A stretch of DNA of 64,000 nt, taken from contig CACZXH010000003.1 in the NCBI GenBank assembly GCA_902785065.1, forward strand, positions 1-64,000, given 5' to 3'. The translations under genes were made by a program, and so were the position numbers. Numbering within the stretch: the stretch's first letter is position 1; each line of letters starts with the position of its first letter. This document shows, piece by piece, positions 1 to 64,000 of this stretch. The stretch is from an uncultured Bacteroidia bacterium. GTDB lineage: Bacteria > Bacteroidota > Bacteroidia > Bacteroidales > UBA932. The notes below the pieces were generated by a model, which saw nothing but the letters and a program-made list of their open reading frames with translations, made no database searches and was not told where the DNA came from.

Positions 1-65
1 CCGGAGGTGATTTTCACCCGGACGGTCCCGCCGACCGAGGTGAAGGTCCAGTTGTACTTGTCCAT
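1..65 (-). CDS. Partial hypothetical protein, N-terminus only
   Basis: An ATG at the complement of 63-65 opens a frame that runs off the window's left edge, giving about 21 residues beginning MDKYNWTFTSVGG. The peptide resembles from memory the N-terminus of a conserved Bacteroidales protein of unknown role. It lies divergent to rplU, 191 bases away. There is too little sequence to assign a domain or a function, so the call rests mainly on the open frame and the divergent arrangement. Confidence 0.4.
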   Translation of the reverse strand, partial: MDKYNWTFTSVGGTVRVKITS

Positions 66-131
66 TATCAGTGTGTTTTGGTGTTTCCGATTAAACAAAA
101 TTCGCAAAAAAAAATGAAAGGGACAAAAAGT

Positions 132-162
132 TTTGCAATTGCCGGAAAAATCCGTATCTTTG
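132..162 (+). promoter_or_regulatory. Bacteroidota-type promoter of rplU-rpmA
   Basis: TTTG at 132-135, a 19-base spacer and TATCTTTG at 155-162 exactly match the known Bacteroidota primary sigma consensus (TTTG-N19-TAnnTTTG). It is the best promoter match in the window and leaves a leader of roughly 90 bases before rplU. Confidence 0.8.
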
Positions 163-256
163 CCGTCCAATTTTATGAAATGGCCGATGAGCTCCAGAAG
201 AGACAGGCACGGTGCCCGTCCGCTTACGGTCCGAAACTCTAACAAAGTTTTTGATA

Positions 257-568
257 ATGTACGCAATCGTTGACATTGCAAGCCAGCAGTTCAAGGTAGA
301 AGCTGGAATGGACATCTTTGTGAACCGCCTCGCGGCTCGCAACGGTGAGTCTGTCGAGTTCGACAAGGTGCTCCTCATTGATGAGGCCGGCGCCGTTACG
401 GTCGGTACTCCGTATGTCGAGGGTGCTGTCGTCAAGGCTACCGTCGTCGATGACGACGCCAAGGCGAAGAAAGTGCTCGTTTTCAAGAAGATCCGTCGTA
501 AGGGATTCCAGACGCTGAACGGCCACCGCCAGAAGCTCACCAAGATCCACATTGACGCTATCGCTTAA
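257..568 (+). CDS. rplU: 50S ribosomal protein L21 (bL21)
   Basis: This is the large-subunit ribosomal protein L21, which binds 23S rRNA. The start is the ATG at 257, giving 103 residues beginning [17 protein letters not shown], the usual L21 N-terminus. An upstream in-frame ATG at 212 would add 15 residues that no L21 carries and is rejected. The C-terminal part has the basic rRNA-binding stretch ([19 protein letters not shown]) typical of the family. It is followed 17 bases later by rpmA, the conserved L21-L27 pair, and both are served by the promoter at 132-162. Confidence 0.95.
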
Positions 569-585
569 TTCAGGAGGAATCAACT

Positions 586-846
586 ATGGCACACAAAAAA
601 GGTCAGTCCAGTTCCAAGAACGGTCGTGAGTCCCATTCCAAGCGACTCGGCATCAAGAAGTTCGGTGAGGAAGTCGTGAAAGCCGGCAACATCATCGTCC
701 GTCAGCGCGGCACCGCCCACAACCCCGGCCTGAATGTCGGTATGGGCAAGGACCACACCCTCTACGCCCTCGTGGACGGAACTGTCAAGTTCGCCCGCAA
801 GCGTAACGACAAGTCCTACGTTTCCGTTCTCCCCCTCGAGAACTAA
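586..846 (+). CDS. rpmA: 50S ribosomal protein L27 (bL27)
   Basis: This is large-subunit protein L27, located near the peptidyl-transferase centre. It has 86 residues, starting [16 protein letters not shown], with the conserved glycine-rich [12 protein letters not shown] core and the [16 protein letters not shown] segment. No N-terminal extension of the kind cleaved in Firmicutes is present. A clear AGGAGG sits 8 bases before the ATG, which is uncommon in this phylum. It is co-transcribed with rplU and ends just before a stem-loop at 872-905. Confidence 0.95.
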
Positions 847-871
847 TCCCGGAGGACACAGATTTTTAATT

Positions 872-905
872 GGAGGACTTGTGCCGCATCCCGGTGCAGT
901 CCTCC
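872..905 (+). terminator. Stem-loop terminator after rpmA
   Basis: The arms GGAGGACT (872-879) and AGTCCTCC (898-905) pair perfectly and are followed by a short TTTG. The loop contains further weak pairing. It separates the L21-L27 unit from serS. Confidence 0.65.
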
Positions 906-922
906 TTTGTCATTAAATAACC

Positions 923-2031
923 ATGCTTACTTTAAAACTCCTCCGCGACGATCCCGAATACGTGATCCGGAAACTCGCCGTCAAGAATTTCGACGCCCGC
1001 GCGATCGTGGAAAAGGTGATCGCCCTGGACGACAACCGCAAGGCCCTCCAGACCGAGTCCGACGCCCTCCTCTCCCAGCAGAAGAAGGCCGCGGCCGAGA
1101 TCGGCGCCCTGATGAAGCAGGGCAAGAAGGCTGAGGCCGAGGCCGCCAAGGCCGAAGTCGCCGCCCTCAAGGCCCGTTCCAATGACCTCCTCAAGCAGGC
1201 CGACGACAACAATACCGAGCTCCAGGCCCAGCTCGTCCTCCTGCCGAACATTCCCTGCGACCTCGTTCCCGAAGGGAAGGGTGCGGAGGACAACCTGGTC
1301 GTGAAGATGGGCGGCGAGGAGCCCGTGCTCCCCGAGAACGCCCTCCCGCACTGGGAGCTCGCCAAGAAATACGATATCATCGACTTCGACCTCGGTGTGA
1401 AGATCACCGGCGCCGGTTTCCCGGTGTACAAGGGCAAGGGAGCCAAGCTCCAGCGCGCCCTGATCAACTTCTTCACACCGCCGCGGGCTACCAGGAGGTG
1501 GAACCTCCGGTGATGGTCAATGCCGCTTCCGGTTTCGGTACCGGCCAGCTTCCTGACAAGGAAGGCCAGATGTACCACGCCACCGTCGATGACTTCTACA
1601 TGGTCCCGACCGCCGAAGTCCCCGTGACGAACATTTTCCGCGACGTCATTCTCGGCGCCGACCAGTTCCCGCAGAAGCTCACGGCTTACACGCCCTGCTT
1701 CCGCCGTGAGGCCGGTTCCTACGGCAAGGACGTGCGCGGCCTGAACCGCTTCACCTCCGCCATCACCTACGACTTCGAACTCTGGTCCGCCGCCCAGGGC
1801 CGCTGGCTCGAGATCTCTTCCGTCTCCAACTTCGAGAGCTACCAGGCGAACCGCCTGAAGTGCCGCTACAAGGACGAGAACGGGAAGACCCAGCTCGTGC
1901 ACACCCTGAACGGCAGCTCCCTGGCCCTTCCGAGAGTCGTCGCCGCGCTGCTGGAAGACAACCAGAAGGACGGTTACATCGAGATTCCGGAAGTCCTCCG
2001 TCCCTACACCGGCTTCGACCGCATTGGATAA
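923..2031 (+). pseudogene. serS: Seryl-tRNA synthetase, frameshifted and internally deleted
   Basis: Seryl-tRNA synthetase charges tRNA-Ser. The first frame (923 to about 1474) encodes the N-terminal coiled-coil arm and the start of the class II catalytic domain up to ...GAKLQRALINFF. The reading then moves to another frame (from about 1475) that continues with EVEPPVMVN, GQLPDKEGQMYH, the motif-2 segment FRREAGSYG and the C-terminal GSSLALPR...TGFD. The shift fits a loss of about 4 bases. A second, in-frame gap at about 1749/1750 joins VRGLNR directly to FTSA and removes about 50 residues present in all family members. Adding both back restores the usual length of about 420. Because the gene is essential, either another copy exists or these are assembly errors. 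Confidence 0.85.
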
Positions 2032-2581
2032 GCCGCGCATCATACTCGGCATCGACCCCGGAACCCAGCTGCTGGGTTTCGGGGTTGTCCGTGCCGTGGG
2101 CAAGAAGGCCGAGTACGTGGACATGGGCATCCTGGACCTGAGGAAGGAAAAGGATGCCTATACGAAATTGCGGGCTATTTATGACTGCATTTCCGAGGTG
2201 TGCAAGTCCTACCATCCAGACGAGCTCGCCATCGAATCGCCGTTCTACGGCAAGAACGCGCAGGTCGTGCTGAAGCTCGGCCGCGCGCAGGGGGCCGCGA
2301 TCATCGCCGCCCTCGAGAACGGGGTTGCCTCCGTGACGGAATACGCACCCCGCAAGGCCAAGGAGGCCATCGTCGGCAACGGTGCCGCCTCCAAGGAACA
2401 GGTCCAGCTGATGCTGGAAAAGACCCTCGGCGTGAGGTTAGCCGCCGAGCACCTGGACGCGACGGACGCCCTGGCCATCGCCCTCTGCCATCATTACGAG
2501 ACGTCGAATCCCATCGCATCCGTGAAGGGCAAGGGAGGCTGGGAGCAGTTCCTGAAGGACCATCCCGACCGCGTCAAATAA
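2024..2581 (+). CDS. ruvC: Crossover junction endodeoxyribonuclease RuvC
   Basis: RuvC resolves Holliday junctions in recombinational repair. The product has 185 residues, with the opening IILGIDPGTQLLGFG carrying the first catalytic Asp, ELAIESPFYGKN with the catalytic Glu, and a C-terminal DATDALAIALCHH with the last acidic residues. The start is a TTG at 2024 that overlaps the serS stop, consistent with translational coupling; no ATG is available near the family N-terminus. The length is normal and the frame is intact, unlike its neighbour. Confidence 0.93.
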   Translation: MDKPRIILGIDPGTQLLGFGVVRAVGKKAEYVDMGILDLRKEKDAYTKLRAIYDCISEVCKSYHPDELAIESPFYGKNAQVVLKLGRAQGAAIIAALENGVASVTEYAPRKAKEAIVGNGAASKEQVQLMLEKTLGVRLAAEHLDATDALAIALCHHYETSNPIASVKGKGGWEQFLKDHPDRVK

Positions 2582-2607
2582 TTTTTTAAAAATTTTACAT
2601 CAGGCGG

Positions 2608-2635
2608 TTAAACCTACGCGTACGCGAGGCGTCTA
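2608..2635 (+). promoter_or_regulatory. Possible ECF-sigma promoter before the outer-membrane protein
   Basis: AACC at 2611-2614 is followed after 15 bases by CGTCTA at 2630-2635, resembling the AAC/CGTC elements of extracytoplasmic-function sigma factors. No TAnnTTTG box is visible in this 95-base gap. The inference is moderate at best. Confidence 0.4.
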
Positions 2636-2676
2636 ACTGCACTGTATGGCCCTAAAACGGGCAAATAGTTATTTTT

Positions 2677-5600
2677 ATGTCTACAAGAAGGATTCTGCTT
2701 TTGCTGGTCAGCCTGTTCGCTTCGGTGGCGATGATGGCCCAGAACGTGAACGTCACTGTCAAACTTGCGGATGCGTCGAATGACGAGCCGATCGGCTTCG
2801 CCACCGTTTCCCTCACCCCCGAAAAAGGTAGCGCCAAGTACTCGCTGACCGACAACAATGGTAAAGGTACCATCGAGAAGGTCAAGGTGGGCAAGTACAC
2901 CTTCAAGGCCGAAATCATGGGCTACAAGTCCTATGAGAAGGCCGTGGAAATCACGAAAGAGGCGACCGACCTCGGCGTGGTGAAGATGGAACTGGACCAG
3001 CGGGTCCTGGACGCCGCTTCGGTGACTGCGACCGGCAACCCCATTATCATCAAGAAGGATACGGTCGAGTACAACGCCTCCTCGTTCAAGACCACGGATA
3101 CCGACATGCTCATCAACCTCCTCAAGAAGCTCCCGGGCATCGAGGTCGACGACAACGGTTCCATCACCGCGAACGGCGAGACCATCACGAAGATCACCAT
3201 CGACGGCAAGACCTTCTTCCTGGACGATCCCCAGCTCGCTTCCCAGAACCTTCCCGCGAAGATGATCGAGAAGGTGAAGGTCGTGAAGAAGAAGTCCGAG
3301 CAGGCCGAGTTCACCGGCATTGACGACGGCAATGACGAGACCATCATCGACCTCTCCGTACAGAAAAGCATGATGAACGGTGTCTTTGGCAACATTACCG
3401 GCGGCGTCGGCCACGATATCCCTTCCAAGGAGAATGACATGAACGACTGGCGTTATACCGGCAACGGCATGGTCGGCCGCTTCACGGACAGTTCCCAGCT
3501 CTCCATTATCGCCAACGGCAACAACGGCGCCGGCGGCATGGGCTTTACCAACATGGGCGGCAACATGATGGGCCAGATGATGGGCGGCGGCCGCGGCATG
3601 GGCGGCGGCATGATGGGCGGTATGGGCGGCTTCGGCGGCGGTATCACCACCTCCTGGATGGGCGGCGTCAATGCGGCGGCGGACCTCCTGGACGACCGGA
3701 TGGAATTCTCCGGCAACTACATGTACAGCGGTTCCAACACCGAGTCCATGCAGGACAGCTACCAGGAAAACTACTATGCCGACTGGACCCAGATCCAGGA
3801 GACCCAGAACACGAGCTATCAGCGCAACAACGGTCACCGGGTGGGTGTCCGCCTGGACCACAAGTTCTCCGACAATACCTCCATCCTCTTCCAGCCGCAG
3901 TTCAACTACAGCCAGGGCGGCTACAACCAGACCCAGGTCTTCGACACCTGGAGACAGGACAAGGGATCGGATGAGGCGGTGAAGGCGACCGACGGTTTCT
4001 CCACCAACTACGGTCTGAACAGCAACTGGTCGGCGAACGGCTTCCTTCTCTTCCGTCAGCGTTTGGGCATGCCCGGACGTACCCTGTCCGTGAACTTGAA
4101 CTGGACCCTTTCGAACAACCATTCCGACGGTTACAACCAGTCGGTCACCAACACGGTCAGCGGGTTCAATCCCGGCACGGCCGTGGTGAACCAGCGCGTG
4201 GATCAGGGTTCCAGAACCCAGAATGCGGGCGCCCGCCTCGTGTATACCGAGCCTCTCGGCGGCGGTTTCTACGTGGAAGGCAGCTACCAGTATAACTTCA
4301 GCCAGTCCAACTCCAATAAGAACGTATTCAACTCGGGCAGTGGTTACAGCTACGACGTGGCTGCTCGTGAGATGGGTTATATCTCGAATGGCGAGACTCC
4401 GGACGATGCTTATTCCAACAAGATCCTGAACCGCAACATCAACCAGAGCGCCGGTCTCGCGTTCATGTACCAGGAAGGCGACGTCCGCGCCCAGCTGGGT
4501 ATCACCGCGAATCCGCAGAACCAGCACAACGAGACCAACGGAAAGCCCTACGACAACAAGACCCTGAACTGGGCCCCGCGTGCGATGCTGTTCTACGACT
4601 TCAACGACAACGCGAACATCCGCATCAACTACAACGGCCGGAGCGGCCAGCCTTCCACCAGCCAGTTGATGCCGGTCCTGGACAACTCCGACCCGACGTC
4701 CCTGACGCTCGGTAACCCGTATCTGCAGCCGTATTTCAACCATAACGGCCGGATCGAGCTGGAGTATTCCAACCGCGCCACCTTCTTCACCGCCCGCCTG
4801 AATCTCCAGGGCGGCATGAACCAGAACCCGATCGTGAATGCGACCTGGAACGAGAACAACCGCCGGTATTCCTTCCCGGTGAATGGTAAGAATACCTACA
4901 ATGGCGGTGTCCGGATCATGGTCAACGCCCCGATCGCGAAGTCCAACTTCTCCATCTCCAACAACGCCAACATCAACTACTCGATGTCCACCAGCTATGT
5001 GGGCAACACGACGCTGAATACGAAGGAGTTCTGGAATGAGGCGATGGACGATTTCGATTACGAGAAGTTCCACACGGTCCATCCCGACCTGAACAACGAC
5101 AAGGACTTCATCGTCAACGCTACCCAGACCCTGAGCGTGATGGAGCGTCTGAACCTGAACTACCGCAGCGACAACTTCGAGGTTCGCGTCAACGGCGGCA
5201 CCCGCTTCAACAAGCCCTGGTACAGCGTGAAGACCACCGGCAACACCGAGAACGTGACCTGGAACAACTCTGTGGGCGGCTCCATCAACTGGACCATCGG
5301 CTACACCGGCCTGACGTTCACCACCGATGCGAACTACAACTGGTACAACGGTTACAAGACCAACCAGCCTTCCCGCCTGATCTGGAACGCCGGCCTGCAG
5401 ATGCCCATCATCTACAACTCCGCGACCATCGCCCTCAATGCCTATGACATGCTTGGCCAGCGGAAGAACCTGAGCACGACCCAGAACGAGAACCTCTACT
5501 CCGAGTCCCGTTCCCTCTCCATCGGCCGTTATGTCATCCTCTCCTTCACCTGGCGCTTCGGCACCTTCGGTGGCCGCAACGGCCGCATGGGCGGCTTCGG

Positions 5601-5715
5601 CGGCGGTCGTGGTGGCTTTGGCGGCGGCCGTGGCGGTCGTGGCGGCGGCTTCGGCGGTGGCATGCCGATGGGTGGCGGTATGATGGGCGGCGGCGGTTTC
5701 CGCGGTGGCTTCTAG
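2677..5715 (+). CDS. Large outer-membrane beta-barrel protein (TonB-receptor-like, CarboxypepD_reg-like N-terminus)
   Basis: The protein has 1012 residues with a signal peptide (1-22, ending MMAQ). Residues about 23-110 form a carboxypeptidase-regulatory-like beta sandwich, then a plug-like region (LLKKLPGIEVDDNGSITANG), then a long barrel rich in alternating aromatic and polar strands. This is the Bacteroidota outer-membrane beta-barrel family related to SusC; the ligand is unknown and there is no SusD partner. Two features are unusual: a Gly/Met-rich insert around residues 285-325 and a Gly/Arg/Met-rich tail of about 45 residues after the strand ending SFTWRFG, where such barrels normally finish. 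It forms its own transcription unit ending at a hairpin at 5800-5823. Confidence 0.85.
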   Translation: MSTRRILLLLVSLFASVAMMAQNVNVTVKLADASNDEPIGFATVSLTPEKGSAKYSLTDNNGKGTIEKVKVGKYTFKAEIMGYKSYEKAVEITKEATDLGVVKMELDQRVLDAASVTATGNPIIIKKDTVEYNASSFKTTDTDMLINLLKKLPGIEVDDNGSITANGETITKITIDGKTFFLDDPQLASQNLPAKMIEKVKVVKKKSEQAEFTGIDDGNDETIIDLSVQKSMMNGVFGNITGGVGHDIPSKENDMNDWRYTGNGMVGRFTDSSQLSIIANGNNGAGGMGFTNMGGNMMGQMMGGGRGMGGGMMGGMGGFGGGITTSWMGGVNAAADLLDDRMEFSGNYMYSGSNTESMQDSYQENYYADWTQIQETQNTSYQRNNGHRVGVRLDHKFSDNTSILFQPQFNYSQGGYNQTQVFDTWRQDKGSDEAVKATDGFSTNYGLNSNWSANGFLLFRQRLGMPGRTLSVNLNWTLSNNHSDGYNQSVTNTVSGFNPGTAVVNQRVDQGSRTQNAGARLVYTEPLGGGFYVEGSYQYNFSQSNSNKNVFNSGSGYSYDVAAREMGYISNGETPDDAYSNKILNRNINQSAGLAFMYQEGDVRAQLGITANPQNQHNETNGKPYDNKTLNWAPRAMLFYDFNDNANIRINYNGRSGQPSTSQLMPVLDNSDPTSLTLGNPYLQPYFNHNGRIELEYSNRATFFTARLNLQGGMNQNPIVNATWNENNRRYSFPVNGKNTYNGGVRIMVNAPIAKSNFSISNNANINYSMSTSYVGNTTLNTKEFWNEAMDDFDYEKFHTVHPDLNNDKDFIVNATQTLSVMERLNLNYRSDNFEVRVNGGTRFNKPWYSVKTTGNTENVTWNNSVGGSINWTIGYTGLTFTTDANYNWYNGYKTNQPSRLIWNAGLQMPIIYNSATIALNAYDMLGQRKNLSTTQNENLYSESRSLSIGRYVILSFTWRFGTFGGRNGRMGGFGGGRGGFGGGRGGRGGGFGGGMPMGGGMMGGGGFRGGF

Positions 5716-5739
5716 CAGCCCCCCCCCTACGACAGTGTC

Positions 5740-5795
5740 ATTCCCGGCTTGACCGGGAATCTCTCCTGTCATTCCGAGCGAAGCGAAGGAATCTA
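5740..5795. repeat. Dispersed intergenic repeat with inverted arms
   Basis: ATTCCCGG (5740-5747) and CCGGGAAT (5753-5760) form one dyad. It is followed from 5767 by TGTCATTCCGAGCGAAGCGA, continuing AGGAATCT. Closely similar copies occur at 16094 and 16116. The unit itself can fold through ATTCC...GGAAT. It looks like a short dispersed extragenic element. Confidence 0.55.
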
Positions 5796-6839
5796 CTTCA
5801 TGGCGGTCACATATGACCGCCATTTTTCAATCAATGCGGTCATGTCCTCGGGCAGGGGAGCCTCAAGGAAGATGCGCTGCCCGGTGCGGGGATGGGTGAA
5901 GCCCAGGGTGCGGGCGTGGAGGGCCTGCCGGGGGCAGATTGCGAAGCAGTTCTGGATGAACTGGCGGTATTTGGTGTAAATAGTGCCCTGGCGGATCTCT
6001 GCGCCGCCGTATCGTTCGTCGTTGAAGAGGGGATGGCCGATGGAGGACATGTGGACGCGGATCTGGTGCGTGCGTCCGGTCTCCAGCCTGCATTCCACGA
6101 CGGTGATGAAACCGTAACGTTCCAGCACTTTCCAATGGGTCACAGCCCATTTCCCTTTCTCCGGATCGTCATATACGCGGAAGCGCAGCCGGTCGTTCGG
6201 GTCCCGGCCGATGGTGCCCTGGATGGTGCCTTCGTCCTCGGCGATGTTGCCCCAGACGACGGCGGTATAGACGCGGTCGATGGAATGGACGAAGAACTGG
6301 TCGGCGAGGTGCGCCTGCGCCTGGGGATTCTTGGCGACCACCAGCAGGCCGCTGGTGTCCTTGTCGATGCGGTGCACGAGCACGCCGAGGCGCTCGTCTT
6401 CGCCGTCAGGCCCTTGTGAGATACCTAAATAATAGGCGAGGGCGTTCACGAGGGTGCCGGTGTAGTTTCCGTGTCCCGGATGGACCACCATTCCGGCGGG
6501 CTTGTTGATGACGAGGACGTCTTCATCCTCGTAGGCTATGTTCAGAGGAATATTCTCCGGCAGGATCTCCACGCCGCGCCGCTGGTACGGCATCACGAAC
6601 TTGATGACGTCGCAGGGGCGGATGATGGTATTGGCCTTCGCGGGCTTGTCGTTCACGAGGACATAGCCCAGCTTGATGGCCTGCTGGACGCGGTTGCGGG
6701 AGGTGTCTTCCTGGTGCGTGGTAATGAACTTGTCCACGCGCAGGGGTGCCTGGCCCTTGTCGGCTACCAGGCGGAAGTGCTCGAACATCTCCTGTTCGTC
6801 CTCCTGCGGGAGAAGGGTCTCGTCGTCGAGGGGGGACAT
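5793..6839 (-). CDS. RluD-family 23S rRNA pseudouridine synthase
   Basis: This enzyme isomerises uridines in 23S rRNA to pseudouridine. It has 348 residues: an S4 RNA-binding domain (about 33-90), then the catalytic domain with HRIDKDTSG at 156-164 (catalytic Asp159) and the RTHQIRVHM substrate-site motif. The length is normal for the RluD/RluA group. Its ATG overlaps the stop of the upstream PASTA gene by one base (TAATG), so the two are translationally coupled. Its last codons contain the convergent terminator at 5800-5823. The exact target uridine cannot be read from sequence. Confidence 0.92.
   Translation of the reverse strand: MSPLDDETLLPQEDEQEMFEHFRLVADKGQAPLRVDKFITTHQEDTSRNRVQQAIKLGYVLVNDKPAKANTIIRPCDVIKFVMPYQRRGVEILPENIPLNIAYEDEDVLVINKPAGMVVHPGHGNYTGTLVNALAYYLGISQGPDGEDERLGVLVHRIDKDTSGLLVVAKNPQAQAHLADQFFVHSIDRVYTAVVWGNIAEDEGTIQGTIGRDPNDRLRFRVYDDPEKGKWAVTHWKVLERYGFITVVECRLETGRTHQIRVHMSSIGHPLFNDERYGGAEIRQGTIYTKYRQFIQNCFAICPRQALHARTLGFTHPRTGQRIFLEAPLPEDMTALIEKWRSYVTAMK
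5800..5828 (+). terminator. Rho-independent terminator overlapping the end of rluD
   Basis: ATGGCGGTCA (5800-5809) and TGACCGCCAT (5814-5823) form a perfect 10-base-pair stem with a CATA loop, followed by TTTTTC. It terminates the outer-membrane protein transcript and lies inside the last codons of the convergent pseudouridine synthase gene. Confidence 0.8.
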
Positions 6840-7651
6840 TATTCGGCAGGGATCTTCTCGGGATCGAGGGTCAGGTACAGGTTGATGGACGATCCGTACG
6901 CACGGGTCTGGCCCAGGCCGTCCTGCTGGTACACGACGGCGTTGACGGAATCGGCATAGGTGCGGATACCGCTGTCGAAGCGGACGCGGCCTACATTCAG
7001 GTACCGGTCATGCAGGGCGTCCACGGCGCTGATGTACTTCTGGCCGATGACGCGCGGCACCACCGTCGGACGCTCGTCGCTGGATAAGCCCAGGGTCAGG
7101 TCCACGTCGGATCCGCTGACCACGAGGTCGCCGGCGCGCACATTCCGTCCCCGGACCGTCTGCCGGAGCACGTTGTTCGTGGCGATATCCTGTGTATAGT
7201 TCAACTTGCCGAGCGACAGTCCGCGGTTGTTCAGTTCCGCGCGCGCCTCGTTCAGCGAGTAGCCGATCAGGTTGGGCATGACCACCTTCCGGGGAACGAT
7301 GGAATTGATGGTCAGGAAGATGCTGCGCCCCTTCTTCACCGTGGAACCGGCCTTGGGCGACTGACGGTACACCAGACCGGCACCGAGTCTCCGCACGAAC
7401 ACGGAATCCGTCACCTTCACCCCCACATGGCCCGCGCGGGCCAGGTCATGCGCCTCTGCGACCGTCATGTTCGTAAAGTCCGGCACCGTCACCGTCCGGT
7501 TATGCCGCGTGATAAGGCCCAGCCCCACCTGCGCAAACAGGAGCAGGCCCACGATCAGGAGGGCGGCCAGGAGCAGATTCCGCACAATCCAGTTACCCAG
7601 GATTCCCTGGGCCTTCCCCGTCTCCTTGTCCTTGCTATCTTTCTTTGCCAT
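6839..7651 (-). CDS. Membrane-anchored PASTA-domain protein
   Basis: The protein has 270 residues, with a short basic cytoplasmic N-terminus, one membrane helix (about 24-47) and three PASTA repeats in the periplasm (about 55-115, 117-185 and 190-265). PASTA domains bind muropeptides or uncrosslinked peptidoglycan. No kinase or penicillin-binding domain is attached, unlike the best-known carriers, and this free-standing form is common in Bacteroidota beside an rluD-like gene. A cell-wall sensing or division-linked role is inference. It is first in a two-gene operon read from the promoter at 7681-7711. Confidence 0.85.
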   Translation of the reverse strand: MAKKDSKDKETGKAQGILGNWIVRNLLLAALLIVGLLLFAQVGLGLITRHNRTVTVPDFTNMTVAEAHDLARAGHVGVKVTDSVFVRRLGAGLVYRQSPKAGSTVKKGRSIFLTINSIVPRKVVMPNLIGYSLNEARAELNNRGLSLGKLNYTQDIATNNVLRQTVRGRNVRAGDLVVSGSDVDLTLGLSSDERPTVVPRVIGQKYISAVDALHDRYLNVGRVRFDSGIRTYADSVNAVVYQQDGLGQTRAYGSSINLYLTLDPEKIPAE

Positions 7652-7680
7652 GGCAAAAATGCTTTCAACTTGTCAACCTA

Positions 7681-7711
7681 CAAAGTTATAAATAATTCTC
7701 CGAATGGCAAT
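7681..7711 (-). promoter_or_regulatory. Promoter of the PASTA-rluD operon
   Basis: On the reverse strand ATTG, a 19-base spacer and TAACTTTG (complement of 7681-7688) match the Bacteroidota consensus apart from the first base of the upstream element. It leaves a leader of about 25 bases. Confidence 0.65.
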
Positions 7712-8074
7712 CGGCGCCGGATTACTTTGGATTTGGGTGCGGTGTTTTAATATAAAATATTGATAGATAGCGTTTTAGACTGACAGATTATTTCTGGCAA
7801 ATTCTTTGGACATTTCGGACAGTTCCATTACTTTTGGGGCGGGAAATCCATTTTTGGAATAAAATGTTTATATTTGTGACATAGAAATCGATTGCTTCCT
7901 GTAAAAAACTCCTGCATAGGGAAAACCGGACATTTTCTTTAAGGATAAAAGGGAACAGGAAGTATTTCAGGAGGCTATGTGCTTGAGCACAGTAGCCTCG
8001 TTTCCCGTGCGGTCCGGTCCGGTGCCGCCCTTAGATGCAGGCTGCTGTGCTCTCTTGCCCAAAGAGAGGACGCA
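7712..8074 (+). other. Long leader region of the TPR lipoprotein gene
   Basis: This gene-free stretch holds a TATATTTG box at 7869-7876 that probably starts transcription of the next gene. A stem-loop lies at 7971-7999 (GAGGCTA...TAGCCTC with an inner GTGCT/AGCAC pairing). A second stem at 8050-8068 (CTCTCTT/AAGAGAG) lies just before the start codon. Between them a 33-codon frame runs from an ATG at 7977, two bases after AGGAGG, to a TGA at 8076-8078 that overlaps the ATG of the lipoprotein. This may be a translationally coupled leader peptide. The remainder, 7712-7860, is AT-rich with nothing recognisable. Confidence 0.4.
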
Positions 8075-9688
8075 ATGAGATCCAAGATTCTTTTTTTCAG
8101 CTGTCTGCTTCTCCTTCTGGTCGGTTGCCAGCGTCGTGATTCGGTGAAGCGCCGGGCATATGAGTCCCTGGACACCGTCATCCGGCTGTATGAGGCCGGT
8201 GTCGATACCATCGATGCCGAACTGCTCGCCCCGGCCCTGGCCTATTTCCCCACGAAGGGGGATGCCGCCGCCAACGCCAGGCTCTGGTATCAGTGGGGGC
8301 TGATCACGTATTACCAAGGAGCGTATGACAAGGCGATCGTATCGTACGAGAGGGCGTTGCAGCAGACGCGACTCGTGGGGGACCGGCACCTGGAGGGCCT
8401 GATCTGCCGCGCCATGGCCGATACGTACAACCGGACCTACAACATCCGCGAGGATACCGTCTATATGCGGAAGGCATGGCAGGCATTCGATGCCGAGGAA
8501 GATTCCTTGTATCAGGCGGAAACGGCGCTCCGCCTGGTTGGCGCCTACATGAATGACAAGCAATGGGGCAAGGCGGATCAGTTGCTGCAGGATGTGCTTC
8601 CGGTCTGTCTGCGGAACGGTGTCCTGGCCGGTCACGGAATGAGTGTCTACGCGTCCTATCAGCTGAACGCGCCGTCCGGGAATCCGGCGCTCGCCGCGAA
8701 AGGTTTTGAGGCAATGGCGGCCGGCGGGTTTCCGTTGAGCGATGACCAGCTGTCTGACTGGGGGTATGCCCTGTATCTGACCGGAGAGAAAGACCGGGCG
8801 AACCGGCTCTGGGACAGTCTGGCCCGGCAGCATCCCGAAGGGCTGGCCCAGCTGCAGTTCCGGTTGTACAACCGCCATTGCCTGGAAGGGGATACGGAGG
8901 AGGCACTGGCCTTGCTGGAGAAAAGCGCATTGCAGCAGGATTCCCTCCTGCTCAGCCAGACTTCCGAAGCGGTGAGCCGGGCGCAGCGGGATTACCTGGA
9001 AGCCGTGGCGGAAGGGGAGCGGATCGTGGCCGCCCGGGAGCGGGAACGGGAAACGATGACGTGGATTATCTCGGCCTTGGTCATCGTCCTGCTTGTGCTG
9101 GTGGGCCTTGCCGTCTGGCAGGAACAGCGGGAACGGCTGGACACGGTCCGGCTGGCGCTGGAAGAGTCCCAGCGGATCGCGAAACGGCTCTCGGAAGCGG
9201 AGCATCGACATATCAACAAGATCGAATCGCTGGAGCGGAATGCCCGGACCCGGCAATCGTCCCTGGAGACGATCCGCGCGAATTATCTGGACACGATCCG
9301 GGACGGATACCGGCGGCTGGGACGGCTGTTCGAGGACAAGCAGTTCGCCGAAACGCAGACGAGAACCGAATCGGTCCTGTACCGCAGGGTCTGCGAAACG
9401 CTCAAGGACATCGATGGCGACAGCAAGGGTTTCCAACGTCTGCGGGACTATATCGAGGACCGTCTGGACCATCCGATCGCCGCCATGCAGAAAGACCTGC
9501 CCACGCTCAGCGACAAGGACATCCGGCTTTTCTGCTATCTGGTCATCGGTTATGACGCCCCGCTGATTTCCGCCTTGATGGATGTCGGAAAGGACAGCAC
9601 GGTCCATACCTGGAAGAAACGGCTGGTGGACCGGATCCGACGGCTGCCTGTCTCCAAGGCCAAGCGTTATCTGGACCTCATCCGCTGA
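8075..9688 (+). CDS. Lipoprotein with TPR-like region, membrane helix, coiled coil and putative DNA-binding-like C-terminus
   Basis: The start is the ATG at 8075, giving 537 residues with a lipoprotein signal (LLLLLVGC, Cys18). Residues about 40-300 are helical and TPR-like. One membrane helix lies at about 328-348, followed by a coiled coil (about 350-405) and a C-terminal helical domain. Its segment DIRLFCYLVIGYDAPLISAL followed by a basic stretch looks like the helix-turn-helix of LuxR-like regulators. Many Bacteroidota encode such TPR-membrane-HTH proteins, thought to be membrane-linked regulators. A lipid anchor together with an inner helix would place the TPR part in the periplasm and the C-terminus in the cytoplasm. 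The target is unknown. The upstream in-frame frame from 7979 lacks a signal peptide and is not used. Confidence 0.75.
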   Translation: MRSKILFFSCLLLLLVGCQRRDSVKRRAYESLDTVIRLYEAGVDTIDAELLAPALAYFPTKGDAAANARLWYQWGLITYYQGAYDKAIVSYERALQQTRLVGDRHLEGLICRAMADTYNRTYNIREDTVYMRKAWQAFDAEEDSLYQAETALRLVGAYMNDKQWGKADQLLQDVLPVCLRNGVLAGHGMSVYASYQLNAPSGNPALAAKGFEAMAAGGFPLSDDQLSDWGYALYLTGEKDRANRLWDSLARQHPEGLAQLQFRLYNRHCLEGDTEEALALLEKSALQQDSLLLSQTSEAVSRAQRDYLEAVAEGERIVAARERERETMTWIISALVIVLLVLVGLAVWQEQRERLDTVRLALEESQRIAKRLSEAEHRHINKIESLERNARTRQSSLETIRANYLDTIRDGYRRLGRLFEDKQFAETQTRTESVLYRRVCETLKDIDGDSKGFQRLRDYIEDRLDHPIAAMQKDLPTLSDKDIRLFCYLVIGYDAPLISALMDVGKDSTVHTWKKRLVDRIRRLPVSKAKRYLDLIR

Positions 9689-9699
9689 AAGGGAGATTC

Positions 9700-9731
9700 T
9701 TTGGAATTCCGGTGGAAAGGGAGTAACTTTG
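9700..9731 (+). promoter_or_regulatory. Promoter of lnt, nearly leaderless
   Basis: TTTG at 9700-9703, a 20-base spacer and TAACTTTG at 9724-9731 fit the consensus. The ATG at 9739 is only 7 bases downstream of the box, so the mRNA would be essentially leaderless. Confidence 0.75.
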
Positions 9732-9738
9732 TCCAGTT

Positions 9739-11367
9739 ATGAAGAAGAACCGGACGGTTTTGTTGTTGTGCCTGGCAGCGGTGTTCGTGCTGCTGATGAG
9801 CGTGCCTTTCCTGGTGGAGGGGCTCGGTTGGCTGGCCCTGCTGGGGTTCGTGCCGCTGCTGTGCATGGAGCGGGTGGCGGACACGCAAGGATTGAAGCAT
9901 TTCTGGTGGTGGCATTACGGGACGTTCGTGGCGTGGAATGCGGTGACGACGTTCTGGGTGTGTAACGCGACTGTCGGAGGCGGGATTTTCGCCGTGCTGG
10001 CCAATGCCTTGCAGATGTCGCTGGTTTTCGGGCTGTTCCGTTGGGTGAAGCGGCGTTTCCGCGGCCGCGGGTCGGCTTTGCCGTATCTTTTCCTGGCGGC
10101 GGCCTGGATCGCCTGGGAAAAGTATTATCTGACCGTGGCGGAGATTTCGTGGCCGTGGCTGGTGCTGGGGAATGCCTTCGCCGGCACGTCCTCCCTGGTG
10201 CAATGGTATGAGTTCACGGGCGCCCTCGGCGGTTCGCTGTGGATCTGGGCCTCCTCGCTGTCGGTGTTCGGGATCATGGTGGCGCTTTCCGACGGGCGGT
10301 TCTCCGCCGTCTGGAATGGGAAAGCCCGCGTTGCAGCGGTGACCGGGACGGTCCTGGCTCTTTTCGGGCCCATGGTCTGGTCCCTGGTCCTCTGGAACCG
10401 CTGTCAGGAGGTTTCGGAGGGAACGGTGCCGGTGGTAATCGCGCAGCCCAACTTCGATCCGTACCATAAGTTCCAGTCGATGACGCAGGACGAGCAGACC
10501 GCTGTCCTGCTGGACCAGTTCGCCCACGGGCTGAAAGATTTCCGGAAAGAGCATCCGGACGATTCTTCGTCCGTGTTGCTTCTGGCGCCTGAGACATTCA
10601 CCTCCGATATCCTTTGTAATGACGTGCCTTCCAGCCGGACGTTCCGGCGGTTCGTTTCGTTCCTCCGCGAGCATCCGCAGGCGGAGATCCTGTTCGGGGC
10701 CTCGTCATGGACGCGATACGAGCAGATGGCCCGGCCTTCCGCGAATGCGCGGAAGATGGGCGATGGAGACTGGTATGAGACGCACAATTCGGCCCTGATC
10801 GTGGATTCGCTGGGACGATACGGCTTGTATCAGAAGTCCAAGCTGGTGCCCGGCGTGGAGATGCTGCCCTACGTGAATGTGCTGGGGCCCATCGACGAGA
10901 AACTGCTGGGCGGTGTGGCCGGCCGTTGTGTGGGTCAGCCATCCGTTACTAACCTGCTGTTCCGTCAGGAAGTGCCCGTCGGGTGCGCCGTCTGCTATGA
11001 ATCCGTTTACGGCGAGCACTGCGCTTCCTACGTGCGCGCAGGCGCGCAATTCCTGACGGTCATTACGAATGACGCGTGGTGGGGGGATACACCCGGCTAT
11101 CGGCAACATCTTAATTATGCCCGGCTTCGGGCCATCGAGACCCGGCGGGACATCGCCCGCTGCGGGAATACCGGCATTTCGGCCTTCATCGACCAGAAAG
11201 GACGCATCCTCCAGCGGACGTCGTGGTGGGAACCGGCCGTGCTGAAGGGGACCGTGAACCTGTCCTCCCGCCAGACCTTCTTCGTGCGGGCCGGGGACCT
11301 CGTCGGACGCATTTCCGTCTTCCTGTTCGTCCTGCTTTTGGCCGCGGCTTTGATCCGCAGGAAGTAA
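9739..11367 (+). CDS. lnt: Apolipoprotein N-acyltransferase
   Basis: Lnt adds the third acyl chain to the N-terminal Cys of lipoproteins in the inner membrane, which fits the many lipoproteins of this window. The product has 542 residues. There are about six N-terminal membrane helices (1-230), then a periplasmic nitrilase-fold domain, then a last helix at the C-terminus. The catalytic triad is visible as Glu285 in APETF, Lys368 in KSKLVPGVE and Cys419 in AVCYES. It lies alone between its own promoter and a bidirectional terminator shared with rng. Confidence 0.92.
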   Translation: MKKNRTVLLLCLAAVFVLLMSVPFLVEGLGWLALLGFVPLLCMERVADTQGLKHFWWWHYGTFVAWNAVTTFWVCNATVGGGIFAVLANALQMSLVFGLFRWVKRRFRGRGSALPYLFLAAAWIAWEKYYLTVAEISWPWLVLGNAFAGTSSLVQWYEFTGALGGSLWIWASSLSVFGIMVALSDGRFSAVWNGKARVAAVTGTVLALFGPMVWSLVLWNRCQEVSEGTVPVVIAQPNFDPYHKFQSMTQDEQTAVLLDQFAHGLKDFRKEHPDDSSSVLLLAPETFTSDILCNDVPSSRTFRRFVSFLREHPQAEILFGASSWTRYEQMARPSANARKMGDGDWYETHNSALIVDSLGRYGLYQKSKLVPGVEMLPYVNVLGPIDEKLLGGVAGRCVGQPSVTNLLFRQEVPVGCAVCYESVYGEHCASYVRAGAQFLTVITNDAWWGDTPGYRQHLNYARLRAIETRRDIARCGNTGISAFIDQKGRILQRTSWWEPAVLKGTVNLSSRQTFFVRAGDLVGRISVFLFVLLLAAALIRRK

Positions 11368-11399
11368 GACGCCATCGTATTGGATATTGAAAAGAAAAA

Positions 11400-11425
11400 G
11401 AGAGAAGCTCAATCGAGCTTCTCTC
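11400..11425. terminator. Bidirectional terminator between lnt and rng
   Basis: GAGAGAAGCTC (11400-11410) and GAGCTTCTCTC (11415-11425) form an 11-base-pair stem with an AATC loop. A CTTTTTC follows on the plus strand and an equivalent T-rich run on the minus strand, so it serves both convergent genes. It overlaps the last codons of rng. Confidence 0.85.
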
Positions 11426-12974
11426 CTTTTTCATTGAACAATTCGTTCTGCAGGACGGTGAAGTCGGTGACTTCCTCGAGGTCCAACTTGACTTTGTAGT
11501 GCTTCCGCCACTTGCTCAGGTAGGAGTTGAGCCAACCCCTCCGCAGGTAGGCGCCCAGGATCGGACTGGTTTTCAGGGTCAGGACCTTGTGTCCCTTCTC
11601 GATGACGTAGTAGGCGATCTTGCGTTCGATTTCCTCGTCGATCACCACGGTGGAGTGGATCTTGCCGGTGCCGTGGCACAGCGGGCATTGCTCCATGGTG
11701 TTGATTTCCGTCACCGGGCGGATCCGCTGGCGGGTGATCTGCATCAGCCCGAACTTCGTCAGCGGCAGCACGTTGTGCTTGGCCCTGTCATTTTCCATCA
11801 GCTCCTGCATGAACTTGTGGAGGGCGTTCTTGTGGTCGTTCGACTCCATGTCGATGAAGTCCACGATGACGATCCCTCCCATGTCCCGGAGCCGCAGCTG
11901 GCGTGCGATCTCTTCCGCGGCGAGCTTGTTGACCTCGAAGGAATTCTCTTCCTGGTCGGCGGTCTTGGTGCGGATGCCGCTGTTCACGTCGATCACATTC
12001 AGCGCTTCCGTCGTCTCGATCACAAGATAGGCCCCCTGCCGCATGGGCACCACCTTTCCGAAGGAACTCTTGATCTGCCGGGTGACCTCGAAATGGTCGT
12101 AGATCGGCTGCTTGCCCTCGTACAGGTGTACGATCTTCTCCTGCTCGGGGGAAATGAGGGAGATGTATTTCCGGGCTTCGTCGCAGATTTTCTCGTCGTT
12201 GATCCAGATGTTGGAGAACGAGTCGTTCAGCAGGTCCCTGAGGACGGTGGTCGTCTTGCTGTACTCCGTGAAGAGCAGTTGGACAGTCTTGTTCCGGGCG
12301 ATCTTCTTCCAGGAGCTCTCCCACTTTTCGATAAGGGCCTTGGTCTCTCCCACCAGGGTGGCCGCGTTCTTTCCTTCGGCCGCCGTGCGGATAATGGCCC
12401 CGTAATTCTTGGGGAGGATGCTCTTGACAAGCGTCTCGAGTCTACGCTTCTCCTCTTTCGACGCAATCTTCTGCGAGATGCTCACCTTTTCGGTGAACGG
12501 GAGAAGGACAATGTTGCGTCCCGCCAACGAAATTTCCGCAGTCAGTCGTGATCCCTTCGTGGATATCGGCTCTTTCACGATCTGGGAGACGATCATCTGG
12601 CCCGGCTTGAGGATTTCCTCGATCTTGCCCTCCTTGGGGAGCGGCTTCCCGACCTCGATCCTCGCATAGAGGTCCGACAGATTCGTGTTCTGGTTGGACT
12701 CCCGCACGAACTGGTCGAACGCATGGAAGTACAGGCCCAGGTCCAGATAGTGGATGAAGGCTTCCTTCTTGTCCCCGATATCGACGAAGGCAGCATTGAG
12801 GTTCGGGAGGATCTTCTTTACCTTTCCCAGGTAAACGTCTCCCACCGAAAACTTGTTCCCAGTGCTGGACTCCGTGTTGTACTCGATCAGCCGGTGATTC
12901 TCCATCAGGGCGATGTGTACTTCCGTCGATGTGACATCGACGATCAGGTCCTTGTCGGGTTTTTCAGACTCCAT
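11409..12974 (-). CDS. rng: Ribonuclease G/E family protein
   Basis: This endoribonuclease acts in 5' maturation of 16S rRNA and in mRNA turnover. It has 521 residues. An S1-like RNA-binding domain lies near the N-terminus (VGDVYLGKVKKILPNLNAAFVDIG). The catalytic DNase-I-like region follows, with VIDVNSG and VDFIDM carrying the metal-binding Asp residues, and then CPLCHGTGK, the zinc-link cysteines. It lacks the long RNase E scaffold tail, so it is of RNase G type. It lies downstream of HU and a 29-residue basic protein, separated from them by a hairpin at 13003-13034. Confidence 0.92.
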   Translation of the reverse strand: MESEKPDKDLIVDVTSTEVHIALMENHRLIEYNTESSTGNKFSVGDVYLGKVKKILPNLNAAFVDIGDKKEAFIHYLDLGLYFHAFDQFVRESNQNTNLSDLYARIEVGKPLPKEGKIEEILKPGQMIVSQIVKEPISTKGSRLTAEISLAGRNIVLLPFTEKVSISQKIASKEEKRRLETLVKSILPKNYGAIIRTAAEGKNAATLVGETKALIEKWESSWKKIARNKTVQLLFTEYSKTTTVLRDLLNDSFSNIWINDEKICDEARKYISLISPEQEKIVHLYEGKQPIYDHFEVTRQIKSSFGKVVPMRQGAYLVIETTEALNVIDVNSGIRTKTADQEENSFEVNKLAAEEIARQLRLRDMGGIVIVDFIDMESNDHKNALHKFMQELMENDRAKHNVLPLTKFGLMQITRQRIRPVTEINTMEQCPLCHGTGKIHSTVVIDEEIERKIAYYVIEKGHKVLTLKTSPILGAYLRRGWLNSYLSKWRKHYKVKLDLEEVTDFTVLQNELFNEKGEKLD

Positions 12975-13002
12975 CAGGAAATTGGTTTGTTGGACTAAGA
13001 CA

Positions 13003-13034
13003 AAAGGGCCTCCGGAACCTCCGGCGAGCCCTTT
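13003..13034 (-). terminator. Terminator of the HU unit, upstream of rng
   Basis: Read on the minus strand, AAAGGGC and GCCCTTTT pair around a GC-rich loop and end in TTTTG. It probably terminates or attenuates the HU/small-protein transcript before rng. Confidence 0.6.
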
Positions 13035-13081
13035 GCTTTCAGCAGACTGCTAAAATGGCAGACGCGGCAAAGAAGTAGAAC

Positions 13082-13171
13082 TTACTTCTTCTTGTGTCTG
13101 TTCTTGCGCAAGCGCTTTTTACGCTTGTGCGTCGCCATTTTATGTCTCTTTCTTTTCTTACCGCTAGGCAT
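13082..13171 (-). CDS. 29-residue basic protein of the AURKAIP1/COX24 (mS38-like) type
   Basis: A short frame encodes MPSGKKRKRHKMATHKRKK and ends in RNRHKKK: 29 residues, over half of them Lys, Arg or His. It matches from memory the small Bacteroidota proteins annotated AURKAIP1/COX24-domain, related to the C-terminal part of mitochondrial ribosomal protein mS38, so a small-subunit rRNA-binding role is likely. It lies 31 bases downstream of the HU gene and probably shares its transcript. It is too short for most gene callers. Confidence 0.8.
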   Translation of the reverse strand: MPSGKKRKRHKMATHKRKKRLRKNRHKKK

Positions 13172-13202
13172 AATACTAAAAGATTAATTTATTGTGAATG
13201 GA

Positions 13203-13481
13203 TTATTTCTCCTTCACGGCATTCACGAAGACCTTCGCAGGCTTGAAAGCCGGGATGTTGTGCGCGGGGATGGTCATCGTCTGCTTCTTGGTGATGTTGC
13301 GGGCGGCCTTCTCGGCGCGGTGCTTGATGATGAAGCTGCCGAAACCACGGAGGTACACGGGCTGACCAGCGATGATGGAGTCCTTCACCACCTTGGTGAA
13401 TTCCTCGATAACACTCTGAACCTGAACTTTCTCAATGCCGGTCGATTTGGCAACCTCATTGACGATTTCTGCCTTTGTCAT
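13203..13481 (-). CDS. HU-family DNA-binding protein
   Basis: This is a nucleoid protein that bends DNA as a dimer. It has 92 residues, beginning MTKAEIVNEVAKSTG. The GFGSFIIKHR segment and the beta-arm NITKKQTMTIPAHNIPAFKPAK are characteristic of HU/IHF. The length is standard. It is read from a strong promoter at 13533-13564 and followed by the 29-residue basic gene. Whether it is an HU homodimer subunit or another paralogue cannot be told from the sequence alone. Confidence 0.93.
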   Translation of the reverse strand: MTKAEIVNEVAKSTGIEKVQVQSVIEEFTKVVKDSIIAGQPVYLRGFGSFIIKHRAEKAARNITKKQTMTIPAHNIPAFKPAKVFVNAVKEK

Positions 13482-13532
13482 AGTTAATTTGGTTTAAAGT
13501 AAACTGTTTTTCACGCGTTTAAGTTGGATTTG

Positions 13533-13564
13533 CAAAAATAGGGTATATTTTTCACATTTACAAA
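13533..13564 (-). promoter_or_regulatory. Promoter of the HU gene
   Basis: On the minus strand TTTG (complement of 13561-13564), a 20-base spacer and TATTTTTG (complement of 13533-13540) match the Bacteroidota consensus, giving a leader of about 45 bases. Confidence 0.75.
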
Positions 13565-13596
13565 AGGTTCGCTCTTTTTTTGCCGATTTTGACCCG

Positions 13597-13611
13597 TGGC
13601 ACGGAGATTGC
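13597..13611 (+). promoter_or_regulatory. Sigma-54-type -24/-12 promoter of lon
   Basis: TGGCACGGAGATTGC has the GG and GC elements separated by exactly 10 bases and matches the sigma-54 consensus TGGCAC-N5-TTGC at every defined position. Transcription would begin near 13623, about 70 bases before lon. No TAnnTTTG box is seen in the gap. Confidence 0.65.
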
Positions 13612-13646
13612 CCCTATGGGGAAACCGAATGAAGGCAAGTATCGGG

Positions 13647-13663
13647 TATGACAAATTGTCATA
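13647..13663 (+). promoter_or_regulatory. Perfect dyad upstream of lon
   Basis: TATGACAA-A-TTGTCATA is a perfect 8+8 inverted repeat 31 bases before the lon ATG. Its core TGACAAATTGTCA matches 11 of 13 bases of TGCCAATTTGTCA upstream of dnaK (59745-59757). It is a candidate operator; its binding protein is unknown. Confidence 0.45.
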
Positions 13664-13694
13664 TCCTGCCTGTTTTACGTAGCGATAAGAGCAG

Positions 13695-16087
<2,393 letters not shown>

Positions 16088-16093
16088 CCTTCC

Positions 16094-16142
16094 TGTCATT
16101 CCGAGCGACCCCCTTTGTCATTCTGAGCGAAGCGAAGAATCT
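16094..16142. repeat. Two degenerate copies of the dispersed TCATTC(C/T)GAGCGA repeat
   Basis: TGTCATTCCGAGCGA at 16094-16108 and TGTCATTCTGAGCGAAGCGA from 16116 are partial copies of the element at 5767. They fill the lon-ung gap. No promoter is evident here. Confidence 0.55.
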
Positions 16143-16144
16143 GC

Positions 16145-16813
16145 ATGGACGTAAGAATTGAACAAACCTGGAAAGAAGCCCTGCGGGACGAATTCGAAAA
16201 GCCGTATTTCGCCTCCCTCGTCCGCTTCCTCCACGAAGAAAAGGCAGCCGGAAAGGTCATCTACCCGCCCGGCCGCCAGATTTTCAAGGCCTTCGAGCTC
16301 ACACCCCTCCCTGAAGTGAAGGTCGTCATCCTGGGCCAGGACCCGTATCACGGGCCCGGTCAGGCGATGGGCCTTTGCTTCTCCGTACCGGAGGGCATCC
16401 CGGCCCCGCCTTCGCTGAAGAACATCTTCAAGGAAATCCACGACGACCTGGGCCTCCCGATGAGCGGCAGTCCGGACCTGGAACCCTGGGCCCGGCAGGG
16501 GGTGCTTCTGCTGAACTCCGTGCTCACGGTGCAGGCCGGTACGCCCACTTCCCACAGCCGCATCGGCTGGCAGGAATTCACCGACGCCGTAATCCGCACG
16601 GTCTCCGACCGCTGCGAAGGCGTCGTCTTCCTGCTCTGGGGGCGGTTCGCCCAGGGAAAGGCCGCGCTCGTGGATACGTCCAGGCATCATGTGCTCATGG
16701 CAGCCCACCCCTCGCCGCTGGCGGGCGGCGCCTTCTTCGGCTGCCGCCATTTCTCCCAGACCAACCTGATCCTTCAGGCCGAAGGAAAGACCCCGATCAA
16801 TTGGCAGTTATGA
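16145..16813 (+). CDS. ung: Uracil-DNA glycosylase, family 1
   Basis: Ung removes uracil from DNA as the first step of base-excision repair. It has 222 residues with GQDPYHG at 64-70 (catalytic Asp66), the LLLNSVLTV segment (uracil recognition) and HPSPLAGG at 188-195 (catalytic His and DNA-intercalating loop). The length is normal for family 1. Its TGA overlaps the ATG of coaD, starting a tightly packed three-gene unit. Confidence 0.95.
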   Translation: MDVRIEQTWKEALRDEFEKPYFASLVRFLHEEKAAGKVIYPPGRQIFKAFELTPLPEVKVVILGQDPYHGPGQAMGLCFSVPEGIPAPPSLKNIFKEIHDDLGLPMSGSPDLEPWARQGVLLLNSVLTVQAGTPTSHSRIGWQEFTDAVIRTVSDRCEGVVFLLWGRFAQGKAALVDTSRHHVLMAAHPSPLAGGAFFGCRHFSQTNLILQAEGKTPINWQL

Positions 16814-17268
16814 AAAAGAAAGCTCTGTTTCCCGGTTCGTTCGACCCGTTCACGGCCGGCCATCTGAATATCCTCAAACGCGCGCTCACGATGTTCGACG
16901 AAGTCGTAGTCGCCGTGGGCATCAACCAGGACAAGCGCGGCTTCTTCGACATGGACAAGCGGCTGCGCATTATCCGGAAGGCGACGGAGGGGCTGGAAGG
17001 CGTGTCGGTCATCCAGTATGACAACCTCACGATCGACACCTGCCGCGAACTGGGAATCCATCACATCGTCCGCGGCGTGCGGAACATGATCGACTTCGAG
17101 ACCGAGCGCTCCATTGCCGACGCGAACCGCCGGCTGGCTCCGGACATCGAGACCATCATTATCCCGACGGCCCAGGAATTCGCGCACATCTCCTCCAGCG
17201 CCGTGCGCGACATCCTCAAGCACCACGGCGACTATTCCGCCTTCATCCCGGAAGGTGTCGAGCTATGA
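16810..17268 (+). CDS. coaD: Phosphopantetheine adenylyltransferase
   Basis: CoaD makes dephospho-CoA from phosphopantetheine and ATP, the fourth step of CoA synthesis. The 152 residues start at the ATG overlapping the ung stop. GSFDPFTAGHLNI at 9-21 holds the HxGH-type nucleotide site, here TAGH, as in other family members. RGVRNMIDFETE and ISSSAVR near the end are also conserved. Its stop overlaps the ATG of the next gene, so the three genes are translationally coupled. Confidence 0.95.
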   Translation: MKKKALFPGSFDPFTAGHLNILKRALTMFDEVVVAVGINQDKRGFFDMDKRLRIIRKATEGLEGVSVIQYDNLTIDTCRELGIHHIVRGVRNMIDFETERSIADANRRLAPDIETIIIPTAQEFAHISSSAVRDILKHHGDYSAFIPEGVEL

Positions 17269-18713
17269 AACGGCTCCTGACGGTTCTCCTGGCCGTATTT
17301 TTCGCTTTCTCGCTCCAGGCGCAGGACGATCGCTTCGAGGCCCTGGGCGCCAAGTTGGAGGAATATTTCACCGCGCTGGCCGGGGACCCGGTCCCCGTGC
17401 AGAACGCCGAATGCGACTTCCTCATTGAATCCTGCCAGGATTCCCTCACGCGGCAGTTCGTCGCGCTGAAGATCTACGACCATTATCTTAATTCCAAGAT
17501 CATGGGCGACGACGGCGTGGCCGTGCACGTCGCCGACACCTGGCTCATTCCGGGCAAGGTGGCGATGCATTCGGAACTGGACCTGTTGAATGCCAAGGTG
17601 TTCGCGGAGTTCAACCGCCAGGCCCAGCTGGGCGCGGAGGCACCTACGCTCGTGGTCATGGACCAGGAAGGAGAGACGGTTTCTGTGCCCGGGAAGGGGG
17701 AGTACACGGTGCTGTATTTCTATGACACGTCCTGTTCGACGTGCCGGATCGAGTCTCCCCGGCTTCGCGATTTCTTGAAAGATACGGATTTCCCGCTCCA
17801 AACGGTCGCCTTCTATACGGGAGATGATGAGGAAGAGTGGGCCCGGTATCAGGCCACCTCCCTGAATGTCCCTGGTATCACGCATGTTTGGGATCCGGAG
17901 ATGGACTCTGACTACCAGCGGAAGTACGGTGTCCTCCAGACGCCCCGGATGTTCCTCATCGGACCGGACGGCACCGTCGTCGGCCGCGGGTTGGATACGC
18001 CTGCCTTGCGGATGCTCACGGAGAAACTTTCGGGCAAGGAAAGCTACGTGTACGGCACCCGCGAGGGAACTGCCCTTTATGAAAAAGTGTTTGCCAGTTA
18101 CGGTGACGACCTGAAACCGGAAGACGTCCTGGACGTCGCCGCCTACGTGGCGGAACGCACGTACGGGGAGGGCGATGCGGAGTCTTTCAAGCATATGGAA
18201 GGGGATTTGCTGTACTGGCTTTCCTCGCAGACGGGGGAAATCTACAAGGAAGGAACCCGCCTGTTCATCGACAAATACATCCTGGGTGTCTCCGAGGTCT
18301 GGAACAAAGATGAGGATGCGGCGCAGGTCGTGTCGATGGCCTTGATGATGAAGGAGTTGCTGGAACGTACTCCGGTTGGATCGGTGATTCCGGACCTGCA
18401 GGTCCACGGTACGCTTCTGCGCAAGCCCTGCCTCTTCCGCAAGGGCTCCAAGGACGGCGTCTTTTCCCTTCGCAAGGCCGATTACCTGGTCTTCTACACG
18501 AAAGGCTGCGGCCGCTGCGAGGAAACCCTCGCCGCCGCCCGCGCCCTGGCGGACAACAAGGCCAAGGTGCTTCTCGTGAACATGGACAATCTCTTCGAGC
18601 AGTATCCCGACGAATCCCGTCAGCTTCTGGACACCTTCGACCTCTCCGGCCTCCCGTACGTCCTGCAACTCGGCCCCGACGGGGTCGTGCAACACAAGTA
18701 TCTGGAGTTGTAA
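17265..18713 (+). CDS. Secreted protein with two thioredoxin-like domains
   Basis: The protein has 482 residues with a signal peptide (1-20, ending LQAQ). A helical N-terminal region (about 25-120) resembles the DUF5106-type domain of Bacteroidota thioredoxin-like proteins. A first thioredoxin fold follows with CSTC at 157-160, then a helical region. A second thioredoxin-like fold has CGRC at 415-418 and a cis-Pro-like LPYVLQLG. A periplasmic disulfide reductase or redox relay is likely. Two separate CxxC sites in one chain are worth noting. It is last in the ung-coaD unit, ending at a strong terminator. Confidence 0.75.
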   Translation: MKRLLTVLLAVFFAFSLQAQDDRFEALGAKLEEYFTALAGDPVPVQNAECDFLIESCQDSLTRQFVALKIYDHYLNSKIMGDDGVAVHVADTWLIPGKVAMHSELDLLNAKVFAEFNRQAQLGAEAPTLVVMDQEGETVSVPGKGEYTVLYFYDTSCSTCRIESPRLRDFLKDTDFPLQTVAFYTGDDEEEWARYQATSLNVPGITHVWDPEMDSDYQRKYGVLQTPRMFLIGPDGTVVGRGLDTPALRMLTEKLSGKESYVYGTREGTALYEKVFASYGDDLKPEDVLDVAAYVAERTYGEGDAESFKHMEGDLLYWLSSQTGEIYKEGTRLFIDKYILGVSEVWNKDEDAAQVVSMALMMKELLERTPVGSVIPDLQVHGTLLRKPCLFRKGSKDGVFSLRKADYLVFYTKGCGRCEETLAAARALADNKAKVLLVNMDNLFEQYPDESRQLLDTFDLSGLPYVLQLGPDGVVQHKYLEL

Positions 18714-18720
18714 CCGATCA

Positions 18721-18745
18721 GGCGCCCCGTCCGGGCGCCTTTTTT
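18721..18745 (+). terminator. Rho-independent terminator of the ung-coaD unit
   Basis: GGCGCCC (18721-18727) and GGGCGCC (18733-18739) form a GC-only stem followed by TTTTTT. It touches the stop of the convergent alr gene. Confidence 0.85.
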
Positions 18746-19847
18746 ATCGGAGGACGATCCGTTCGATGCGGCGGGGGATGGAGGCGAGGATCTCGTAGGG
18801 GATGGTGCCCAGGATGTCGGCGAGTTCGGTGACGGTGGGGTCTGCGCCGAAAACGGTGACGGTGTCGCCCACCTTCACGTCGATGCCGGTGACGTCCAGC
18901 ATGCACATGTCCATGCAGATGTTGCCGATGGTGGGGGCCCGGTGGCCGTTCACCGAGAAGGAGGCCTTGCCTCGGCCCAGGTGGCGGTCGATGCCGTCGG
19001 CATAACCCACGGGAATGGTGGCGATGACGGTGCCCGCGGCGGCTTTGCCCCAGCGGCCGTAGCCCACAGTGTCGCCCGAACGCAGATGCTTGACCTGCAG
19101 GACTTTGCACTTCAGGGAAGCGACCGGAGTGAGCTTTACGCCGGGAAGGGCGCTGATGCCGTAGATGCCGATGCCGAGGCGCACCATGTCATACTGGTGC
19201 TCGGGGAAGCGCTCGATACCGGCGGAGTTGAGGATGTGGCGCATGGGCCGGTAGCCGATGCCGTCGATGATGGTTTGCGAGTTGCGCTCGAAGAGGTCGA
19301 ACTGGGCCGCCGTGAAGGCGTCCTCCTCCGGGTCTTCCGCCACGCAGAGGTGAGAGAAGATAGACTTGACCTTCACTTCGGAATGCGCGTTGAGGTACTC
19401 GACCAGGGCGGGGATTTCCGACGTCATGAAGCCGAGACGGTGCATGCCGGTATCCAGTTTGATGTGGATCGGATAATCGCGCAGGCCCTGGCTGATCAGG
19501 TACGTGCAGAAGGCGTCGAGGGATTCCAGGTTGGGGATACTGGGTTCCATCCGGGTCTGGACGATTTCCGGATAGAAATCCGTGCCGGCGGTGAGGACGA
19601 TGATCGGGAGACTGATACCGTTCTGGCGGAGCTCCAGGCCTTCGACCGGATAGGCGACGGCGAGATAGTCGGCGCCCGCCCGCTGCATCATCGCGGCGAA
19701 CTCCACGGCGCCGTGGCCGTACGCGTTCGCCTTGACGAGAACCAGCAGTTTCGTCGACGGTTCCAGCAGGGAACGGAAATAGCGGTAGTTGCTTACGCAA
19801 CCCCGCAGGTCCAGCTCCAGCCGGGAAAAATCATCCTCGCGCATCAT
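18744..19847 (-). CDS. alr: Alanine racemase
   Basis: Alr interconverts L- and D-alanine for peptidoglycan synthesis. It has 367 residues. LVKANAYGHG carries the PLP-binding Lys39, GYGRWG has the conserved loop near the active site, and VGYADGIDR and GNICMDMCMLDV are typical of the C-terminal domain. The start chosen is the ATG at 19847 (the next codon is also ATG), because a TAAATTTG promoter box at 19868-19875 lies within the longer frame. It is not fused to MurF, unlike many Bacteroidales homologues. Confidence 0.92.
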   Translation of the reverse strand: MMREDDFSRLELDLRGCVSNYRYFRSLLEPSTKLLVLVKANAYGHGAVEFAAMMQRAGADYLAVAYPVEGLELRQNGISLPIIVLTAGTDFYPEIVQTRMEPSIPNLESLDAFCTYLISQGLRDYPIHIKLDTGMHRLGFMTSEIPALVEYLNAHSEVKVKSIFSHLCVAEDPEEDAFTAAQFDLFERNSQTIIDGIGYRPMRHILNSAGIERFPEHQYDMVRLGIGIYGISALPGVKLTPVASLKCKVLQVKHLRSGDTVGYGRWGKAAAGTVIATIPVGYADGIDRHLGRGKASFSVNGHRAPTIGNICMDMCMLDVTGIDVKVGDTVTVFGADPTVTELADILGTIPYEILASIPRRIERIVLR

Positions 19848-19867
19848 GCTTTCAGTCAATTGCCGGG

Positions 19868-19917
19868 CAAATTTAGCAATAACGGCCGACATAATCTCAC
19901 AAAAATGTGTATTTTTG
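19868..19917. promoter_or_regulatory. Divergent promoter boxes of alr and the metallopeptidase gene
   Basis: TAAATTTG on the minus strand (complement of 19868-19875) sits 20 bases before alr. TATTTTTG on the plus strand (19910-19917) sits 18 bases before the metallopeptidase ATG. The upstream TTTG elements are not at ideal spacing. Confidence 0.55.
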
Positions 19918-19935
19918 TAAAAAAGAGAGCGCGCT

Positions 19936-20610
19936 ATGACCAGTTCGATGATTTGGATCGTGATGATCGCGGTGATGGTCCTGTCAATGATCATCCAGGC
20001 CCGGCTCAAGAGCCGTTTCGAGAAATATTCCGAGGTTCCCACGGGCCTCAGCGGCGCCGAGGTGGCCCAGCGGATGCTGCAGGCCCACGGCATCCACGAC
20101 GTGAACATCGTCTCCATTGAAGGAACCCTGACGGACCACTACAACCCCCAGACCAAGACCGTGAACCTGAGCCACGACGTCTATTACGGACGCAACGTCG
20201 CCGCGGCCGCCGTCGCCGCGCACGAGTGCGGCCACGTCGTCCAGCACGCGGTAGGCTACGCCCCCCTGAAGCTGCGTACCGCGATGGTGCCCGTGCTCAC
20301 TTTCACCAACAGCTGGATCTCCTGGGTCCTCCTGGCCGGACTCATCTTCTACCAGGCTTTCCCGTCCCTGCTGTGGATCGCCATTGCCATGTTCGGCCTG
20401 ACGACGCTGTTCAGTTTCATTACCCTCCCGGTGGAGGTTAATGCCAGCGCCCGCGCCGTCCAGTGGCTGGACAACGCCGGCGTGGTAAGCTACGAGACCA
20501 AGCCCATGGCGCAGGACGCCCTCAAATGGGCCGCTTACACTTACGTGATCGCGGCCATCGGCTCCCTGGCCACCCTCCTGTACTACATTTCCATCGCCAG
20601 AAGAAGATAA
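19936..20610 (+). CDS. Membrane zinc metallopeptidase, YugP type (Zn_peptidase_2)
   Basis: The protein has 224 residues with an N-terminal membrane helix (about 4-22), HECGHVVQHAVGY at 96-108 carrying the zinc-binding HExxH form (HECGH, Glu97), two or more central membrane helices (about 118-165), VEVNASARA with a probable third ligand, and a C-terminal helix. It matches the YugP-like integral-membrane peptidase family. Substrates are not known. It is followed 4 bases later by the DJ-1 gene. Confidence 0.85.
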   Translation: MTSSMIWIVMIAVMVLSMIIQARLKSRFEKYSEVPTGLSGAEVAQRMLQAHGIHDVNIVSIEGTLTDHYNPQTKTVNLSHDVYYGRNVAAAAVAAHECGHVVQHAVGYAPLKLRTAMVPVLTFTNSWISWVLLAGLIFYQAFPSLLWIAIAMFGLTTLFSFITLPVEVNASARAVQWLDNAGVVSYETKPMAQDALKWAAYTYVIAAIGSLATLLYYISIARRR

Positions 20611-20614
20611 TCCC

Positions 20615-21169
20615 ATGGAAGGCGTTTACATTTTCCTCGCCGACGGCTTCGAAGACATGGAAGCCATCGCCACCCGCGACGTCCTCCTCCGCGGAGGAGT
20701 GGATGTCCAGACCGTTTCCATCAACGAGGACCCGTTCGTGACCAGTTCCCACGGCATTACCGTGAGCGTGGACCTCACCCGCGACGATTTCAATGATGAC
20801 TGTCCCGCGGTGATGATCTTCCCGGGCGGCATGCCCGGCTCCAAGAACCTCGCGGCCGACAAGGCCCTGATGGCGCTCATGCGCAAGTGCTACAACGCCG
20901 GTGGCGTCGTAGCCGCCATCTGCGCTGCGCCCGGCCTCGTCGCCGCCCAGCTGGAGGACGTCGCCGGCAAGCGCTTCACCTGCTTCGACGGCTTCCAGGA
21001 CCCGATGATCGCCAAAGGTGCTGTCTTTACGCCGGAAAGCGCCGTCGTGGACGGCCGCCTTGTCACCGGCCGTGGCGCCGGCCATGCGGTGAACTTCGGC
21101 CTCGCCCTCGTGGAACTTCTGAAAGGAAAAGAAACGGCCGACCGCGTCCGCGCCGGCCTGATGTTGTAA
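20615..21169 (+). CDS. DJ-1/PfpI family protein
   Basis: The protein has 184 residues with the flavodoxin-like fold typical of DJ-1: GFEDMEAIATRDVLLRGG near the N-terminus, PGGMPG at 70-75 and the nucleophile elbow AAICAAP with Cys103. Members act as deglycases, chaperones or oxidative-stress proteins, and the specific activity is not decided by sequence. It is probably co-transcribed with the metallopeptidase, 4 bases upstream. Confidence 0.88.
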   Translation: MEGVYIFLADGFEDMEAIATRDVLLRGGVDVQTVSINEDPFVTSSHGITVSVDLTRDDFNDDCPAVMIFPGGMPGSKNLAADKALMALMRKCYNAGGVVAAICAAPGLVAAQLEDVAGKRFTCFDGFQDPMIAKGAVFTPESAVVDGRLVTGRGAGHAVNFGLALVELLKGKETADRVRAGLML

Positions 21170-21196
21170 GAAGGTTGTAACCTATTGATATTGATT

Positions 21197-23152
21197 ATGA
21201 AAAAGACGGTAGCCATCCTCGCCGCCTTGACGGTTTCATTCCTGGCGGCGGCCCAGACCATTCCCGTCAATCCCAAGTTCGGCAAGGTCTCGGACGCCGA
21301 GATCGACCTGACGGTCTATGAGCCCGACACGGCGGCGGTGGCCGTGATGCTGTACCGGGAGTATACGATGGAGCTGATCATCAGCAACGTCACCGGGGAC
21401 ATCAGCAAGGAAATCACCGTCCACGAGCGCATCAAGGTGCTCAAGGAGGAGGGGAAGAAGTTCGGCGACTACAGTTTCCTGTATGTCAGCGACAATAAGA
21501 TGAAGGAGGCCTACTCAGGCATCAAGGTGGAGACATACAACCGCGAAAACGGGAAGGTCGTCCGGACGGTGATGTCCAAGAAGTTCGACTTCGACGAAGT
21601 CTACGCCGAGGACGTCCGCCGCCGCTCCTTCTCCGCCGAGAACGTGAAGGTCGGCTCGGTCATCGAGGTGTCCTACAAGTTCAGCTCCCCCCGCTACTTC
21701 GCCATCGACGACATCGACATCCAGCTGTCGATCCCCGTCAACCAGACGCACATCGAGGTGGGGCACGCGGAGTATTTCACGATCAACCGCACCCAGCGCG
21801 GTTCCATCCCGACCACTTATCAGAAGAAGGAGCGCATGGCCAATCTGTCGGGCGCGGTATCCTATCAGGTGGACACGGATGTCTTCGACGCCGTGGACGT
21901 GCCCGCCCTGCCTGACGAGTCCCATTCCTTCTGCCCCGACCAGTATCGCGCCGCGGTTTCCTATGACATGTCCGGCCTGATCATTCCGGGGTCGGTCTAT
22001 GAGAGCATCAGCATGAAATGGCCCGATGTGGACAAGGCCATCAAGGAGTCGGACATCTTCAACGTATGCAAGGGCCGATTCCGGGACGCCAAGGAACTGG
22101 AAGCCGCGCTTGCGGGTGTGGAAGGGGACGAGGCACGCATCGTCGCCGTCCGGAATTATGTCGTCGGGAAGGTGAAATGGGACAAGGAAAGCAACCTCGT
22201 TCCCGACGAGGCGCGGGAGATCCTCCGGCGGGGCTCCGGATCCGACGTGGATATCAATGCCTTGACGGCCAGCGCGCTGAACAGCGTGGGATACACCGCC
22301 GAGCCGGTCATGGTCCGGCGCCGCACGAGCGGCATGCTGATCGACTACCACATCTCGCTCCGCTCCTTCGACACCTTTATCCTGCGCGTGACCGCCCCGG
22401 ACGGCCAGTCCTGGTTCCTGGATGCAGCGCGTGACGAAGGTTACCTGAATGTCCTGAATCCGCTCTTCCTGGTAGAGAAGGCGCGCGTGATCCCGTTCGA
22501 CGGCTCCGGCGAATGGGTGGACCTGCGGAACCTGACGCGCTCCCGCGTCTCCGAGATTGTGACGATGCGGATGGAGGCGGACGGAACCCTGGTGGGAACC
22601 GCCCAGATCGTCGCCAAGGACGAGGACTCCTATGCCGTCAAGTCGCATTACAACGATTTCGACTCGGAGGATGCCTACCTGGAAGACATCGAGTCGGACG
22701 AGAACATCCAGATCACGGAATTCGACATCCAGAAGGACTACGGTCCCTCCGTGGAGATCAAATATTCGTTCGAGCGGGAGAATGAAGCGGGTGGGCTGGA
22801 GTATATCCGGCCCGTCCTGAGCGGGTTCCATTCCACCTCGGCCTTCCGGAAGGAGGAACGGGAACTGCCCGTGGACTTCCCGTATCCCGAGTCCCTCTCC
22901 TATTCGTTCCGTCTGGACATTCCGGACGGCTATGCCGTGGAAGAGCTCCCCGAGCGGACGGTCAAGAATTTCCCGACCATCGGCGGACGCATCCAGTTCA
23001 TCGCCCAGCAGGTGGGGAACACCGTCTCGGTCGTCTACCGGGTCAATCTGGACCAGATGCTGGTCCTCCCGGACCATTACGCCGACCTCCGCCTCTTCTG
23101 GGAGACGGCCGTCGGGCTGGAGAAGAGCACCATCGTCCTGAAGAAGCAATGA
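21197..23152 (+). CDS. DUF3857-domain secreted protein with Cys-less transglutaminase-like domain
   Basis: The protein has 651 residues from the ATG at 21197, with a signal peptide (ending AAAQ). A DUF3857 beta domain (about 55-220) is followed by a transglutaminase-like region. Where catalytic members have a Cys, this one reads RRGSGSDVDINALTASAL (near residue 345), so it is probably non-catalytic. The C-terminal third is beta-rich. The next gene is a related protein that retains the Cys, and the two overlap by 4 bases (ATGA), so they are likely to work together in the envelope. The function is unknown. Confidence 0.8.
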   Translation: MKKTVAILAALTVSFLAAAQTIPVNPKFGKVSDAEIDLTVYEPDTAAVAVMLYREYTMELIISNVTGDISKEITVHERIKVLKEEGKKFGDYSFLYVSDNKMKEAYSGIKVETYNRENGKVVRTVMSKKFDFDEVYAEDVRRRSFSAENVKVGSVIEVSYKFSSPRYFAIDDIDIQLSIPVNQTHIEVGHAEYFTINRTQRGSIPTTYQKKERMANLSGAVSYQVDTDVFDAVDVPALPDESHSFCPDQYRAAVSYDMSGLIIPGSVYESISMKWPDVDKAIKESDIFNVCKGRFRDAKELEAALAGVEGDEARIVAVRNYVVGKVKWDKESNLVPDEAREILRRGSGSDVDINALTASALNSVGYTAEPVMVRRRTSGMLIDYHISLRSFDTFILRVTAPDGQSWFLDAARDEGYLNVLNPLFLVEKARVIPFDGSGEWVDLRNLTRSRVSEIVTMRMEADGTLVGTAQIVAKDEDSYAVKSHYNDFDSEDAYLEDIESDENIQITEFDIQKDYGPSVEIKYSFERENEAGGLEYIRPVLSGFHSTSAFRKEERELPVDFPYPESLSYSFRLDIPDGYAVEELPERTVKNFPTIGGRIQFIAQQVGNTVSVVYRVNLDQMLVLPDHYADLRLFWETAVGLEKSTIVLKKQ

Positions 23153-25005
23153 AATACCGCCTGACCGTCCTTCTGCTCCTGTGGGCCGGTCTCCTGGCCG
23201 CCCAGGAGAAGTACAACGCCATCGTCTTGGAAGACGTGGAGACATTCACGATGTCATCTCCTACTTCCGGTAGCCTGGAAGTGCGCCGGAGCGTCCGTGT
23301 CTTCAACGATGCCGGCCTGGAGGATGCCGTCTTCCAGGAATACACGGACCAGTTCCGCAGCATCACTTCCTTCAAGGGAACGGTGGTGAAAGAGGGCGGC
23401 AGTCCCGTGAAAATCAAGAAGGACGACCTGGTGCGGGTGTCCATCGCCTCCGGCCTGGCCGAGGACGGATTCTTCAACGGCTATCAGCCCTCCGCCTCCT
23501 ACCCGTTCACCGTCACTTACGAGTACACGATGTCCTTCCGGAAGGGATTCGCCTCCTTTCCTTCCTTCATCCCGGTTTCCGGCGAAAAGGTCAAGTTGGA
23601 AAAGGCCTCCTACACCCTGCAAGTCCCGTCCGGGACGCGCATCAACACCCTGTCGGAGAAAGCCGGAGAGGTGCGGAAGGAAACGGGAAAAGTCGATACT
23701 TACCAGTGGAACATCCCCGTATTCGAGGGCTATGCGGAGGAATCCCTGATGCCTTCCTGGCGGGAGATTGTCCCCTTCGTGATGGCTTCTCCCGTCGATT
23801 TTGTCTTTGCCGGCGTCCCCGGAAACCAGAGTACGTGGAAAGACGTAGGCGCCTGGTGTTACGGGCTCAACGAGGGGACGGACGACCTGCCGGAAGACTT
23901 CGTCGCCCGGTTGAAGGAGATGACCGCGTCCGCCGGTTCCGACCTGGAAAAAGTGCGGATCCTGTATGACTATCTCCGGGAGCAGACGCGTTACGTGAGC
24001 ATCCAGCTGGGAATTGGCGGCTACAAGCCCTTTCAGGCCAGCCAGGTGCAGCAGTCCGGTTTCGGGGACTGCAAGGGCCTTTCCAACTATATGAAGGCGA
24101 TGCTCGGCGCCGTGGGGGTCGCTTCCGATTACACGCTCGTGAACACGGACCGCGACCGTTTCCTGCCCGGCTATTCCGGCATCGGGCAGATGAACCACGC
24201 GATGCTGTGCGTCCCGCTTCCGGAAAAGAAGGATACCCTCTGGCTGGAGTGCACCAATCCTTCCGTCCCACTGGGGTACCGCCACGAGGACGTGGCCGGT
24301 CACGATGTCGTCCTGGTCACCGCGGAAGGCGGTATCCCGGTCCGGGTGCCGTCCTATGCCGACACGCTGAGCCGCGATGAATGCGAGATGGACATCGACC
24401 TTTCCGCCGACGGCTCCGCGAAAGCGACCGTCCGTCGGAGCTTCTGGCTGGACGAGACGGAAGACTGGCTGCTCATCCGCGACTGGAAGCCCGAAACCCG
24501 GCGCACCCGGCTGACCGCCGGCCTGACCGTCCAGCCGCAGTCCGTCACCCTGACCGGGGTGAAGGACAATTTCCGAGACTATGACGGTCCGGGCTACTGC
24601 CCCTGGATGCAGGTCGATTATACCTTCGACACGCGCCAGTATGCCACTACCGGAAACGCCCGCCTCTTCGTCCCCGCCAATCCCTATCCGATGGGGGCCA
24701 CCCTTCAGCGCACCAAGCGCCAGAACGACCTCGTCCACAAGCGCGGCGCTGTCTCCCGCAGCCTGATCCGGATCCATATCCCGGAAGGATATAAGGTGGA
24801 AAGCCTTCCCGCTCCAGTTTCCCTGGACGCGGAATGGGGCTCCTTCACGGCGGCGGTCCGGGTCGAAGGCGACGAGGTCACCGTCCTCCACGAATTCCAT
24901 TCCAAGTCCTTCCGGGAGCCTCCCGAGGGATACGACAGTTTCCGCACCTTCGTCCGGGCTCTCAACAAGGCCTACGGCGGCCGCATCGTGCTGATCAGTC
25001 AGTAG
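23149..25005 (+). CDS. DUF3857 and transglutaminase-domain secreted protein
   Basis: The protein has 618 residues with a signal peptide (1-19). DUF3857 lies at about 40-215, followed by a transglutaminase-like domain with GFGDCKGLSNYMKAML (Cys308), MNHAMLCVPL (His) and LWLECTNPSVPLGY, the characteristic order in Bacteroidota homologues. The C-terminal domain is beta-rich. It overlaps the preceding Cys-less paralogue, suggesting a paired complex. A peptidase or amidase role on envelope peptides is possible but unproven. Confidence 0.82.
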   Translation: MKYRLTVLLLLWAGLLAAQEKYNAIVLEDVETFTMSSPTSGSLEVRRSVRVFNDAGLEDAVFQEYTDQFRSITSFKGTVVKEGGSPVKIKKDDLVRVSIASGLAEDGFFNGYQPSASYPFTVTYEYTMSFRKGFASFPSFIPVSGEKVKLEKASYTLQVPSGTRINTLSEKAGEVRKETGKVDTYQWNIPVFEGYAEESLMPSWREIVPFVMASPVDFVFAGVPGNQSTWKDVGAWCYGLNEGTDDLPEDFVARLKEMTASAGSDLEKVRILYDYLREQTRYVSIQLGIGGYKPFQASQVQQSGFGDCKGLSNYMKAMLGAVGVASDYTLVNTDRDRFLPGYSGIGQMNHAMLCVPLPEKKDTLWLECTNPSVPLGYRHEDVAGHDVVLVTAEGGIPVRVPSYADTLSRDECEMDIDLSADGSAKATVRRSFWLDETEDWLLIRDWKPETRRTRLTAGLTVQPQSVTLTGVKDNFRDYDGPGYCPWMQVDYTFDTRQYATTGNARLFVPANPYPMGATLQRTKRQNDLVHKRGAVSRSLIRIHIPEGYKVESLPAPVSLDAEWGSFTAAVRVEGDEVTVLHEFHSKSFREPPEGYDSFRTFVRALNKAYGGRIVLISQ

Positions 25006-25030
25006 ACGTGCGCTTGCGCCGTATTCTCAA

Positions 25031-25066
25031 CGAAATAGGCAGCTGCACAAGCAGCTGCCTATTTCG
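25031..25066. terminator. Long perfect hairpin after tRNA-Gln
   Basis: CGAAATAGGCAGCTGC and GCAGCTGCCTATTTCG pair perfectly around an ACAA loop. The pairing extends by another four base pairs into the tRNA acceptor end. It can act for the tRNA on the minus strand and for the DUF3857 gene on the plus strand, although there is no long T-run. Confidence 0.65.
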
Positions 25067-25137
25067 TTGAGATGTAGAGATTCGAACTCTAACTGAGGGA
25101 ACCAAAATCCCTAGTGCTACCATTACACCACATCTCA
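25067..25137 (-). tRNA. tRNA-Gln (UUG)
   Basis: A 71-base cloverleaf is visible on the minus strand: a 7-base-pair acceptor TGAGATG/CATCTCA, a D arm with AATGGTAG, an anticodon stem AGGGA/TCCCT enclosing TTTTGGT (anticodon TTG), and a T arm TAGAG-TTCGAAT-CTCTA. The discriminator base is A and CCA is not encoded. Confidence 0.92.
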
Positions 25138-25156
25138 ATTCCGGGGTGCCAAGCGC

Positions 25157-25450
25157 TTACAGCACCGCCCGCAGCACGCGCGTGAGCTGGTCGGAGCAGG
25201 AGGTGCCGCGTCCCTTGCAGTTGATGCCGGTGAGGCGGTCCAGGGCGAATGCCACGGGCTGCCCCTCCAGCAGGGCGCCCAGCGCCTGCAGGTTGCCATG
25301 GCAGCCGGCCGTGTAGCGGAGGTTCCGGATGGTCCCGTCCACGAGGTCGAAATCGATCTGGCGGGAACAGACGAGGGCCGAAGGAACGGCCGTGATGTGG
25401 CGGACGCCGTCGACGGTGATGTCGCGCAGGATCTGGATGTCTTCAGGCAT
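25157..25450 (-). CDS. TSCPD-domain protein (TIGR03905-like)
   Basis: The protein has 97 residues beginning MPEDIQILRDITVDGVRH. It carries GCHGNLQALGALLEGQ in the middle and GRGTSCSDQLTRVL at the end, the Cys pattern of the TSCPD domain found in proteins related to a C-terminal part of some ribonucleotide reductases. Its own role is not established. It lies one base after the stop of the next upstream gene and 20 bases before tRNA-Gln on the same strand, so the three may share a transcript. Confidence 0.8.
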   Translation of the reverse strand: MPEDIQILRDITVDGVRHITAVPSALVCSRQIDFDLVDGTIRNLRYTAGCHGNLQALGALLEGQPVAFALDRLTGINCKGRGTSCSDQLTRVLRAVL

Positions 25451-25451
25451 G

Positions 25452-25682
25452 TCAGAAAAGGGTAGGATGGTTCTCGTCCAACTCCGAAAGGACTTTGGAC
25501 ATGATGGCTTCGCGGAACAGGGCGGCTTTCGCATGGACCTTGAAGCGAGAGCAGTATTCGTTGACGGCCTCCATTTCCTTGTCGTTGAAATAGAGGACGT
25601 AGCGGTTCTTGCGGAGGAGCGACGCTTTCTGTTTCTCGAGATAGGCGGGGTCTACACCCGGGATCTTGCGTTTTCTGGCCAT
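25452..25682 (-). CDS. Small basic protein, possibly ribbon-helix-helix-like
   Basis: The protein has 76 residues starting MARKRKIPGVDPAYLEKQK. The segment KNRYVLYFNDKEMEAVNEYCSRF followed by a helix could form a beta-helix-helix unit like plasmid-type ribbon-helix-helix proteins, but the match is weak. The start at 25682 is set by a TATCTTTG box (complement of 25689-25696) just 7 bases away. It is coupled to the TSCPD gene. The function is unknown. Confidence 0.65.
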   Translation of the reverse strand: MARKRKIPGVDPAYLEKQKASLLRKNRYVLYFNDKEMEAVNEYCSRFKVHAKAALFREAIMSKVLSELDENHPTLF

Positions 25683-25688
25683 CGGTTG

Positions 25689-25696
25689 CAAAGATA
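25689..25696 (-). promoter_or_regulatory. TATCTTTG box of the small protein/TSCPD unit
   Basis: The minus-strand TATCTTTG ends 7 bases before the ATG at 25682, implying a nearly leaderless mRNA. No TTTG is seen at the ideal upstream distance. Confidence 0.5.
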
Positions 25697-25712
25697 GCAA
25701 AAACCTTTCAAA

Positions 25713-26150
25713 TCAGCGTTTCGAGCGGAAGAAATCCTGCATCAGGGCCGAGCATTCTTCGCCCAGGACGCCGGCCGTAACTTGTGTGCGCGGGTGGAGG
25801 AGGGAAGGGGAGAAGAGGGTGTAGCCCCGGCGCGGGTCGATGGCCCCGTACACGATGCGGCCCACCTGGGCCCAGTTCAGGGCGCCGGCGCACATCGGGC
25901 AGGGCTCGACCGTGACATACAAGGTGCAGTCCGTCAGGTATTTGCCACCGATGGCCTCGGTGGCGGCCGTGATGGCCACCATCTCCGCGTGGGCGGTGGT
26001 GTCGATGAGCCGCTCGGTCATGTTGTGCCCCCGGCCGATGACCCGGCCCCGGGACACGATGACGGCGCCGATGGGAATTTCCCCGGCGGCCAGGGCGGCC
26101 TGCGCTTCCCGCAGCGCCTCCCGCATGAATCTTTCGTCCTGGTTTTCCAC
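25713..26150 (-). CDS. tadA: tRNA-specific adenosine deaminase
   Basis: TadA converts the wobble adenosine of tRNA-Arg(ACG) to inosine. The product has 145 residues from a GTG at 26150. THAEMVAI holds the zinc His and catalytic Glu, and EPCPMCAGAL holds the two zinc Cys residues. A longer frame to 26228 is rejected because a TATCTTTG promoter box (complement of 26155-26162) lies inside it, which leaves the GTG a few bases from the transcription start. An ATG at 26125 is a weaker alternative because it would trim the conserved first helix. Confidence 0.9.
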   Translation of the reverse strand: MENQDERFMREALREAQAALAAGEIPIGAVIVSRGRVIGRGHNMTERLIDTTAHAEMVAITAATEAIGGKYLTDCTLYVTVEPCPMCAGALNWAQVGRIVYGAIDPRRGYTLFSPSLLHPRTQVTAGVLGEECSALMQDFFRSKR

Positions 26151-26154
26151 ATTG

Positions 26155-26162
26155 CAAAGATA
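26155..26162 (-). promoter_or_regulatory. TATCTTTG box of tadA
   Basis: The minus-strand TATCTTTG ends 4 bases before the GTG start, implying a nearly leaderless mRNA. The upstream TTTG is not obvious. Confidence 0.5.
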
Positions 26163-26213
26163 GTGAAAAATACCGACGGGTGGAAAAACGTATCCGGGTC
26201 GTCCGGAATTGTA

Positions 26214-26245
26214 TTTGTTGAAGCACAAAGGGATTACTATCTTTG
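26214..26245 (+). promoter_or_regulatory. Promoter of the first GH5 gene
   Basis: TTTG at 26214-26217, a 20-base spacer and TATCTTTG at 26238-26245 fit the consensus, with a leader of about 30 bases. Confidence 0.7.
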
Positions 26246-26281
26246 CAGCGATTGAGCATTACCTTTTTGAATCCTTGTCCT

Positions 26282-27807
26282 ATGCGATACTTGATACCTC
26301 TTCTGGCTCTTGCTCTCCTGGCCTTCTCCTGCAAGGGGCCTCAGGGCGCCCCCCCTGCGGAGGTACAGGGCCCGGTTCTCGTTTCCACGTTCCCTGCCGA
26401 CGGCACAGGCGGAATCGAAGGACCTTCCCTTTCCATCGTCTTTACTTTCGACCAGCATATCGTCTGCACATCCTCCGGCCTGGCCGGCATTTCGGTGGAC
26501 GAAGGCGCGTTCATCGACAAGGTCAGCCCTTCCGGAGCGGACCTGAAGGTCGTCGTGTCTGGTTTGGCCCGGGGCAAACAGTATACAGTCTCCCTTCCGG
26601 CCGGCTCGATCCGGGGGTTCAAGCGGGACCAGCCGGGGTCCGCGGCGATTACCTTCCGTTTCTCGACGAAGGAGCCTGACCCGGCGCCGGACCCGGGGGA
26701 ATGGGAATCGGCGGCCTCCGCTGTCCGGAACATGGGCGCGGGCTGGAATCTGGGGAACACGCTCGATACCAACAGCGGAGATATCACCAACATGTGGCTT
26801 GAGGCCTATTCCGACCGGTCACCGACCGCCTATGAAACCGGCTGGGGCCAGCCCGTCACCACCCGGGCGCTCATCCACATGTTCAAGGAAGCCGGCTTCA
26901 ACGCCATCCGCGTCCCCGTCACCTGGTATCCGCACATGGGCACGCTGGAAGTGAATGGCTTACGCTGGGACATGGACAAGTGGCTGGAATCCACGGACTA
27001 CCGCGTGGATCCGGCCTGGATGAACCGCGTCCGGGAAGTGGTCGACTACGTCATCGACGAAGGCATGTACTGCATCCTCAATGTCCATCACGACACGGGG
27101 GACCATGGCGAAAAAAAGAACGGCACCGCCTGGCTGGTGGCGGACACCGCTATGCCGCCCTCTGGCAGCAGATTGCCGAGACCTTCAAGGACTACGGAGA
27201 CCATCTGCTCTTCGAGTCCTACAACGAAATGCTGGACTCCTATGATTCCTGGTGTTTCGCGTCCTTTGCCACCCCGGGCAATTATGACGCGACCGTGGCA
27301 GCCGCCGCCTACGCGGGCATCAACAACTACGCGAGGACCTTCGTGGAGACCGTGCGCGCCACCGGCGGTAACAACGCAGCGCGGAACCTGGTTGTAAACA
27401 CGTACGGCGCCTGCAGCGGCGCCGGAACCTGGAGCCCGCATTTGCAGGAACCTCTCACCCGGTTCGACCTCCCGGAAGCCCCCGGCCATATCGCCGTGCA
27501 GGTCCACAGCTACTGGCATGCCGACAAGTTCGACGAGGAGAAGGCGGACATCGACCGCCAGTTCGCGGACCTGGACCGGTACCTGGTCCGTCGCCTGGGC
27601 GTGCCGGTGATCATCGGGGAGTGGGGCGGCGGATCCAACGAGGATTCCGCGGCGATGATCCGCTTCGCCGGCTACTTCTCGCAGAAGGCAAAGGACGCCG
27701 GCATGGCGGCCCTGTATTGGATGTGCCTGTCGGACGGGGCGGACCGCGCCGTCCCCGCCTGGACGACGCCCGGAGTGAAGGACGCCATTTTGAAAGCCTA
27801 TCGCTGA
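26282..27807 (+). pseudogene. GH5 endo-glycanase lipoprotein with Ig-like domain, frameshifted
   Basis: The start at 26282 gives a lipobox (LLAFSC, Cys17). An Ig-like domain (about 25-135) precedes a GH5 catalytic domain with GWNLGNTLD, RVPVTWYPH and NVHHD in the first frame. Near 27145-27150 the reading moves to another frame that continues RYAALWQQIAETFKDYGDHL, the acid/base motif ESYNEM and the nucleophile motif IIGEWGG. Comparison with the intact GH5 at 39454 shows about 13-15 residues missing at the join, so this is a deletion of roughly 40 bases with a frameshift. GH5_4-like members cut beta-1,4-glucan, xyloglucan or glucomannan. It lies just upstream of the mannan operon. Confidence 0.82.
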
Positions 27808-27884
27808 ATCCATTGGTTTTCAAGCCGTTGGAATCCTGCTTTGTGGGATTTGGTAAAATAGTATCGGTATTGGGTTTTATTGTA

Positions 27885-27916
27885 TTTGTCCGCAGGGCGT
27901 GCTTCGTGTAAATTTG
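27885..27916 (+). promoter_or_regulatory. Promoter of the forward mannan operon
   Basis: TTTG at 27885-27888, a 20-base spacer and TAAATTTG at 27909-27916 fit the consensus, about 27 bases before the first mannanase gene. No clear operator dyad is seen beside it. Confidence 0.75.
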
Positions 27917-27942
27917 TATCGTTCAAATTGACGCGCGCCAAC

Positions 27943-29238
27943 ATGATTAAGCAGACACTGAAATCGACCCTGTTCGCAGGAATCGCCTTCCTGGCCGCCG
28001 CTTGCGGCCCCCAATCCGAGCCTGCGGCCTTCGTCCGGGTCGAAAACGGCCAGTTTATCCGTAATGGCCGTTCATATTCGTACATTGGAACCAACTTCTG
28101 GTATGGCCCTATCCTGGCCTCGGAGGGCATGGGTGGAGATTATGACCGCCTCGTCCGGGAGCTGGATACCCTCCAGGAACTGGGTATCGACAACCTTCGG
28201 GTTTTGGTAGGCGGGGATGGCCCCGACGGCGTTTTCTCCCGTATCGAGCCTACCCTGCAGAAAGAGCCCGGGGTGTATAATGATACTATTTTGACTGGAT
28301 TAGACCGTTTTTTGGTCGAACTCGGGAAACGGGACATGCAGGCCGTCCTGTATCTGAACAATTCCTGGGAATGGTCCGGCGGCTACGGCATGTACCTGGA
28401 ATGGGCCGGCGCTGGAAAAGCGCTGATCCCGCTTGTGGACGGATATACGCCGTTCATGCGCCAGATGGCGCAGTTCTCGACGAATGAGAAGGCTCAGGAA
28501 TTGTTCTTCAACCATTTGAAAACCATTGTCGGCCGTACCAATTCCGTGACTGGGAAACCTTACAGTGAGGATCCCGCGATTTTCTCCTGGCAGATCGGCA
28601 ACGAACCCCGTTGTTTCTCCGACGACCCGGCTGTCCGCGAGGGCTTCATCGGCTGGCTGATGGAAGCCGCCCGCCTCATCAAGGAAATCGACCCGAACCA
28701 TATGGTCTCTACCGGCAATGAAGGCCTGATGGGCTGCGAGAACGATCCGGCGCTGCTGGAAGCTGTCGCCGCCATCCCGGACATCGATTACATGACCATC
28801 CATATCTGGCCCTACAACTGGAGCTGGGCACGGGCGGACAGCCTCGTGGAGGATCTCCCGGGCGCATGCGCGAAAACGGATGAATATATCGCCACCCATC
28901 TGGCCCTGGCGCAGATATACGGGCAGCCCGTCGTCGTGGAGGAGTTCGGTTTCCCCCGGGACGGTTTCTCGCCTGAGCGCACGGCCACGACCGAGGGCCG
29001 TGACACGTACTACCACCACCTCTTCTCCAAGGTGGGTAAAGAGATCGCCGGGGCGAATTTCTGGGGCTGGAGTGGTTACGCACGCCCGCGGCACACCCAG
29101 TGGGAACGGGGGGACGATTATGCCGGCGACCCGGCCCAGGAGGCCCAGGGCCTGAACGGCGTATACGCCGACGATACGACCGTGGAAATCATCAAACAAT
29201 CCATAACCAACATCAACCAAAAACCAAACAACCAGTAG
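27943..29238 (+). CDS. GH5 subfamily 7-type endo-beta-1,4-mannanase lipoprotein
   Basis: The protein has 431 residues from the ATG at 27943, with a lipobox (LAAAC, Cys21). The (beta/alpha)8 catalytic domain covers the rest. GTNFWYG and NLRVLVGGDG near the start, QIGNEPRCF with acid/base Glu221, HIWPYNWSW, and VVEEFGFPRDG with nucleophile Glu334 match GH5_7 mannanases. These cut internal beta-1,4-mannosidic bonds in mannan, glucomannan and galactomannan. It is first in the forward operon, one base before the SusC gene. The lipid anchor suggests the outer membrane, but which face is not known. Confidence 0.85.
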   Translation: MIKQTLKSTLFAGIAFLAAACGPQSEPAAFVRVENGQFIRNGRSYSYIGTNFWYGPILASEGMGGDYDRLVRELDTLQELGIDNLRVLVGGDGPDGVFSRIEPTLQKEPGVYNDTILTGLDRFLVELGKRDMQAVLYLNNSWEWSGGYGMYLEWAGAGKALIPLVDGYTPFMRQMAQFSTNEKAQELFFNHLKTIVGRTNSVTGKPYSEDPAIFSWQIGNEPRCFSDDPAVREGFIGWLMEAARLIKEIDPNHMVSTGNEGLMGCENDPALLEAVAAIPDIDYMTIHIWPYNWSWARADSLVEDLPGACAKTDEYIATHLALAQIYGQPVVVEEFGFPRDGFSPERTATTEGRDTYYHHLFSKVGKEIAGANFWGWSGYARPRHTQWERGDDYAGDPAQEAQGLNGVYADDTTVEIIKQSITNINQKPNNQ

Positions 29239-29239
29239 C

Positions 29240-32200
29240 ATGAAAAACAAGCTGTTAGCCTTCATGCTTGCGCTCCTTGCGACCGCGGGGACCCTGTTCG
29301 CCCAGAACAGGGTCATGGGTACCGTCACCGACGATATCGGCCCGGTCATCGGCGCCAGCGTGATGGAAAAAGGCACCCAGAACGGTGCCGTCACAGACCT
29401 GGATGGAAACTACGTGATCACGGTGAAGCCCGGAGCGACGCTCGTGTTCTCTTCCATCGGCTATGCAACGCAGGAGATCGAGGTGGGCAGCCAGTCCCGC
29501 ATCAATGTCCTCCTGAAAGAAGACACCGAATTCCTCGACGAAGTCGTCGTCGTGGGTTACGGTACCATGAAGCGGAGCGACCTCTCCGGCGCTTCCGTAT
29601 CCATGAAGGAAGAAGACCTCAAGGGGTCCGTCATCACCAACCTGGACCAGTCCCTGCAGGGCCGCGCCGCCGGTGTTTCCGCGGTGCAGACCTCCGGTGC
29701 GCCGGGTTCCTCCTCCTCCATCCGTGTCCGTGGCCAGGCGACTGTCAATGCCAACGCGGAACCGCTGTACGTCATCGACGGCGTGATCGTCCAGGGCGGC
29801 GGCAATTCCGGCGGTGACTTCGGTCTCGGCGGCCTCGGAAACGGCAAGATTTCCACTATCTCCCCGCTGGCGACCATCAATCCCGCCGATATCGTGTCCA
29901 TGGAAATCCTCAAGGACGCGTCCGCTACGGCGATCTACGGCGCCCAGGGCGCGAACGGTGTCGTCCTCATCACCACCAAGCACGGCAAGGCCGGCGATGC
30001 GAAGTTCTCCTATGACGGCATGTTCGCGGTCTCCCGCCAGAACAGCCGCATCGACATGATGGACCTCCGTCAGTTCGCCGAATACTACAACGACCTCGCC
30101 GGTCAGGGTCTTGTGGACCACAACGGCTACTATGCCGATCCCTCCATCCTCGGCAAGGGTACCAACTGGCAGGATGAGGTGTTCCGCACCGCCCTGCAGC
30201 ACCAGCACCAGGTCAGCGCCCAGGGCGGCTCCGAGAAGGTGCAGTACTACATTTCCGGTTCCTACATGGACCAGCAGGGTACCATCATCGGTTCCAACTT
30301 CGACCGTCTCTCCTTCCGCACCAACGTGGATGCGCAGCTCAAGGACTGGTTTAAGCTGGGCGTGAACGCCACTTACGCCATCACCAACGACGATATCAAG
30401 CTCGCCGATGGTCAGGAAGGTGTCATCTTCTACTCCCTGAGCACGTTGCCTGATATCCCGGTCTATGACCTGGATGGCAACTATTCCACGACGGTCCGTG
30501 AGGGTTATACCTCCGCCAACCCCGTGGCCCTGGCCATGCTGGACCAGAACCTCCTCAAGCGCCAGAAACTCACCGGCAACGTCTATGCGGACATCACGCC
30601 CCTCAAGCATTTCACCTGGCGCAGCGAGGTCGGTTTCGACGTCTCCAACTCCGAGGCCACGACCTATAAGCCGATGGTGAACCTCGGCGGCTGGCAGCGC
30701 GGCAACAACTCCATGAGCACCCAGCGCAACGCCAGCACCTACTGGTCCCTCAAGAACTACCTGACCTACGCCAATTCCTTCGGCAAGCACAGCCTGACGG
30801 CCATGGTGGGCCAGGAAGCCTGGGAGTCCCGCTGGAACTACCTCAGCGCCAGCAACACCGGTCTTCCTTCGGATGATATCCACAACATTTCGCTCGCCAC
30901 CGGCAACCCGACCGTGGGCTCCGGTTTCGGCTCCTCCGCGATGGCGTCCTTCTTCACCCGTGAGACCTACAACTATGACGACCGCTACCTGGCGACCTAC
31001 ACCTTCCGCCGGGACGGTTCCTCCAACTTCGGCCCGGATAACCGGTGGGCGAATTTCCATTCCTTCGCGGCTTCCTGGCGCTTCACCAACGAGGCTTTCC
31101 TGAAGGATTTCTCCCACTCCATCGGCCTGGACAACGGTAAGATCCGCGTGGGCTGGGGCCAGACGGGTAACGCCAACATCGGCGGCGGCGCCTGGGAGTC
31201 CGGCATGAGAAAGATGCCGACCGGCCTCGGCGACAGCCAGCGTCCGGCGAACATTTCCAACACCGGTATCCACTGGGAGAAGCAGGTGCAGACGAACCTC
31301 GGTTTCGACCTGAACTTCCTGAAGAACCGAATCAACCTGACGGTGGACCTCTACAAGAAGGTCTCTTCCGACATGCTGATGTCCCTGACCCTCCCGTCCT
31401 ACATGGGTACGCAGGGCAACGGATCCTCCGCCCTCGCGGCGCCGAAGGGCAATTTCGGCACCATCGAGAACAAGGGTCTGGAAATCACCCTGGACACGCA
31501 TCCGATCGACAAGAAGAACTTCAGCTGGGACAGCAATTTCCAGATTTCCTTCAACCGGAACAAGCTCGTCGCCCTGGACGGTTCCGCCAACGCACAGCTC
31601 GTGGGCTACGGCCAGTGGAGCGACATCGTTTCCGTGACCGAGGTCGGCCAGCCCCTGTACAACTTCTACGGCTATGTCGTGGAAGGCGTGTACGAGTCCC
31701 TGGAGGACATCCAGAATTCCCCGAAGGCGGAGAAATATCCGGCTGATGGTGTGTTCAACCGGGCCACCACCGTCTGGGTCGGCGATATCAAGTTCAAGGA
31801 TATCAACGGTGACAACGTCATCAACGAGCACGACCAGACCAGCATCGGGTCCCCGCTTCCGAAGTTCACCTTCGGCTGGACGAACTCCTTCCGTTACAAG
31901 AATGTGGACCTGTCCGTGTTCCTGAACGGTTCCTATGGCAACAAGGTCCTCAACTACAACATGATGGGCCAGGGCTACAACGGCCTCGTGCACATGAACA
32001 GCACCTGGACGAACCAGCACGTGTCCATCCAGGACCGCGCCCGGCTCGCCGTCGTGGACGCCGAGAAGACATATGACGATGGCTCCATGTGGTATGACGA
32101 TATCACCAACGTGAAGGTCGCCAATCCCGGCACCAAGACTCCGCGTCCGACCATCCAGGACCCGAACGACAATGACCGTCTCAGCACCCGCTACATCGAG

Positions 32201-32455
32201 GACGGCTCCTACCTCCGCGTCAAGAACATCACCCTGGGCTACACGTTCCCGAAGAACGTGCTCCAGAAGGCGAAGATCGACAACGTGCGTGTCTACATGA
32301 ACATCCAGAACCTCTACACCTTCACGAAGTATACCGGTTTCGATCCGGAAGTGGGCGCTTCCACCCAGGATTCCTCCGGTATGGCCTTCGGTGTGGACAA
32401 TGGACGTTATCCTTCCCCGATGACCTGTTCCTTCGGCCTGAATATCACTTTCTAA
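29240..32455 (+). CDS. SusC-like TonB-dependent outer-membrane transporter
   Basis: The protein has 1071 residues. A signal peptide (ending LFAQ) is followed by a carboxypeptidase-regulatory-like domain (about 24-105), the FLDEVVVVGYGTMKRSDLSGA junction typical of SusC proteins, a plug domain (about 115-240) with IDGVIVQGG and EILKDASATAIYGAQGANGVVLITTKHG, and a 22-strand-type barrel ending in NITF. It imports mannooligosaccharides together with the SusD partner encoded 18 bases downstream, using TonB energy. The substrate is inferred from neighbours. It shares little detail with the second SusC at 53072, so the two pairs are not a recent duplication. Confidence 0.93.
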   Translation: MKNKLLAFMLALLATAGTLFAQNRVMGTVTDDIGPVIGASVMEKGTQNGAVTDLDGNYVITVKPGATLVFSSIGYATQEIEVGSQSRINVLLKEDTEFLDEVVVVGYGTMKRSDLSGASVSMKEEDLKGSVITNLDQSLQGRAAGVSAVQTSGAPGSSSSIRVRGQATVNANAEPLYVIDGVIVQGGGNSGGDFGLGGLGNGKISTISPLATINPADIVSMEILKDASATAIYGAQGANGVVLITTKHGKAGDAKFSYDGMFAVSRQNSRIDMMDLRQFAEYYNDLAGQGLVDHNGYYADPSILGKGTNWQDEVFRTALQHQHQVSAQGGSEKVQYYISGSYMDQQGTIIGSNFDRLSFRTNVDAQLKDWFKLGVNATYAITNDDIKLADGQEGVIFYSLSTLPDIPVYDLDGNYSTTVREGYTSANPVALAMLDQNLLKRQKLTGNVYADITPLKHFTWRSEVGFDVSNSEATTYKPMVNLGGWQRGNNSMSTQRNASTYWSLKNYLTYANSFGKHSLTAMVGQEAWESRWNYLSASNTGLPSDDIHNISLATGNPTVGSGFGSSAMASFFTRETYNYDDRYLATYTFRRDGSSNFGPDNRWANFHSFAASWRFTNEAFLKDFSHSIGLDNGKIRVGWGQTGNANIGGGAWESGMRKMPTGLGDSQRPANISNTGIHWEKQVQTNLGFDLNFLKNRINLTVDLYKKVSSDMLMSLTLPSYMGTQGNGSSALAAPKGNFGTIENKGLEITLDTHPIDKKNFSWDSNFQISFNRNKLVALDGSANAQLVGYGQWSDIVSVTEVGQPLYNFYGYVVEGVYESLEDIQNSPKAEKYPADGVFNRATTVWVGDIKFKDINGDNVINEHDQTSIGSPLPKFTFGWTNSFRYKNVDLSVFLNGSYGNKVLNYNMMGQGYNGLVHMNSTWTNQHVSIQDRARLAVVDAEKTYDDGSMWYDDITNVKVANPGTKTPRPTIQDPNDNDRLSTRYIEDGSYLRVKNITLGYTFPKNVLQKAKIDNVRVYMNIQNLYTFTKYTGFDPEVGASTQDSSGMAFGVDNGRYPSPMTCSFGLNITF

Positions 32456-32473
32456 ACGATGGAGGATCAGCAA

Positions 32474-34255
32474 ATGAAAAACACATTGAAATATATCATC
32501 CTCGCCGCCGCCGTCGTTTTCGGCGCTGCTTCCTGTGAGAAGTTCCTGGACCGTCCGTCCGAGGATTCCTACACGACTGCCGACTTCTACAAGAATGACG
32601 CGCAAGTCGAGCAGGGCATCAACTATCTCTACAATTCCCCGTGGTACGACATCATCCGCTTCTACATCTACGGTTCCGAAACGATGTGCGGCAATGTCTA
32701 CCAGGGCCAGAACGCCTATTCCACCCTGACCGTGAACGGCACGGACCAGGACCTGAAGAACATGGCGTATTCCCTGTGGGCCGTGAACGCACAGTGCAAC
32801 ACGGTGATCAACAACATCCGGAATGCGGAGACCACCGCTTCCGAGGCTGTCAAGAACCGCTGCATCGGCGAAGCCCTCGCCTGGAAGGCGATGACCTATT
32901 TCTTCCTGGTGCGCACGTTCGGAGACGTCCCGATTATCCATGACAACACCGAGACGATCAAGGAGGCCAGCTACAATGAAGTGTACAAGGTCCAGAAGGC
33001 GGATGTCTACGAGTACATCATCCTGACCCTCGAAAAGGCGATGGAACTCCTTCCGAAGAACGCGTACATCGGCAAGCTCAACCGCATCGACTATTATGCC
33101 GCCGAGGCGCTGCTCGCCAAGGTCTATCTGACCAAGGCCGGCGTGGAAGGCTCCCTGAGCTCGGGCGACCTCGCCGCCGCGGCGCGGTATGCGAAGGACG
33201 TCATCGACAATTCCGGCCGTACCCTGACTCCGAAGTACTCCGACATTTTCCGGATGACGCCGGACAAGTTCCAGCAGACCGGGGAGGAACTCTTCACCTG
33301 GCATTGGCAGTGCAAGCAGGAAGCCTGGACTTCCCAGAACTCCATCCAGTGCGATGTGGGTCTCGTCGGATTCGATGAGAACGGCAACCTCTGGGGCGAC
33401 TGGAAGGGTCCCTCCATCGACCTGCAGGAGGCTTTCGGCGTGTCGGCGACGGACGACCCGACCAAGCGGGCCAACCTTGACGACCGCCGGCAGGCGACCA
33501 TGATGCTGTTCGGCGACCAGTACGACTACTTCTGGACCGACATGGGCGGTTTCGATTTCTACCGCTTCTTCTATGACGACAGCTATGCTCCCGGCGGCCT
33601 GACGGCCAACGCTTCCAACAAGTCCTTCGGCTGCGCCACCGGCGCCAACTATTGCAAGCACCTCTACGGAGATGTCGCCGACCATGTGGCGGCCTTCGGC
33701 TATCCGTCCTTCGGCATGTACAACCAGCTCCCGACGCACATCCTGCGCCTGGGCGATATCTACCTCGTCTATGCCGAGGCCGCTTTCCTGACGGGCAACA
33801 CGTCCGACGCCCTCCTTTATGTGAACAAGATCCGTGAGCGCGCCCATGCTGAACCGCTCGCTTCCGTCACTTACGAGGACATCTGGAAGGAACGCCGGCT
33901 GGAGCTCGCCCTCGAAGGCGACCGCTGGTATGACTACGTGCGCCGTTCCTACTATGACGTGAACGCCTGCATCGCCGACCTGAAGGCCCAGCACCGTTCT
34001 TTGTGGGCCGGTGACCTGAACGGGGTCTACAAGAACTTCGTGACGGACGCGCAGGGCAATTATGTCGGCCCAGGCGCCCACGAGTGGGATGCCAGCGCCA
34101 TCACCTACGATCCTTCCGAGGACCTGACCGATGTGAAGCCCTCCATGTTCACGATCCCGTTCCCGACGGAAGACGTCGTGATGAACCCGAACGTGGCTTC
34201 CACCGCCGAAGCGGTCCATGTGGACGTCCGCGAGACCTATTCCTATGACTTTTAA
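32474..34255 (+). CDS. SusD-like surface glycan-binding lipoprotein
   Basis: The protein has 593 residues from the ATG at 32474, 8 bases after GGAGGA. The lipobox is FGAASC (Cys21), followed by EKFLDRPSEDSYTT, the typical SusD N-terminus. TPR-like helices with RCIGEALAWKAMTYFFLVRTFGDVP and a C-terminal ERRLELALEGDRWYDYVR confirm the RagB/SusD family. It caps the SusC barrel and captures oligosaccharides at the surface. It pairs with the SusC gene directly upstream. Confidence 0.93.
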   Translation: MKNTLKYIILAAAVVFGAASCEKFLDRPSEDSYTTADFYKNDAQVEQGINYLYNSPWYDIIRFYIYGSETMCGNVYQGQNAYSTLTVNGTDQDLKNMAYSLWAVNAQCNTVINNIRNAETTASEAVKNRCIGEALAWKAMTYFFLVRTFGDVPIIHDNTETIKEASYNEVYKVQKADVYEYIILTLEKAMELLPKNAYIGKLNRIDYYAAEALLAKVYLTKAGVEGSLSSGDLAAAARYAKDVIDNSGRTLTPKYSDIFRMTPDKFQQTGEELFTWHWQCKQEAWTSQNSIQCDVGLVGFDENGNLWGDWKGPSIDLQEAFGVSATDDPTKRANLDDRRQATMMLFGDQYDYFWTDMGGFDFYRFFYDDSYAPGGLTANASNKSFGCATGANYCKHLYGDVADHVAAFGYPSFGMYNQLPTHILRLGDIYLVYAEAAFLTGNTSDALLYVNKIRERAHAEPLASVTYEDIWKERRLELALEGDRWYDYVRRSYYDVNACIADLKAQHRSLWAGDLNGVYKNFVTDAQGNYVGPGAHEWDASAITYDPSEDLTDVKPSMFTIPFPTEDVVMNPNVASTAEAVHVDVRETYSYDF

Positions 34256-34266
34256 TCCGTGACACG

Positions 34267-35568
34267 ATGAAAGCGATAACCAAATATACAGGCATCATCC
34301 TGGGTGTGGTTTTGGCCGCTTCCTGTACCAATCTGGATTATCCGGACCGCTACAAGGAGACGACCGGCGTTCCTACCGTCCACTTCGTCCGCTATGCGGA
34401 CCGGGACATCGCCATCACCCAGGCCAATATGGAAGAACTCGTGTGCGTGGTCGGTGACAACCTGACCAGCGTCCACGACATCTACTTCAACGACCAGGCC
34501 GCTGTCCTGAACTCGAGCTATATGACCCCGCACACCATCGTGGTCGCGGTGCCCAAGAACATGCCCAAGGAGCAGACGGACAAAATGTACCTGATTACCC
34601 GCGACAGTTCCGTCGTGGCCTACGACTTCAAGGTCCTCCCGCCGGCACCGAAGATTACCGGCATGTCCAACGAGTGGGCGAAGGCGGGCGAGACCGTCAG
34701 CGTCTACGGTTCCTACCTCTTCCCGCCGATCACCGTCGAATTCCCGGGCGCGGACCCGGTCGAGGTGACCTCCGGTGACGGGGATGCCGTGAGCGTGGTG
34801 GTTCCTGCCGGCGCGCAGCCGGGCAAGATCAAGGTCAACAACGCTTCCGGCACGGCCCAGTCCGTGTTCATGTACAAGGATTCCCGCGGCATGCTGTTCG
34901 ACTTCGACGGCGTGACCGGCCTGGACAACCACGGCTGGAACGGCCACAGTTCCCAGGACGATGACGGCACGGGCGTGAGCGGCCGCTTCCTGCAGTTCGG
35001 CGACGGCGCCACGCCGCTCACCGGCGACTGGGAGGAAGCCCACTTCTCCTTCGTCTACTGGCCGGGTTCCTGGAACGATCCCGAGAACTATCAGGACGGC
35101 CCGAATGGAATCCGTCTGACCGACCTCGCCGACTTTACCGACTGGCAGAACATGGCGCTCAAGTTCGAGATCTGCGTTCCCGCCTCCAACCCCTGGACCG
35201 GTACGCCGATGCAGATTGTGATGGCCGGTGTCGACAAGGTTACCTTCGGCGGTGCCGTGACGGATATCTACGGCAACCAGTGCGCCGGTGCCAACAACAC
35301 CTACATGTCCTCCAATGAGACGCCCCGCGGACTGTATCGTCCTTGGGCTGCGACCGGCAGCTTCGACACGGGCGGCAAGTGGGTCACCGCGACCATCCCG
35401 CTGGCGGAATTCACCTACGGTTGGGAAGGAACTCCTTCCTCCGGTACCCTGAATGCCGACAGCTTCTCCAGCCTGTGGCTCTTCATCTGCGCCGCCGGCG
35501 AAAAGCCTGCGGACTCCTGCACGCCGATCATCAAGATCGACAACATCCGTGCTGTCCCTTACAAATAA
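34267..35568 (+). CDS. Surface glycan-binding lipoprotein with IPT/TIG domain
   Basis: The protein has 433 residues with a lipobox (LAASC, Cys20). IPT/TIG-like beta sandwiches cover about 40-215 (for example PKITGMSNEWAKAGETVSVYGSYL). A C-terminal beta-rich region (about 220-433) is rich in Trp and Gly (GWNGHSSQDDDG, YWPGSWNDPENY), which suits sugar binding. This is the usual SusE/F-position surface glycan-binding protein, directly after SusD. It probably holds mannan at the cell surface. No catalytic motif is seen. Confidence 0.82.
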   Translation: MKAITKYTGIILGVVLAASCTNLDYPDRYKETTGVPTVHFVRYADRDIAITQANMEELVCVVGDNLTSVHDIYFNDQAAVLNSSYMTPHTIVVAVPKNMPKEQTDKMYLITRDSSVVAYDFKVLPPAPKITGMSNEWAKAGETVSVYGSYLFPPITVEFPGADPVEVTSGDGDAVSVVVPAGAQPGKIKVNNASGTAQSVFMYKDSRGMLFDFDGVTGLDNHGWNGHSSQDDDGTGVSGRFLQFGDGATPLTGDWEEAHFSFVYWPGSWNDPENYQDGPNGIRLTDLADFTDWQNMALKFEICVPASNPWTGTPMQIVMAGVDKVTFGGAVTDIYGNQCAGANNTYMSSNETPRGLYRPWAATGSFDTGGKWVTATIPLAEFTYGWEGTPSSGTLNADSFSSLWLFICAAGEKPADSCTPIIKIDNIRAVPYK

Positions 35569-35586
35569 TGAGAGGAGATTGAGATT

Positions 35587-37986
35587 ATGAAAAATGTATT
35601 GAAATATGCCGCCATCGCGGCTCTCTGCCTCTCGGCGGTCTCGCTGACCGGTTGCAAGCACGAGGAATACGATACCGACCAGTATGCCGGCGCTGTGGCG
35701 CTGAGCGCTGTCGCCCCGAACCCGGTGATGCGCGGCGGTGAGCTCCGCATCCTGGGCACGAACCTGGAGAACGTTACAGAGGTGCGTTTCGCCGGCGGTG
35801 TCAGCGTCACCGACATCAATGTCACCAAGTCCGGCGCCCACGGTGAACTGCGTGTCATGGTCCCGCTCGAGGGCCCTGTGGTGGGCAAGGTGTCCATCGT
35901 CACCAAGGACGGCACCGTCCTGGATTCCTTCGCGGACCTGGAGTTCACCGAACCCATCGAACTGGATTCCTTCGCTCCGGCGGAGGTCCTCTCCGGCGAT
36001 GTGGTCACCGTGAAGGGTGAATACCTGAACAACGTGCAGGAAGTGATCCTGGGCGGTGTGTACATCACGGAATTCGTGAGCAAGGACCGCCACGAACTGA
36101 AGTTCGTCGTCCCTTGCAACGCTGTCACCGGCTATGTCATCGTGGGCGACGTGAACGAGCTCGTCGATCCGAACACGATTCCGAACCAGATCTATTCCGC
36201 GACGGAGCTCGTCGTCGGGGATCCGACCGTGAACGAGGCCGCGAAGGCGACCTACAAGAGCGGGGATGTGATCACCGTCACGGGCGCCCACCTGGACATG
36301 ATCCAGAAAGTGGATCTCGTCGGCGCGGCGGATGTGGACTTCAACGTGGCCGAGGACGGCAAGAGCCTGTCCTTCACGCTCCCGGCCTCTGCCACCGATG
36401 GTGCGGTCACCCTCACTTCCTTCGCCGGCAAGGCCTTCTCCGCCGGTGAGATCGAGACCGTGACGGTCGCCGACCTCGCGATCAAGTCCCTCGCCGAGGA
36501 CGGCCGCTACAAGGCCGGCTGCCAGGTGGAGATCACCGGTTCCGACCTGGACCTCGTGTCCAAGGTGGACTTCGTCAACGGCCAGGCTTCCTTCTACCGC
36601 GACGGCGACAAGATCATCGCGACCCTGCCCGCCTCCGCCAAGGACGGCAGCGTGACCGTGACCCTGGATTCCGGCAAGCAGGCCTATACGCCCGAAATCG
36701 AGGTGGTGAAGCCGGTCGCGACCGGCGTGGACAAGACCGAGGCGGTCGCCGGCAAGGACAAGGTGGTCGTTTCCGGTACGGACCTCGACCTCGTGACGGG
36801 CGTCACGATCGGGGACAAGGTCCAGTCTTTCATCACCTGCGAGTTCTCCGTGAACAGCGCCGAGGAAGTGGTCGTGACCATTCCTGCTGCCGCTTACACC
36901 GGTGTCCTCACCCTGACTGCGGACAGCGGTTACGAAACCGTCACTGACGAAATCGCGGTGAGCTATGCCGAGCCGGTATCCATCGTCTTCGACCAGGAAT
37001 CCTATGAACTCGGGAAGAAAATCACCATCCTTGGCGAGCATCTGCTGCAGATCGACGCCATCTACGTCAAGGGCAAGAAGGTCGTCGAGTATCAGGTACG
37101 CGATGACAATGCTATGTCCTTCTCGCTGCCGGAGGCCATCGCCAGCCCGGGCGTGTACCGTCTGGAACTGGTCCTGCTGGACGGGACAGAGTTGACCTGG
37201 GCGGTGCCGTTCACGGTGACGGCTCCCTTCACGGAAACGGCCATCTGGGAAGGCAGCCAGATCATCAATGGCTGGGCCGGTGTCACGTTTGGTGACGACC
37301 GGTTTGTCTGGGCGAACATGGGCCTCAAGGAAGGCGATGTCATCAAGATCTACTTCACCGCTCCGGAAGAAGGATGGTGGGATCTCCAGCTTTGCAATGG
37401 CCACTGGGGCAACCTCTCCATCGAAGAACTGGACGGCGGCAACGAGATCAAGCAGGGTGCATTCCCCGGCGGAACGCAGACCTTCTCCTTCAATGTTACG
37501 GAAGCGATTGCCCAATCCCTGATGGAAGATGTGGGCTGGGGTGGCGCTTTCATCATCAACGGTGACGGAAATGTGGAAGTGACCAAGATTTCCCTGATCC
37601 AGTTCGGCTCGACGGAGACACTGCTCTGGGAAGGCCCCAGCGCCTATACGGGTGATTATGATCAGAATGCCGAACTGGGTTCTGAGGACGCCTGGCTGAA
37701 CGCCGGTCTGTACGAAGGCGCCGAGGTCCGCATCTATTTCACCCCGGACGACTGGAACGACTGGTCCATCCAGATCTTCGACGGCCACTGGAACGGCATG
37801 GGCTATGTCACCCCGAACGGAGCCCAGTGGAATGTGGAGAATACCCCCGATGCGGCCAAGAAGCGCTACGTGTCTTTCATCGCGGAAGGTGACGCCTTCA
37901 AGGCCCTGACTACCCTGGGGGGATGGGGCTATGCGATCATCCTGCAAGGCAAGAACATGGTCTTCGACAAGGTCGTCTTCTTCTAG
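35587..37986 (+). CDS. Large surface lipoprotein with about six IPT/TIG repeats and two C-terminal jelly-roll-like modules
   Basis: The protein has 799 residues with lipobox SLTGC (Cys23). About six IPT/TIG-type repeats of 80-90 residues run from about 40 to 545, each recognisable by a GxxVxVxGxxL pattern (SGDVVTVKGEYL, SGDVITVTGAHL, AGCQVEITGSDL, GKKITILGEHL). Two similar C-terminal modules follow (about 550-670 and 675-799). Both open with a WEG motif and contain (W/L)xNxGLxEGxxxxIYFT and a DGHW or NGHW Trp pair, resembling carbohydrate-binding jelly rolls. A stalk displaying a tandem sugar-binding tip is inferred. It is followed by an intercistronic hairpin. Confidence 0.78.
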   Translation: MKNVLKYAAIAALCLSAVSLTGCKHEEYDTDQYAGAVALSAVAPNPVMRGGELRILGTNLENVTEVRFAGGVSVTDINVTKSGAHGELRVMVPLEGPVVGKVSIVTKDGTVLDSFADLEFTEPIELDSFAPAEVLSGDVVTVKGEYLNNVQEVILGGVYITEFVSKDRHELKFVVPCNAVTGYVIVGDVNELVDPNTIPNQIYSATELVVGDPTVNEAAKATYKSGDVITVTGAHLDMIQKVDLVGAADVDFNVAEDGKSLSFTLPASATDGAVTLTSFAGKAFSAGEIETVTVADLAIKSLAEDGRYKAGCQVEITGSDLDLVSKVDFVNGQASFYRDGDKIIATLPASAKDGSVTVTLDSGKQAYTPEIEVVKPVATGVDKTEAVAGKDKVVVSGTDLDLVTGVTIGDKVQSFITCEFSVNSAEEVVVTIPAAAYTGVLTLTADSGYETVTDEIAVSYAEPVSIVFDQESYELGKKITILGEHLLQIDAIYVKGKKVVEYQVRDDNAMSFSLPEAIASPGVYRLELVLLDGTELTWAVPFTVTAPFTETAIWEGSQIINGWAGVTFGDDRFVWANMGLKEGDVIKIYFTAPEEGWWDLQLCNGHWGNLSIEELDGGNEIKQGAFPGGTQTFSFNVTEAIAQSLMEDVGWGGAFIINGDGNVEVTKISLIQFGSTETLLWEGPSAYTGDYDQNAELGSEDAWLNAGLYEGAEVRIYFTPDDWNDWSIQIFDGHWNGMGYVTPNGAQWNVENTPDAAKKRYVSFIAEGDAFKALTTLGGWGYAIILQGKNMVFDKVVFF

Positions 37987-38001
37987 CGACTCACTTTCAA
38001 T

Positions 38002-38027
38002 CCGGAGGGGGCTGACCCTCCCTCCGG
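38002..38027 (+). promoter_or_regulatory. Intercistronic hairpin before the GH26 gene
   Basis: CCGGAGGG (38002-38009) and CCCTCCGG (38020-38027) form an 8-base-pair GC stem in the 61-base gap between the surface lipoprotein and the first GH26. There is no T-run, so it is more likely an RNA stability or processing element than a terminator. Confidence 0.45.
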
Positions 38028-38047
38028 GTTCCATTCAACACATAACT

Positions 38048-39457
38048 ATGAGATTCTTAAAGCTGATAACCCTGTCGGCCGCTTTCCTGGCCCTCCTCTG
38101 GTCCTGCGAAAAGGAGCCGACCAATACCGATCCGATGGACGATACCCCCAAGGACCTGACCCTGGACGCGTCCTCTTTCGATGTTCCGGTGGAGGGAAAG
38201 GCCCTGACCCTGACGGTTACGGCGCCTTCCCGCCCGAAAGTTACCGGACTTCCGGACTGGATTACCCTCAAGGACGGTACATACAACCATTACAAGATCA
38301 CCTTCGCCCTGACCGTTGCGGCCAATCCGGCCTATGAGGCGCGGACGGCCACCCTCACGGTGACCTCCGGGTCTCTGTCCAAGACTGTCTCCGTGAAGCA
38401 GGCGGCGGCCGAAAAGCCGACACCCCCCGAACCGGTGACCGTCGATACCGACCTGACCAACGCAAAAGCCAGTTCCGCCGCCAGGAAAGTCTATAACTTC
38501 CTCCGCGAGCAGGCCGGACAGAAGGTTCTCAGCGGGGTCCAGTCCGGCGGAACGGCCAACAACAACGACCGCGTGAACGAGATCTTCCAGAAGACTGGAA
38601 AGCATCCGGCCCTGGCCGGCTATGACTACATCTTCCTGCAGTATTCGCCGACCCCGGCCGGCTGGGACTGGGTTGTCAATTACGGCGATATCTCTGCGGC
38701 GAAGGAGCAGTGGAAGGCGAACGGCCTGGTCTCCTTCATGTGGCACTGGAATGTCCCGAACTCGGAAGCGGACTGGGAGAAGGGCAAGGCCGGGGATTAC
38801 TCCGGTTACAACTTCTACTGCGACAAGACTTCTTTCAGCATCACCCGCGCCTTGCAGGCGGGAACTTGGGAGAACGAGTTCATCGTCAAGGACATCGAGA
38901 AAGTGGCCGGCTACCTGAAACTCCTGCAGCAGGAGGGGATTCCGGTCCTGTGGCGTCCGCTGCACGAGGCGGCGGGCAACTACACCCTGTACGGGGCCAA
39001 CGGCGCCTGGTTCTGGTGGGGCCGCGGCGGAGCCGATGCCTGCAAGCGGCTCTGGAAACTCCTGCGCGACAAGCTGGAAGGGGAGTACGGCCTGGACAAC
39101 CTGATCTGGGTCTGGACCCTTGATGCGACCCTGGGCGCGGAAAAGGACTATGCGTCCTGGTATCCCGGGAACGACCAGGTGGACATCGTGGGCGTGGATA
39201 TCTATGCCGATGACACCGAAGCGAAATCCCGGCAGTACCAGGCGGCCGTCGACCTGTCCGGCGGCCATAAGCTGGTGACGGTCAGCGAATGCGGGAACAT
39301 CCCCGATCCGGGCAAGTGCCTGGCGGCCGGTGAGACGTGGAACTGGTTCCTGACCTGGGATTTAGAGAATTACAAACTGAATACGGATGCCTATTGGAAG
39401 AGCCTGATGTCCTCCAACCGTGTCCTGACCCGTGAGCAAATGCCTTCCCTGAAATGA
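38048..39457 (+). CDS. BACON-GH26 endo-beta-mannanase lipoprotein
   Basis: The protein has 469 residues from the ATG at 38048, with a lipobox (LLWSC, Cys20). A BACON-type beta sandwich (about 33-120) is joined by a Pro-rich linker to a GH26 domain (about 135-469). WRPLHEAAGNYT carries acid/base Glu307, WFWWGRGG follows, and VTVSECGN carries nucleophile Glu414. GH26 enzymes of this type cut beta-1,4-mannan, and short-product mannobiohydrolases also exist in the family. It overlaps the next gene by 4 bases, so the two BACON enzymes are coupled. Confidence 0.88.
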   Translation: MRFLKLITLSAAFLALLWSCEKEPTNTDPMDDTPKDLTLDASSFDVPVEGKALTLTVTAPSRPKVTGLPDWITLKDGTYNHYKITFALTVAANPAYEARTATLTVTSGSLSKTVSVKQAAAEKPTPPEPVTVDTDLTNAKASSAARKVYNFLREQAGQKVLSGVQSGGTANNNDRVNEIFQKTGKHPALAGYDYIFLQYSPTPAGWDWVVNYGDISAAKEQWKANGLVSFMWHWNVPNSEADWEKGKAGDYSGYNFYCDKTSFSITRALQAGTWENEFIVKDIEKVAGYLKLLQQEGIPVLWRPLHEAAGNYTLYGANGAWFWWGRGGADACKRLWKLLRDKLEGEYGLDNLIWVWTLDATLGAEKDYASWYPGNDQVDIVGVDIYADDTEAKSRQYQAAVDLSGGHKLVTVSECGNIPDPGKCLAAGETWNWFLTWDLENYKLNTDAYWKSLMSSNRVLTREQMPSLK

Positions 39458-41046
39458 TGAAACGATATCTTTCTATAGCCACCCTCCTGCTGGCGGTCTT
39501 CGCCTGCGGGGAAAAGAACGATCCTGTGGTGCCGACTCCCACGCCGACCGCACCGACGTCCATTACCCTGAGTCAGAATGCCTTCTCCGTCCCGCAGGCC
39601 GGGGAGACCCTGTCGCTGGATATCTCGGCGCCCGCCCGTCCGAAGGTGCAAGGGATGCCTTCCTGGATCACTTATCAGGATGGGACGTTCAAGGACTACA
39701 AGATGACGGTGAAACTGGTGGTCGCCGCCAATGATACGTACGACAGCAGGACGGCGGAACTCACGGTTTCTGCGGCGGGCGCTTCTTCCCTGAAGGTGAC
39801 GGTCAGCCAGGAAGCCAAGGAAAAGGATCCGACGCCTCCGGATCCGACCCCCGGAACGAACGACGCCTGGGCCATGGCGGCCAGGCTGGGCCTGGGCTGG
39901 AACATGGGCAACCAGTTCGACGGTTATTTCAACGGCTCCTGGGCCGGGGATAAGGAAGGCTATCCGGACGAAGGTGTCTGGCAGGCCGATGGAGCCAAGG
40001 CGGCGACCCAGGCGACCTTTGACGGCGTGAAGCGGGCCGGTTTCACCAGCGTCCGCATCCCGGTCTCCTGGCTGAAGATGATCGGTCCGGCGCCGGAATA
40101 CAAGATTGACGAAACCTGGCTCAACCGCGTTTACGAAGTCGTGGACTACGCCCATAACGCCGGGCTGAACGTGATTGTCAACACGCACCACGACGAGAAC
40201 CACGGCGAGGACAACGATTATCAGTGGCTGGACATCAAGAATGCCGCGAACAATGCGGCGCTGAACGCGCAGATCAAGGAGAAGATCCATGCGGTCTGGA
40301 CCCAGATCGCCACGAAGTTCAAGGACTGCGGCGACTGGCTCATCCTGGAGAGCTTCAATGAACTGAACGACGGCGAATGGGGCTGGAGCGAAGCGTTCCG
40401 GGCAAACCCCACCAAGCAGTGCAACATCCTGAACGAGTGGAACCAGGTGTTCGTGAACGCGGTCCGCGCCACCGGCGGCGAGAACGCCACTCGCTGGCTG
40501 GGCGTTCCTACCTATGCGGCCAATCCCGAATACGAAAAGTACTTCACGATGCCGACCGACCCGGCAGGCAAGATGATGCTGGCCGTCCATTACTACGATC
40601 CTTCCGACTATACGATCGGGGAGGCCCAGTATTCGGACTGGGGCCATACGGGGGCGGCCGACAAGAAAGCCCCCAATGGGGATGAGGTCCAACTCCGTTC
40701 CGTCTTCAGCAACCTGTGTACCAAGTATGTGGACAAGAATGTCCCGGTCTATCTGGGCGAGTTCGGATGCTCGATGCGGTCCAAGTCCGACACCCGCGCC
40801 TGGAGATTCTACCTGTACTATATGGAATATGTCGTCAAGGCCGCGAAGACCTATGGCCTTCCCTGCTACCTGTGGGACAATGGCGCGCTGGGCAATGGGC
40901 AGGAACATCATGGCTATATCAATCACGGAACCGGCGGATATATTGGCAACAGCAAGGAGGTCATCGACCTGATGGTCAAGGCCTGGTTTACCGATGCGGC
41001 CGGCTACACCCTGGACACCGTCTATCAATCCGCTCCGAAATTCTGA
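39454..41046 (+). CDS. BACON-GH5 (subfamily 4-like) endo-glycanase lipoprotein
   Basis: The protein has 530 residues with a lipobox (AVFAC, Cys18), a BACON domain (about 35-122) similar to that of the preceding GH26, a Pro/Thr linker and a GH5 domain. Motifs are LGLGWNMGNQFDG, RIPVSWL, NTHHDENHG, LESFNELND with acid/base Glu303, and YLGEFGCS with nucleophile Glu436. GH5_4 members attack glucomannan, glucan or xyloglucan, so this enzyme may handle the glucose-containing parts of glucomannan. It is translationally coupled to the GH26 gene upstream. Confidence 0.85.
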   Translation: MMKRYLSIATLLLAVFACGEKNDPVVPTPTPTAPTSITLSQNAFSVPQAGETLSLDISAPARPKVQGMPSWITYQDGTFKDYKMTVKLVVAANDTYDSRTAELTVSAAGASSLKVTVSQEAKEKDPTPPDPTPGTNDAWAMAARLGLGWNMGNQFDGYFNGSWAGDKEGYPDEGVWQADGAKAATQATFDGVKRAGFTSVRIPVSWLKMIGPAPEYKIDETWLNRVYEVVDYAHNAGLNVIVNTHHDENHGEDNDYQWLDIKNAANNAALNAQIKEKIHAVWTQIATKFKDCGDWLILESFNELNDGEWGWSEAFRANPTKQCNILNEWNQVFVNAVRATGGENATRWLGVPTYAANPEYEKYFTMPTDPAGKMMLAVHYYDPSDYTIGEAQYSDWGHTGAADKKAPNGDEVQLRSVFSNLCTKYVDKNVPVYLGEFGCSMRSKSDTRAWRFYLYYMEYVVKAAKTYGLPCYLWDNGALGNGQEHHGYINHGTGGYIGNSKEVIDLMVKAWFTDAAGYTLDTVYQSAPKF

Positions 41047-41051
41047 TACAT

Positions 41052-42152
41052 ATGGAAAAACTGATGTTACTCCTTGGCTCCATCGCCCTTCTTTCCGCCT
41101 GTGCGTCGGGCGATAAGAAACCGATGGAAACCCCGAAAGACCGGCTCGTCGCGACGCTCTTTTCCCACGTGGAGAAGGGGGAAATCCTCTACGGCCACCA
41201 GGACGACCTGTCCTACGGCCATGCCTGGAAGGTGGAAGACTGGACCGCCGATTCCCTGACCCGTTCCGACGTCAAGGCCGTGACCGGGAAATATCCCGCC
41301 ATCGTGGGTTTCGACCTGGGCGGGATCGAGATGGGCGACAAGGCCAATCTGGACAGTGTCGATTTCGGCCTCATCCGGAAGGCGGCCCTGACCCATGTCG
41401 AACGGGGCGGTATCGTCACGTTCTCCTGGCATCCGCGTAATCCGTACACCGGCGGTGATGCCTGGGACGTCTCCTCCGACCAGGTCGTCAAGTCCCTCCT
41501 GGAGGGGGGCGAGCTCCATGATCTCTTCATGGACGTCTGGCTGAAGCGCCTGGGTGATTTCCTGGAGAGCCTGGATGGAATTCCGGTCATCTTCCGGCCC
41601 TGGCACGAGAATATCGCCAGCTGGTTCTGGTGGGGCGGGAAACTGTGCACGGAGGACCAGTACAAGGAACTGTTCCGGACTACCTGGACCTATCTCGTGA
41701 AGGCGCGCGGCCTGACGAACATCCTTTGGTGCTATTCGCCGAACAGCAACATCTCCGTGGACGAGTACATGTCCCGGTATCCGGGCGACGAGTTCGTGGA
41801 TATCCTGGGTTTCGACCATTATGAATTCATCGGGGATTCCGGTGCCGAGGAGGCCGGTGTCCAGTTCGCCGAGGAGCTCAAACGTTCCCTGACCTACATG
41901 AACCAGCTGGCGAAAGACCACCAGAAGATCATGTGCCTGTCCGAGACCGGCCTGGAAAGCCTTCCAGACCCGAACTGGTGGTGCGGCGTCCTCTATCCCG
42001 CCATCAAGGATTTCCCGATCGCCTATGTGCTTACCTGGCGCAACGCCCACGACAAGCCCACGCATTTCTATGCGGCCTGGGAAGGATTTGACCATGCCGG
42101 GGACATGAAGGCCTTCAGCGAATTGGACGATATCGTATTCTTGAAACCTTAA
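41052..42152 (+). CDS. GH26 beta-mannanase/mannobiohydrolase lipoprotein
   Basis: The protein has 366 residues with a lipobox (LLSAC, Cys17). The GH26 domain follows directly, without a BACON module. It has YGHQDDLSYGHAW, FSWHPRNPYTGGDAW, FRPWHENIASWFWWG with acid/base Glu186, and CLSETGLESLP with nucleophile Glu298. In related mannan loci a compact GH26 of this form releases mannobiose or mannose from chain ends in the periplasm. Its position immediately before GH130_1 fits production of short products for phosphorolysis. Confidence 0.86.
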   Translation: MEKLMLLLGSIALLSACASGDKKPMETPKDRLVATLFSHVEKGEILYGHQDDLSYGHAWKVEDWTADSLTRSDVKAVTGKYPAIVGFDLGGIEMGDKANLDSVDFGLIRKAALTHVERGGIVTFSWHPRNPYTGGDAWDVSSDQVVKSLLEGGELHDLFMDVWLKRLGDFLESLDGIPVIFRPWHENIASWFWWGGKLCTEDQYKELFRTTWTYLVKARGLTNILWCYSPNSNISVDEYMSRYPGDEFVDILGFDHYEFIGDSGAEEAGVQFAEELKRSLTYMNQLAKDHQKIMCLSETGLESLPDPNWWCGVLYPAIKDFPIAYVLTWRNAHDKPTHFYAAWEGFDHAGDMKAFSELDDIVFLKP

Positions 42153-42158
42153 CCCGTT

Positions 42159-43319
42159 ATGACTTTCAACGAAAGACTGGTTGAACTTACGTGCAACCAT
42201 GACGAGCTGTTGGCCCGCCCGAACAAACCCGTGGATGGCAACGGCGTCTACGAACGTTATCAGAACCCGATCCTGACAGGGGAGCACGCCCCGCTTTTCT
42301 GGCGGTACGACCTGGACGAGAAGACGAATCCGTACCTGATGGAGCGGTTCGGCGTCCATGCGACGCTGAACAGCGGCGCCATCAAATGGAACGGCAAGTA
42401 CGTGCTGGTGGTCCGCGTGGAAGGCGCCGACCGGAAGAGCTTCTTCGCCGTGGCGGAGAGCCCGAACGGGGTGGACAACTTCCGCTTCTGGGACCATCCT
42501 ATCACGATGCCGGAGTGGGGGGAACCCGCGACCAACGTGTACGACATGCGCCTGACGGCTCACGAGGACGGCTGGATCTACGGCATCTTCTGCGTGGAGC
42601 GGAAGGATCCTGCCGCAGCGCCCGGCGACCTGTCTTCGGCCGTTGCGGCCGCGGGCATCGCCCGGACGAAGGACCTGGTGAACTGGGAGCGGCTTCCGGA
42701 CCTGGAATCCCAGAGCCAGCAGCGGAACGTGGTGCTGCATCCGGAATTCGTGGAAGGGAAATATGCCCTGTACACACGTCCGCAGGACGGTTTTATCGAC
42801 GCGGGGAACGGCGGTGGTATCGGCTGGGCGCTGGTGGATTCCATGGAACATGCGGTGGTGACGGAAGAGAAGATCATCAACGCCCGGCACTACCACACCA
42901 TCAAGGAAGTCAAGAACGGCGAAGGTCCCCACCCGATCAAGACCCCGCAGGGATGGCTGCACCTGGCGCACGGCGTGCGCGGCTGCGCCAGCGGCCTCCG
43001 CTACGTACTGTACCTGTATATGACCGCCTTGGACGATCCCACCCGCGTTATCGCGGAGCCGGCCGGCTTTTTCATGGCCCCGGAAGGGGAGGAGTATATC
43101 GGCGACGTGATGAACGTGCTTTTTGCCAACGGCTGGATCTGCGACGAAGACGGCAAGGTGTTTATTTACTATGCCTCTTCCGACACCCGGATGCACGTCG
43201 CGACCTCGACGGTGGACCGCCTGGTGGACTATTGCCTGCACACGGCCCCGGACGGACTTCGGACCGGCCTGTCGGTGGAAACCTTGAACCGGCTCATCGA
43301 CAAGAATCTCGGAAAATAG
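42159..43319 (+). CDS. 4-O-beta-D-mannosyl-D-glucose phosphorylase (GH130_1 type)
   Basis: The protein has 386 residues with no signal peptide, so it is cytoplasmic. It splits beta-1,4-mannosylglucose with phosphate to mannose 1-phosphate and glucose. It closely resembles the characterised Bacteroides fragilis enzyme along its whole length: FWRYDLDEKTNPYLMER, VVRVEGADRKSFFAVAESPNG, NVYDMRLTAHEDGW with catalytic Asp129, and SQQRNVVLHPEFV. The natural substrate comes from mannobiose by a 2-epimerase, which is not in this window. It is followed by the GPH transporter. Confidence 0.9.
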   Translation: MTFNERLVELTCNHDELLARPNKPVDGNGVYERYQNPILTGEHAPLFWRYDLDEKTNPYLMERFGVHATLNSGAIKWNGKYVLVVRVEGADRKSFFAVAESPNGVDNFRFWDHPITMPEWGEPATNVYDMRLTAHEDGWIYGIFCVERKDPAAAPGDLSSAVAAAGIARTKDLVNWERLPDLESQSQQRNVVLHPEFVEGKYALYTRPQDGFIDAGNGGGIGWALVDSMEHAVVTEEKIINARHYHTIKEVKNGEGPHPIKTPQGWLHLAHGVRGCASGLRYVLYLYMTALDDPTRVIAEPAGFFMAPEGEEYIGDVMNVLFANGWICDEDGKVFIYYASSDTRMHVATSTVDRLVDYCLHTAPDGLRTGLSVETLNRLIDKNLGK

Positions 43320-43321
43320 TG

Positions 43322-43329
43322 TATCTTTG
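43322..43329 (+). promoter_or_regulatory. Possible internal promoter box before the GPH transporter
   Basis: TATCTTTG lies 22 bases before the ATG at 43351. No TTTG is found at the usual upstream spacing, so this is only a candidate for separate expression of the transporter. Confidence 0.35.
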
Positions 43330-43350
43330 TAGGAAACAACACTGAAATCT

Positions 43351-44691
43351 ATGGCCAAATTCTCCGAAAAAATCGGCTATGCCCTGGGTGACGCCGCCGC
43401 CGGCGGCATTACCTGGAAGGTAATGTCCATCGCTTTCCCCTTGTTCTTCACGAACATCTTCGGCCTTACCGTGGCCGACACCGCCACCCTGATGCTGGTC
43501 GCCCGCCTGTTCGACGTGATTACCGACCCGATGATGGGCGCGCTCGCTGACCGGACGCAGTCCAAGTGGGGCACCTACCGCCCCTGGCTCATCTTCGGCG
43601 CCATTCCGCTGGGCCTCGTCTTTGCCCTGCTGCTGTACACGCCGGATTTCGGCCCCGTGGGCAAGCGCATCTACGCGTACTCGATGTACCTGCTGATGAT
43701 GGCGGTCTATACCGCCGTGAACGTGCCGTACGGCTCCCTGCTGGGCGTGATGACCGCCGATGACAACGAGAAGAACGAATTCTCGTCCTACCGGATGGTC
43801 GGCGCCTACGCGATGGGGTTCGTCACCCTGCTTTCCTTCCCGTATCTACAGAAGATGGTGGGCGGCACCCCGGCGCACCAGTACGCGGTCCTGGGCGTGA
43901 TCCTGGGCGCGTTGGCCGCCCTGGGCACGCTGGCCTGCGGCCTGCTGACGAAGGAGCGCCTGAAGACTATCCGGGCGGAGAAGTTCTCCTTCAAGCCGTT
44001 CGCGGACCTGTTCCGCAACAAGCCGTGGATTATCCTGACGCTCATCGGTATCTGCACGAATTTCTTCAACGGATTCCGCTATGCCGTGGCCGGCTACCTG
44101 CTGGAATACTGCCTGCACGGGAATGTCACCGTCTCGGGTCTCATCATCAACTACACGGTGTTCATGACCTTCGGCGAGGTGACCTGCATGATCTTCGGCG
44201 GCCTGTCCCCGGCGTTCACCAAGTGGGTGGGCTCCAAGCGCAAGGCCTTCAACTGGGCGGCCATCATCTGCGCCGTCACCTCCATCGCCTTCTTCTTCAT
44301 CCCGATGGACCCGAAGTACATCTGGCTGATGATCGCGATGGTCATCCTCACCTCCATCGGCATCGGCTTCTACTCGCCGCTCCTGTGGTCCATGTATGCC
44401 GATGTGGCGGACTACGCCACCGAGAAGAACGGCACCTCCTCCACGGGCCTGATCTTCTCCTCCGGTACCATGGCCCAGAAGTTCGGATCGGCCATTTCCG
44501 GCGCCCTGGTGGCCCTCCTCCTCGGCATCGCCGGCTTCGTTTCCGGCACGGATGCCACCGGCCAAACGGTCGTCACCATCACGAACGAACCGGCTGTCCA
44601 GCGGATGATCTGGATGCTGTTCTCGCTCTTCCCGGCGGCGATCGCCCTGCTGATCGTCCTGCTGATGCGGTTCTATCCGATCAAGAAATAG
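43351..44691 (+). CDS. GPH-family (MelB-like) sugar:cation symporter
   Basis: The protein has 446 residues with about 12 membrane helices. EKIGYALGDAAAGGITWKVMSIAF and FDVITDPMMGALADRTQSKWGTYRPWL are the signature first and second loops of the glycoside-pentoside-hexuronide family. It is an inner-membrane importer. Its place at the end of the forward mannan operon, next to GH130_1, points to mannobiose or mannosylglucose uptake, as in known mannan loci. It ends 6 bases before the stop of the convergent operon with no obvious terminator between. Confidence 0.88.
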   Translation: MAKFSEKIGYALGDAAAGGITWKVMSIAFPLFFTNIFGLTVADTATLMLVARLFDVITDPMMGALADRTQSKWGTYRPWLIFGAIPLGLVFALLLYTPDFGPVGKRIYAYSMYLLMMAVYTAVNVPYGSLLGVMTADDNEKNEFSSYRMVGAYAMGFVTLLSFPYLQKMVGGTPAHQYAVLGVILGALAALGTLACGLLTKERLKTIRAEKFSFKPFADLFRNKPWIILTLIGICTNFFNGFRYAVAGYLLEYCLHGNVTVSGLIINYTVFMTFGEVTCMIFGGLSPAFTKWVGSKRKAFNWAAIICAVTSIAFFFIPMDPKYIWLMIAMVILTSIGIGFYSPLLWSMYADVADYATEKNGTSSTGLIFSSGTMAQKFGSAISGALVALLLGIAGFVSGTDATGQTVVTITNEPAVQRMIWMLFSLFPAAIALLIVLLMRFYPIKK

Positions 44692-44697
44692 ACAACG

Positions 44698-46149
44698 TCA
44701 TTCACGGCCGACAGGCCAGTCATCTGTCCTGAACATGGGGAGGGGGAGACCGTCGTCCGTTACGACGTTCGCCCCCTCCGGCCAGTTGTGGAAAGCGTAC
44801 CGCACGGCGACGGGGCTGGGTACGGATGGGGAGGAAACCAGGATGTCGTTGGTATTCCAGTCGATTTCCGCTGTGGCGGGGTACCAGACTCGGTCCGCTC
44901 CGGCAATCTCGAAACCTCGCAGGTCAAGTTTCCGGTCTGCCCCGTGGACCCGGAAGCCATCACCGGCGGCCGGGCCCCGGTCGAACCGGAGCCGGACCGT
45001 CGCCTGTTCGACGGCCATCTCCCGGTACCGGGGCATCACAGGAAGTCCCTGAATACCATAGTCCTGGGCCAGCGCCAGGAAGGCGAGCCGTTCGCCCACC
45101 TCCTTCTTGTACGGGGGATGGATGCAGTCGCGATGGCCGATGTCCGTCGTGGCGGCTACTCCGGAATGGGGGAGCAGTTCCGGGATCCGATACTGCTGCT
45201 CCACCAGCATGGGAAGACCGGTTCCTTGGGGGGCGTCGTAGCTGTAAGGGGCAATCTGAACCAGATAATAGGGCATGTCCGGATTGTTCCAAAGCGTCCG
45301 CCATTCGTTGACCATGGAAACCGTAATGGACGCATAATCAGCCGCATTGACCAGATTCGCCTCCCCTTGGTACCAGATGAATCCGCGCGCGGCGTAATGG
45401 CGTAGCGGATAGATCATTCCGTTGAATAGCTGTCCGGTGCGGACCTCCTCCCAATACAGGCTCTTGGACAGGGAAAGATTGATTCCGGGCGTGGATTCGA
45501 GGGCTTTCGTGCTGAGCCAGGCTTCAATGGGTGTTCCGCCCCAGTCCGTGGCGATCAGGCCGATAGGAACCCCCGGAAGGAATTCAGCGAGTGTTTTGCC
45601 AAAAAAATAGGCCGTAGCGCTGAAATCGTGCACGTGTGCGGGGGTGCTGGTCTTCCATTCGCCCGAGCAGTCTTCCTGAGGCTCGGAAGCATTGTTCCGA
45701 GCCACGGTAAACATCCGGATAAGCGGAGTGGAAGCTGCCTCCCGGATCGTCTGGAGGGCCCCTTCAACCCGCTGATGGTCCCAACCGCCTAGGGGCATTT
45801 CCATATTGGACTGGCCACTGCAGATCCAGACTTCTCCGATCAGCACGTTGTCCAGGCGGAGTTTGTCGCCGTCACTGATGCTGATACTGTATGGGCCACC
45901 GGCATCGGGCGTGTCCACCAGGACGCTCCAGTTCCCGGATGGATCGGGCCGCGTGCTGTATCTCCGACTATCCCAGGAGGTTTCCACCTGGACAGTCGCT
46001 GCCCGGTCCGTCGAGCCCCAGATCATGACCCGGGCATTCCTTTGAAGGACCATGCCGTCTCCCAGCAGACTGGAAAGTTTTACTTTCGCCTCGGTGCCGG
46101 TGGCCAGAACCAGCAGGGCGGACAGGATGGGAAGAAACCGTTTCATCAT
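44698..46149 (-). CDS. Sialate O-acetylesterase-like SGNH carbohydrate esterase
   Basis: The protein has 483 residues with a signal peptide (about 1-21). The N-terminal beta domain is followed by an SGNH fold. ICSGQSNMEMP places the Ser nucleophile at 114, TDWGGTPIEAWLS is the next block, and DIGHRDCIHPPYKKEVG carries the catalytic Asp and His region. Family members remove O-acetyl groups from sialic acids, xylan or mannan. In this locus acetylated glucomannan or galactoglucomannan is the likely target. It is the last gene of the reverse operon, overlapping its upstream neighbour by 4 bases. Confidence 0.83.
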   Translation of the reverse strand: MMKRFLPILSALLVLATGTEAKVKLSSLLGDGMVLQRNARVMIWGSTDRAATVQVETSWDSRRYSTRPDPSGNWSVLVDTPDAGGPYSISISDGDKLRLDNVLIGEVWICSGQSNMEMPLGGWDHQRVEGALQTIREAASTPLIRMFTVARNNASEPQEDCSGEWKTSTPAHVHDFSATAYFFGKTLAEFLPGVPIGLIATDWGGTPIEAWLSTKALESTPGINLSLSKSLYWEEVRTGQLFNGMIYPLRHYAARGFIWYQGEANLVNAADYASITVSMVNEWRTLWNNPDMPYYLVQIAPYSYDAPQGTGLPMLVEQQYRIPELLPHSGVAATTDIGHRDCIHPPYKKEVGERLAFLALAQDYGIQGLPVMPRYREMAVEQATVRLRFDRGPAAGDGFRVHGADRKLDLRGFEIAGADRVWYPATAEIDWNTNDILVSSPSVPSPVAVRYAFHNWPEGANVVTDDGLPLPMFRTDDWPVGRE

Positions 46150-47579
46150 TCTGTTGCAAAGAGGGCAAATGCTTGGGCTGGGACCGTGAGAACCGGCTGG
46201 CTGGAAGCCGGAACAGATTGTTTCTCAAGATGGTCGGTATAATACTGGACACTGTAGCCGTCGCAGGGTTCCGGAAGCAGCAGCCTTACTTTCTGCGCCT
46301 GTTCTGCGAGGTTCACGAGGGCAACTGCATAGGTGCCATCGGGCTTCCTGGCTGCCGTAGCGGCCATTCCTTCCGGCACTCCCTGCAGCCGCAGGATCTG
46401 GCTTCGGGAAGGGAAATGCCGGCACATCAGGCTCCAGGTATAGTACCAGGGCCGGACCTCTTCCTGGGAAGCATCGCCGAAGACCTTGCCGCCCAGGATA
46501 TTCCACATGCCCCAGAGTTTTACGTCCTCGGTTTTTCCGGAATCGCCGTTGGAATGCATGGCGTCATCCAGCATCCAGGCGGCTGCTCCGGAGAATCCGG
46601 CGTTCATCACGCTCATCAGGAGCAGGGGCATGTCCAGGGCATAAAACGGATCGTAGACCAGCATGTTGCAGTCGGATCCCTTGGTGAAGGGATGTCCATC
46701 CACCCGCCTCCAGTATTCCTGGGCAAGGGCGGAATCAGCCGGATCGGAAAAATACTTGAACCCGGCCTCTCCCAGGATAATGGGCTTGTCTGTCAGGGCC
46801 TTCAGCCCTTTCAGGGTTTCTTCGAATTCCCCGCTGCGGACATAGCGCTGTCCGGGATAGGCATGCATGTCGTAGAGGCCCACTTCCGGGACATCTTCGA
46901 CCGTCGCCTTCAGCCAGCCGGCCGCATCATAGGGCGAAGCCGGATTCCGGTAATCGATAACCGCGTCGGGACCAGCGATGTCCACCTTCTCTTTCAGGAC
47001 GGGATACTTGTCCATTTCGTCCTGGAATCTCCGGACCATTTCCCGCCAGAATTCGAAGTCTCCGTTGGTGGAGGCCCAGTTTCCGTCCGGCTCGTTGAAG
47101 ATGACGAAATGACGGATGCAGTCGAATCCGTTGTCCGCCACGAGCCAGTTGAGGTGCTTCACCGAAGCTTCCACCCATTCCTGGGACCCTTTCATCTCCC
47201 AGGTGGGCGGGTTGTACTCTCCGTATACCACCATGATTCCGCGGCTCTGGCAATAGGACAGCAGTTTCAGGAGGTTCTCGGCGTTCCTTCCGTCCTCGAA
47301 TCCTTTCCCCGTGAAATAGGTGAACGGGCTGTTGATCATGCAGCGGACGTATTGGGGCCGCATGTAGTCCAGGCGGGCATACAGGGTGGCCCATTCCGAT
47401 TCGGAAAGGGGGCATCCCCAGGAGATCGCTTCATCGTAGGGATCCCATTCGACGCCGTTTCCCAGATAGTTTGGATTGATGACTTCTTCGGTGACAGTCA
47501 GTTCTACCCGTTTGTCACAGGCCGTGGCCAACCAGGCGAGGCTGATGGCGGAAAGGAGAAAGATGGCGCTTATTTTCAT
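46146..47579 (-). CDS. Clan GH-A glycoside hydrolase lipoprotein of unassigned family
   Basis: The protein has 477 residues from the ATG at 47579, with a lipobox (LATAC, Cys21). The (beta/alpha)8 features are RPQYVRCMINSPFTYF, HFVIFNEPDGNW with a probable acid/base Glu163, DMHAYPG, and PIILGEAGFKY with a probable nucleophile Glu271. A C-terminal beta domain (about 395-477) resembles the one in GH39, GH30 or GH5 enzymes. It cannot be placed firmly in a numbered family by eye. It may be an exo-acting mannosidase or glucosidase of the pathway. A longer upstream frame is only a shadow of the preceding GH26, with which it overlaps by 4 bases. Confidence 0.72.
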   Translation of the reverse strand: MKISAIFLLSAISLAWLATACDKRVELTVTEEVINPNYLGNGVEWDPYDEAISWGCPLSESEWATLYARLDYMRPQYVRCMINSPFTYFTGKGFEDGRNAENLLKLLSYCQSRGIMVVYGEYNPPTWEMKGSQEWVEASVKHLNWLVADNGFDCIRHFVIFNEPDGNWASTNGDFEFWREMVRRFQDEMDKYPVLKEKVDIAGPDAVIDYRNPASPYDAAGWLKATVEDVPEVGLYDMHAYPGQRYVRSGEFEETLKGLKALTDKPIILGEAGFKYFSDPADSALAQEYWRRVDGHPFTKGSDCNMLVYDPFYALDMPLLLMSVMNAGFSGAAAWMLDDAMHSNGDSGKTEDVKLWGMWNILGGKVFGDASQEEVRPWYYTWSLMCRHFPSRSQILRLQGVPEGMAATAARKPDGTYAVALVNLAEQAQKVRLLLPEPCDGYSVQYYTDHLEKQSVPASSQPVLTVPAQAFALFATE

Positions 47580-48745
47580 TGTACGGTTACATTGGCCGCA
47601 GGAACGTACATGCGGGGGAGATCCTTGCAGAAATAAGTGTCGGGACGGTCGTAGAGCGTCTTGAAACTCTCCACGGAGACATGTCCGGGGAAGACGGAGA
47701 AGTAGTGGGAGCCCTGTTCCATCGGGTCGTATTTGTTCCGCCATGTCACGAGCAGACTCATCTTGCGTCCGGCCATGGGAGCGGCGATGTTCTCGATCCA
47801 ATAATCGGGGTTCTTGAACCCTTCGACACCCGTCTCCGTAACACCGGCCGGTTTCTTCCGGTCGATGGAAAGCTTGGACAGCACCTTGAGGTTGTTGACA
47901 AAGATGGTGTTGTTGATGCCCTGGTAGCAGTCCATGCCGATGAAATCCACGTAGTCGTCCCCGGGCCAGCGGAAAAGGAAATCGCTTTCCACCTTTTTGG
48001 AGTCCATCTGCGGGGAAATGGCATAGATGAAATTGTGCACGCCGGCGGATTTCAGGTAATCGACGAAATACCGCCAGAGCGCGATGAACTGCTGCTCGCT
48101 GGTACAGCGGCTGCCCCACCAGCTCCAGGTCTGGGTATGCTCGTGGAAGGGCCGGATGATGACCGGGATGTTCTTTCCGTCGCTTCCCTTAAGTCCTTTG
48201 GCGAGGGTGGCCAGGCGGTCCAACCATAGGTTGAATTTCTTCTGTGTGTCGCTTCCGTCCTTCAGGATCTGGGCCGCCACTTCCGTGGAGGTGTTATCCC
48301 AGGCATCCCCGCCGGTAAGCGGGTTGTCGAGGTGCAGACAGGCCGTAATCACCATGCCCCGGTCATAGGCTTCCTTCATGCATTTGAGGCGCAGGCTGTT
48401 TTCCTCGCTTTCCGATGAGACCCGGTCGTCCATGAAGGTGGACAGATCCAGGCTGTAAACACCGGGATAGTCCCCGCAGACGGCCTTCGTGTCGGATCCC
48501 CCTTCGGTGCCATACCACTTCCGGCCATACATCAGGTCGTCGTGGTGGCCGAACATCCATCCTTTTTCCCGAATGGCCCAGAGGTTGGAATACAGGGCCT
48601 TGGTCTCCGCCGTGGCATTGGCGTCGGCGAGACGCAGGACCACGGTTTCTTCCTGGGGATTATCCGGCTCAGGATTGTTCTTTTCGCCGCACCCGCACAG
48701 CAGCGGTGCGGCCAGAAGGAGGGGAAGTAATACGGTTTTCATCAT
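47576..48745 (-). CDS. GH26 endo-beta-mannanase lipoprotein (paralogue A)
   Basis: The protein has 389 residues with a lipobox (LLCGC, Cys19). GH26 motifs are KGWMFGHHDDLMYG, LHLDNPLTGGDAWDN, IRPFHEHTQTWSWWG with acid/base Glu202, and GVTETGVEGF with nucleophile Glu304. It is strongly similar along its length to the next upstream gene, so the pair arose by tandem duplication. It overlaps both neighbours by 4 bases. Lipid anchoring and its place after the surface-binding gene suggest outer-membrane action on long mannan chains. Confidence 0.88.
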   Translation of the reverse strand: MMKTVLLPLLLAAPLLCGCGEKNNPEPDNPQEETVVLRLADANATAETKALYSNLWAIREKGWMFGHHDDLMYGRKWYGTEGGSDTKAVCGDYPGVYSLDLSTFMDDRVSSESEENSLRLKCMKEAYDRGMVITACLHLDNPLTGGDAWDNTSTEVAAQILKDGSDTQKKFNLWLDRLATLAKGLKGSDGKNIPVIIRPFHEHTQTWSWWGSRCTSEQQFIALWRYFVDYLKSAGVHNFIYAISPQMDSKKVESDFLFRWPGDDYVDFIGMDCYQGINNTIFVNNLKVLSKLSIDRKKPAGVTETGVEGFKNPDYWIENIAAPMAGRKMSLLVTWRNKYDPMEQGSHYFSVFPGHVSVESFKTLYDRPDTYFCKDLPRMYVPAANVTVQ

Positions 48746-49920
48746 TCTACAATTACGTTATCGGCCATTTTATACATATCGGGCAGGTCTTCTGCAAAAA
48801 ATGTGTCAGGGCGGGCATACAGCTGCCGGAAAGATTCTTCCGAAGGATGTCCGGGGAAGACCGAATAATAGACTTTCCCCTGCTGCATGGGATCATATTT
48901 GTTGCTCCAGGTGACGAGCAGCGACATTTTCCGTCCCGCCATGGGGGCGGCGATGTTCTCGGTCCAGTAGTCGGGATTCTGGAAACCTTCGATACCGATT
49001 TCCGTGACTCCGGCAGGCTTCGATTTGGACTCGGAAACATTCCGGAGGAGCTTCAGGTTGTTCAGGAACACCGTGTTGTTGATCCCGATGTAACAGTCCA
49101 TGCCCATAAAATCCACATAGTCGTCGCCGGGCCAGCGGTACAGGAAATCGTTCTCGCCGGTGGCCTTGACGTTCATCGCCGGGGAAATCGCATAGATGAA
49201 CGAGTGCACCCCCCGGTTTTTCATCCCGTCCACGAGATAGCGCCACAAGGCGATGTATTCCGCACCGGTGGTGCAGGAACTGCCCCACCAGCTCCATTCG
49301 TGTCCATGTTCATGGAACGGGCGCAGGATCATGGGAATCTGCACGCCGTCACTGCCTTTCAGGCTTTTGGCGAGGTCGGCCAGATTGTCCAGCCAGGAAT
49401 CGAACAGCTTTTGGGTTTCGCTTCCTTTTTTCAGGATTTCGGCGGCCACCTGATGGCTGGAGTTGTCCCAGGAGTCGCCGCCCGTGAGGGGATTGTTCAG
49501 GTGCATGCAGGCCATGACGACCATGCCGCGGTCATAGGCTTCCTGGATGGTCCGGAGTTTCGCCGGATTTTCGTCCAAGGTCTGGAGCGGAACTTTGCGC
49601 CCGTCCATGAAGGAGGCGACATCCACCGCGTAGACGGCCGGATAGTCACCGCAGACATCTTTCGTGTCCGATCCGCCTTCCGTGTACTGCCACTTGCGCC
49701 CGTTCAGCAGGTCGTTCTGGTGTCCGAACATCCATCCCTTCTCCCGGATGGCCCACAGGTTGGAATAGAGGGCTTTGGTGGCGGGGGTGGCGTCCGGATC
49801 GGCCAGTCTCAACCGGACGGGCTGGACCGGCTCTTCGGGACTTGCAGGCTCGTCCCCCCTGCACGAGGTGCAGAAGGGGACGGCTGCAAGCAGTAGCATG
49901 AATAGGAAGTGTTTACTCAT
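48742..49920 (-). CDS. GH26 endo-beta-mannanase lipoprotein (paralogue B)
   Basis: The protein has 392 residues with a lipobox (FCTSC, Cys20). It has the same layout as paralogue A: KGWMFGHQNDLLNG, MHLNNPLTGGDSWDN, LRPFHEHGHEWSWWG with acid/base Glu204, and GVTEIGIEGF with nucleophile Glu307. More than half of the positions are identical to paralogue A by eye. Differences cluster in loops around the active site (HHDDLMYG versus HQNDLLNG, HTQTW versus HGHEW), so the two may differ in substrate length or side-chain tolerance. Its ATG overlaps the stop of the surface lipoprotein gene (TAATG). Confidence 0.88.
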   Translation of the reverse strand: MSKHFLFMLLLAAVPFCTSCRGDEPASPEEPVQPVRLRLADPDATPATKALYSNLWAIREKGWMFGHQNDLLNGRKWQYTEGGSDTKDVCGDYPAVYAVDVASFMDGRKVPLQTLDENPAKLRTIQEAYDRGMVVMACMHLNNPLTGGDSWDNSSHQVAAEILKKGSETQKLFDSWLDNLADLAKSLKGSDGVQIPMILRPFHEHGHEWSWWGSSCTTGAEYIALWRYLVDGMKNRGVHSFIYAISPAMNVKATGENDFLYRWPGDDYVDFMGMDCYIGINNTVFLNNLKLLRNVSESKSKPAGVTEIGIEGFQNPDYWTENIAAPMAGRKMSLLVTWSNKYDPMQQGKVYYSVFPGHPSEESFRQLYARPDTFFAEDLPDMYKMADNVIVE

Positions 49921-51539
49921 TACTCGGAGGGAACCTGCTTTTCAAACACCATCACATACAGGAGCGGACTGTTCACGAAGCGGTCGTAATCCGTCCACTC
50001 GTAGCTGTGGTCTTTGGAAGGAGCGTCGGCCAGGGGCAGGGCGAGGGCCATGCAGCCGTCGGCCACCACCAGGGCGCTCTTGCCCAGGAACTCGTAACTG
50101 CCCGGAAGCAGGATCGGAACGTTGTAGGTGACCAGATTGCTGATCTTGATGGTGACGGTGCCGCAAGGGGATTGGTCCGTAATGTCCTCCGGATTAAAAG
50201 TATACGTGGTTTCCGTATGGGGCAGCCAGCCGTACCACTGGGAACAGTCGATATTCACGGCCACGCCGGCTTTCTTTCCTACGTACATGTAGTCCCAGTA
50301 AGCGCCGTCTTCACCGGGGCCATAGAGGACCTTGCCACTCAAGCCACCTTCCTCGGAAGGCGTGAAGGTGAGGATGTTGTCCTTCTCCTTGACATAGTTG
50401 CCGTTCCAGCACCACGACTTGGCCGTCGTCTGGTCTTTGGTGATGGCACCTTCGGCACCGCCGTACACCCACTGTTCCTTGACCTTCCAGTCACCGGGCA
50501 GGTCGAAGACAGGGGCGGGTGCCGGAGGTTCGACGCTGTTCTTCCCTTCGGTCCCTTCCGTCTTGGAGGCCGCAGGAATCTCGTCAACGGGCGTCACCAG
50601 CACGAAGAAGATCCTCGGCCGCTTGACGAACTTGTCGTAGTCGGAGTAGATATTGGTCCAGTCGTCCACACCGCTCAGGTTGAAGCCGAATGCGTTATTC
50701 TCCACCGTAAGGGTCTTGCCTTCGTATACCGTATAGTCCCCGGGATCGAGGAACTGGCCTTTGGTCACGGTCCCCTTGGAATCGATGAAAGAGATCGTGT
50801 TTTCCGTATAATTGCGGATCCACGTGCTCTCTCCCACAGGGATCTGGCGGTAGAACTTGTGCAGGTCGATGTCCGTGTCGCCTTCCTTGTTCATCGCGGC
50901 CAGGAAGAGGCAGTTCCAGTGCTTGCCGTCGACACCGCCATAGTGGTAGCACTTTCCAGTGGAATTGCCGTCGGCCATCACTTCTTCGAAGGTGAATTCC
51001 AGATAGTCGTCGTATTCGGCGGCAGGGCCGAATCCGGTGTCAGCGTACCAGCACCAGGATTTGCTCACAGGGTCCATCAGGGCTCCACCACCCCATTCGG
51101 GACCCGTTCCGCCCCAGACCCGGGAGCCGGAAATGGCGTATTTCCCGATCAGCGTTTCCGTGAACTCGGTCATGTCAATGGTGTAGGTGCGGGATTTACC
51201 CGTCTCAGAAGTGACGGTGATGGTCGGGGCCGCCCCGGTGAAGTCCAGGGTTTCCCCCCGGGCTACGCTGGAAGTGGCATGATAGGAAAGATCCAGGGTT
51301 TCGATCTTCACCTTGGAGAAATCATCGATCAGGTTGCCTACCAGCTGGAGCGTGATCGTGCCGGTGGTCTCGTCGATATCCTTCACGGTCGCCAGACCGG
51401 CCTGTCCAGCGAACTTGATATCCAGGATCTTGTGGTCATTGTTCCAGCTTCCTTCGCTGACCGCCGCCCACGGATCCTTGGCGCAGGCGCTCAGCAGGGC
51501 AACGATGCCAAAGGCTATGAAGAAAAAGTTGCGTTTCAT
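49920..51539 (-). CDS. Surface lipoprotein with two tandem Trp-rich modules, putative glycan-binding protein
   Basis: The protein has 539 residues with a lipobox (LLSAC, Cys19). An N-terminal beta domain (about 35-130) resembles the DUF5018-type domain of Bacteroidota surface proteins. Two related modules follow (about 140-330 and 355-539). Each contains a KSWCW segment, a G(K/D)xYWxxM/L-like Trp patch, a YTVYEG or YEFLG turn and a closing DYDRFV or DYDKFV followed by a hydrophobic strand. There is no catalytic motif. Its position directly after SusD is that of a surface glycan-binding protein. It differs completely from the IPT-type proteins of the forward operon. Confidence 0.72.
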   Translation of the reverse strand: MKRNFFFIAFGIVALLSACAKDPWAAVSEGSWNNDHKILDIKFAGQAGLATVKDIDETTGTITLQLVGNLIDDFSKVKIETLDLSYHATSSVARGETLDFTGAAPTITVTSETGKSRTYTIDMTEFTETLIGKYAISGSRVWGGTGPEWGGGALMDPVSKSWCWYADTGFGPAAEYDDYLEFTFEEVMADGNSTGKCYHYGGVDGKHWNCLFLAAMNKEGDTDIDLHKFYRQIPVGESTWIRNYTENTISFIDSKGTVTKGQFLDPGDYTVYEGKTLTVENNAFGFNLSGVDDWTNIYSDYDKFVKRPRIFFVLVTPVDEIPAASKTEGTEGKNSVEPPAPAPVFDLPGDWKVKEQWVYGGAEGAITKDQTTAKSWCWNGNYVKEKDNILTFTPSEEGGLSGKVLYGPGEDGAYWDYMYVGKKAGVAVNIDCSQWYGWLPHTETTYTFNPEDITDQSPCGTVTIKISNLVTYNVPILLPGSYEFLGKSALVVADGCMALALPLADAPSKDHSYEWTDYDRFVNSPLLYVMVFEKQVPSE

Positions 51540-51541
51540 GG

Positions 51542-53059
51542 TTACTTGATATTGGGGTTAAGGTCGGTCTCAATGGAGGGAATGGGATAGAAGAGAATAT
51601 CCGCCTCGTTGGTGATACCCTGCTCCTGGACAGCCTTGATGGTGTGCAGGTTGCCGGTACGGCGCAGGTCATAAGTGATATTACCCTCAAAGGCAAGTTC
51701 ATAGATGCGTTCCTTGATCACCGCCTGCCGGAAGGCCTCGGTGGAAAGCCCGGGCGTCAGTTCTCCCAGACCGGCGCGGGTCCGGATATGGTTCACCAGT
51801 TCGTAAGCCTTCTCCGTCGGGCCGGCCGCTTCCGCATACGTCAGTGCGATATCCGAGAAGCGGAGCAGATACGGCTTCGTGGAAGTCTTGTCGCCATTGA
51901 ACTGCGGGTCGATGAACTTGCGGCAGAACGGGTAGGAGAGCCCGCCTCCCGGATAGGATGCCGCGACGGAACCATCGGCCTTATACACCTCTTTCACGAT
52001 GAGCTGGTCCTTGCGGAGGTCACCCGTCTCGAACGAGTTGTAGAAGTCGATGTTGGTCTGGTACTCCGACCATCCGTCATGCGTGGGGATGAGCGTCCCA
52101 TTGTCGCCTTGCTTGAGGTAGACGGTACCGCCGGAAATGTAGGGGATGTACATCTTGGAGATCTTGGAGTACTGGCCCTCGTTTTCACCGGAGCGGTCCA
52201 TGCTCATGATGAAGATGTGCTCGGGACCGTCGGGATGGTCCACGTCATAGATGTGCAGCAGGTCGTCGTCAAAATGATAGGTGGTCTGTGAAGGGTTGTC
52301 CACCACGTCTCCGGCGTATTGGGCGGCCTTTGCATAGTAGTCGTTCACGTCGAAGGACATGTCCGAATACTGCGGAACGCCGTAGGCCTTGGCCGAAGCC
52401 AGATACAGGTAGCTCTTGGCGAGCAGGCTCTGCGCCGCCGCCTTGTCCACGCGTCCCGGCTCAGGTTTCGTGTAATACGGGAGGAGTTCAACGGCTTTCT
52501 CCAGGTCGTCGAAGACATATTTCCACATCTCATCCAGCGACGCGGGAAGACCGGCCTGCGTGTCGGCAAGCGTTGTCACGACATCCAGGTGGATCGGGAC
52601 CCGGCCGAAGTTCCTGGCCAGGTTGAAGTAGGAATAGGCCCGCATGAAATAGGCTTCGCCCGTGAACCGGTTGCGGAGGTTCTGGTCGATGTTCATGCCG
52701 GGGACATTCTTGATGACCGCATTGGCCCGGTTGATGGTGATGTAGGAGAACTTGAAGAAATTGCCCAGGGTGACGTTGCTTCTGAAGTTGTTCTGGCTCC
52801 AGGCGTCCAGGTCCTTGGTGGACGGGGTGGCATCCCCCTTGGGGTTCAGTTCATCCGTATTCATGCCGCCCAGGAAAACGATGGCGCGGGAATACTCGAT
52901 ATAGTTGATGGCGTCGTAGATGAACAGGGTGGAAGATTCCGCATCGGCTTCCGTCGTGTAGAAATTCTTGTCCGAATAGAAGCCGTAGGGTTTCTCCTCG
53001 AGCGAGCAGCCGGTAAAGAGCAGTGCTGCGAAAACGAATGCTGATATCTTGTTATTCAT
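51542..53059 (-). CDS. SusD-like surface glycan-binding lipoprotein
   Basis: The protein has 505 residues with a lipobox (LLFTGC, Cys18), followed by SLEEKPYGFYSDKNFYTTEAD. RFTGEAYFMRAYSYFNLARNFGRVPIH and the C-terminal VIKERIYELAFEGNITYDLRR confirm the RagB/SusD family. It pairs with the SusC gene 12 bases upstream. It is clearly different from the SusD at 32474 in length and sequence, so the two uptake systems probably favour different oligosaccharides. Confidence 0.93.
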   Translation of the reverse strand: MNNKISAFVFAALLFTGCSLEEKPYGFYSDKNFYTTEADAESSTLFIYDAINYIEYSRAIVFLGGMNTDELNPKGDATPSTKDLDAWSQNNFRSNVTLGNFFKFSYITINRANAVIKNVPGMNIDQNLRNRFTGEAYFMRAYSYFNLARNFGRVPIHLDVVTTLADTQAGLPASLDEMWKYVFDDLEKAVELLPYYTKPEPGRVDKAAAQSLLAKSYLYLASAKAYGVPQYSDMSFDVNDYYAKAAQYAGDVVDNPSQTTYHFDDDLLHIYDVDHPDGPEHIFIMSMDRSGENEGQYSKISKMYIPYISGGTVYLKQGDNGTLIPTHDGWSEYQTNIDFYNSFETGDLRKDQLIVKEVYKADGSVAASYPGGGLSYPFCRKFIDPQFNGDKTSTKPYLLRFSDIALTYAEAAGPTEKAYELVNHIRTRAGLGELTPGLSTEAFRQAVIKERIYELAFEGNITYDLRRTGNLHTIKAVQEQGITNEADILFYPIPSIETDLNPNIK

Positions 53060-53071
53060 GGCTGCGGGAGA

Positions 53072-56000
53072 TTAAAAGTTAAAGTCAATTCCGAAGGTCC
53101 ACTTTCTGAGGCGGGGATATCCACCGCTGTAAATACCCAGTGCACTTACTTCCGGGTCATAGCCCGTGAACTTGGTGAAGGTGTAGAGATTGTCGATGTT
53201 CAGGCTGAAACGGATGCTGTCCATGAAGCTTAGGCTCTTGCGGAGCGGGAGCGTGTAGCCCAGGGAGACGGTCTGGATCCGGATAAAGGAACCATTCTCG
53301 ACCCACCAGTCTGAGAACTTGACCTGCCGGTCGTCCCGGAGCTTGGGATAGTCGTTGGTCCGGTTGTCGGTGGTCCAGCGGAGCGGGTTGTTGGAAGGCT
53401 GTCCGAAACGCTGGAGGTTGATCACGTCATTCCCGAACACGCCGTTGAAGAAAATGCTGAAATCCAGGTTCTTGTAGGCTACGTCGAAACTGAGCGAAGC
53501 GAGGAGGTCGGGATTGGGGTCGCCGATGATGCAGCGGTCGTTCTCGTCCACGATCTCGGCATTGTCGCCGTTGTATTCGTTCACATACTTGAACTCACCG
53601 GGTTCGGCATCGTCTCCGGTCAGGCCGGCGGTGAGACCATCTTCCAGGCTCTGGACGATTCCGTTCACCTTGTAACCGTAGAACACATACATCGGCTGGC
53701 CGATGGCCAGGATATTGGTATACCCGCGGAACTGCGGCTGGCTGTTTCCGTAGTACTCGTACTGCATGCCGGTGCGTGCATCGGTCATCAGACCGGCTTC
53801 AATGGCATTTCCGAGGCTCAGGACCTTGTTGCGGTTGTGGGTAAGGATCATCGTGGCTCCGACTTTCCAGTCCTTGTTGGAGAACAGGATGCCTTCCAGG
53901 GTGGCCTCGATGCCCCTGTTCTGGATGACACCGTCGTTCACCCACATGCGGTCGTAGCCGGAGGACGGGGCGATGTTGCGTTCCCGCAGCAGACCGTCCG
54001 TCACTTTGTTGTACCAGTCGACTGTGAGGTTCAGCCGGTTGCCGAACAAGCTCAGGTCCATGCCGAAGTCCAGCTGGGAAGTGGTCTCCCATTTGAGGTC
54101 GGTGTTGGCAATGCCGCTCCAGACGGCGTAAATGCCGCCCTCTCCGGTATAGCCGGACTGATAGCCGGGACCGATGGCCGTCTGCCAGGCACCGTTATAA
54201 TAGTATTTGTGCTGGCCGAAGCGGCTCAGGGTCTGGTAGGGAGAGATGCCCTGGTTGCCGGAGATACCGTAGGAAGCACGGAATTTCAGGACATCCAGCT
54301 GACGCACATCTTTCAGGAAGCTTTCATTGTGGGCGTTCCAGCTGACGGCGCCAGAGGGGAAGAAGGCCCATTTGTTCCCGGAACCGAACTTGGAGGAGCC
54401 ATCGGCACGGGCCGTGAATGTGAAGAGATAACGATCGTCATAACCGTAGTTCAGACGCATCAGGCCGGACACGAGCGTGCTCTCGGACAGACCGTTGGAA
54501 ATCCGGTAATGCTCGGGATCACCGGCCTGGAGGTTCTCGTTGCCCAGGGTCTCGTTGACGAATCCGACGCCGGTCAGGCTGGACGAGCGGGAGCGGTAGT
54601 GCTCGTAGGAATAACCGAGCATCGTGGTCAGGTGGTGCTTCTTGGCGAAGATCTTGTCGAAGGTGCCGTATACATCGGCCACCATATTGTCGTCTTTCCA
54701 GTTGTTGATCTGACCGTAGCCGTTGTTGAAGGCTCCCGTCTCGGAGTAGACGTCCGGATTGTAGATGTCCTGGATGCTTTCGCCGTGCTTGTAGTTGAAC
54801 TGGCCGGTCAGGGTGAAGGCCGGGAACATCTTCCATTCCATTCCGGCATTGGCGATGACGTCGGTCCCTTCGGTCTTGTTGGTGGAAAGCTCTTTCAGCG
54901 CGATCGGGTGGTAGTAGTCGCTGGCGCTGTACAGCCAGTAATTGCCTTCTTCATCGTAAACGGGGAAAATGGGATTCCGGTTGTAGGAGCGTCCGGGATT
55001 GTAATTCCGGTTGTTGTGGGTAATGTTCGCACCCATCTTCAGGATGAGGTTCTCGAAGATTTTGTGGTCTACGGAGAACTTGCCTCCGAACTTGTCATAC
55101 CAGTCGTCCACGAAGACGCCGTTGTTCCGGAAGTAGTTGGCACTGGCTATGAACTGGGTCTTGTCGTTGGAACTGCGCACCTGTACGGTCGTGTTATTGG
55201 AAACCGGCAGTTTGCGCAGGACGAGATCTTCCCAGCGGGTGTTGGTGGTCCAGGTGGTCTGCAGTTCCTCAATGGACGGATAATAGATACCGTTGGCATT
55301 CACGGCGCCCACGTACTGCGGGACGAGACCGGCGTTAACCTTCGCCTCGTTCTGGGTGATGGCCATGAGGACGGGATCGTACCACAGGTTGAGCTTGGAC
55401 GTCATCTGCGAGAGGGTGGTCTGCTGGCGGACGCTGATGCTGGTCTGTCCGGCAGCGGCTTTGTTGGTCGTGATGAGGATGACGCCGTTGGCGCCGCGGG
55501 ATCCGTAGATGGCCGACGCGGAGGCATCCTTCAGGACTTCCATGGACACGATGTCCTGCGGATTGATCTGGGCGAGATTGCCGGCATCGCCGAAGGGGAA
55601 ACCGTCCACGACCAGGAGCGGCGCATTGGAGCCGTTCACGGAGGAATTACCCCGGACCCGGACCGTGGAGGCTGCACCCGGCTCCTGGGAGTTGTTGGTC
55701 ACCTGGACACCGGCCACGCGTCCCTGCATGAGGGACTCGATGGAGTGGGACGGTTTGACGATGAGTTCTTCGGGGTCGAGGGAGGCCACGGACCCCGTGA
55801 GGTCGCTTTTCTTCATGCGGCCATAACCGATGGCTACGGTTTCTTCCAGCATGAAGGAGGACTCGTTGAGGACAACGTTCACGACAGACCTGCCGTTGAC
55901 AGGAAGAGTAGCATCTTCGTAGCCAAGACAGCTCACCGAGAGTGTCGCATTGGCAGCCACGCCGTTAATGGACCAGGAGCCATCCTCGCCACTGACCGCA

Positions 56001-56167
56001 TACTTGTTCGTACCGGTGACGAGTACCGCAGCGCCGGCAACGGGTTTGCCGTTCTGGTCGCTGACCGTTCCGGATACCTTGGCTGCAGGCTGGGCATGGG
56101 CGGAGCCTGCCGCAAGGACCAGAATCGATGCGACTGCAAGGAGAAAACATGTAATTCTCTTTTTCAT
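53072..56167 (-). CDS. SusC-like TonB-dependent outer-membrane transporter
   Basis: The protein has 1031 residues. A signal peptide (ending AHAQ) is followed by a carboxypeptidase-regulatory-like domain (about 28-105), EETVAIGYGRMKKSDLTGSVASL, a plug with LLVVDGFPFGD and MEVLKDASASAIYGSRGANGVILITTNKA, and a barrel ending IDFNF. With the SusD gene downstream it imports oligosaccharides, with mannan fragments inferred from the operon. The codon usage and frame are intact over the whole length. Confidence 0.93.
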   Translation of the reverse strand: MKKRITCFLLAVASILVLAAGSAHAQPAAKVSGTVSDQNGKPVAGAAVLVTGTNKYAVSGEDGSWSINGVAANATLSVSCLGYEDATLPVNGRSVVNVVLNESSFMLEETVAIGYGRMKKSDLTGSVASLDPEELIVKPSHSIESLMQGRVAGVQVTNNSQEPGAASTVRVRGNSSVNGSNAPLLVVDGFPFGDAGNLAQINPQDIVSMEVLKDASASAIYGSRGANGVILITTNKAAAGQTSISVRQQTTLSQMTSKLNLWYDPVLMAITQNEAKVNAGLVPQYVGAVNANGIYYPSIEELQTTWTTNTRWEDLVLRKLPVSNNTTVQVRSSNDKTQFIASANYFRNNGVFVDDWYDKFGGKFSVDHKIFENLILKMGANITHNNRNYNPGRSYNRNPIFPVYDEEGNYWLYSASDYYHPIALKELSTNKTEGTDVIANAGMEWKMFPAFTLTGQFNYKHGESIQDIYNPDVYSETGAFNNGYGQINNWKDDNMVADVYGTFDKIFAKKHHLTTMLGYSYEHYRSRSSSLTGVGFVNETLGNENLQAGDPEHYRISNGLSESTLVSGLMRLNYGYDDRYLFTFTARADGSSKFGSGNKWAFFPSGAVSWNAHNESFLKDVRQLDVLKFRASYGISGNQGISPYQTLSRFGQHKYYYNGAWQTAIGPGYQSGYTGEGGIYAVWSGIANTDLKWETTSQLDFGMDLSLFGNRLNLTVDWYNKVTDGLLRERNIAPSSGYDRMWVNDGVIQNRGIEATLEGILFSNKDWKVGATMILTHNRNKVLSLGNAIEAGLMTDARTGMQYEYYGNSQPQFRGYTNILAIGQPMYVFYGYKVNGIVQSLEDGLTAGLTGDDAEPGEFKYVNEYNGDNAEIVDENDRCIIGDPNPDLLASLSFDVAYKNLDFSIFFNGVFGNDVINLQRFGQPSNNPLRWTTDNRTNDYPKLRDDRQVKFSDWWVENGSFIRIQTVSLGYTLPLRKSLSFMDSIRFSLNIDNLYTFTKFTGYDPEVSALGIYSGGYPRLRKWTFGIDFNF

Positions 56168-56175
56168 GTTGTTGA

Positions 56176-57180
56176 TTATTGGTTGGTCAAAAAGTCAAGC
56201 AAATTGTCGAGAGGACAGGTCGCAACGCCCACATATCGGTCGGCGCCGCCATAATAGACATAGAGGGTTCCGTCTTTCACGATATTCCCGGTCGGGAAGA
56301 CGCATCCCGGATAGAACCCCTCCCGTTCGAAGGGTAGTTCCGGCTCGAGGATGGGTTCCGGGGTGCGGGCCAGCACTTTCAGGGGATTGTCCCGGTCCAG
56401 CAGCATGGCCCAGACGGTGTAGTCTGCATGACCGCCGTCGGCCACCCCGTGATAGAGCACCAGGTAGCCGCGGTCCGTCAGAATGGGGGGCGTGCTGCCG
56501 CCGATTTTCTCCTCCTTGGTGCCGGGTCGGCCCTGGATGAGAAGATGGTCTTCAGCGCGCTCCCAGTTCAGCAGGTCGTCTGAGAACTTGAGCCAGATGG
56601 AAGGGAACTCCGTGGCATCGGTATGTTTGGGCCGGTGCAGCATGGCATACTTCCCGCCTATTTTCTGCGGGAACAGGATGACGTCCCGGTCGTCCTGGAC
56701 GGGGGAGGTGATCCGGCCCAAGCGCCTGAAATGGCGGAAGTCCCGGGTGCAGGCCAAGCCCGTGTTGCCCAAGTTCTCCCTCCAGGCAAGCGGCGCGAAT
56801 CCATCCGTGTCCGGTTTCCTTACTACGTCGTGCGGGAAGGTCCAGTAACGGCCAGGGGGCATGGGCCTGTACGCGTAGGTAATGTAGAAAGTGTCGCCGA
56901 ACTTGACGATACGTGCGTCTTCCACGCATCCGCTGTCCGGTCCGTCAGCACTGGGACAGAATACCGGTTCGTCACTGGCGCGCTCGAAATGGAATCCATC
57001 GGTGCTGGTGGCCAGCCCGAACCGGATCACATGGTCCTCGTCGTCGCCTGCGGCCCGGTACAGCATGTAGAAAACGCCGTTGTCCAGGATGACACCCGGA
57101 TTGCAGACGACCAGATTCTCCCACGGATGGGTGGGATGAGGTGAGAGAATGGGGTTTCCCCCGTAACGGAGCAGTTTCAT
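56176..57180 (-). CDS. Beta-1,4-mannooligosaccharide phosphorylase (GH130_2 type)
   Basis: The protein has 334 residues from the ATG at 57180 with no signal peptide, so it is cytoplasmic. Five-bladed propeller motifs include YGGNPILSP, RAAGDDEDHVIRFGLA, GCVEDARIVKFGDTFYITY with the probable proton donor Asp88, GRITSPVQDDRDVILFPQKIGGKYAMLHRP and GGSTPPILTDRGYL. The pattern suits GH130_2 enzymes that phosphorolyse beta-1,4-mannooligosaccharides to mannose 1-phosphate, rather than the mannosylglucose enzyme at 42159. It overlaps the symporter stop (TAATG). Confidence 0.83.
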   Translation of the reverse strand: MKLLRYGGNPILSPHPTHPWENLVVCNPGVILDNGVFYMLYRAAGDDEDHVIRFGLATSTDGFHFERASDEPVFCPSADGPDSGCVEDARIVKFGDTFYITYAYRPMPPGRYWTFPHDVVRKPDTDGFAPLAWRENLGNTGLACTRDFRHFRRLGRITSPVQDDRDVILFPQKIGGKYAMLHRPKHTDATEFPSIWLKFSDDLLNWERAEDHLLIQGRPGTKEEKIGGSTPPILTDRGYLVLYHGVADGGHADYTVWAMLLDRDNPLKVLARTPEPILEPELPFEREGFYPGCVFPTGNIVKDGTLYVYYGGADRYVGVATCPLDNLLDFLTNQ

Positions 57181-58760
57181 TATCTGAAAATGAATAAAAG
57201 GATTGCACTCAGCACAAGCAGCCCGCCGGCCATGACGCGGTAGTTCTTCCACCACTTCTCTTCCCGGAGTTCCCGCGTTTCAGCCTTGAAATCAGCACAG
57301 CTGAACGTGGTATTCTCCAGTTTTTCTGCGGCAGGCCGTTCCGTGGCGATACTGACCAGATAAATGACCAACATGCTGAAAACCAGCAGGATGGGGACGA
57401 TAAAAAGGAAATGCATGTCTCCAAAGATCTCGTGGCGCCAGAAAAGCAGCACCAGGGCGAGGGCGAGTCCGGACAGGAGGCCGGCGAAGGCCCCGCGTGC
57501 ATTGGTCCGTTTGACGAAAACGCCCATCAGGAAGGTGGCTACGATGGGAGGCGAAATATAGGACAGCATTTCCTGGTAATACTTCAGCAAGGAACCGAAC
57601 TTTTCGATGTTCGGCGCCCAGAGCGTAGCAATGACGATAATGACCAGGGCCGAAACCTTTCCGACCCGGACCAGCTTCTTCTGGTCGGCCTTCCTGTCGA
57701 TTTTGGCGTAGAAGTCCATGGTGAACAGGGTGGAGGCCGAATTGAGGATGGCGCTCAGGGTGGAGGTAAGGGCGGCGAGCATGGCCGACAGCATTAAGCC
57801 GAGCACCCCGGCCGGCATGAACCTCAGGACCATGGTCGGGTAGATCATATCGGGATTCTCTACACCGGGGAAGAAGTGCCTGGCCATGACGCCGGGGATA
57901 TTGAAAATGAACAAGGTGCAGAGGGTCAGGAAACCGGCCAGCATGACTCCGATCCGTCCCTGGTTCACGCTCTTGGCGCTGAGGACCCGTTGCACCAGCG
58001 TCTGGTTGTTCGCCCAGAAATAGATGCCCAGCACGGGCATTCCCACCAGCAATCCCAGCCACGGAGTGGAAGAATCGTTGAGGGGCCGGATGAGTCTGGC
58101 CGCGATGTCGCCGTTTTCCATCAGTCCGGCGAAGTATTCTCCACCACCTTTGACAAAGCAGATGACCATCATGACGATGGATCCCACCAGAAGTACCACG
58201 GCTTGGATCAGATCCGTGTTGATGGCGGCGGAAAGACCGCCCGGAATCGTGTAAGAGGCGGCGATGACGGCAAAGATCAGGACGAACACCCAGAGTTCCA
58301 CTTCCGGGAAGAGAAGCTTCAGGATGAGCGCGGCGGAGTAGAGGGCGCCAGCCGCATCGAGAAAAATGTTGCCGATGATACTGATGGCGGAAAAATAATA
58401 CCTCGACCGGCTGTCGAATCGTTTCTCCAGGAATTCAGGAATCGTGAAGATCTTGGACTTAATATATAAGGGAAGGAGAAATACCGCGAAAAAGACGAGG
58501 ACCCAGACGCCCGTCAGATTATAGTTGAATACGGCGATTCCTGTCGCGTAGGCATCTCCGGTCTGGCCGATGAGGGTGGTGCTGGAGATACTGGCGGCGA
58601 AGAGGGACAGGCCGATAATGAACCAGGGGGTACCTCTTCCTGCCAGGAAATACGAGCCGGCATTGGAACTTTTGCCGTTTTTCAGTCCCCACCAGATGAT
58701 GAAGACCAGGTATACGGCGATAATGACGATATCAATAATGCCTATTCCAGAGAATTCCAT
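57180..58760 (-). CDS. Sodium:solute symporter (SSS family), sugar importer
   Basis: The protein has 526 residues with 13-14 membrane helices. The N-terminal FIIWWGLKNGKSSNAGSYFLAGRGTPWFIIGLSLFAASISSTTLIG contains the hallmark SSS helix-1 sodium-binding region. IPGGLSAAINTDLIQ and MLAALTSTLSAILNSASTLFTMDFY are also typical of SGLT-like sugar carriers. It is the first gene of the reverse operon, coupled to GH130_2, so it probably imports mannooligosaccharides across the inner membrane. This gives the locus two unrelated importers. Confidence 0.9.
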   Translation of the reverse strand: MEFSGIGIIDIVIIAVYLVFIIWWGLKNGKSSNAGSYFLAGRGTPWFIIGLSLFAASISSTTLIGQTGDAYATGIAVFNYNLTGVWVLVFFAVFLLPLYIKSKIFTIPEFLEKRFDSRSRYYFSAISIIGNIFLDAAGALYSAALILKLLFPEVELWVFVLIFAVIAASYTIPGGLSAAINTDLIQAVVLLVGSIVMMVICFVKGGGEYFAGLMENGDIAARLIRPLNDSSTPWLGLLVGMPVLGIYFWANNQTLVQRVLSAKSVNQGRIGVMLAGFLTLCTLFIFNIPGVMARHFFPGVENPDMIYPTMVLRFMPAGVLGLMLSAMLAALTSTLSAILNSASTLFTMDFYAKIDRKADQKKLVRVGKVSALVIIVIATLWAPNIEKFGSLLKYYQEMLSYISPPIVATFLMGVFVKRTNARGAFAGLLSGLALALVLLFWRHEIFGDMHFLFIVPILLVFSMLVIYLVSIATERPAAEKLENTTFSCADFKAETRELREEKWWKNYRVMAGGLLVLSAILLFIFR

Positions 58761-58782
58761 AGTAACGATTGCTGGTTCAGTG

Positions 58783-58790
58783 CAAAGATA
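58783..58790 (-). promoter_or_regulatory. TATCTTTG box of the reverse mannan operon
   Basis: The minus-strand TATCTTTG lies 22 bases before the symporter ATG. No TTTG is found at the ideal distance, which would fit an activator-dependent promoter. Confidence 0.5.
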
Positions 58791-58831
58791 TTGCTTATTA
58801 TCCTTCCTTTTTTACACAATGCAGCAAAAGG

Positions 58832-58862
58832 TTGATACTATTTTGAATTTTTCTTACTTTTG
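58832..58862 (+). promoter_or_regulatory. Promoter of the araC-type gene
   Basis: GTTG (TTG at 58832-58834), a 20-base spacer and TACTTTTG at 58855-58862 give a partial consensus match, 5 bases before the ATG. It is divergent from the symporter promoter across a gap of about 100 bases. Confidence 0.5.
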
Positions 58863-58867
58863 TGACC

Positions 58868-59713
58868 ATGAAAGACATCCAGCAGGAAATAACTCCGGTG
58901 GAGAACGATGACCTTTTCGTCGTTCTCCATCACCGGGACGCCAAGTTCGACTACCCGATTCATTGCCACGCCGAGTATGAGATCAACCTGGTGCTTCATT
59001 CCGACGGTACCCACATTATCGGCACTCGCCAGGAGTCCTTTACGGGGATGGATATGGTGATTATCGCCCCTTTTGTCCCGCATGTCTGGCGGGGAAGGGA
59101 GGAGGGGAACCAGGTGGTGACCATCCAGTTTTCCGGGAAAATGCTGGAGTTTCCCATGATGCGCCTGAGACAGTTCCGGAGTATCGAACACCTGTTGGAG
59201 CGTGTCGTACCGGCTGCAAAAATATATCTGTCTGGAGATGACCCCTTGGTGAAGGATGCCTTGTCGCTCGTGCAGGCCAAAGGATTCGATGCCACTTTGG
59301 CTTTCTTCCATCTGCTGAACGAAATGTCGGAAAGGGAGTTGGACGTGCTCGGAGATTTTGATTCGGGTATCCGGACTTCCCGATCGCGGAGGATTGCCAA
59401 GGTGATGGATTACGCCCAGAAGCATGTAGGGGAGACCATCCGTCTCTCGGACGTCTCTTCCCTGGTGGACATGTCGGATTCTGCCTTCTCTCATTTTTTC
59501 AAGAAACACACCAACCTTTCGTTCATCACGTATCTGAACGGGCTTCGCATTTCCAAGGCCTGCCGGCAGCTGGAGTCGACGGCGATGAGCGTGAGCGAGA
59601 TCTGCTGGGACTGCGGTTTCAACAACAAGTCCAATTTCAACAGGCTGTTCCTGCAGGCCAAGGGCATGACCCCGACGGCCTATCGGAATTATATCTCCAA
59701 GATTCTGGTGTAG
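58868..59713 (+). CDS. AraC-family transcriptional regulator (cupin sensor)
   Basis: The protein has 281 residues from the ATG at 58868; a GTG two codons earlier is a weaker alternative. The N-terminal cupin-like sensor (about 15-130) has [18 protein letters not shown] and [10 protein letters not shown]. The C-terminal double helix-turn-helix (about 180-278) has [42 protein letters not shown] and [32 protein letters not shown]. Such one-component regulators sense a sugar directly. Divergence from the symporter gene makes it the likely local regulator of the reverse operon. No hybrid two-component sensor is present in the window. Confidence 0.88.
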
Positions 59714-59736
59714 CCTGGGGCGACCGACCTTATGCC

Positions 59737-59771
59737 AGCGCCCCTGCCAATTTGTCAGCAGGGGCGCTTTT
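59737..59771 (+). terminator. Hairpin terminator of the araC-type gene, with dyad in the loop
   Basis: AGCGCCCCTGC (59737-59747) and GCAGGGGCGCT (59758-59768) pair perfectly for 11 base pairs and are followed by TTT. The loop region contains TGCCAATTTGTCA (59745-59757), similar to the lon dyad. Confidence 0.7.
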
Positions 59772-59816
59772 GGCACAATGTTCGATGAAAGTGCAGTGCC
59801 GCCCGCGGTGGGCGGC
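59771..59816 (+). promoter_or_regulatory. Candidate sigma-54-like element and leader hairpin of dnaK
   Basis: TGGCACAATGTTCGA (59771-59785) keeps the -24 TGGCAC but its -12 part departs from TTGC. A GC-only stem GCCGCCC (59798-59804) / GGGCGGC (59810-59816) lies in the leader. No TAnnTTTG box is visible before dnaK, so the promoter is uncertain. Confidence 0.3.
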
Positions 59817-59846
59817 GTGAAACGGAAATTTAAATCGAACAATATC

Positions 59847-61793
59847 ATGGGTAAAATTATCGGCATCGACCTTGGAACCACGAACTCGTGCGTGGCCGTG
59901 ATGGAAGGCAACCAGCCTACCGTCATCATCAACAACGAGGGACAGCGCACCACCCCGTCCGTCGTCGCTTTCACCGACGGCGGCGAGCGCAAGATCGGCA
60001 ACCCGGCCAAGCGCCAGGCGATCACCAATCCGAACAACACCATTTTCTCCATCAAGCGGTTCATGGGTGAACCCTACGATGTGGTGACGAAGGAAATCGA
60101 GCGGATGCCCTACAAGGTGGTCCGTGGCGAGAACAACACCACCCGCGTGGATATCAACGGCAAGCTCTACACGCCGCAGGAAATCTCCGCGATGATCCTC
60201 CAGAAGATGAAGAAGACCGCGGAGGAATACCTGCGCCAGGACGTCACCGAGGCGGTCATCACCGTTCCGGCGTACTTCTCCGACTCCCAGCGCCAGGCCA
60301 CCAAGGAGGCCGGCCGTATCGCGGGTCTCGACGTGAAGCGTATCATCAACGAGCCGACGGCTGCGGCCCTTGCTTATGGCCTTGACAAGAAAGACAAGGA
60401 CATGAAGGTGGCGGTCTATGACCTCGGCGGCGGTACCTTTGATATCTCCATCCTGCAGCTCGGCGGCGGTGTCTTCGAGGTGCTCTCCACCAACGGCGAC
60501 ACCCACCTGGGCGGCGATGACTTCGACCAGGTCATCATCGACTGGCTCGCCGGCGAGTTCGCCGCGGAGAACGGCGGCATCGACCTGAAGAAGGACCCGA
60601 TGGCCCTCCAGCGTCTGAAGGAAGCTGCGGAGAAGGCGAAGATCGAACTCTCCAGCCAGACCTCCACGGAGATCAACCTCCCGTACATCATGCCGGTGGA
60701 CGGCATTCCCAAGCACCTGGTGAAGACCCTCACCCGCGCGAAGTTCGAGCAGCTCTCCGACAACCTGTTCCAGCGCTCCATCGAGCCGTGCCGCAAGGCC
60801 CTGGCCGATGCGCACCTGAACCCGTCGGACATTGACGAGGTCCTCCTCGTGGGCGGTTCCACCCGTATCCCTTACGTGCAGGAGCTCGTGAAGAACTTCT
60901 TCGGCAAGGAGCCCAACAAGAGCGTGAACCCGGACGAGGTCGTCGCCATCGGCGCCTCCATCCAGGGCGGTATCCTCACCGGTGAACTCCACGACCAGAA
61001 CATCCTCCTGCTGGATGTCACCCCGCTTTCCCTGGGTATCGAGACCCTCGGCGGCGTGATGACCAAGCTCATCGATGCGAACACCACGATCCCGGCCCGC
61101 AAGGCCCAGATCTTCTCCACGGCGGCCGACAACCAGCCTTCCGTCGAGATCCGCGTCCTGCAGGGCGAGCGCCCGATGGCCCGCGACAACAAGCAGATCG
61201 GTGTCTTCCACCTGGACGGCATCGCCCCGGCCCCGCGCGGCATCCCGCAGATCGAGGTTGCCTTCGACATCGACGCCAACGGCATCCTGAACGTTTCCGC
61301 GACCGATAAGGCCACGGGCAAGGAGCAGCACATCCGCATCGAGGCTTCCTCCGGCCTGTCCGACGCCGAAATCCAGCGCATGCGGGACGAGGCGAAGGCC
61401 AACGAGGCCGCCGACAAGGCCGAGAAGGAGCGCGTGGACAAGATCAACAACGCCGACGCCCTTACCTTCCAGGCCGAGAAGTTCCTGAAGGAGAACGGCG
61501 ACAAGATCCCTGCCGACGTCAAGGGTGAGGTCGAGAGCAACTGCAACCTCCTCAAGGAGGCCGTCAAGAGCCAGAACATGGCCGATATCGAGCGCTATTC
61601 CGACGCGCTGAACAAGGCCTTCGAGAAGATGTACCAGGCCAGCGCCGGCGCCCAGCAGCAGGGTGGTCCGCAGGGTCCGTTCCAGGGCGGCCCGCAGGGC
61701 GGTCCTTTCGGTGGCGGTAATCCGGGCGGCCCCTTCGGCGGCCAGCCGGGCGGCGGAAACCCGGGCGGCGACCAGGGCCCGGACGAGCAATAA
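59847..61793 (+). CDS. dnaK: Molecular chaperone DnaK (Hsp70)
   Basis: DnaK binds exposed hydrophobic peptides under ATP control. It has 648 residues from the ATG at 59847 ([14 protein letters not shown]). The ATPase domain (1-about 380) has [10 protein letters not shown] and [11 protein letters not shown], followed by the [13 protein letters not shown] linker, the substrate domain and the helical lid. The C-terminus is unusual: about 45 residues rich in Gly, Pro and Gln ending in PDEQ, without the usual acidic EEV(K/D)-like end of relatives. An upstream frame from 59778 adds unrelated residues and is not used. grpE and dnaJ are not adjacent. Confidence 0.96.
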
Positions 61794-61810
61794 GCCGGTC
61801 CTGACAGCAA

Positions 61811-61837
61811 AACGGTGCCCCGCAAGGCACCGTTTTT
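61811..61837 (+). terminator. Rho-independent terminator of dnaK
   Basis: AACGGTGCC (61811-61819) and GGCACCGTT (61826-61834) pair around CCGCAA and run into TTTTT. The TTTG at its end also serves as the upstream element of the next promoter. Confidence 0.85.
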
Positions 61838-61864
61838 GTTTTCAAGGAATTATTCCTATTTTTG
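61835..61864 (+). promoter_or_regulatory. Promoter of the coiled-coil protein gene
   Basis: TTTG at 61835-61838, an 18-base spacer and TATTTTTG at 61857-61864. The transcription start would be near 61870, which favours the ATG at 61888 over the one at 61867. Confidence 0.6.
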
Positions 61865-61887
61865 TCATGGCAAACAAGATGCAGATT

Positions 61888-62580
61888 ATGAAACGGATTT
61901 TGACCCTTATCTCCCTGGCCTTCGTGGCCGCTTCTTTCTCTGCCTTCGCGCAGAACAACGAGGTTCTTGAGCAGGCCCGCCAGCAGGTTCAGGAAAAGCA
62001 GGGCGTGCTGGATGACGCTGAACGCGCCCACCGGCAGCAGCAACAGGAAAGCCGCCGCAACATCAACGCCGCGGAGCGGCAGATCGACGCCGGCAAGCTC
62101 AATGTCGAACAGAGCAAGAAGCGCATCCAGGCGATGAAGGAGGATATCAAGGCCCGCGAGGCCGAGATCAAGATCAAGAAGCAGGCGCTGAAGCTCCAGA
62201 AGGAATCCCTCAAGCTGGACGGCCGGCTCGATGCGGCCGACAAGGCGCAGCTCAAGCTCGCTGAAAATGACAACAAGGCCCTGGAGCGCGGACTCAAGGA
62301 TGCCAAGCGGCTCCTCAAGGAAGAAGAAACCCGCCTGAAGGCCTCCCAGAAGGCCATCAGCGCCGCCAAGAAGCAGATCCGCGAGTCCAAGAAGGCCGAG
62401 AAAGAGACCCGGCAGAACGTTCGCGACGCGAAGAAGGAAATGAAAGCTTCCCAGAAGGAGCTGAAGAATGCCACGCAGGTCGAACAGAACCTGCAGCAAG
62501 CCCGCGAGGCGGCCGAGGCCGCTGAGGGCCAGGCCATCCGGACCAATCAGGTCGTGGAGGAGGTCATCCGCACGGAGTAA
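61888..62580 (+). CDS. Secreted coiled-coil protein of unknown function
   Basis: The protein has 230 residues from the ATG at 61888, with a signal peptide (ending FAQ). The mature part is almost wholly a charged helix rich in Lys, Glu, Gln and Ala with heptad-like spacing (about residues 25-215). It has no Cys and no known catalytic motif. It resembles periplasmic coiled-coil or DUF4398-like proteins only in composition. An earlier ATG at 61867 would add 7 residues before the signal peptide and would sit at the transcription start. The function cannot be assigned. Confidence 0.75.
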   Translation: MKRILTLISLAFVAASFSAFAQNNEVLEQARQQVQEKQGVLDDAERAHRQQQQESRRNINAAERQIDAGKLNVEQSKKRIQAMKEDIKAREAEIKIKKQALKLQKESLKLDGRLDAADKAQLKLAENDNKALERGLKDAKRLLKEEETRLKASQKAISAAKKQIRESKKAEKETRQNVRDAKKEMKASQKELKNATQVEQNLQQAREAAEAAEGQAIRTNQVVEEVIRTE

Positions 62581-62583
62581 TTC

Positions 62584-63651
62584 CTAGCGGATGCCATAGC
62601 GCCGGAGAATCCGCAGCAGCGGCTTCTCAATGGAGCGCGACCAGCAATAATACCCGTAGTCATCGGGATGGATACCGTCCACCGACGATTCCTGCAAAGG
62701 GGTCGAGGCGGACGGTTTGATATAGTACACGTCCTTATACCGCTTCACGGCGATCTTCATCAGGCTGTCGGCCATGTGCTGCTTGGCGGATTCCGTGGCC
62801 TCGACGGCCGTATCGAAGTTCCGCCGCTCCCGGCGGATGGTCTGCTGGAAGACCAGGGGCTTGCCCGGATGGGCGGCCTGCAGGCGCTCGATGAAGGGGA
62901 AGAGCCGTTCCTCGATCATTTTCGCGTTCGGGTTGGAGAAGGCGTCGAAGACGAAAGCGTCGGCGTCGACATCCTCCAGGACGGCGGCGAAGTACGGCTG
63001 CATCTTGCAGTTGCCGCTGCAGCCCAGGGGAAGCATCTGGATGCCCGTGTGGCGGGTGAACTGGTCGGGATAGGACATGCCGGCCCGGCTCGTGGAAATG
63101 CCGTGCGTGTAGCTGGAGCCGAAGATGGCCACGCGGTGCCGGAAGGGGGATTCCATCGGCACCAGCATCCGTCCTTCCTCCACGCCGATCTTGACAGAGG
63201 TCAGTTCGCTGTAAATGGGCAGGTACAGGAGACAATCCTTGACGCCCGGGGCCATGTTCTTGATCAGGTCCATGGGCGCCTGCGGGTTCCGGGGCGCGGG
63301 GCAGCAGGCGGCGGCCCAGAGCCATTCCCCGTCTTTCCGGATATACAGGTCGAAGCCGTGGGAGGCGAGGCGCATCGTGTTGTTCGCCTGGTAGGAGAAA
63401 TCGCCCTCGGCCTGGACGGTAATGGAAGGGGAGTCGGTGCGGAACAGGACCGCGATGCCCGCGGGACAGCGGACCTGCAGGTTCTCCGCCTTGGTGAACC
63501 CTTTGTACCGCACGGTGTCCACGCGGTGGTAGGGGTTGGGCGTGTCGATGATTTTGCCAATGAGGGTCAGGTCGGAGGCCTCGGTATAGACTTGGGCGGA
63601 CAGGGTGGCGGAAAGGAGGACCGCCAGGGTGGAAAGGACGAACTTTTTCAT
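62584..63651 (-). CDS. Secreted SGNH/GDSL hydrolase
   Basis: The protein has 355 residues from the ATG at 63651, with a signal peptide (ending LSAQ). An N-terminal beta domain (about 22-150) of the SGNH-associated type is followed by an SGNH catalytic domain: VAIFGSSYTHGIS (Ser nucleophile block), LGCSGNCKMQPY (Gly block), FDAFSNPNAK (Asn block) and SVDGIHPDDYGYY (DxxH block). All four blocks are present, so it should be active, probably as a carbohydrate O-acyl esterase. It converges with the coiled-coil gene and diverges from copA. Confidence 0.82.
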   Translation of the reverse strand: MKKFVLSTLAVLLSATLSAQVYTEASDLTLIGKIIDTPNPYHRVDTVRYKGFTKAENLQVRCPAGIAVLFRTDSPSITVQAEGDFSYQANNTMRLASHGFDLYIRKDGEWLWAAACCPAPRNPQAPMDLIKNMAPGVKDCLLYLPIYSELTSVKIGVEEGRMLVPMESPFRHRVAIFGSSYTHGISTSRAGMSYPDQFTRHTGIQMLPLGCSGNCKMQPYFAAVLEDVDADAFVFDAFSNPNAKMIEERLFPFIERLQAAHPGKPLVFQQTIRRERRNFDTAVEATESAKQHMADSLMKIAVKRYKDVYYIKPSASTPLQESSVDGIHPDDYGYYCWSRSIEKPLLRILRRYGIR

Positions 63652-63672
63652 GGATGGAGCCGGTTGTTTCCA

Positions 63673-63702
63673 CAAAAATACGCATAAAAATGCTTATTTT
63701 TG
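63673..63702. promoter_or_regulatory. Divergent promoter boxes of the SGNH hydrolase and copA
   Basis: TATTTTTG occurs on the minus strand (complement of 63673-63680) and on the plus strand (63695-63702), facing outwards in the 78-base gap. Upstream TTTG elements are not at ideal spacing. Confidence 0.5.
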
Positions 63703-63729
63703 ATGGTTAATTTGAAAGATTATCGGACA

Positions 63730-64000
63730 ATGGGTGTCAAGAGAAGAAACTTTCCTGTCCAGGGAATGGGGTGCGCGGCTTGCGTAGCGCGCGTGGAGAA
63801 TACGCTCAAGGCCTGCCCCGGCGTGAGCGGGGTGCGTGTTTCCCTGGCCTCAAATACCGCCCAGGTCGACTATGACCCGGGCCAGACGTCGCCCGCCGCC
63901 CTGCAGAAGGCGGTCCGGGATGCCGGCTACGACCTCCTCGTGGACGGCTCCGATGACGAAGCGGACTCGGAAGCCGAGATAGCCCGGCAAGACGCATACA
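63730..64000 (+). CDS. copA: Copper-transporting P-type ATPase, N-terminal part only
   Basis: The frame runs off the right edge and shows 90 residues. A heavy-metal-associated domain is clear: NFPVQGMGCAACVARVENTL with the metal-binding CxxC (GMGCAAC), then GVRVSLASNTAQVDYDP and LQKAVRDAGYDLLV. In Bacteroidales this start, followed by an acidic linker (DDEADSEAE), is typical of CopA-type Cu(I) exporters, but the ATPase core is not visible. An in-frame ATG at 63703 is possible but lies at the predicted transcription start. Confidence 0.75.
   Translation, partial: MGVKRRNFPVQGMGCAACVARVENTLKACPGVSGVRVSLASNTAQVDYDPGQTSPAALQKAVRDAGYDLLVDGSDDEADSEAEIARQDAY

Follow-up and report, generated by a model that had tools for sequence, protein, structure and literature searches.

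Organization of the locus

The window, that is, the whole 64,000 nt stretch of contig CACZXH010000003.1 analysed here, belongs to a 2.74 Mb draft genome that is 95% complete. It contains two convergent PULs, a glucomannan-type forward operon (F; 27943-44691, + strand) and a reverse operon (R; 58760-44698, - strand), whose terminal stop codons are 6 bp apart. In both, adjacent SusC and SusD genes are accompanied by genes for glycan-active enzymes. The original prediction of two side-by-side convergent operons is therefore borne out, and its SusC/D, GH26, GH130, GPH, SSS and esterase gene content is roughly that recovered by profile matches, although several labels had to be revised. The search for a terminator between F and R gave a single weak match, inside the GPH gene and not above shuffled sequences.

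The gene at 26282..27807 (+), taken to be GH5_7 in the original prediction, is instead a frameshifted Big_5-GH5 (cellulase) gene, GH5x, split over two frames with PF00150 matches on both pieces; its homologues in relatives G201, G420 and G338 are unbroken reading frames of 497-528 aa. Directly after it comes the GH5_7-like gene (27943..29238, +), which encodes a beta-mannosidase/mannanase-type lipoprotein with a lipobox, whose two best solved relatives are 1uuq (Man5A; 8.6e-95) and 4lyp (8.7e-64), the latter annotated as an exo-beta-1,4-mannosidase. It is followed on the + strand by SusC_F (29240..32455; TIGR04056, 912.7 bits), SusD_F (32459..34255; PF07980, PF14322) and a protein first described as an IPT lipoprotein (34267..35568). 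The latter is a lipoprotein, but is better described as an SGBP-B surface glycan-binding protein (SGBP1_F), given its match to the xyloglucan-binding-domain family PF18329 (6.7e-41). In a single-protein comparison, it also matches Prevotella bryantii PbSGBP-B (PDB 6d2y, 1.6e-95), which we take to come from a mannan PUL. The 799 aa TIG-repeat lipoprotein next to it (35587..37986, +; PF01833) had no PDB sequence match at E 0.01.

The remaining F genes, also on the + strand, encode enzymes and an importer. GH26A (38048..39457) is a BACON-GH26 protein (PF13004; PF02156, 3.9e-54) with both catalytic Glu motifs. For the neighbouring BACON-GH5 protein (39454..41046; PF00150, 1.6e-49), the predicted architecture stands, but its endoglucanase and xyloglucanase relatives in the PDB (6wqy, 2jep, 3zmr and 6xsu) indicate a GH5_4-like endoglucanase/xyloglucanase-type enzyme rather than a typical mannanase. 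GH26B (41052..42152; PF02156, 6.4e-41) precedes a GH130_1 protein (42159..43319), which belongs to the mannosylglucose phosphorylase type by homology to characterised members (PDB 3was, 1e-208) and by Tyr-Asp at the subfamily-diagnostic position. A GPH-family importer (43351..44691; TIGR00792 over cut-off) ends the operon.

The reverse operon, entirely on the - strand, starts with an SSS-family importer (57180..58760; PF00474, 5.8e-76) and a GH130 enzyme (56176..57180), followed by SusC_R (53072..56167; TIGR04056, 760.7 bits) and SusD_R (51542..53059; PF07980, PF14322). The lipoprotein SGBP_R (49920..51539) fits no known family: no Pfam family exceeded the cut-off, no PDB sequence matched it, a piece of about 95 residues matches a levan-utilisome chain, and the fold search gave no confident match over the full length. 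Two GH26 enzymes follow, GH26D (48742..49920; PDB 4zxo, 4e-62), a near relative of the exo-mannobiohydrolase CjMan26C (3e-51), and GH26C (47576..48745; PF02156, 8.8e-36). The last two genes encode GHA (46146..47579), a 477 aa clan GH-A-like enzyme with a lipobox, and a SASA-type carbohydrate esterase (44698..46149; PF03629, 7e-17; PDB 9h4u, 3.7e-83, and 7kmm). Divergent from the SSS gene lies a transcription regulator gene, AraC_R (58862..59713, +), detected by PF12833 (4e-22) and absent from the original account. An ORF at 58838-60064 (-), seemingly conserved beside SSS, was discarded as the antisense of this AraC gene.

Divergence of the two operons

Counterparts in F and R are 32% (SusC), 30% (SusD, best segment) and 27.5% (GH130) identical, and the surface lipoproteins gave no BLAST match to each other. 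With identities of only 27-32%, a recent duplication, or a tandem duplication of one PUL, is rejected. The earlier claim that the operons are not duplicates is supported, with one caveat: GH26B aligns with GH26C and GH26D at 28-31% identity over nearly the full length and, judged by sequence, they are diverged homologues, while GH26C and GH26D (66% identical) are, on the same grounds, a tandem duplication within R.

Such divergence would suit two independently regulated PULs for different mannans, with F serving, for example, glucomannan and R an acetylated mannan, as originally proposed. The SASA esterase in R points the same way, as do the GH5_4 and mannosylglucose phosphorylase types, present in F and neither of them in R. 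The esterase, however, is a weak basis for this contrast. A SASA gene stands beside the R cassette in 12 of the 87 loci searched, ten of which are close relatives, and more distant homologues (36-37%) are found near F in relatives without a GHA match, e.g. G264 and G201. Moreover, because the genome has additional GH26 genes, two on contig C4 and one on C33, the picture of two mannan systems is incomplete. The C4 pair clusters with an epimerase and an esterase domain labelled AXE1, presumably CE7, which lies outside both operons. Both this domain and the wide occurrence of SASA genes weaken acetylated versus plain mannan as a dividing line.

A divergent clan GH-A-like enzyme and a probable GH130_NC-type phosphorylase in the reverse operon

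GHA matched neither a GH30 sequence model nor any other Pfam family over the cut-off (nearest PF17189, E 0.029, 15 bits against a cut-off of 22), and a search of PDB sequences up to E 1 returned only two unrelated proteins, no glycosidase. Membership of a known family was therefore rejected in a comparison covering Pfam and the PDB. The proposed clan GH-A assignment is supported by the aligned sequences, in all 37 of which the two putative catalytic Glu, the acid/base one following Asn, are kept (N162-E163-P164 and E271; alignment A1, with 36/79 loci used; a further alignment, A2, used 25 of 65 non-window loci). The AlphaFold model (pLDDT 93) has a predicted GH30-like fold, a (beta/alpha)8 barrel with a beta-sandwich; the top 50 Foldseek matches are mainly an Acidobacterium beta-glucuronidase, which we take to be GH79, and GH30-type xylanases, with query TM of 0.57-0.67 and 12-18% identity.

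The reverse phosphorylase had been assigned to GH130_2. According to the available text of two reports, a Tyr beside the catalytic Asp is strictly conserved in GH130_1 and GH130_2, and GH130_NC has Glu in its place (PMC4264767, PMC4599007). Since Glu87-Asp88 replaces Tyr-Asp here, the Glu being invariant in 66/66 aligned sequences (window included), the protein is of GH130_NC type and GH130_2 is rejected. From its sequence, it is probably a mannoside phosphorylase; its best PDB match is 9fj8, a 1,2-beta-oligomannan phosphorylase (4.9e-55). Characterised members of this type act on beta-1,2-mannosides, a poor fit to plant mannan, and Lys199 of BT3780 is described, in the source text available, as specific for beta-1,2 linkages in GH130_NC. 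K173 of the reverse enzyme, Lys in 62/66 aligned sequences and Phe in the GH130_1 protein, may be this determinant.

These features raise the alternative that R targets another mannose glycan including beta-1,2 linkages, for instance fungal or bacterial, and not plant beta-1,4-mannan. Work on B. cellulosilyticus WH2 may be in line with it, as it credits mannan growth to one PUL, PUL32, with GH130_1. The available text of a paper on plant-mannan growth of B. cellulosilyticus DSM 14838 does not mention an R-type PUL, although one is present in a record of that strain, which counts against the regulon reading favoured below. The kinship of GH26D with 4zxo and CjMan26C speaks against this alternative, the Lys assignment is tentative, and the repeated siting of R-type modules beside F and the operator described below point to beta-mannan; we consider such a target unlikely.

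A shared operator and a missing regulator

The forward promoter, AAAATAGTATC ... TAAATTTG (-7 box; 27855..27916, +), and the reverse promoter, AAAATAGTATC ... TATCTTTG (58783..58844, -), share one operator layout with identical spacing, AAANAGTAY, 44 bp and TAnnTTTG, and in both the start of the 11-mer is 54 from the -7 box. Across the 2.74 Mb genome, the composite pattern AAANAGTAY-N44-TANNTTTG has 2 matches, one at each of these promoters (reversed control, 0). An operator common to both promoters, as one regulon under AraC_R would have, is thus present. The exact 11-mer AAAATAGTATC occurs in 3 copies genome-wide, all within the window (reversed control, 1). The third copy is inside GH5_7 codons, and its bases are unchanged in four relatives, which may reflect coding conservation.

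As the pattern was written after comparing the two window promoters, the outside test was provided by the promoters of relatives. AGTAY stands exactly 49 bp before TAnnTTTG in 23/27 distinct F promoters (22/26 without the window's own) and in 26/33 distinct R promoters, window excluded. The F promoters came from the top 30 among 104 places with GH5_7, and R promoters with SSS identity <58%, mostly from Flavobacteriia, in which another gene precedes SSS, were omitted. Other spacings averaged 0.08 (F) and 0.03 (R). In 300 genus genomes, 39/103 pattern matches are followed by a GH5_7 gene within 200 bp, where 0.0016 would be expected. The strict site is missing from 4/27 forward and 7/33 reverse loci. 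Two counts argue against a single regulon: the strict site is beside GH5_7 in only 39/102 genus genomes with a GH5_7 match, and the pattern also occurs in 17/192 genomes with neither gene.

Of the 30 best-scoring F loci, 25 have the forward operon's own regulator, AraC_F, next to GH5_7. In the window AraC_F is absent from this usual place, which is occupied by GH5x, and a search of the genome with AraC_F at E 1e-10 found AraC_R (35%) as the sole match. The forward AraC might sit on a contig missing from the 95% complete draft. Compared with 27 AraC_F proteins, AraC_R averages 26% identity over the N-terminal domain but 46% over the DNA-binding domain, where the helix-turn-helix segments are almost the same. 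Homologues of AraC_R (74-83%) occur at four loci (L141-L144), each of about 3.8 kb and also holding an SSS gene and the operator. G201 retains the operator although no AraC adjoins it and the genome gave no GHA match, which counts against one regulon.

Separately tuned and induced systems, as first proposed, are not supported by these data. The differing AraC ligand domains (26%) would favour independent PULs, but the operator layout common to both promoters and found nowhere else in the genome, the loss of AraC_F from its usual place with AraC_R the only one found, and the R-type modules beside F in three relatives (see below) argue otherwise. We regard independent regulation as improbable, while substrate differences between the two SusCD pairs are possible.

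Probable assembly at a variable PUL site

F belongs to a PUL type common in the genus. The R cassette is widespread in Bacteroidota, mostly without F genes nearby; among the best 79 of 104 loci, GH130_1 and GPH stand beside it in 2, with many flanks ending at contig ends. An R-type module (SSS/GH130/GH-A/GH26) follows GPH in G420, G480 and G406 (in the last seen across a contig break), in the same direction as F and hence in an orientation that differs from the window, and more diverged in sequence. In G338, whose flanking alr and dnaK are 97% and 99% identical to those of the window, the GPH-dnaK interval is filled by about 25 kb of different DNA carrying other PUL genes, and G201 and G264 likewise differ from the window to the right of GPH. 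The two operons were most likely brought together here, at a PUL site of variable content flanked by tadA and dnaK.

Such a hotspot could also have produced chance neighbours, R having been inserted into the GPH-dnaK interval without being functionally tied to F, F being otherwise controlled or constitutive, and the operator likeness stemming from common descent of the AraC families. The operators may indeed be alike only through the kinship of these two families, which counts against a single regulon. The variable intervals of G338, G201 and G264, the lower GC content of R (0.576) than of F (0.600) and the co-occurrence of GHA with GH130_1 in only 2/199 genomes of the family sample would agree with this view. 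Within the genus, GH130_1 is found in 15/19 genomes with GHA versus 126/281 without (Fisher p 0.004), in favour of the regulon reading given below. The recurrence of the R-type module beside F in G420, G480 and G406, and the F operator kept at exact spacing despite the loss of its own AraC, make chance neighbourhood an unlikely explanation.

A proposed model of one beta-mannan regulon

We favour, with a probability of roughly 0.6, the reading that F and R complement each other as the two parts of a single beta-mannan/glucomannan regulon and are not separately tuned systems. Gene content, the shared operator and its spacing, their uniqueness in the genome and the missing AraC_F at its usual place were computed; AraC_R binding at both sites and co-induction are what we infer. 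As the two operons appear to be under a common DNA switch, and probably under one regulator, they would be likely to act together, and because the AraC of F is gone, AraC_R (58862-59713) is predicted to activate both through the common operator. With enzyme locations and pathway steps likewise predicted, the GH26 and GH5_4-like enzymes of F would cut the backbone, SusCD_F would import the oligosaccharides, GH5_7 and GH26B would trim them in the envelope, and GPH and GH130_1 would turn mannosyl-glucose into mannose-1-phosphate. In R, the tandem GH26 enzymes and the GH30-like GHA would make short mannosides for import by SusCD_R, and SSS and GH130_NC would handle a second disaccharide.

Several known systems resemble parts of this arrangement. 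The available text on Segatella copri describes adjacent mannan PULs, PUL 7 and PUL 8, with GH26, GH5_4, GH5_7 and GH130. On glucomannan, the induction of PUL 7 is accompanied by that of the PUL 8 GH5_7, a precedent against independent PULs; of the second PUL, however, GH5_7 alone is reported as co-induced, which counts against the favoured reading (PMC12704710). There, GH5_7 and other mannan genes are divided over two PULs, no R-type cassette is described in the text available, and the term AraC appears nowhere in the main text (PMC12704710). The accessible text on B. ovatus and B. xylanisolvens reports non-orthologous beta-mannan PULs (PUL-A and PUL-B), both present in some strains, but at separate genomic locations; the main one includes GH36 and is equipped with an HTCS regulator. 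Partial deletion (bacova_03400-03403) of a second GH26 PUL of B. ovatus ATCC 8483, bacova_03386-03406, perhaps PUL-B, left growth on the two mannans tested unaffected (PMC8845570, PMC5217682). In Muricauda MAR_2010_75, several GH26 genes are grouped with GH130, an esterase and a regulator of the AraC type in one mannan-induced unit, which differs in being a single locus with GH27 and GH5_26, with no GHA-like enzyme named in the available text (PMC9860051). HTCS_Man of B. thetaiotaomicron, as far as the text available describes it, offers paralogous regulators with similar DNA motifs at separate mannan loci, but these hybrid two-component systems serve alpha-mannans and their motifs are direct repeats, unlike the stand-alone AraC proteins of the window (PMC3878776).

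Our literature searches found no description of the R cassette (SSS, GH130_NC, SusCD, an unrelated SGBP, GH26 and GHA). More tentatively, and as a possibility we hold somewhat doubtful, this cassette with a new clan GH-A family may have an AraC whose operator is also the one recognised by the AraC from a quite different glucomannan PUL. Unrelated PULs could then merge into one regulon simply by arriving in the same genome; one regulator would here already have replaced the other, and the enzymes of the cassette may lead to a mannoside linkage that is new as a target.

Pairs of PULs are usually read as separate and substrate-specific, whereas the operator evidence here predicts joint control of two PULs of different ancestry, with one sensor lost. 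The R cassette offers a conserved enzyme below every Pfam cut-off and without a related PDB sequence, as well as a GH130_NC enzyme accompanied by GH26. If the favoured reading is true, a shared operator would help to explain which PULs can join at a hotspot, and the prediction of PUL substrates should draw on operators as well as on enzyme lists.

Layout and divergence of the two operons

The window is the initial 64 kb of a contig 117,374 bases long, which belongs to a draft genome of 2.74 Mb that is 95% complete. Both convergent operons of the original prediction were recovered, the forward operon extending from GH5_7 (27943) to the GPH importer gene (44691) and the reverse operon from the SSS importer gene (58760) down to the SASA esterase gene (44698). 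Assignments of SusC/D, GH26, GH5, GH130, GPH, SSS and SASA were backed by Pfam and NCBIfam. The view that the operons are not recent duplicates was upheld, because their SusC, SusD and GH130 proteins are only 32, 30 (best segment) and 27.5% identical, respectively; GH26C and GH26D, both inside the reverse operon, share 66% identity. The stop codons of the two operons are 6 bp apart (44691-44698); no clear terminator was seen at this junction, and the convergent transcripts may overlap.

A shared candidate operator

An 11-mer, AAAATAGTATC, is present upstream of both GH5_7 and SSS, in each case 54 bp before the -7 box. When sequences of similar composition were simulated, 0.5% of trials gave an 11-base match on the same strand and 1.2% gave one on either strand. 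The genome contains three copies, all within the window, and one of the reversed control. The third copy (28282-28292, minus strand) lies within GH5_7 at a distance of 427 bp from the one in the promoter. Its bases are unchanged in four relatives, and it may represent a second operator or mere codon conservation. The composite pattern AAANAGTAY-N44-TANNTTTG matched the genome only twice, at the forward and reverse promoters, and its reversed control gave no match.

AGTAY was located exactly 49 bp before TAnnTTTG (the strict spacing) in 23 of 27 distinct forward-type promoters, or 22/26 once the window's promoter is set aside. The 33 distinct reverse-type promoters, a set that does not contain the window's, show this spacing in 26 cases; in both sets other spacings gave a mean below 0.1. 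Across 300 genus genomes, the composite operator produced 103 matches in 80 genomes, 39 of them preceding a GH5_7 gene by no more than 200 bp and 9 lying upstream of a gene for the clan GH-A-like enzyme (GHA) on the same contig, compared with 25 matches for the reversed control (counted by hand). Five genomes, namely the window's, G214, G253, G336 and G480, carry a strict site at both promoters (places compared by hand). A strict site was absent beside GH5_7 in 63 of the 102 genus genomes with a GH5_7 match, and composite matches also occurred in 17 of 192 genus genomes with neither GH5_7 nor GHA. Judged from these sequence patterns, the forward-type and reverse-type PULs share one putative operator, and cross-regulation is expected in genomes with both types. 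A full-text search of openly available literature returned no description of a shared AraC operator for beta-mannan PULs.

AraC regulators

The reverse operon adjoins an AraC gene (58862-59713) divergent from SSS, whose product is termed here AraC_R. In each of 14 genomes traced from the GHA loci, the best AraC_R homologue shared a ~3.8 kb locus with an SSS gene, and the strict operator spacing was present at the SSS promoter in 13 of them. Of the 30 highest-scoring forward-type loci in the genus, 25 have a distinct regulator, AraC_F, next to GH5_7, the window being among the five that lack it there. When AraC_F of the relative G420 was searched against the window's genome (E 1e-10), AraC_R was the sole match, at 35% identity. 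Identity between AraC_R and 27 AraC_F proteins is 26% for the N-terminal domain and 46% for the DNA-binding domain, whose helix-turn-helix segments are almost identical; the values against 15 other AraC_R proteins are 50 and 65%.

Since AraC_R is the sole such regulator found here, it most likely drives both operons in this genome, and co-induction is therefore predicted. The original prediction envisaged separately tuned and induced systems; the shared operator and AraC_R as the only such regulator found point to co-induction instead. The available text of a study of S. copri describes adjacent mannan PULs, the GH5_7 of one being co-induced with the other PUL (PMC12704710), and coexisting non-orthologous mannan PULs are already published for Bacteroides in the portions available (PMC8845570, PMC5217682).

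Two forward-type loci (L163 in G331 and L164 in G330) have neither an AraC gene in the 1.5 kb flank nor an exact operator. A second genome, G441 (L185), combines hallmark genes of both cassettes with the operator and has no AraC flanking GH5_7, possibly through independent loss of the forward regulator.

Enzymes of the two operons

Among PDB sequences, the GH5_7-like protein is nearest to Man5A (1uuq) and an annotated exo-beta-1,4-mannosidase (4lyp), and BACON-GH5 to GH5_4-type endoglucanases and xyloglucanases. The forward GH130_1 matches mannosylglucose phosphorylase with an E-value of 1e-208. Left of this operon, the coding sequence of a Big_5-GH5 gene (GH5x, 26282-27807) is split across reading frames, while its homologues in G338 (528 aa), G201 (497 aa) and G420 (515 aa) form one open frame; either gene decay or a draft-assembly error would explain the broken frame.

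The reverse GH130 enzyme, previously assigned to GH130_2, is better placed in GH130_NC. Glu adjoins its catalytic Asp, a position at which, in the text available, GH130_1/2 enzymes typically carry Tyr and GH130_NC enzymes Glu (PMC4599007, PMC4264767), and Glu replaces Tyr in 66/66 aligned reverse-type sequences, the window's included. The characterised GH130_NC enzymes named in the available parts of these sources act on beta-1,2-mannosides, Teth514_1788 and Teth514_1789 as phosphorylases and BT3780 and BACOVA_03624 as hydrolases, so beta-1,2 is one candidate for the linkage handled by the reverse operon. The surface lipoprotein of this operon (SGBP_R, 49920-51539) is conserved without a Pfam family; many cassettes encode a homologue, but the alignable part is limited to ~320 residues.

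GHA (46146-47579, minus strand; 477 aa) attained the cut-off of no Pfam family, and PDB sequences up to E 1 gave just two matches, both unrelated proteins. N162-E163-P164 and E271 are invariant across 37 sequences, and in a Foldseek search the AlphaFold model (mean pLDDT 93) fell among GH30 and related barrels, to which it is 12-18% identical. No description of a GHA-like family was found in the full-text literature search, CAZy itself and subscription papers being outside its scope.

Distribution and genomic site

Scanning species genomes yielded 104 GHA relatives from Bacteroidales and Flavobacteriia, of which 79 distinct loci were retained. The fetched flanks, many of which end early at contig ends, contain reverse-type GH130 (65/79), GH26 (58/79), SusC_R-like (53/79) and SSS (51/79) genes. 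GH130_1 and GPH adjoin GHA in two loci (L060 and L061), besides which G406 (L062) has a GPH fragment at a contig edge. The B. cellulosilyticus DSM 14838 record includes a reverse-type cassette (L052); in the available literature text on growth of this strain on plant mannans, the only genes named are those of a different locus and a few outside it.

GHA was detected in 19 and GH130_1 in 141 of the 300 genus genomes; GH130_1 was present in 15/19 genomes with GHA versus 126/281 others (p 0.004; counts entered by hand), with differing E-value cut-offs for the two genes and uneven genome completeness. A wider family sample of 199 genomes contained GHA in 8, GH130_1 in 34 and both in 2.

The forward operon has a tadA-like deaminase gene, a TSCPD protein gene, tRNA-Gln and alr as its neighbours, and dnaK lies on the opposite side, beyond the reverse operon. 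The corresponding interval of G338 (alr and dnaK products 97 and 99% identical to their window counterparts) contains GH5x, GH26B, GPH and ~25 kb of other PUL genes, and both SusCD_F and the reverse operon are absent from it. Different genes follow GPH in G264 and G201. Downstream of GPH in G420, G480 and G406 (the last read across a contig break within GPH) are AraC, SSS, GH130, GHA, an SGBP-like gene and GH26, all except AraC oriented as the forward operon. GC content is 0.576 in the reverse operon, below the 0.600 of the forward operon, and 0.535 in the AraC gene. The site thus looks like a variable PUL locus, beside whose forward operon a reverse-type module was probably set at least twice, in differing arrangements.

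Mannan capacity of the genome

The enzymes suggest divided labour, in which the forward operon would handle glucomannan via mannosyl-glucose and the reverse operon another mannoside via SSS and GH130_NC. Elsewhere in the genome, a cluster on contig C4 (L091:7751-19527), with no SusCD among the ORFs scanned, encodes a GH2-like protein joined to an AXE1 (CE7-type) esterase domain (L091:7751-12685), a 1020 aa fusion of a GlcNAc 2-epimerase-family domain with a glycosidase-like C-terminal half, two GH26 enzymes and a GH35/GH42-like protein, and one more GH26 gene is found on contig C33. The genome-wide search placed no composite operator at either locus. Together, the C4 cluster and the C33 GH26 gene enlarge the mannan capacity of this genome.
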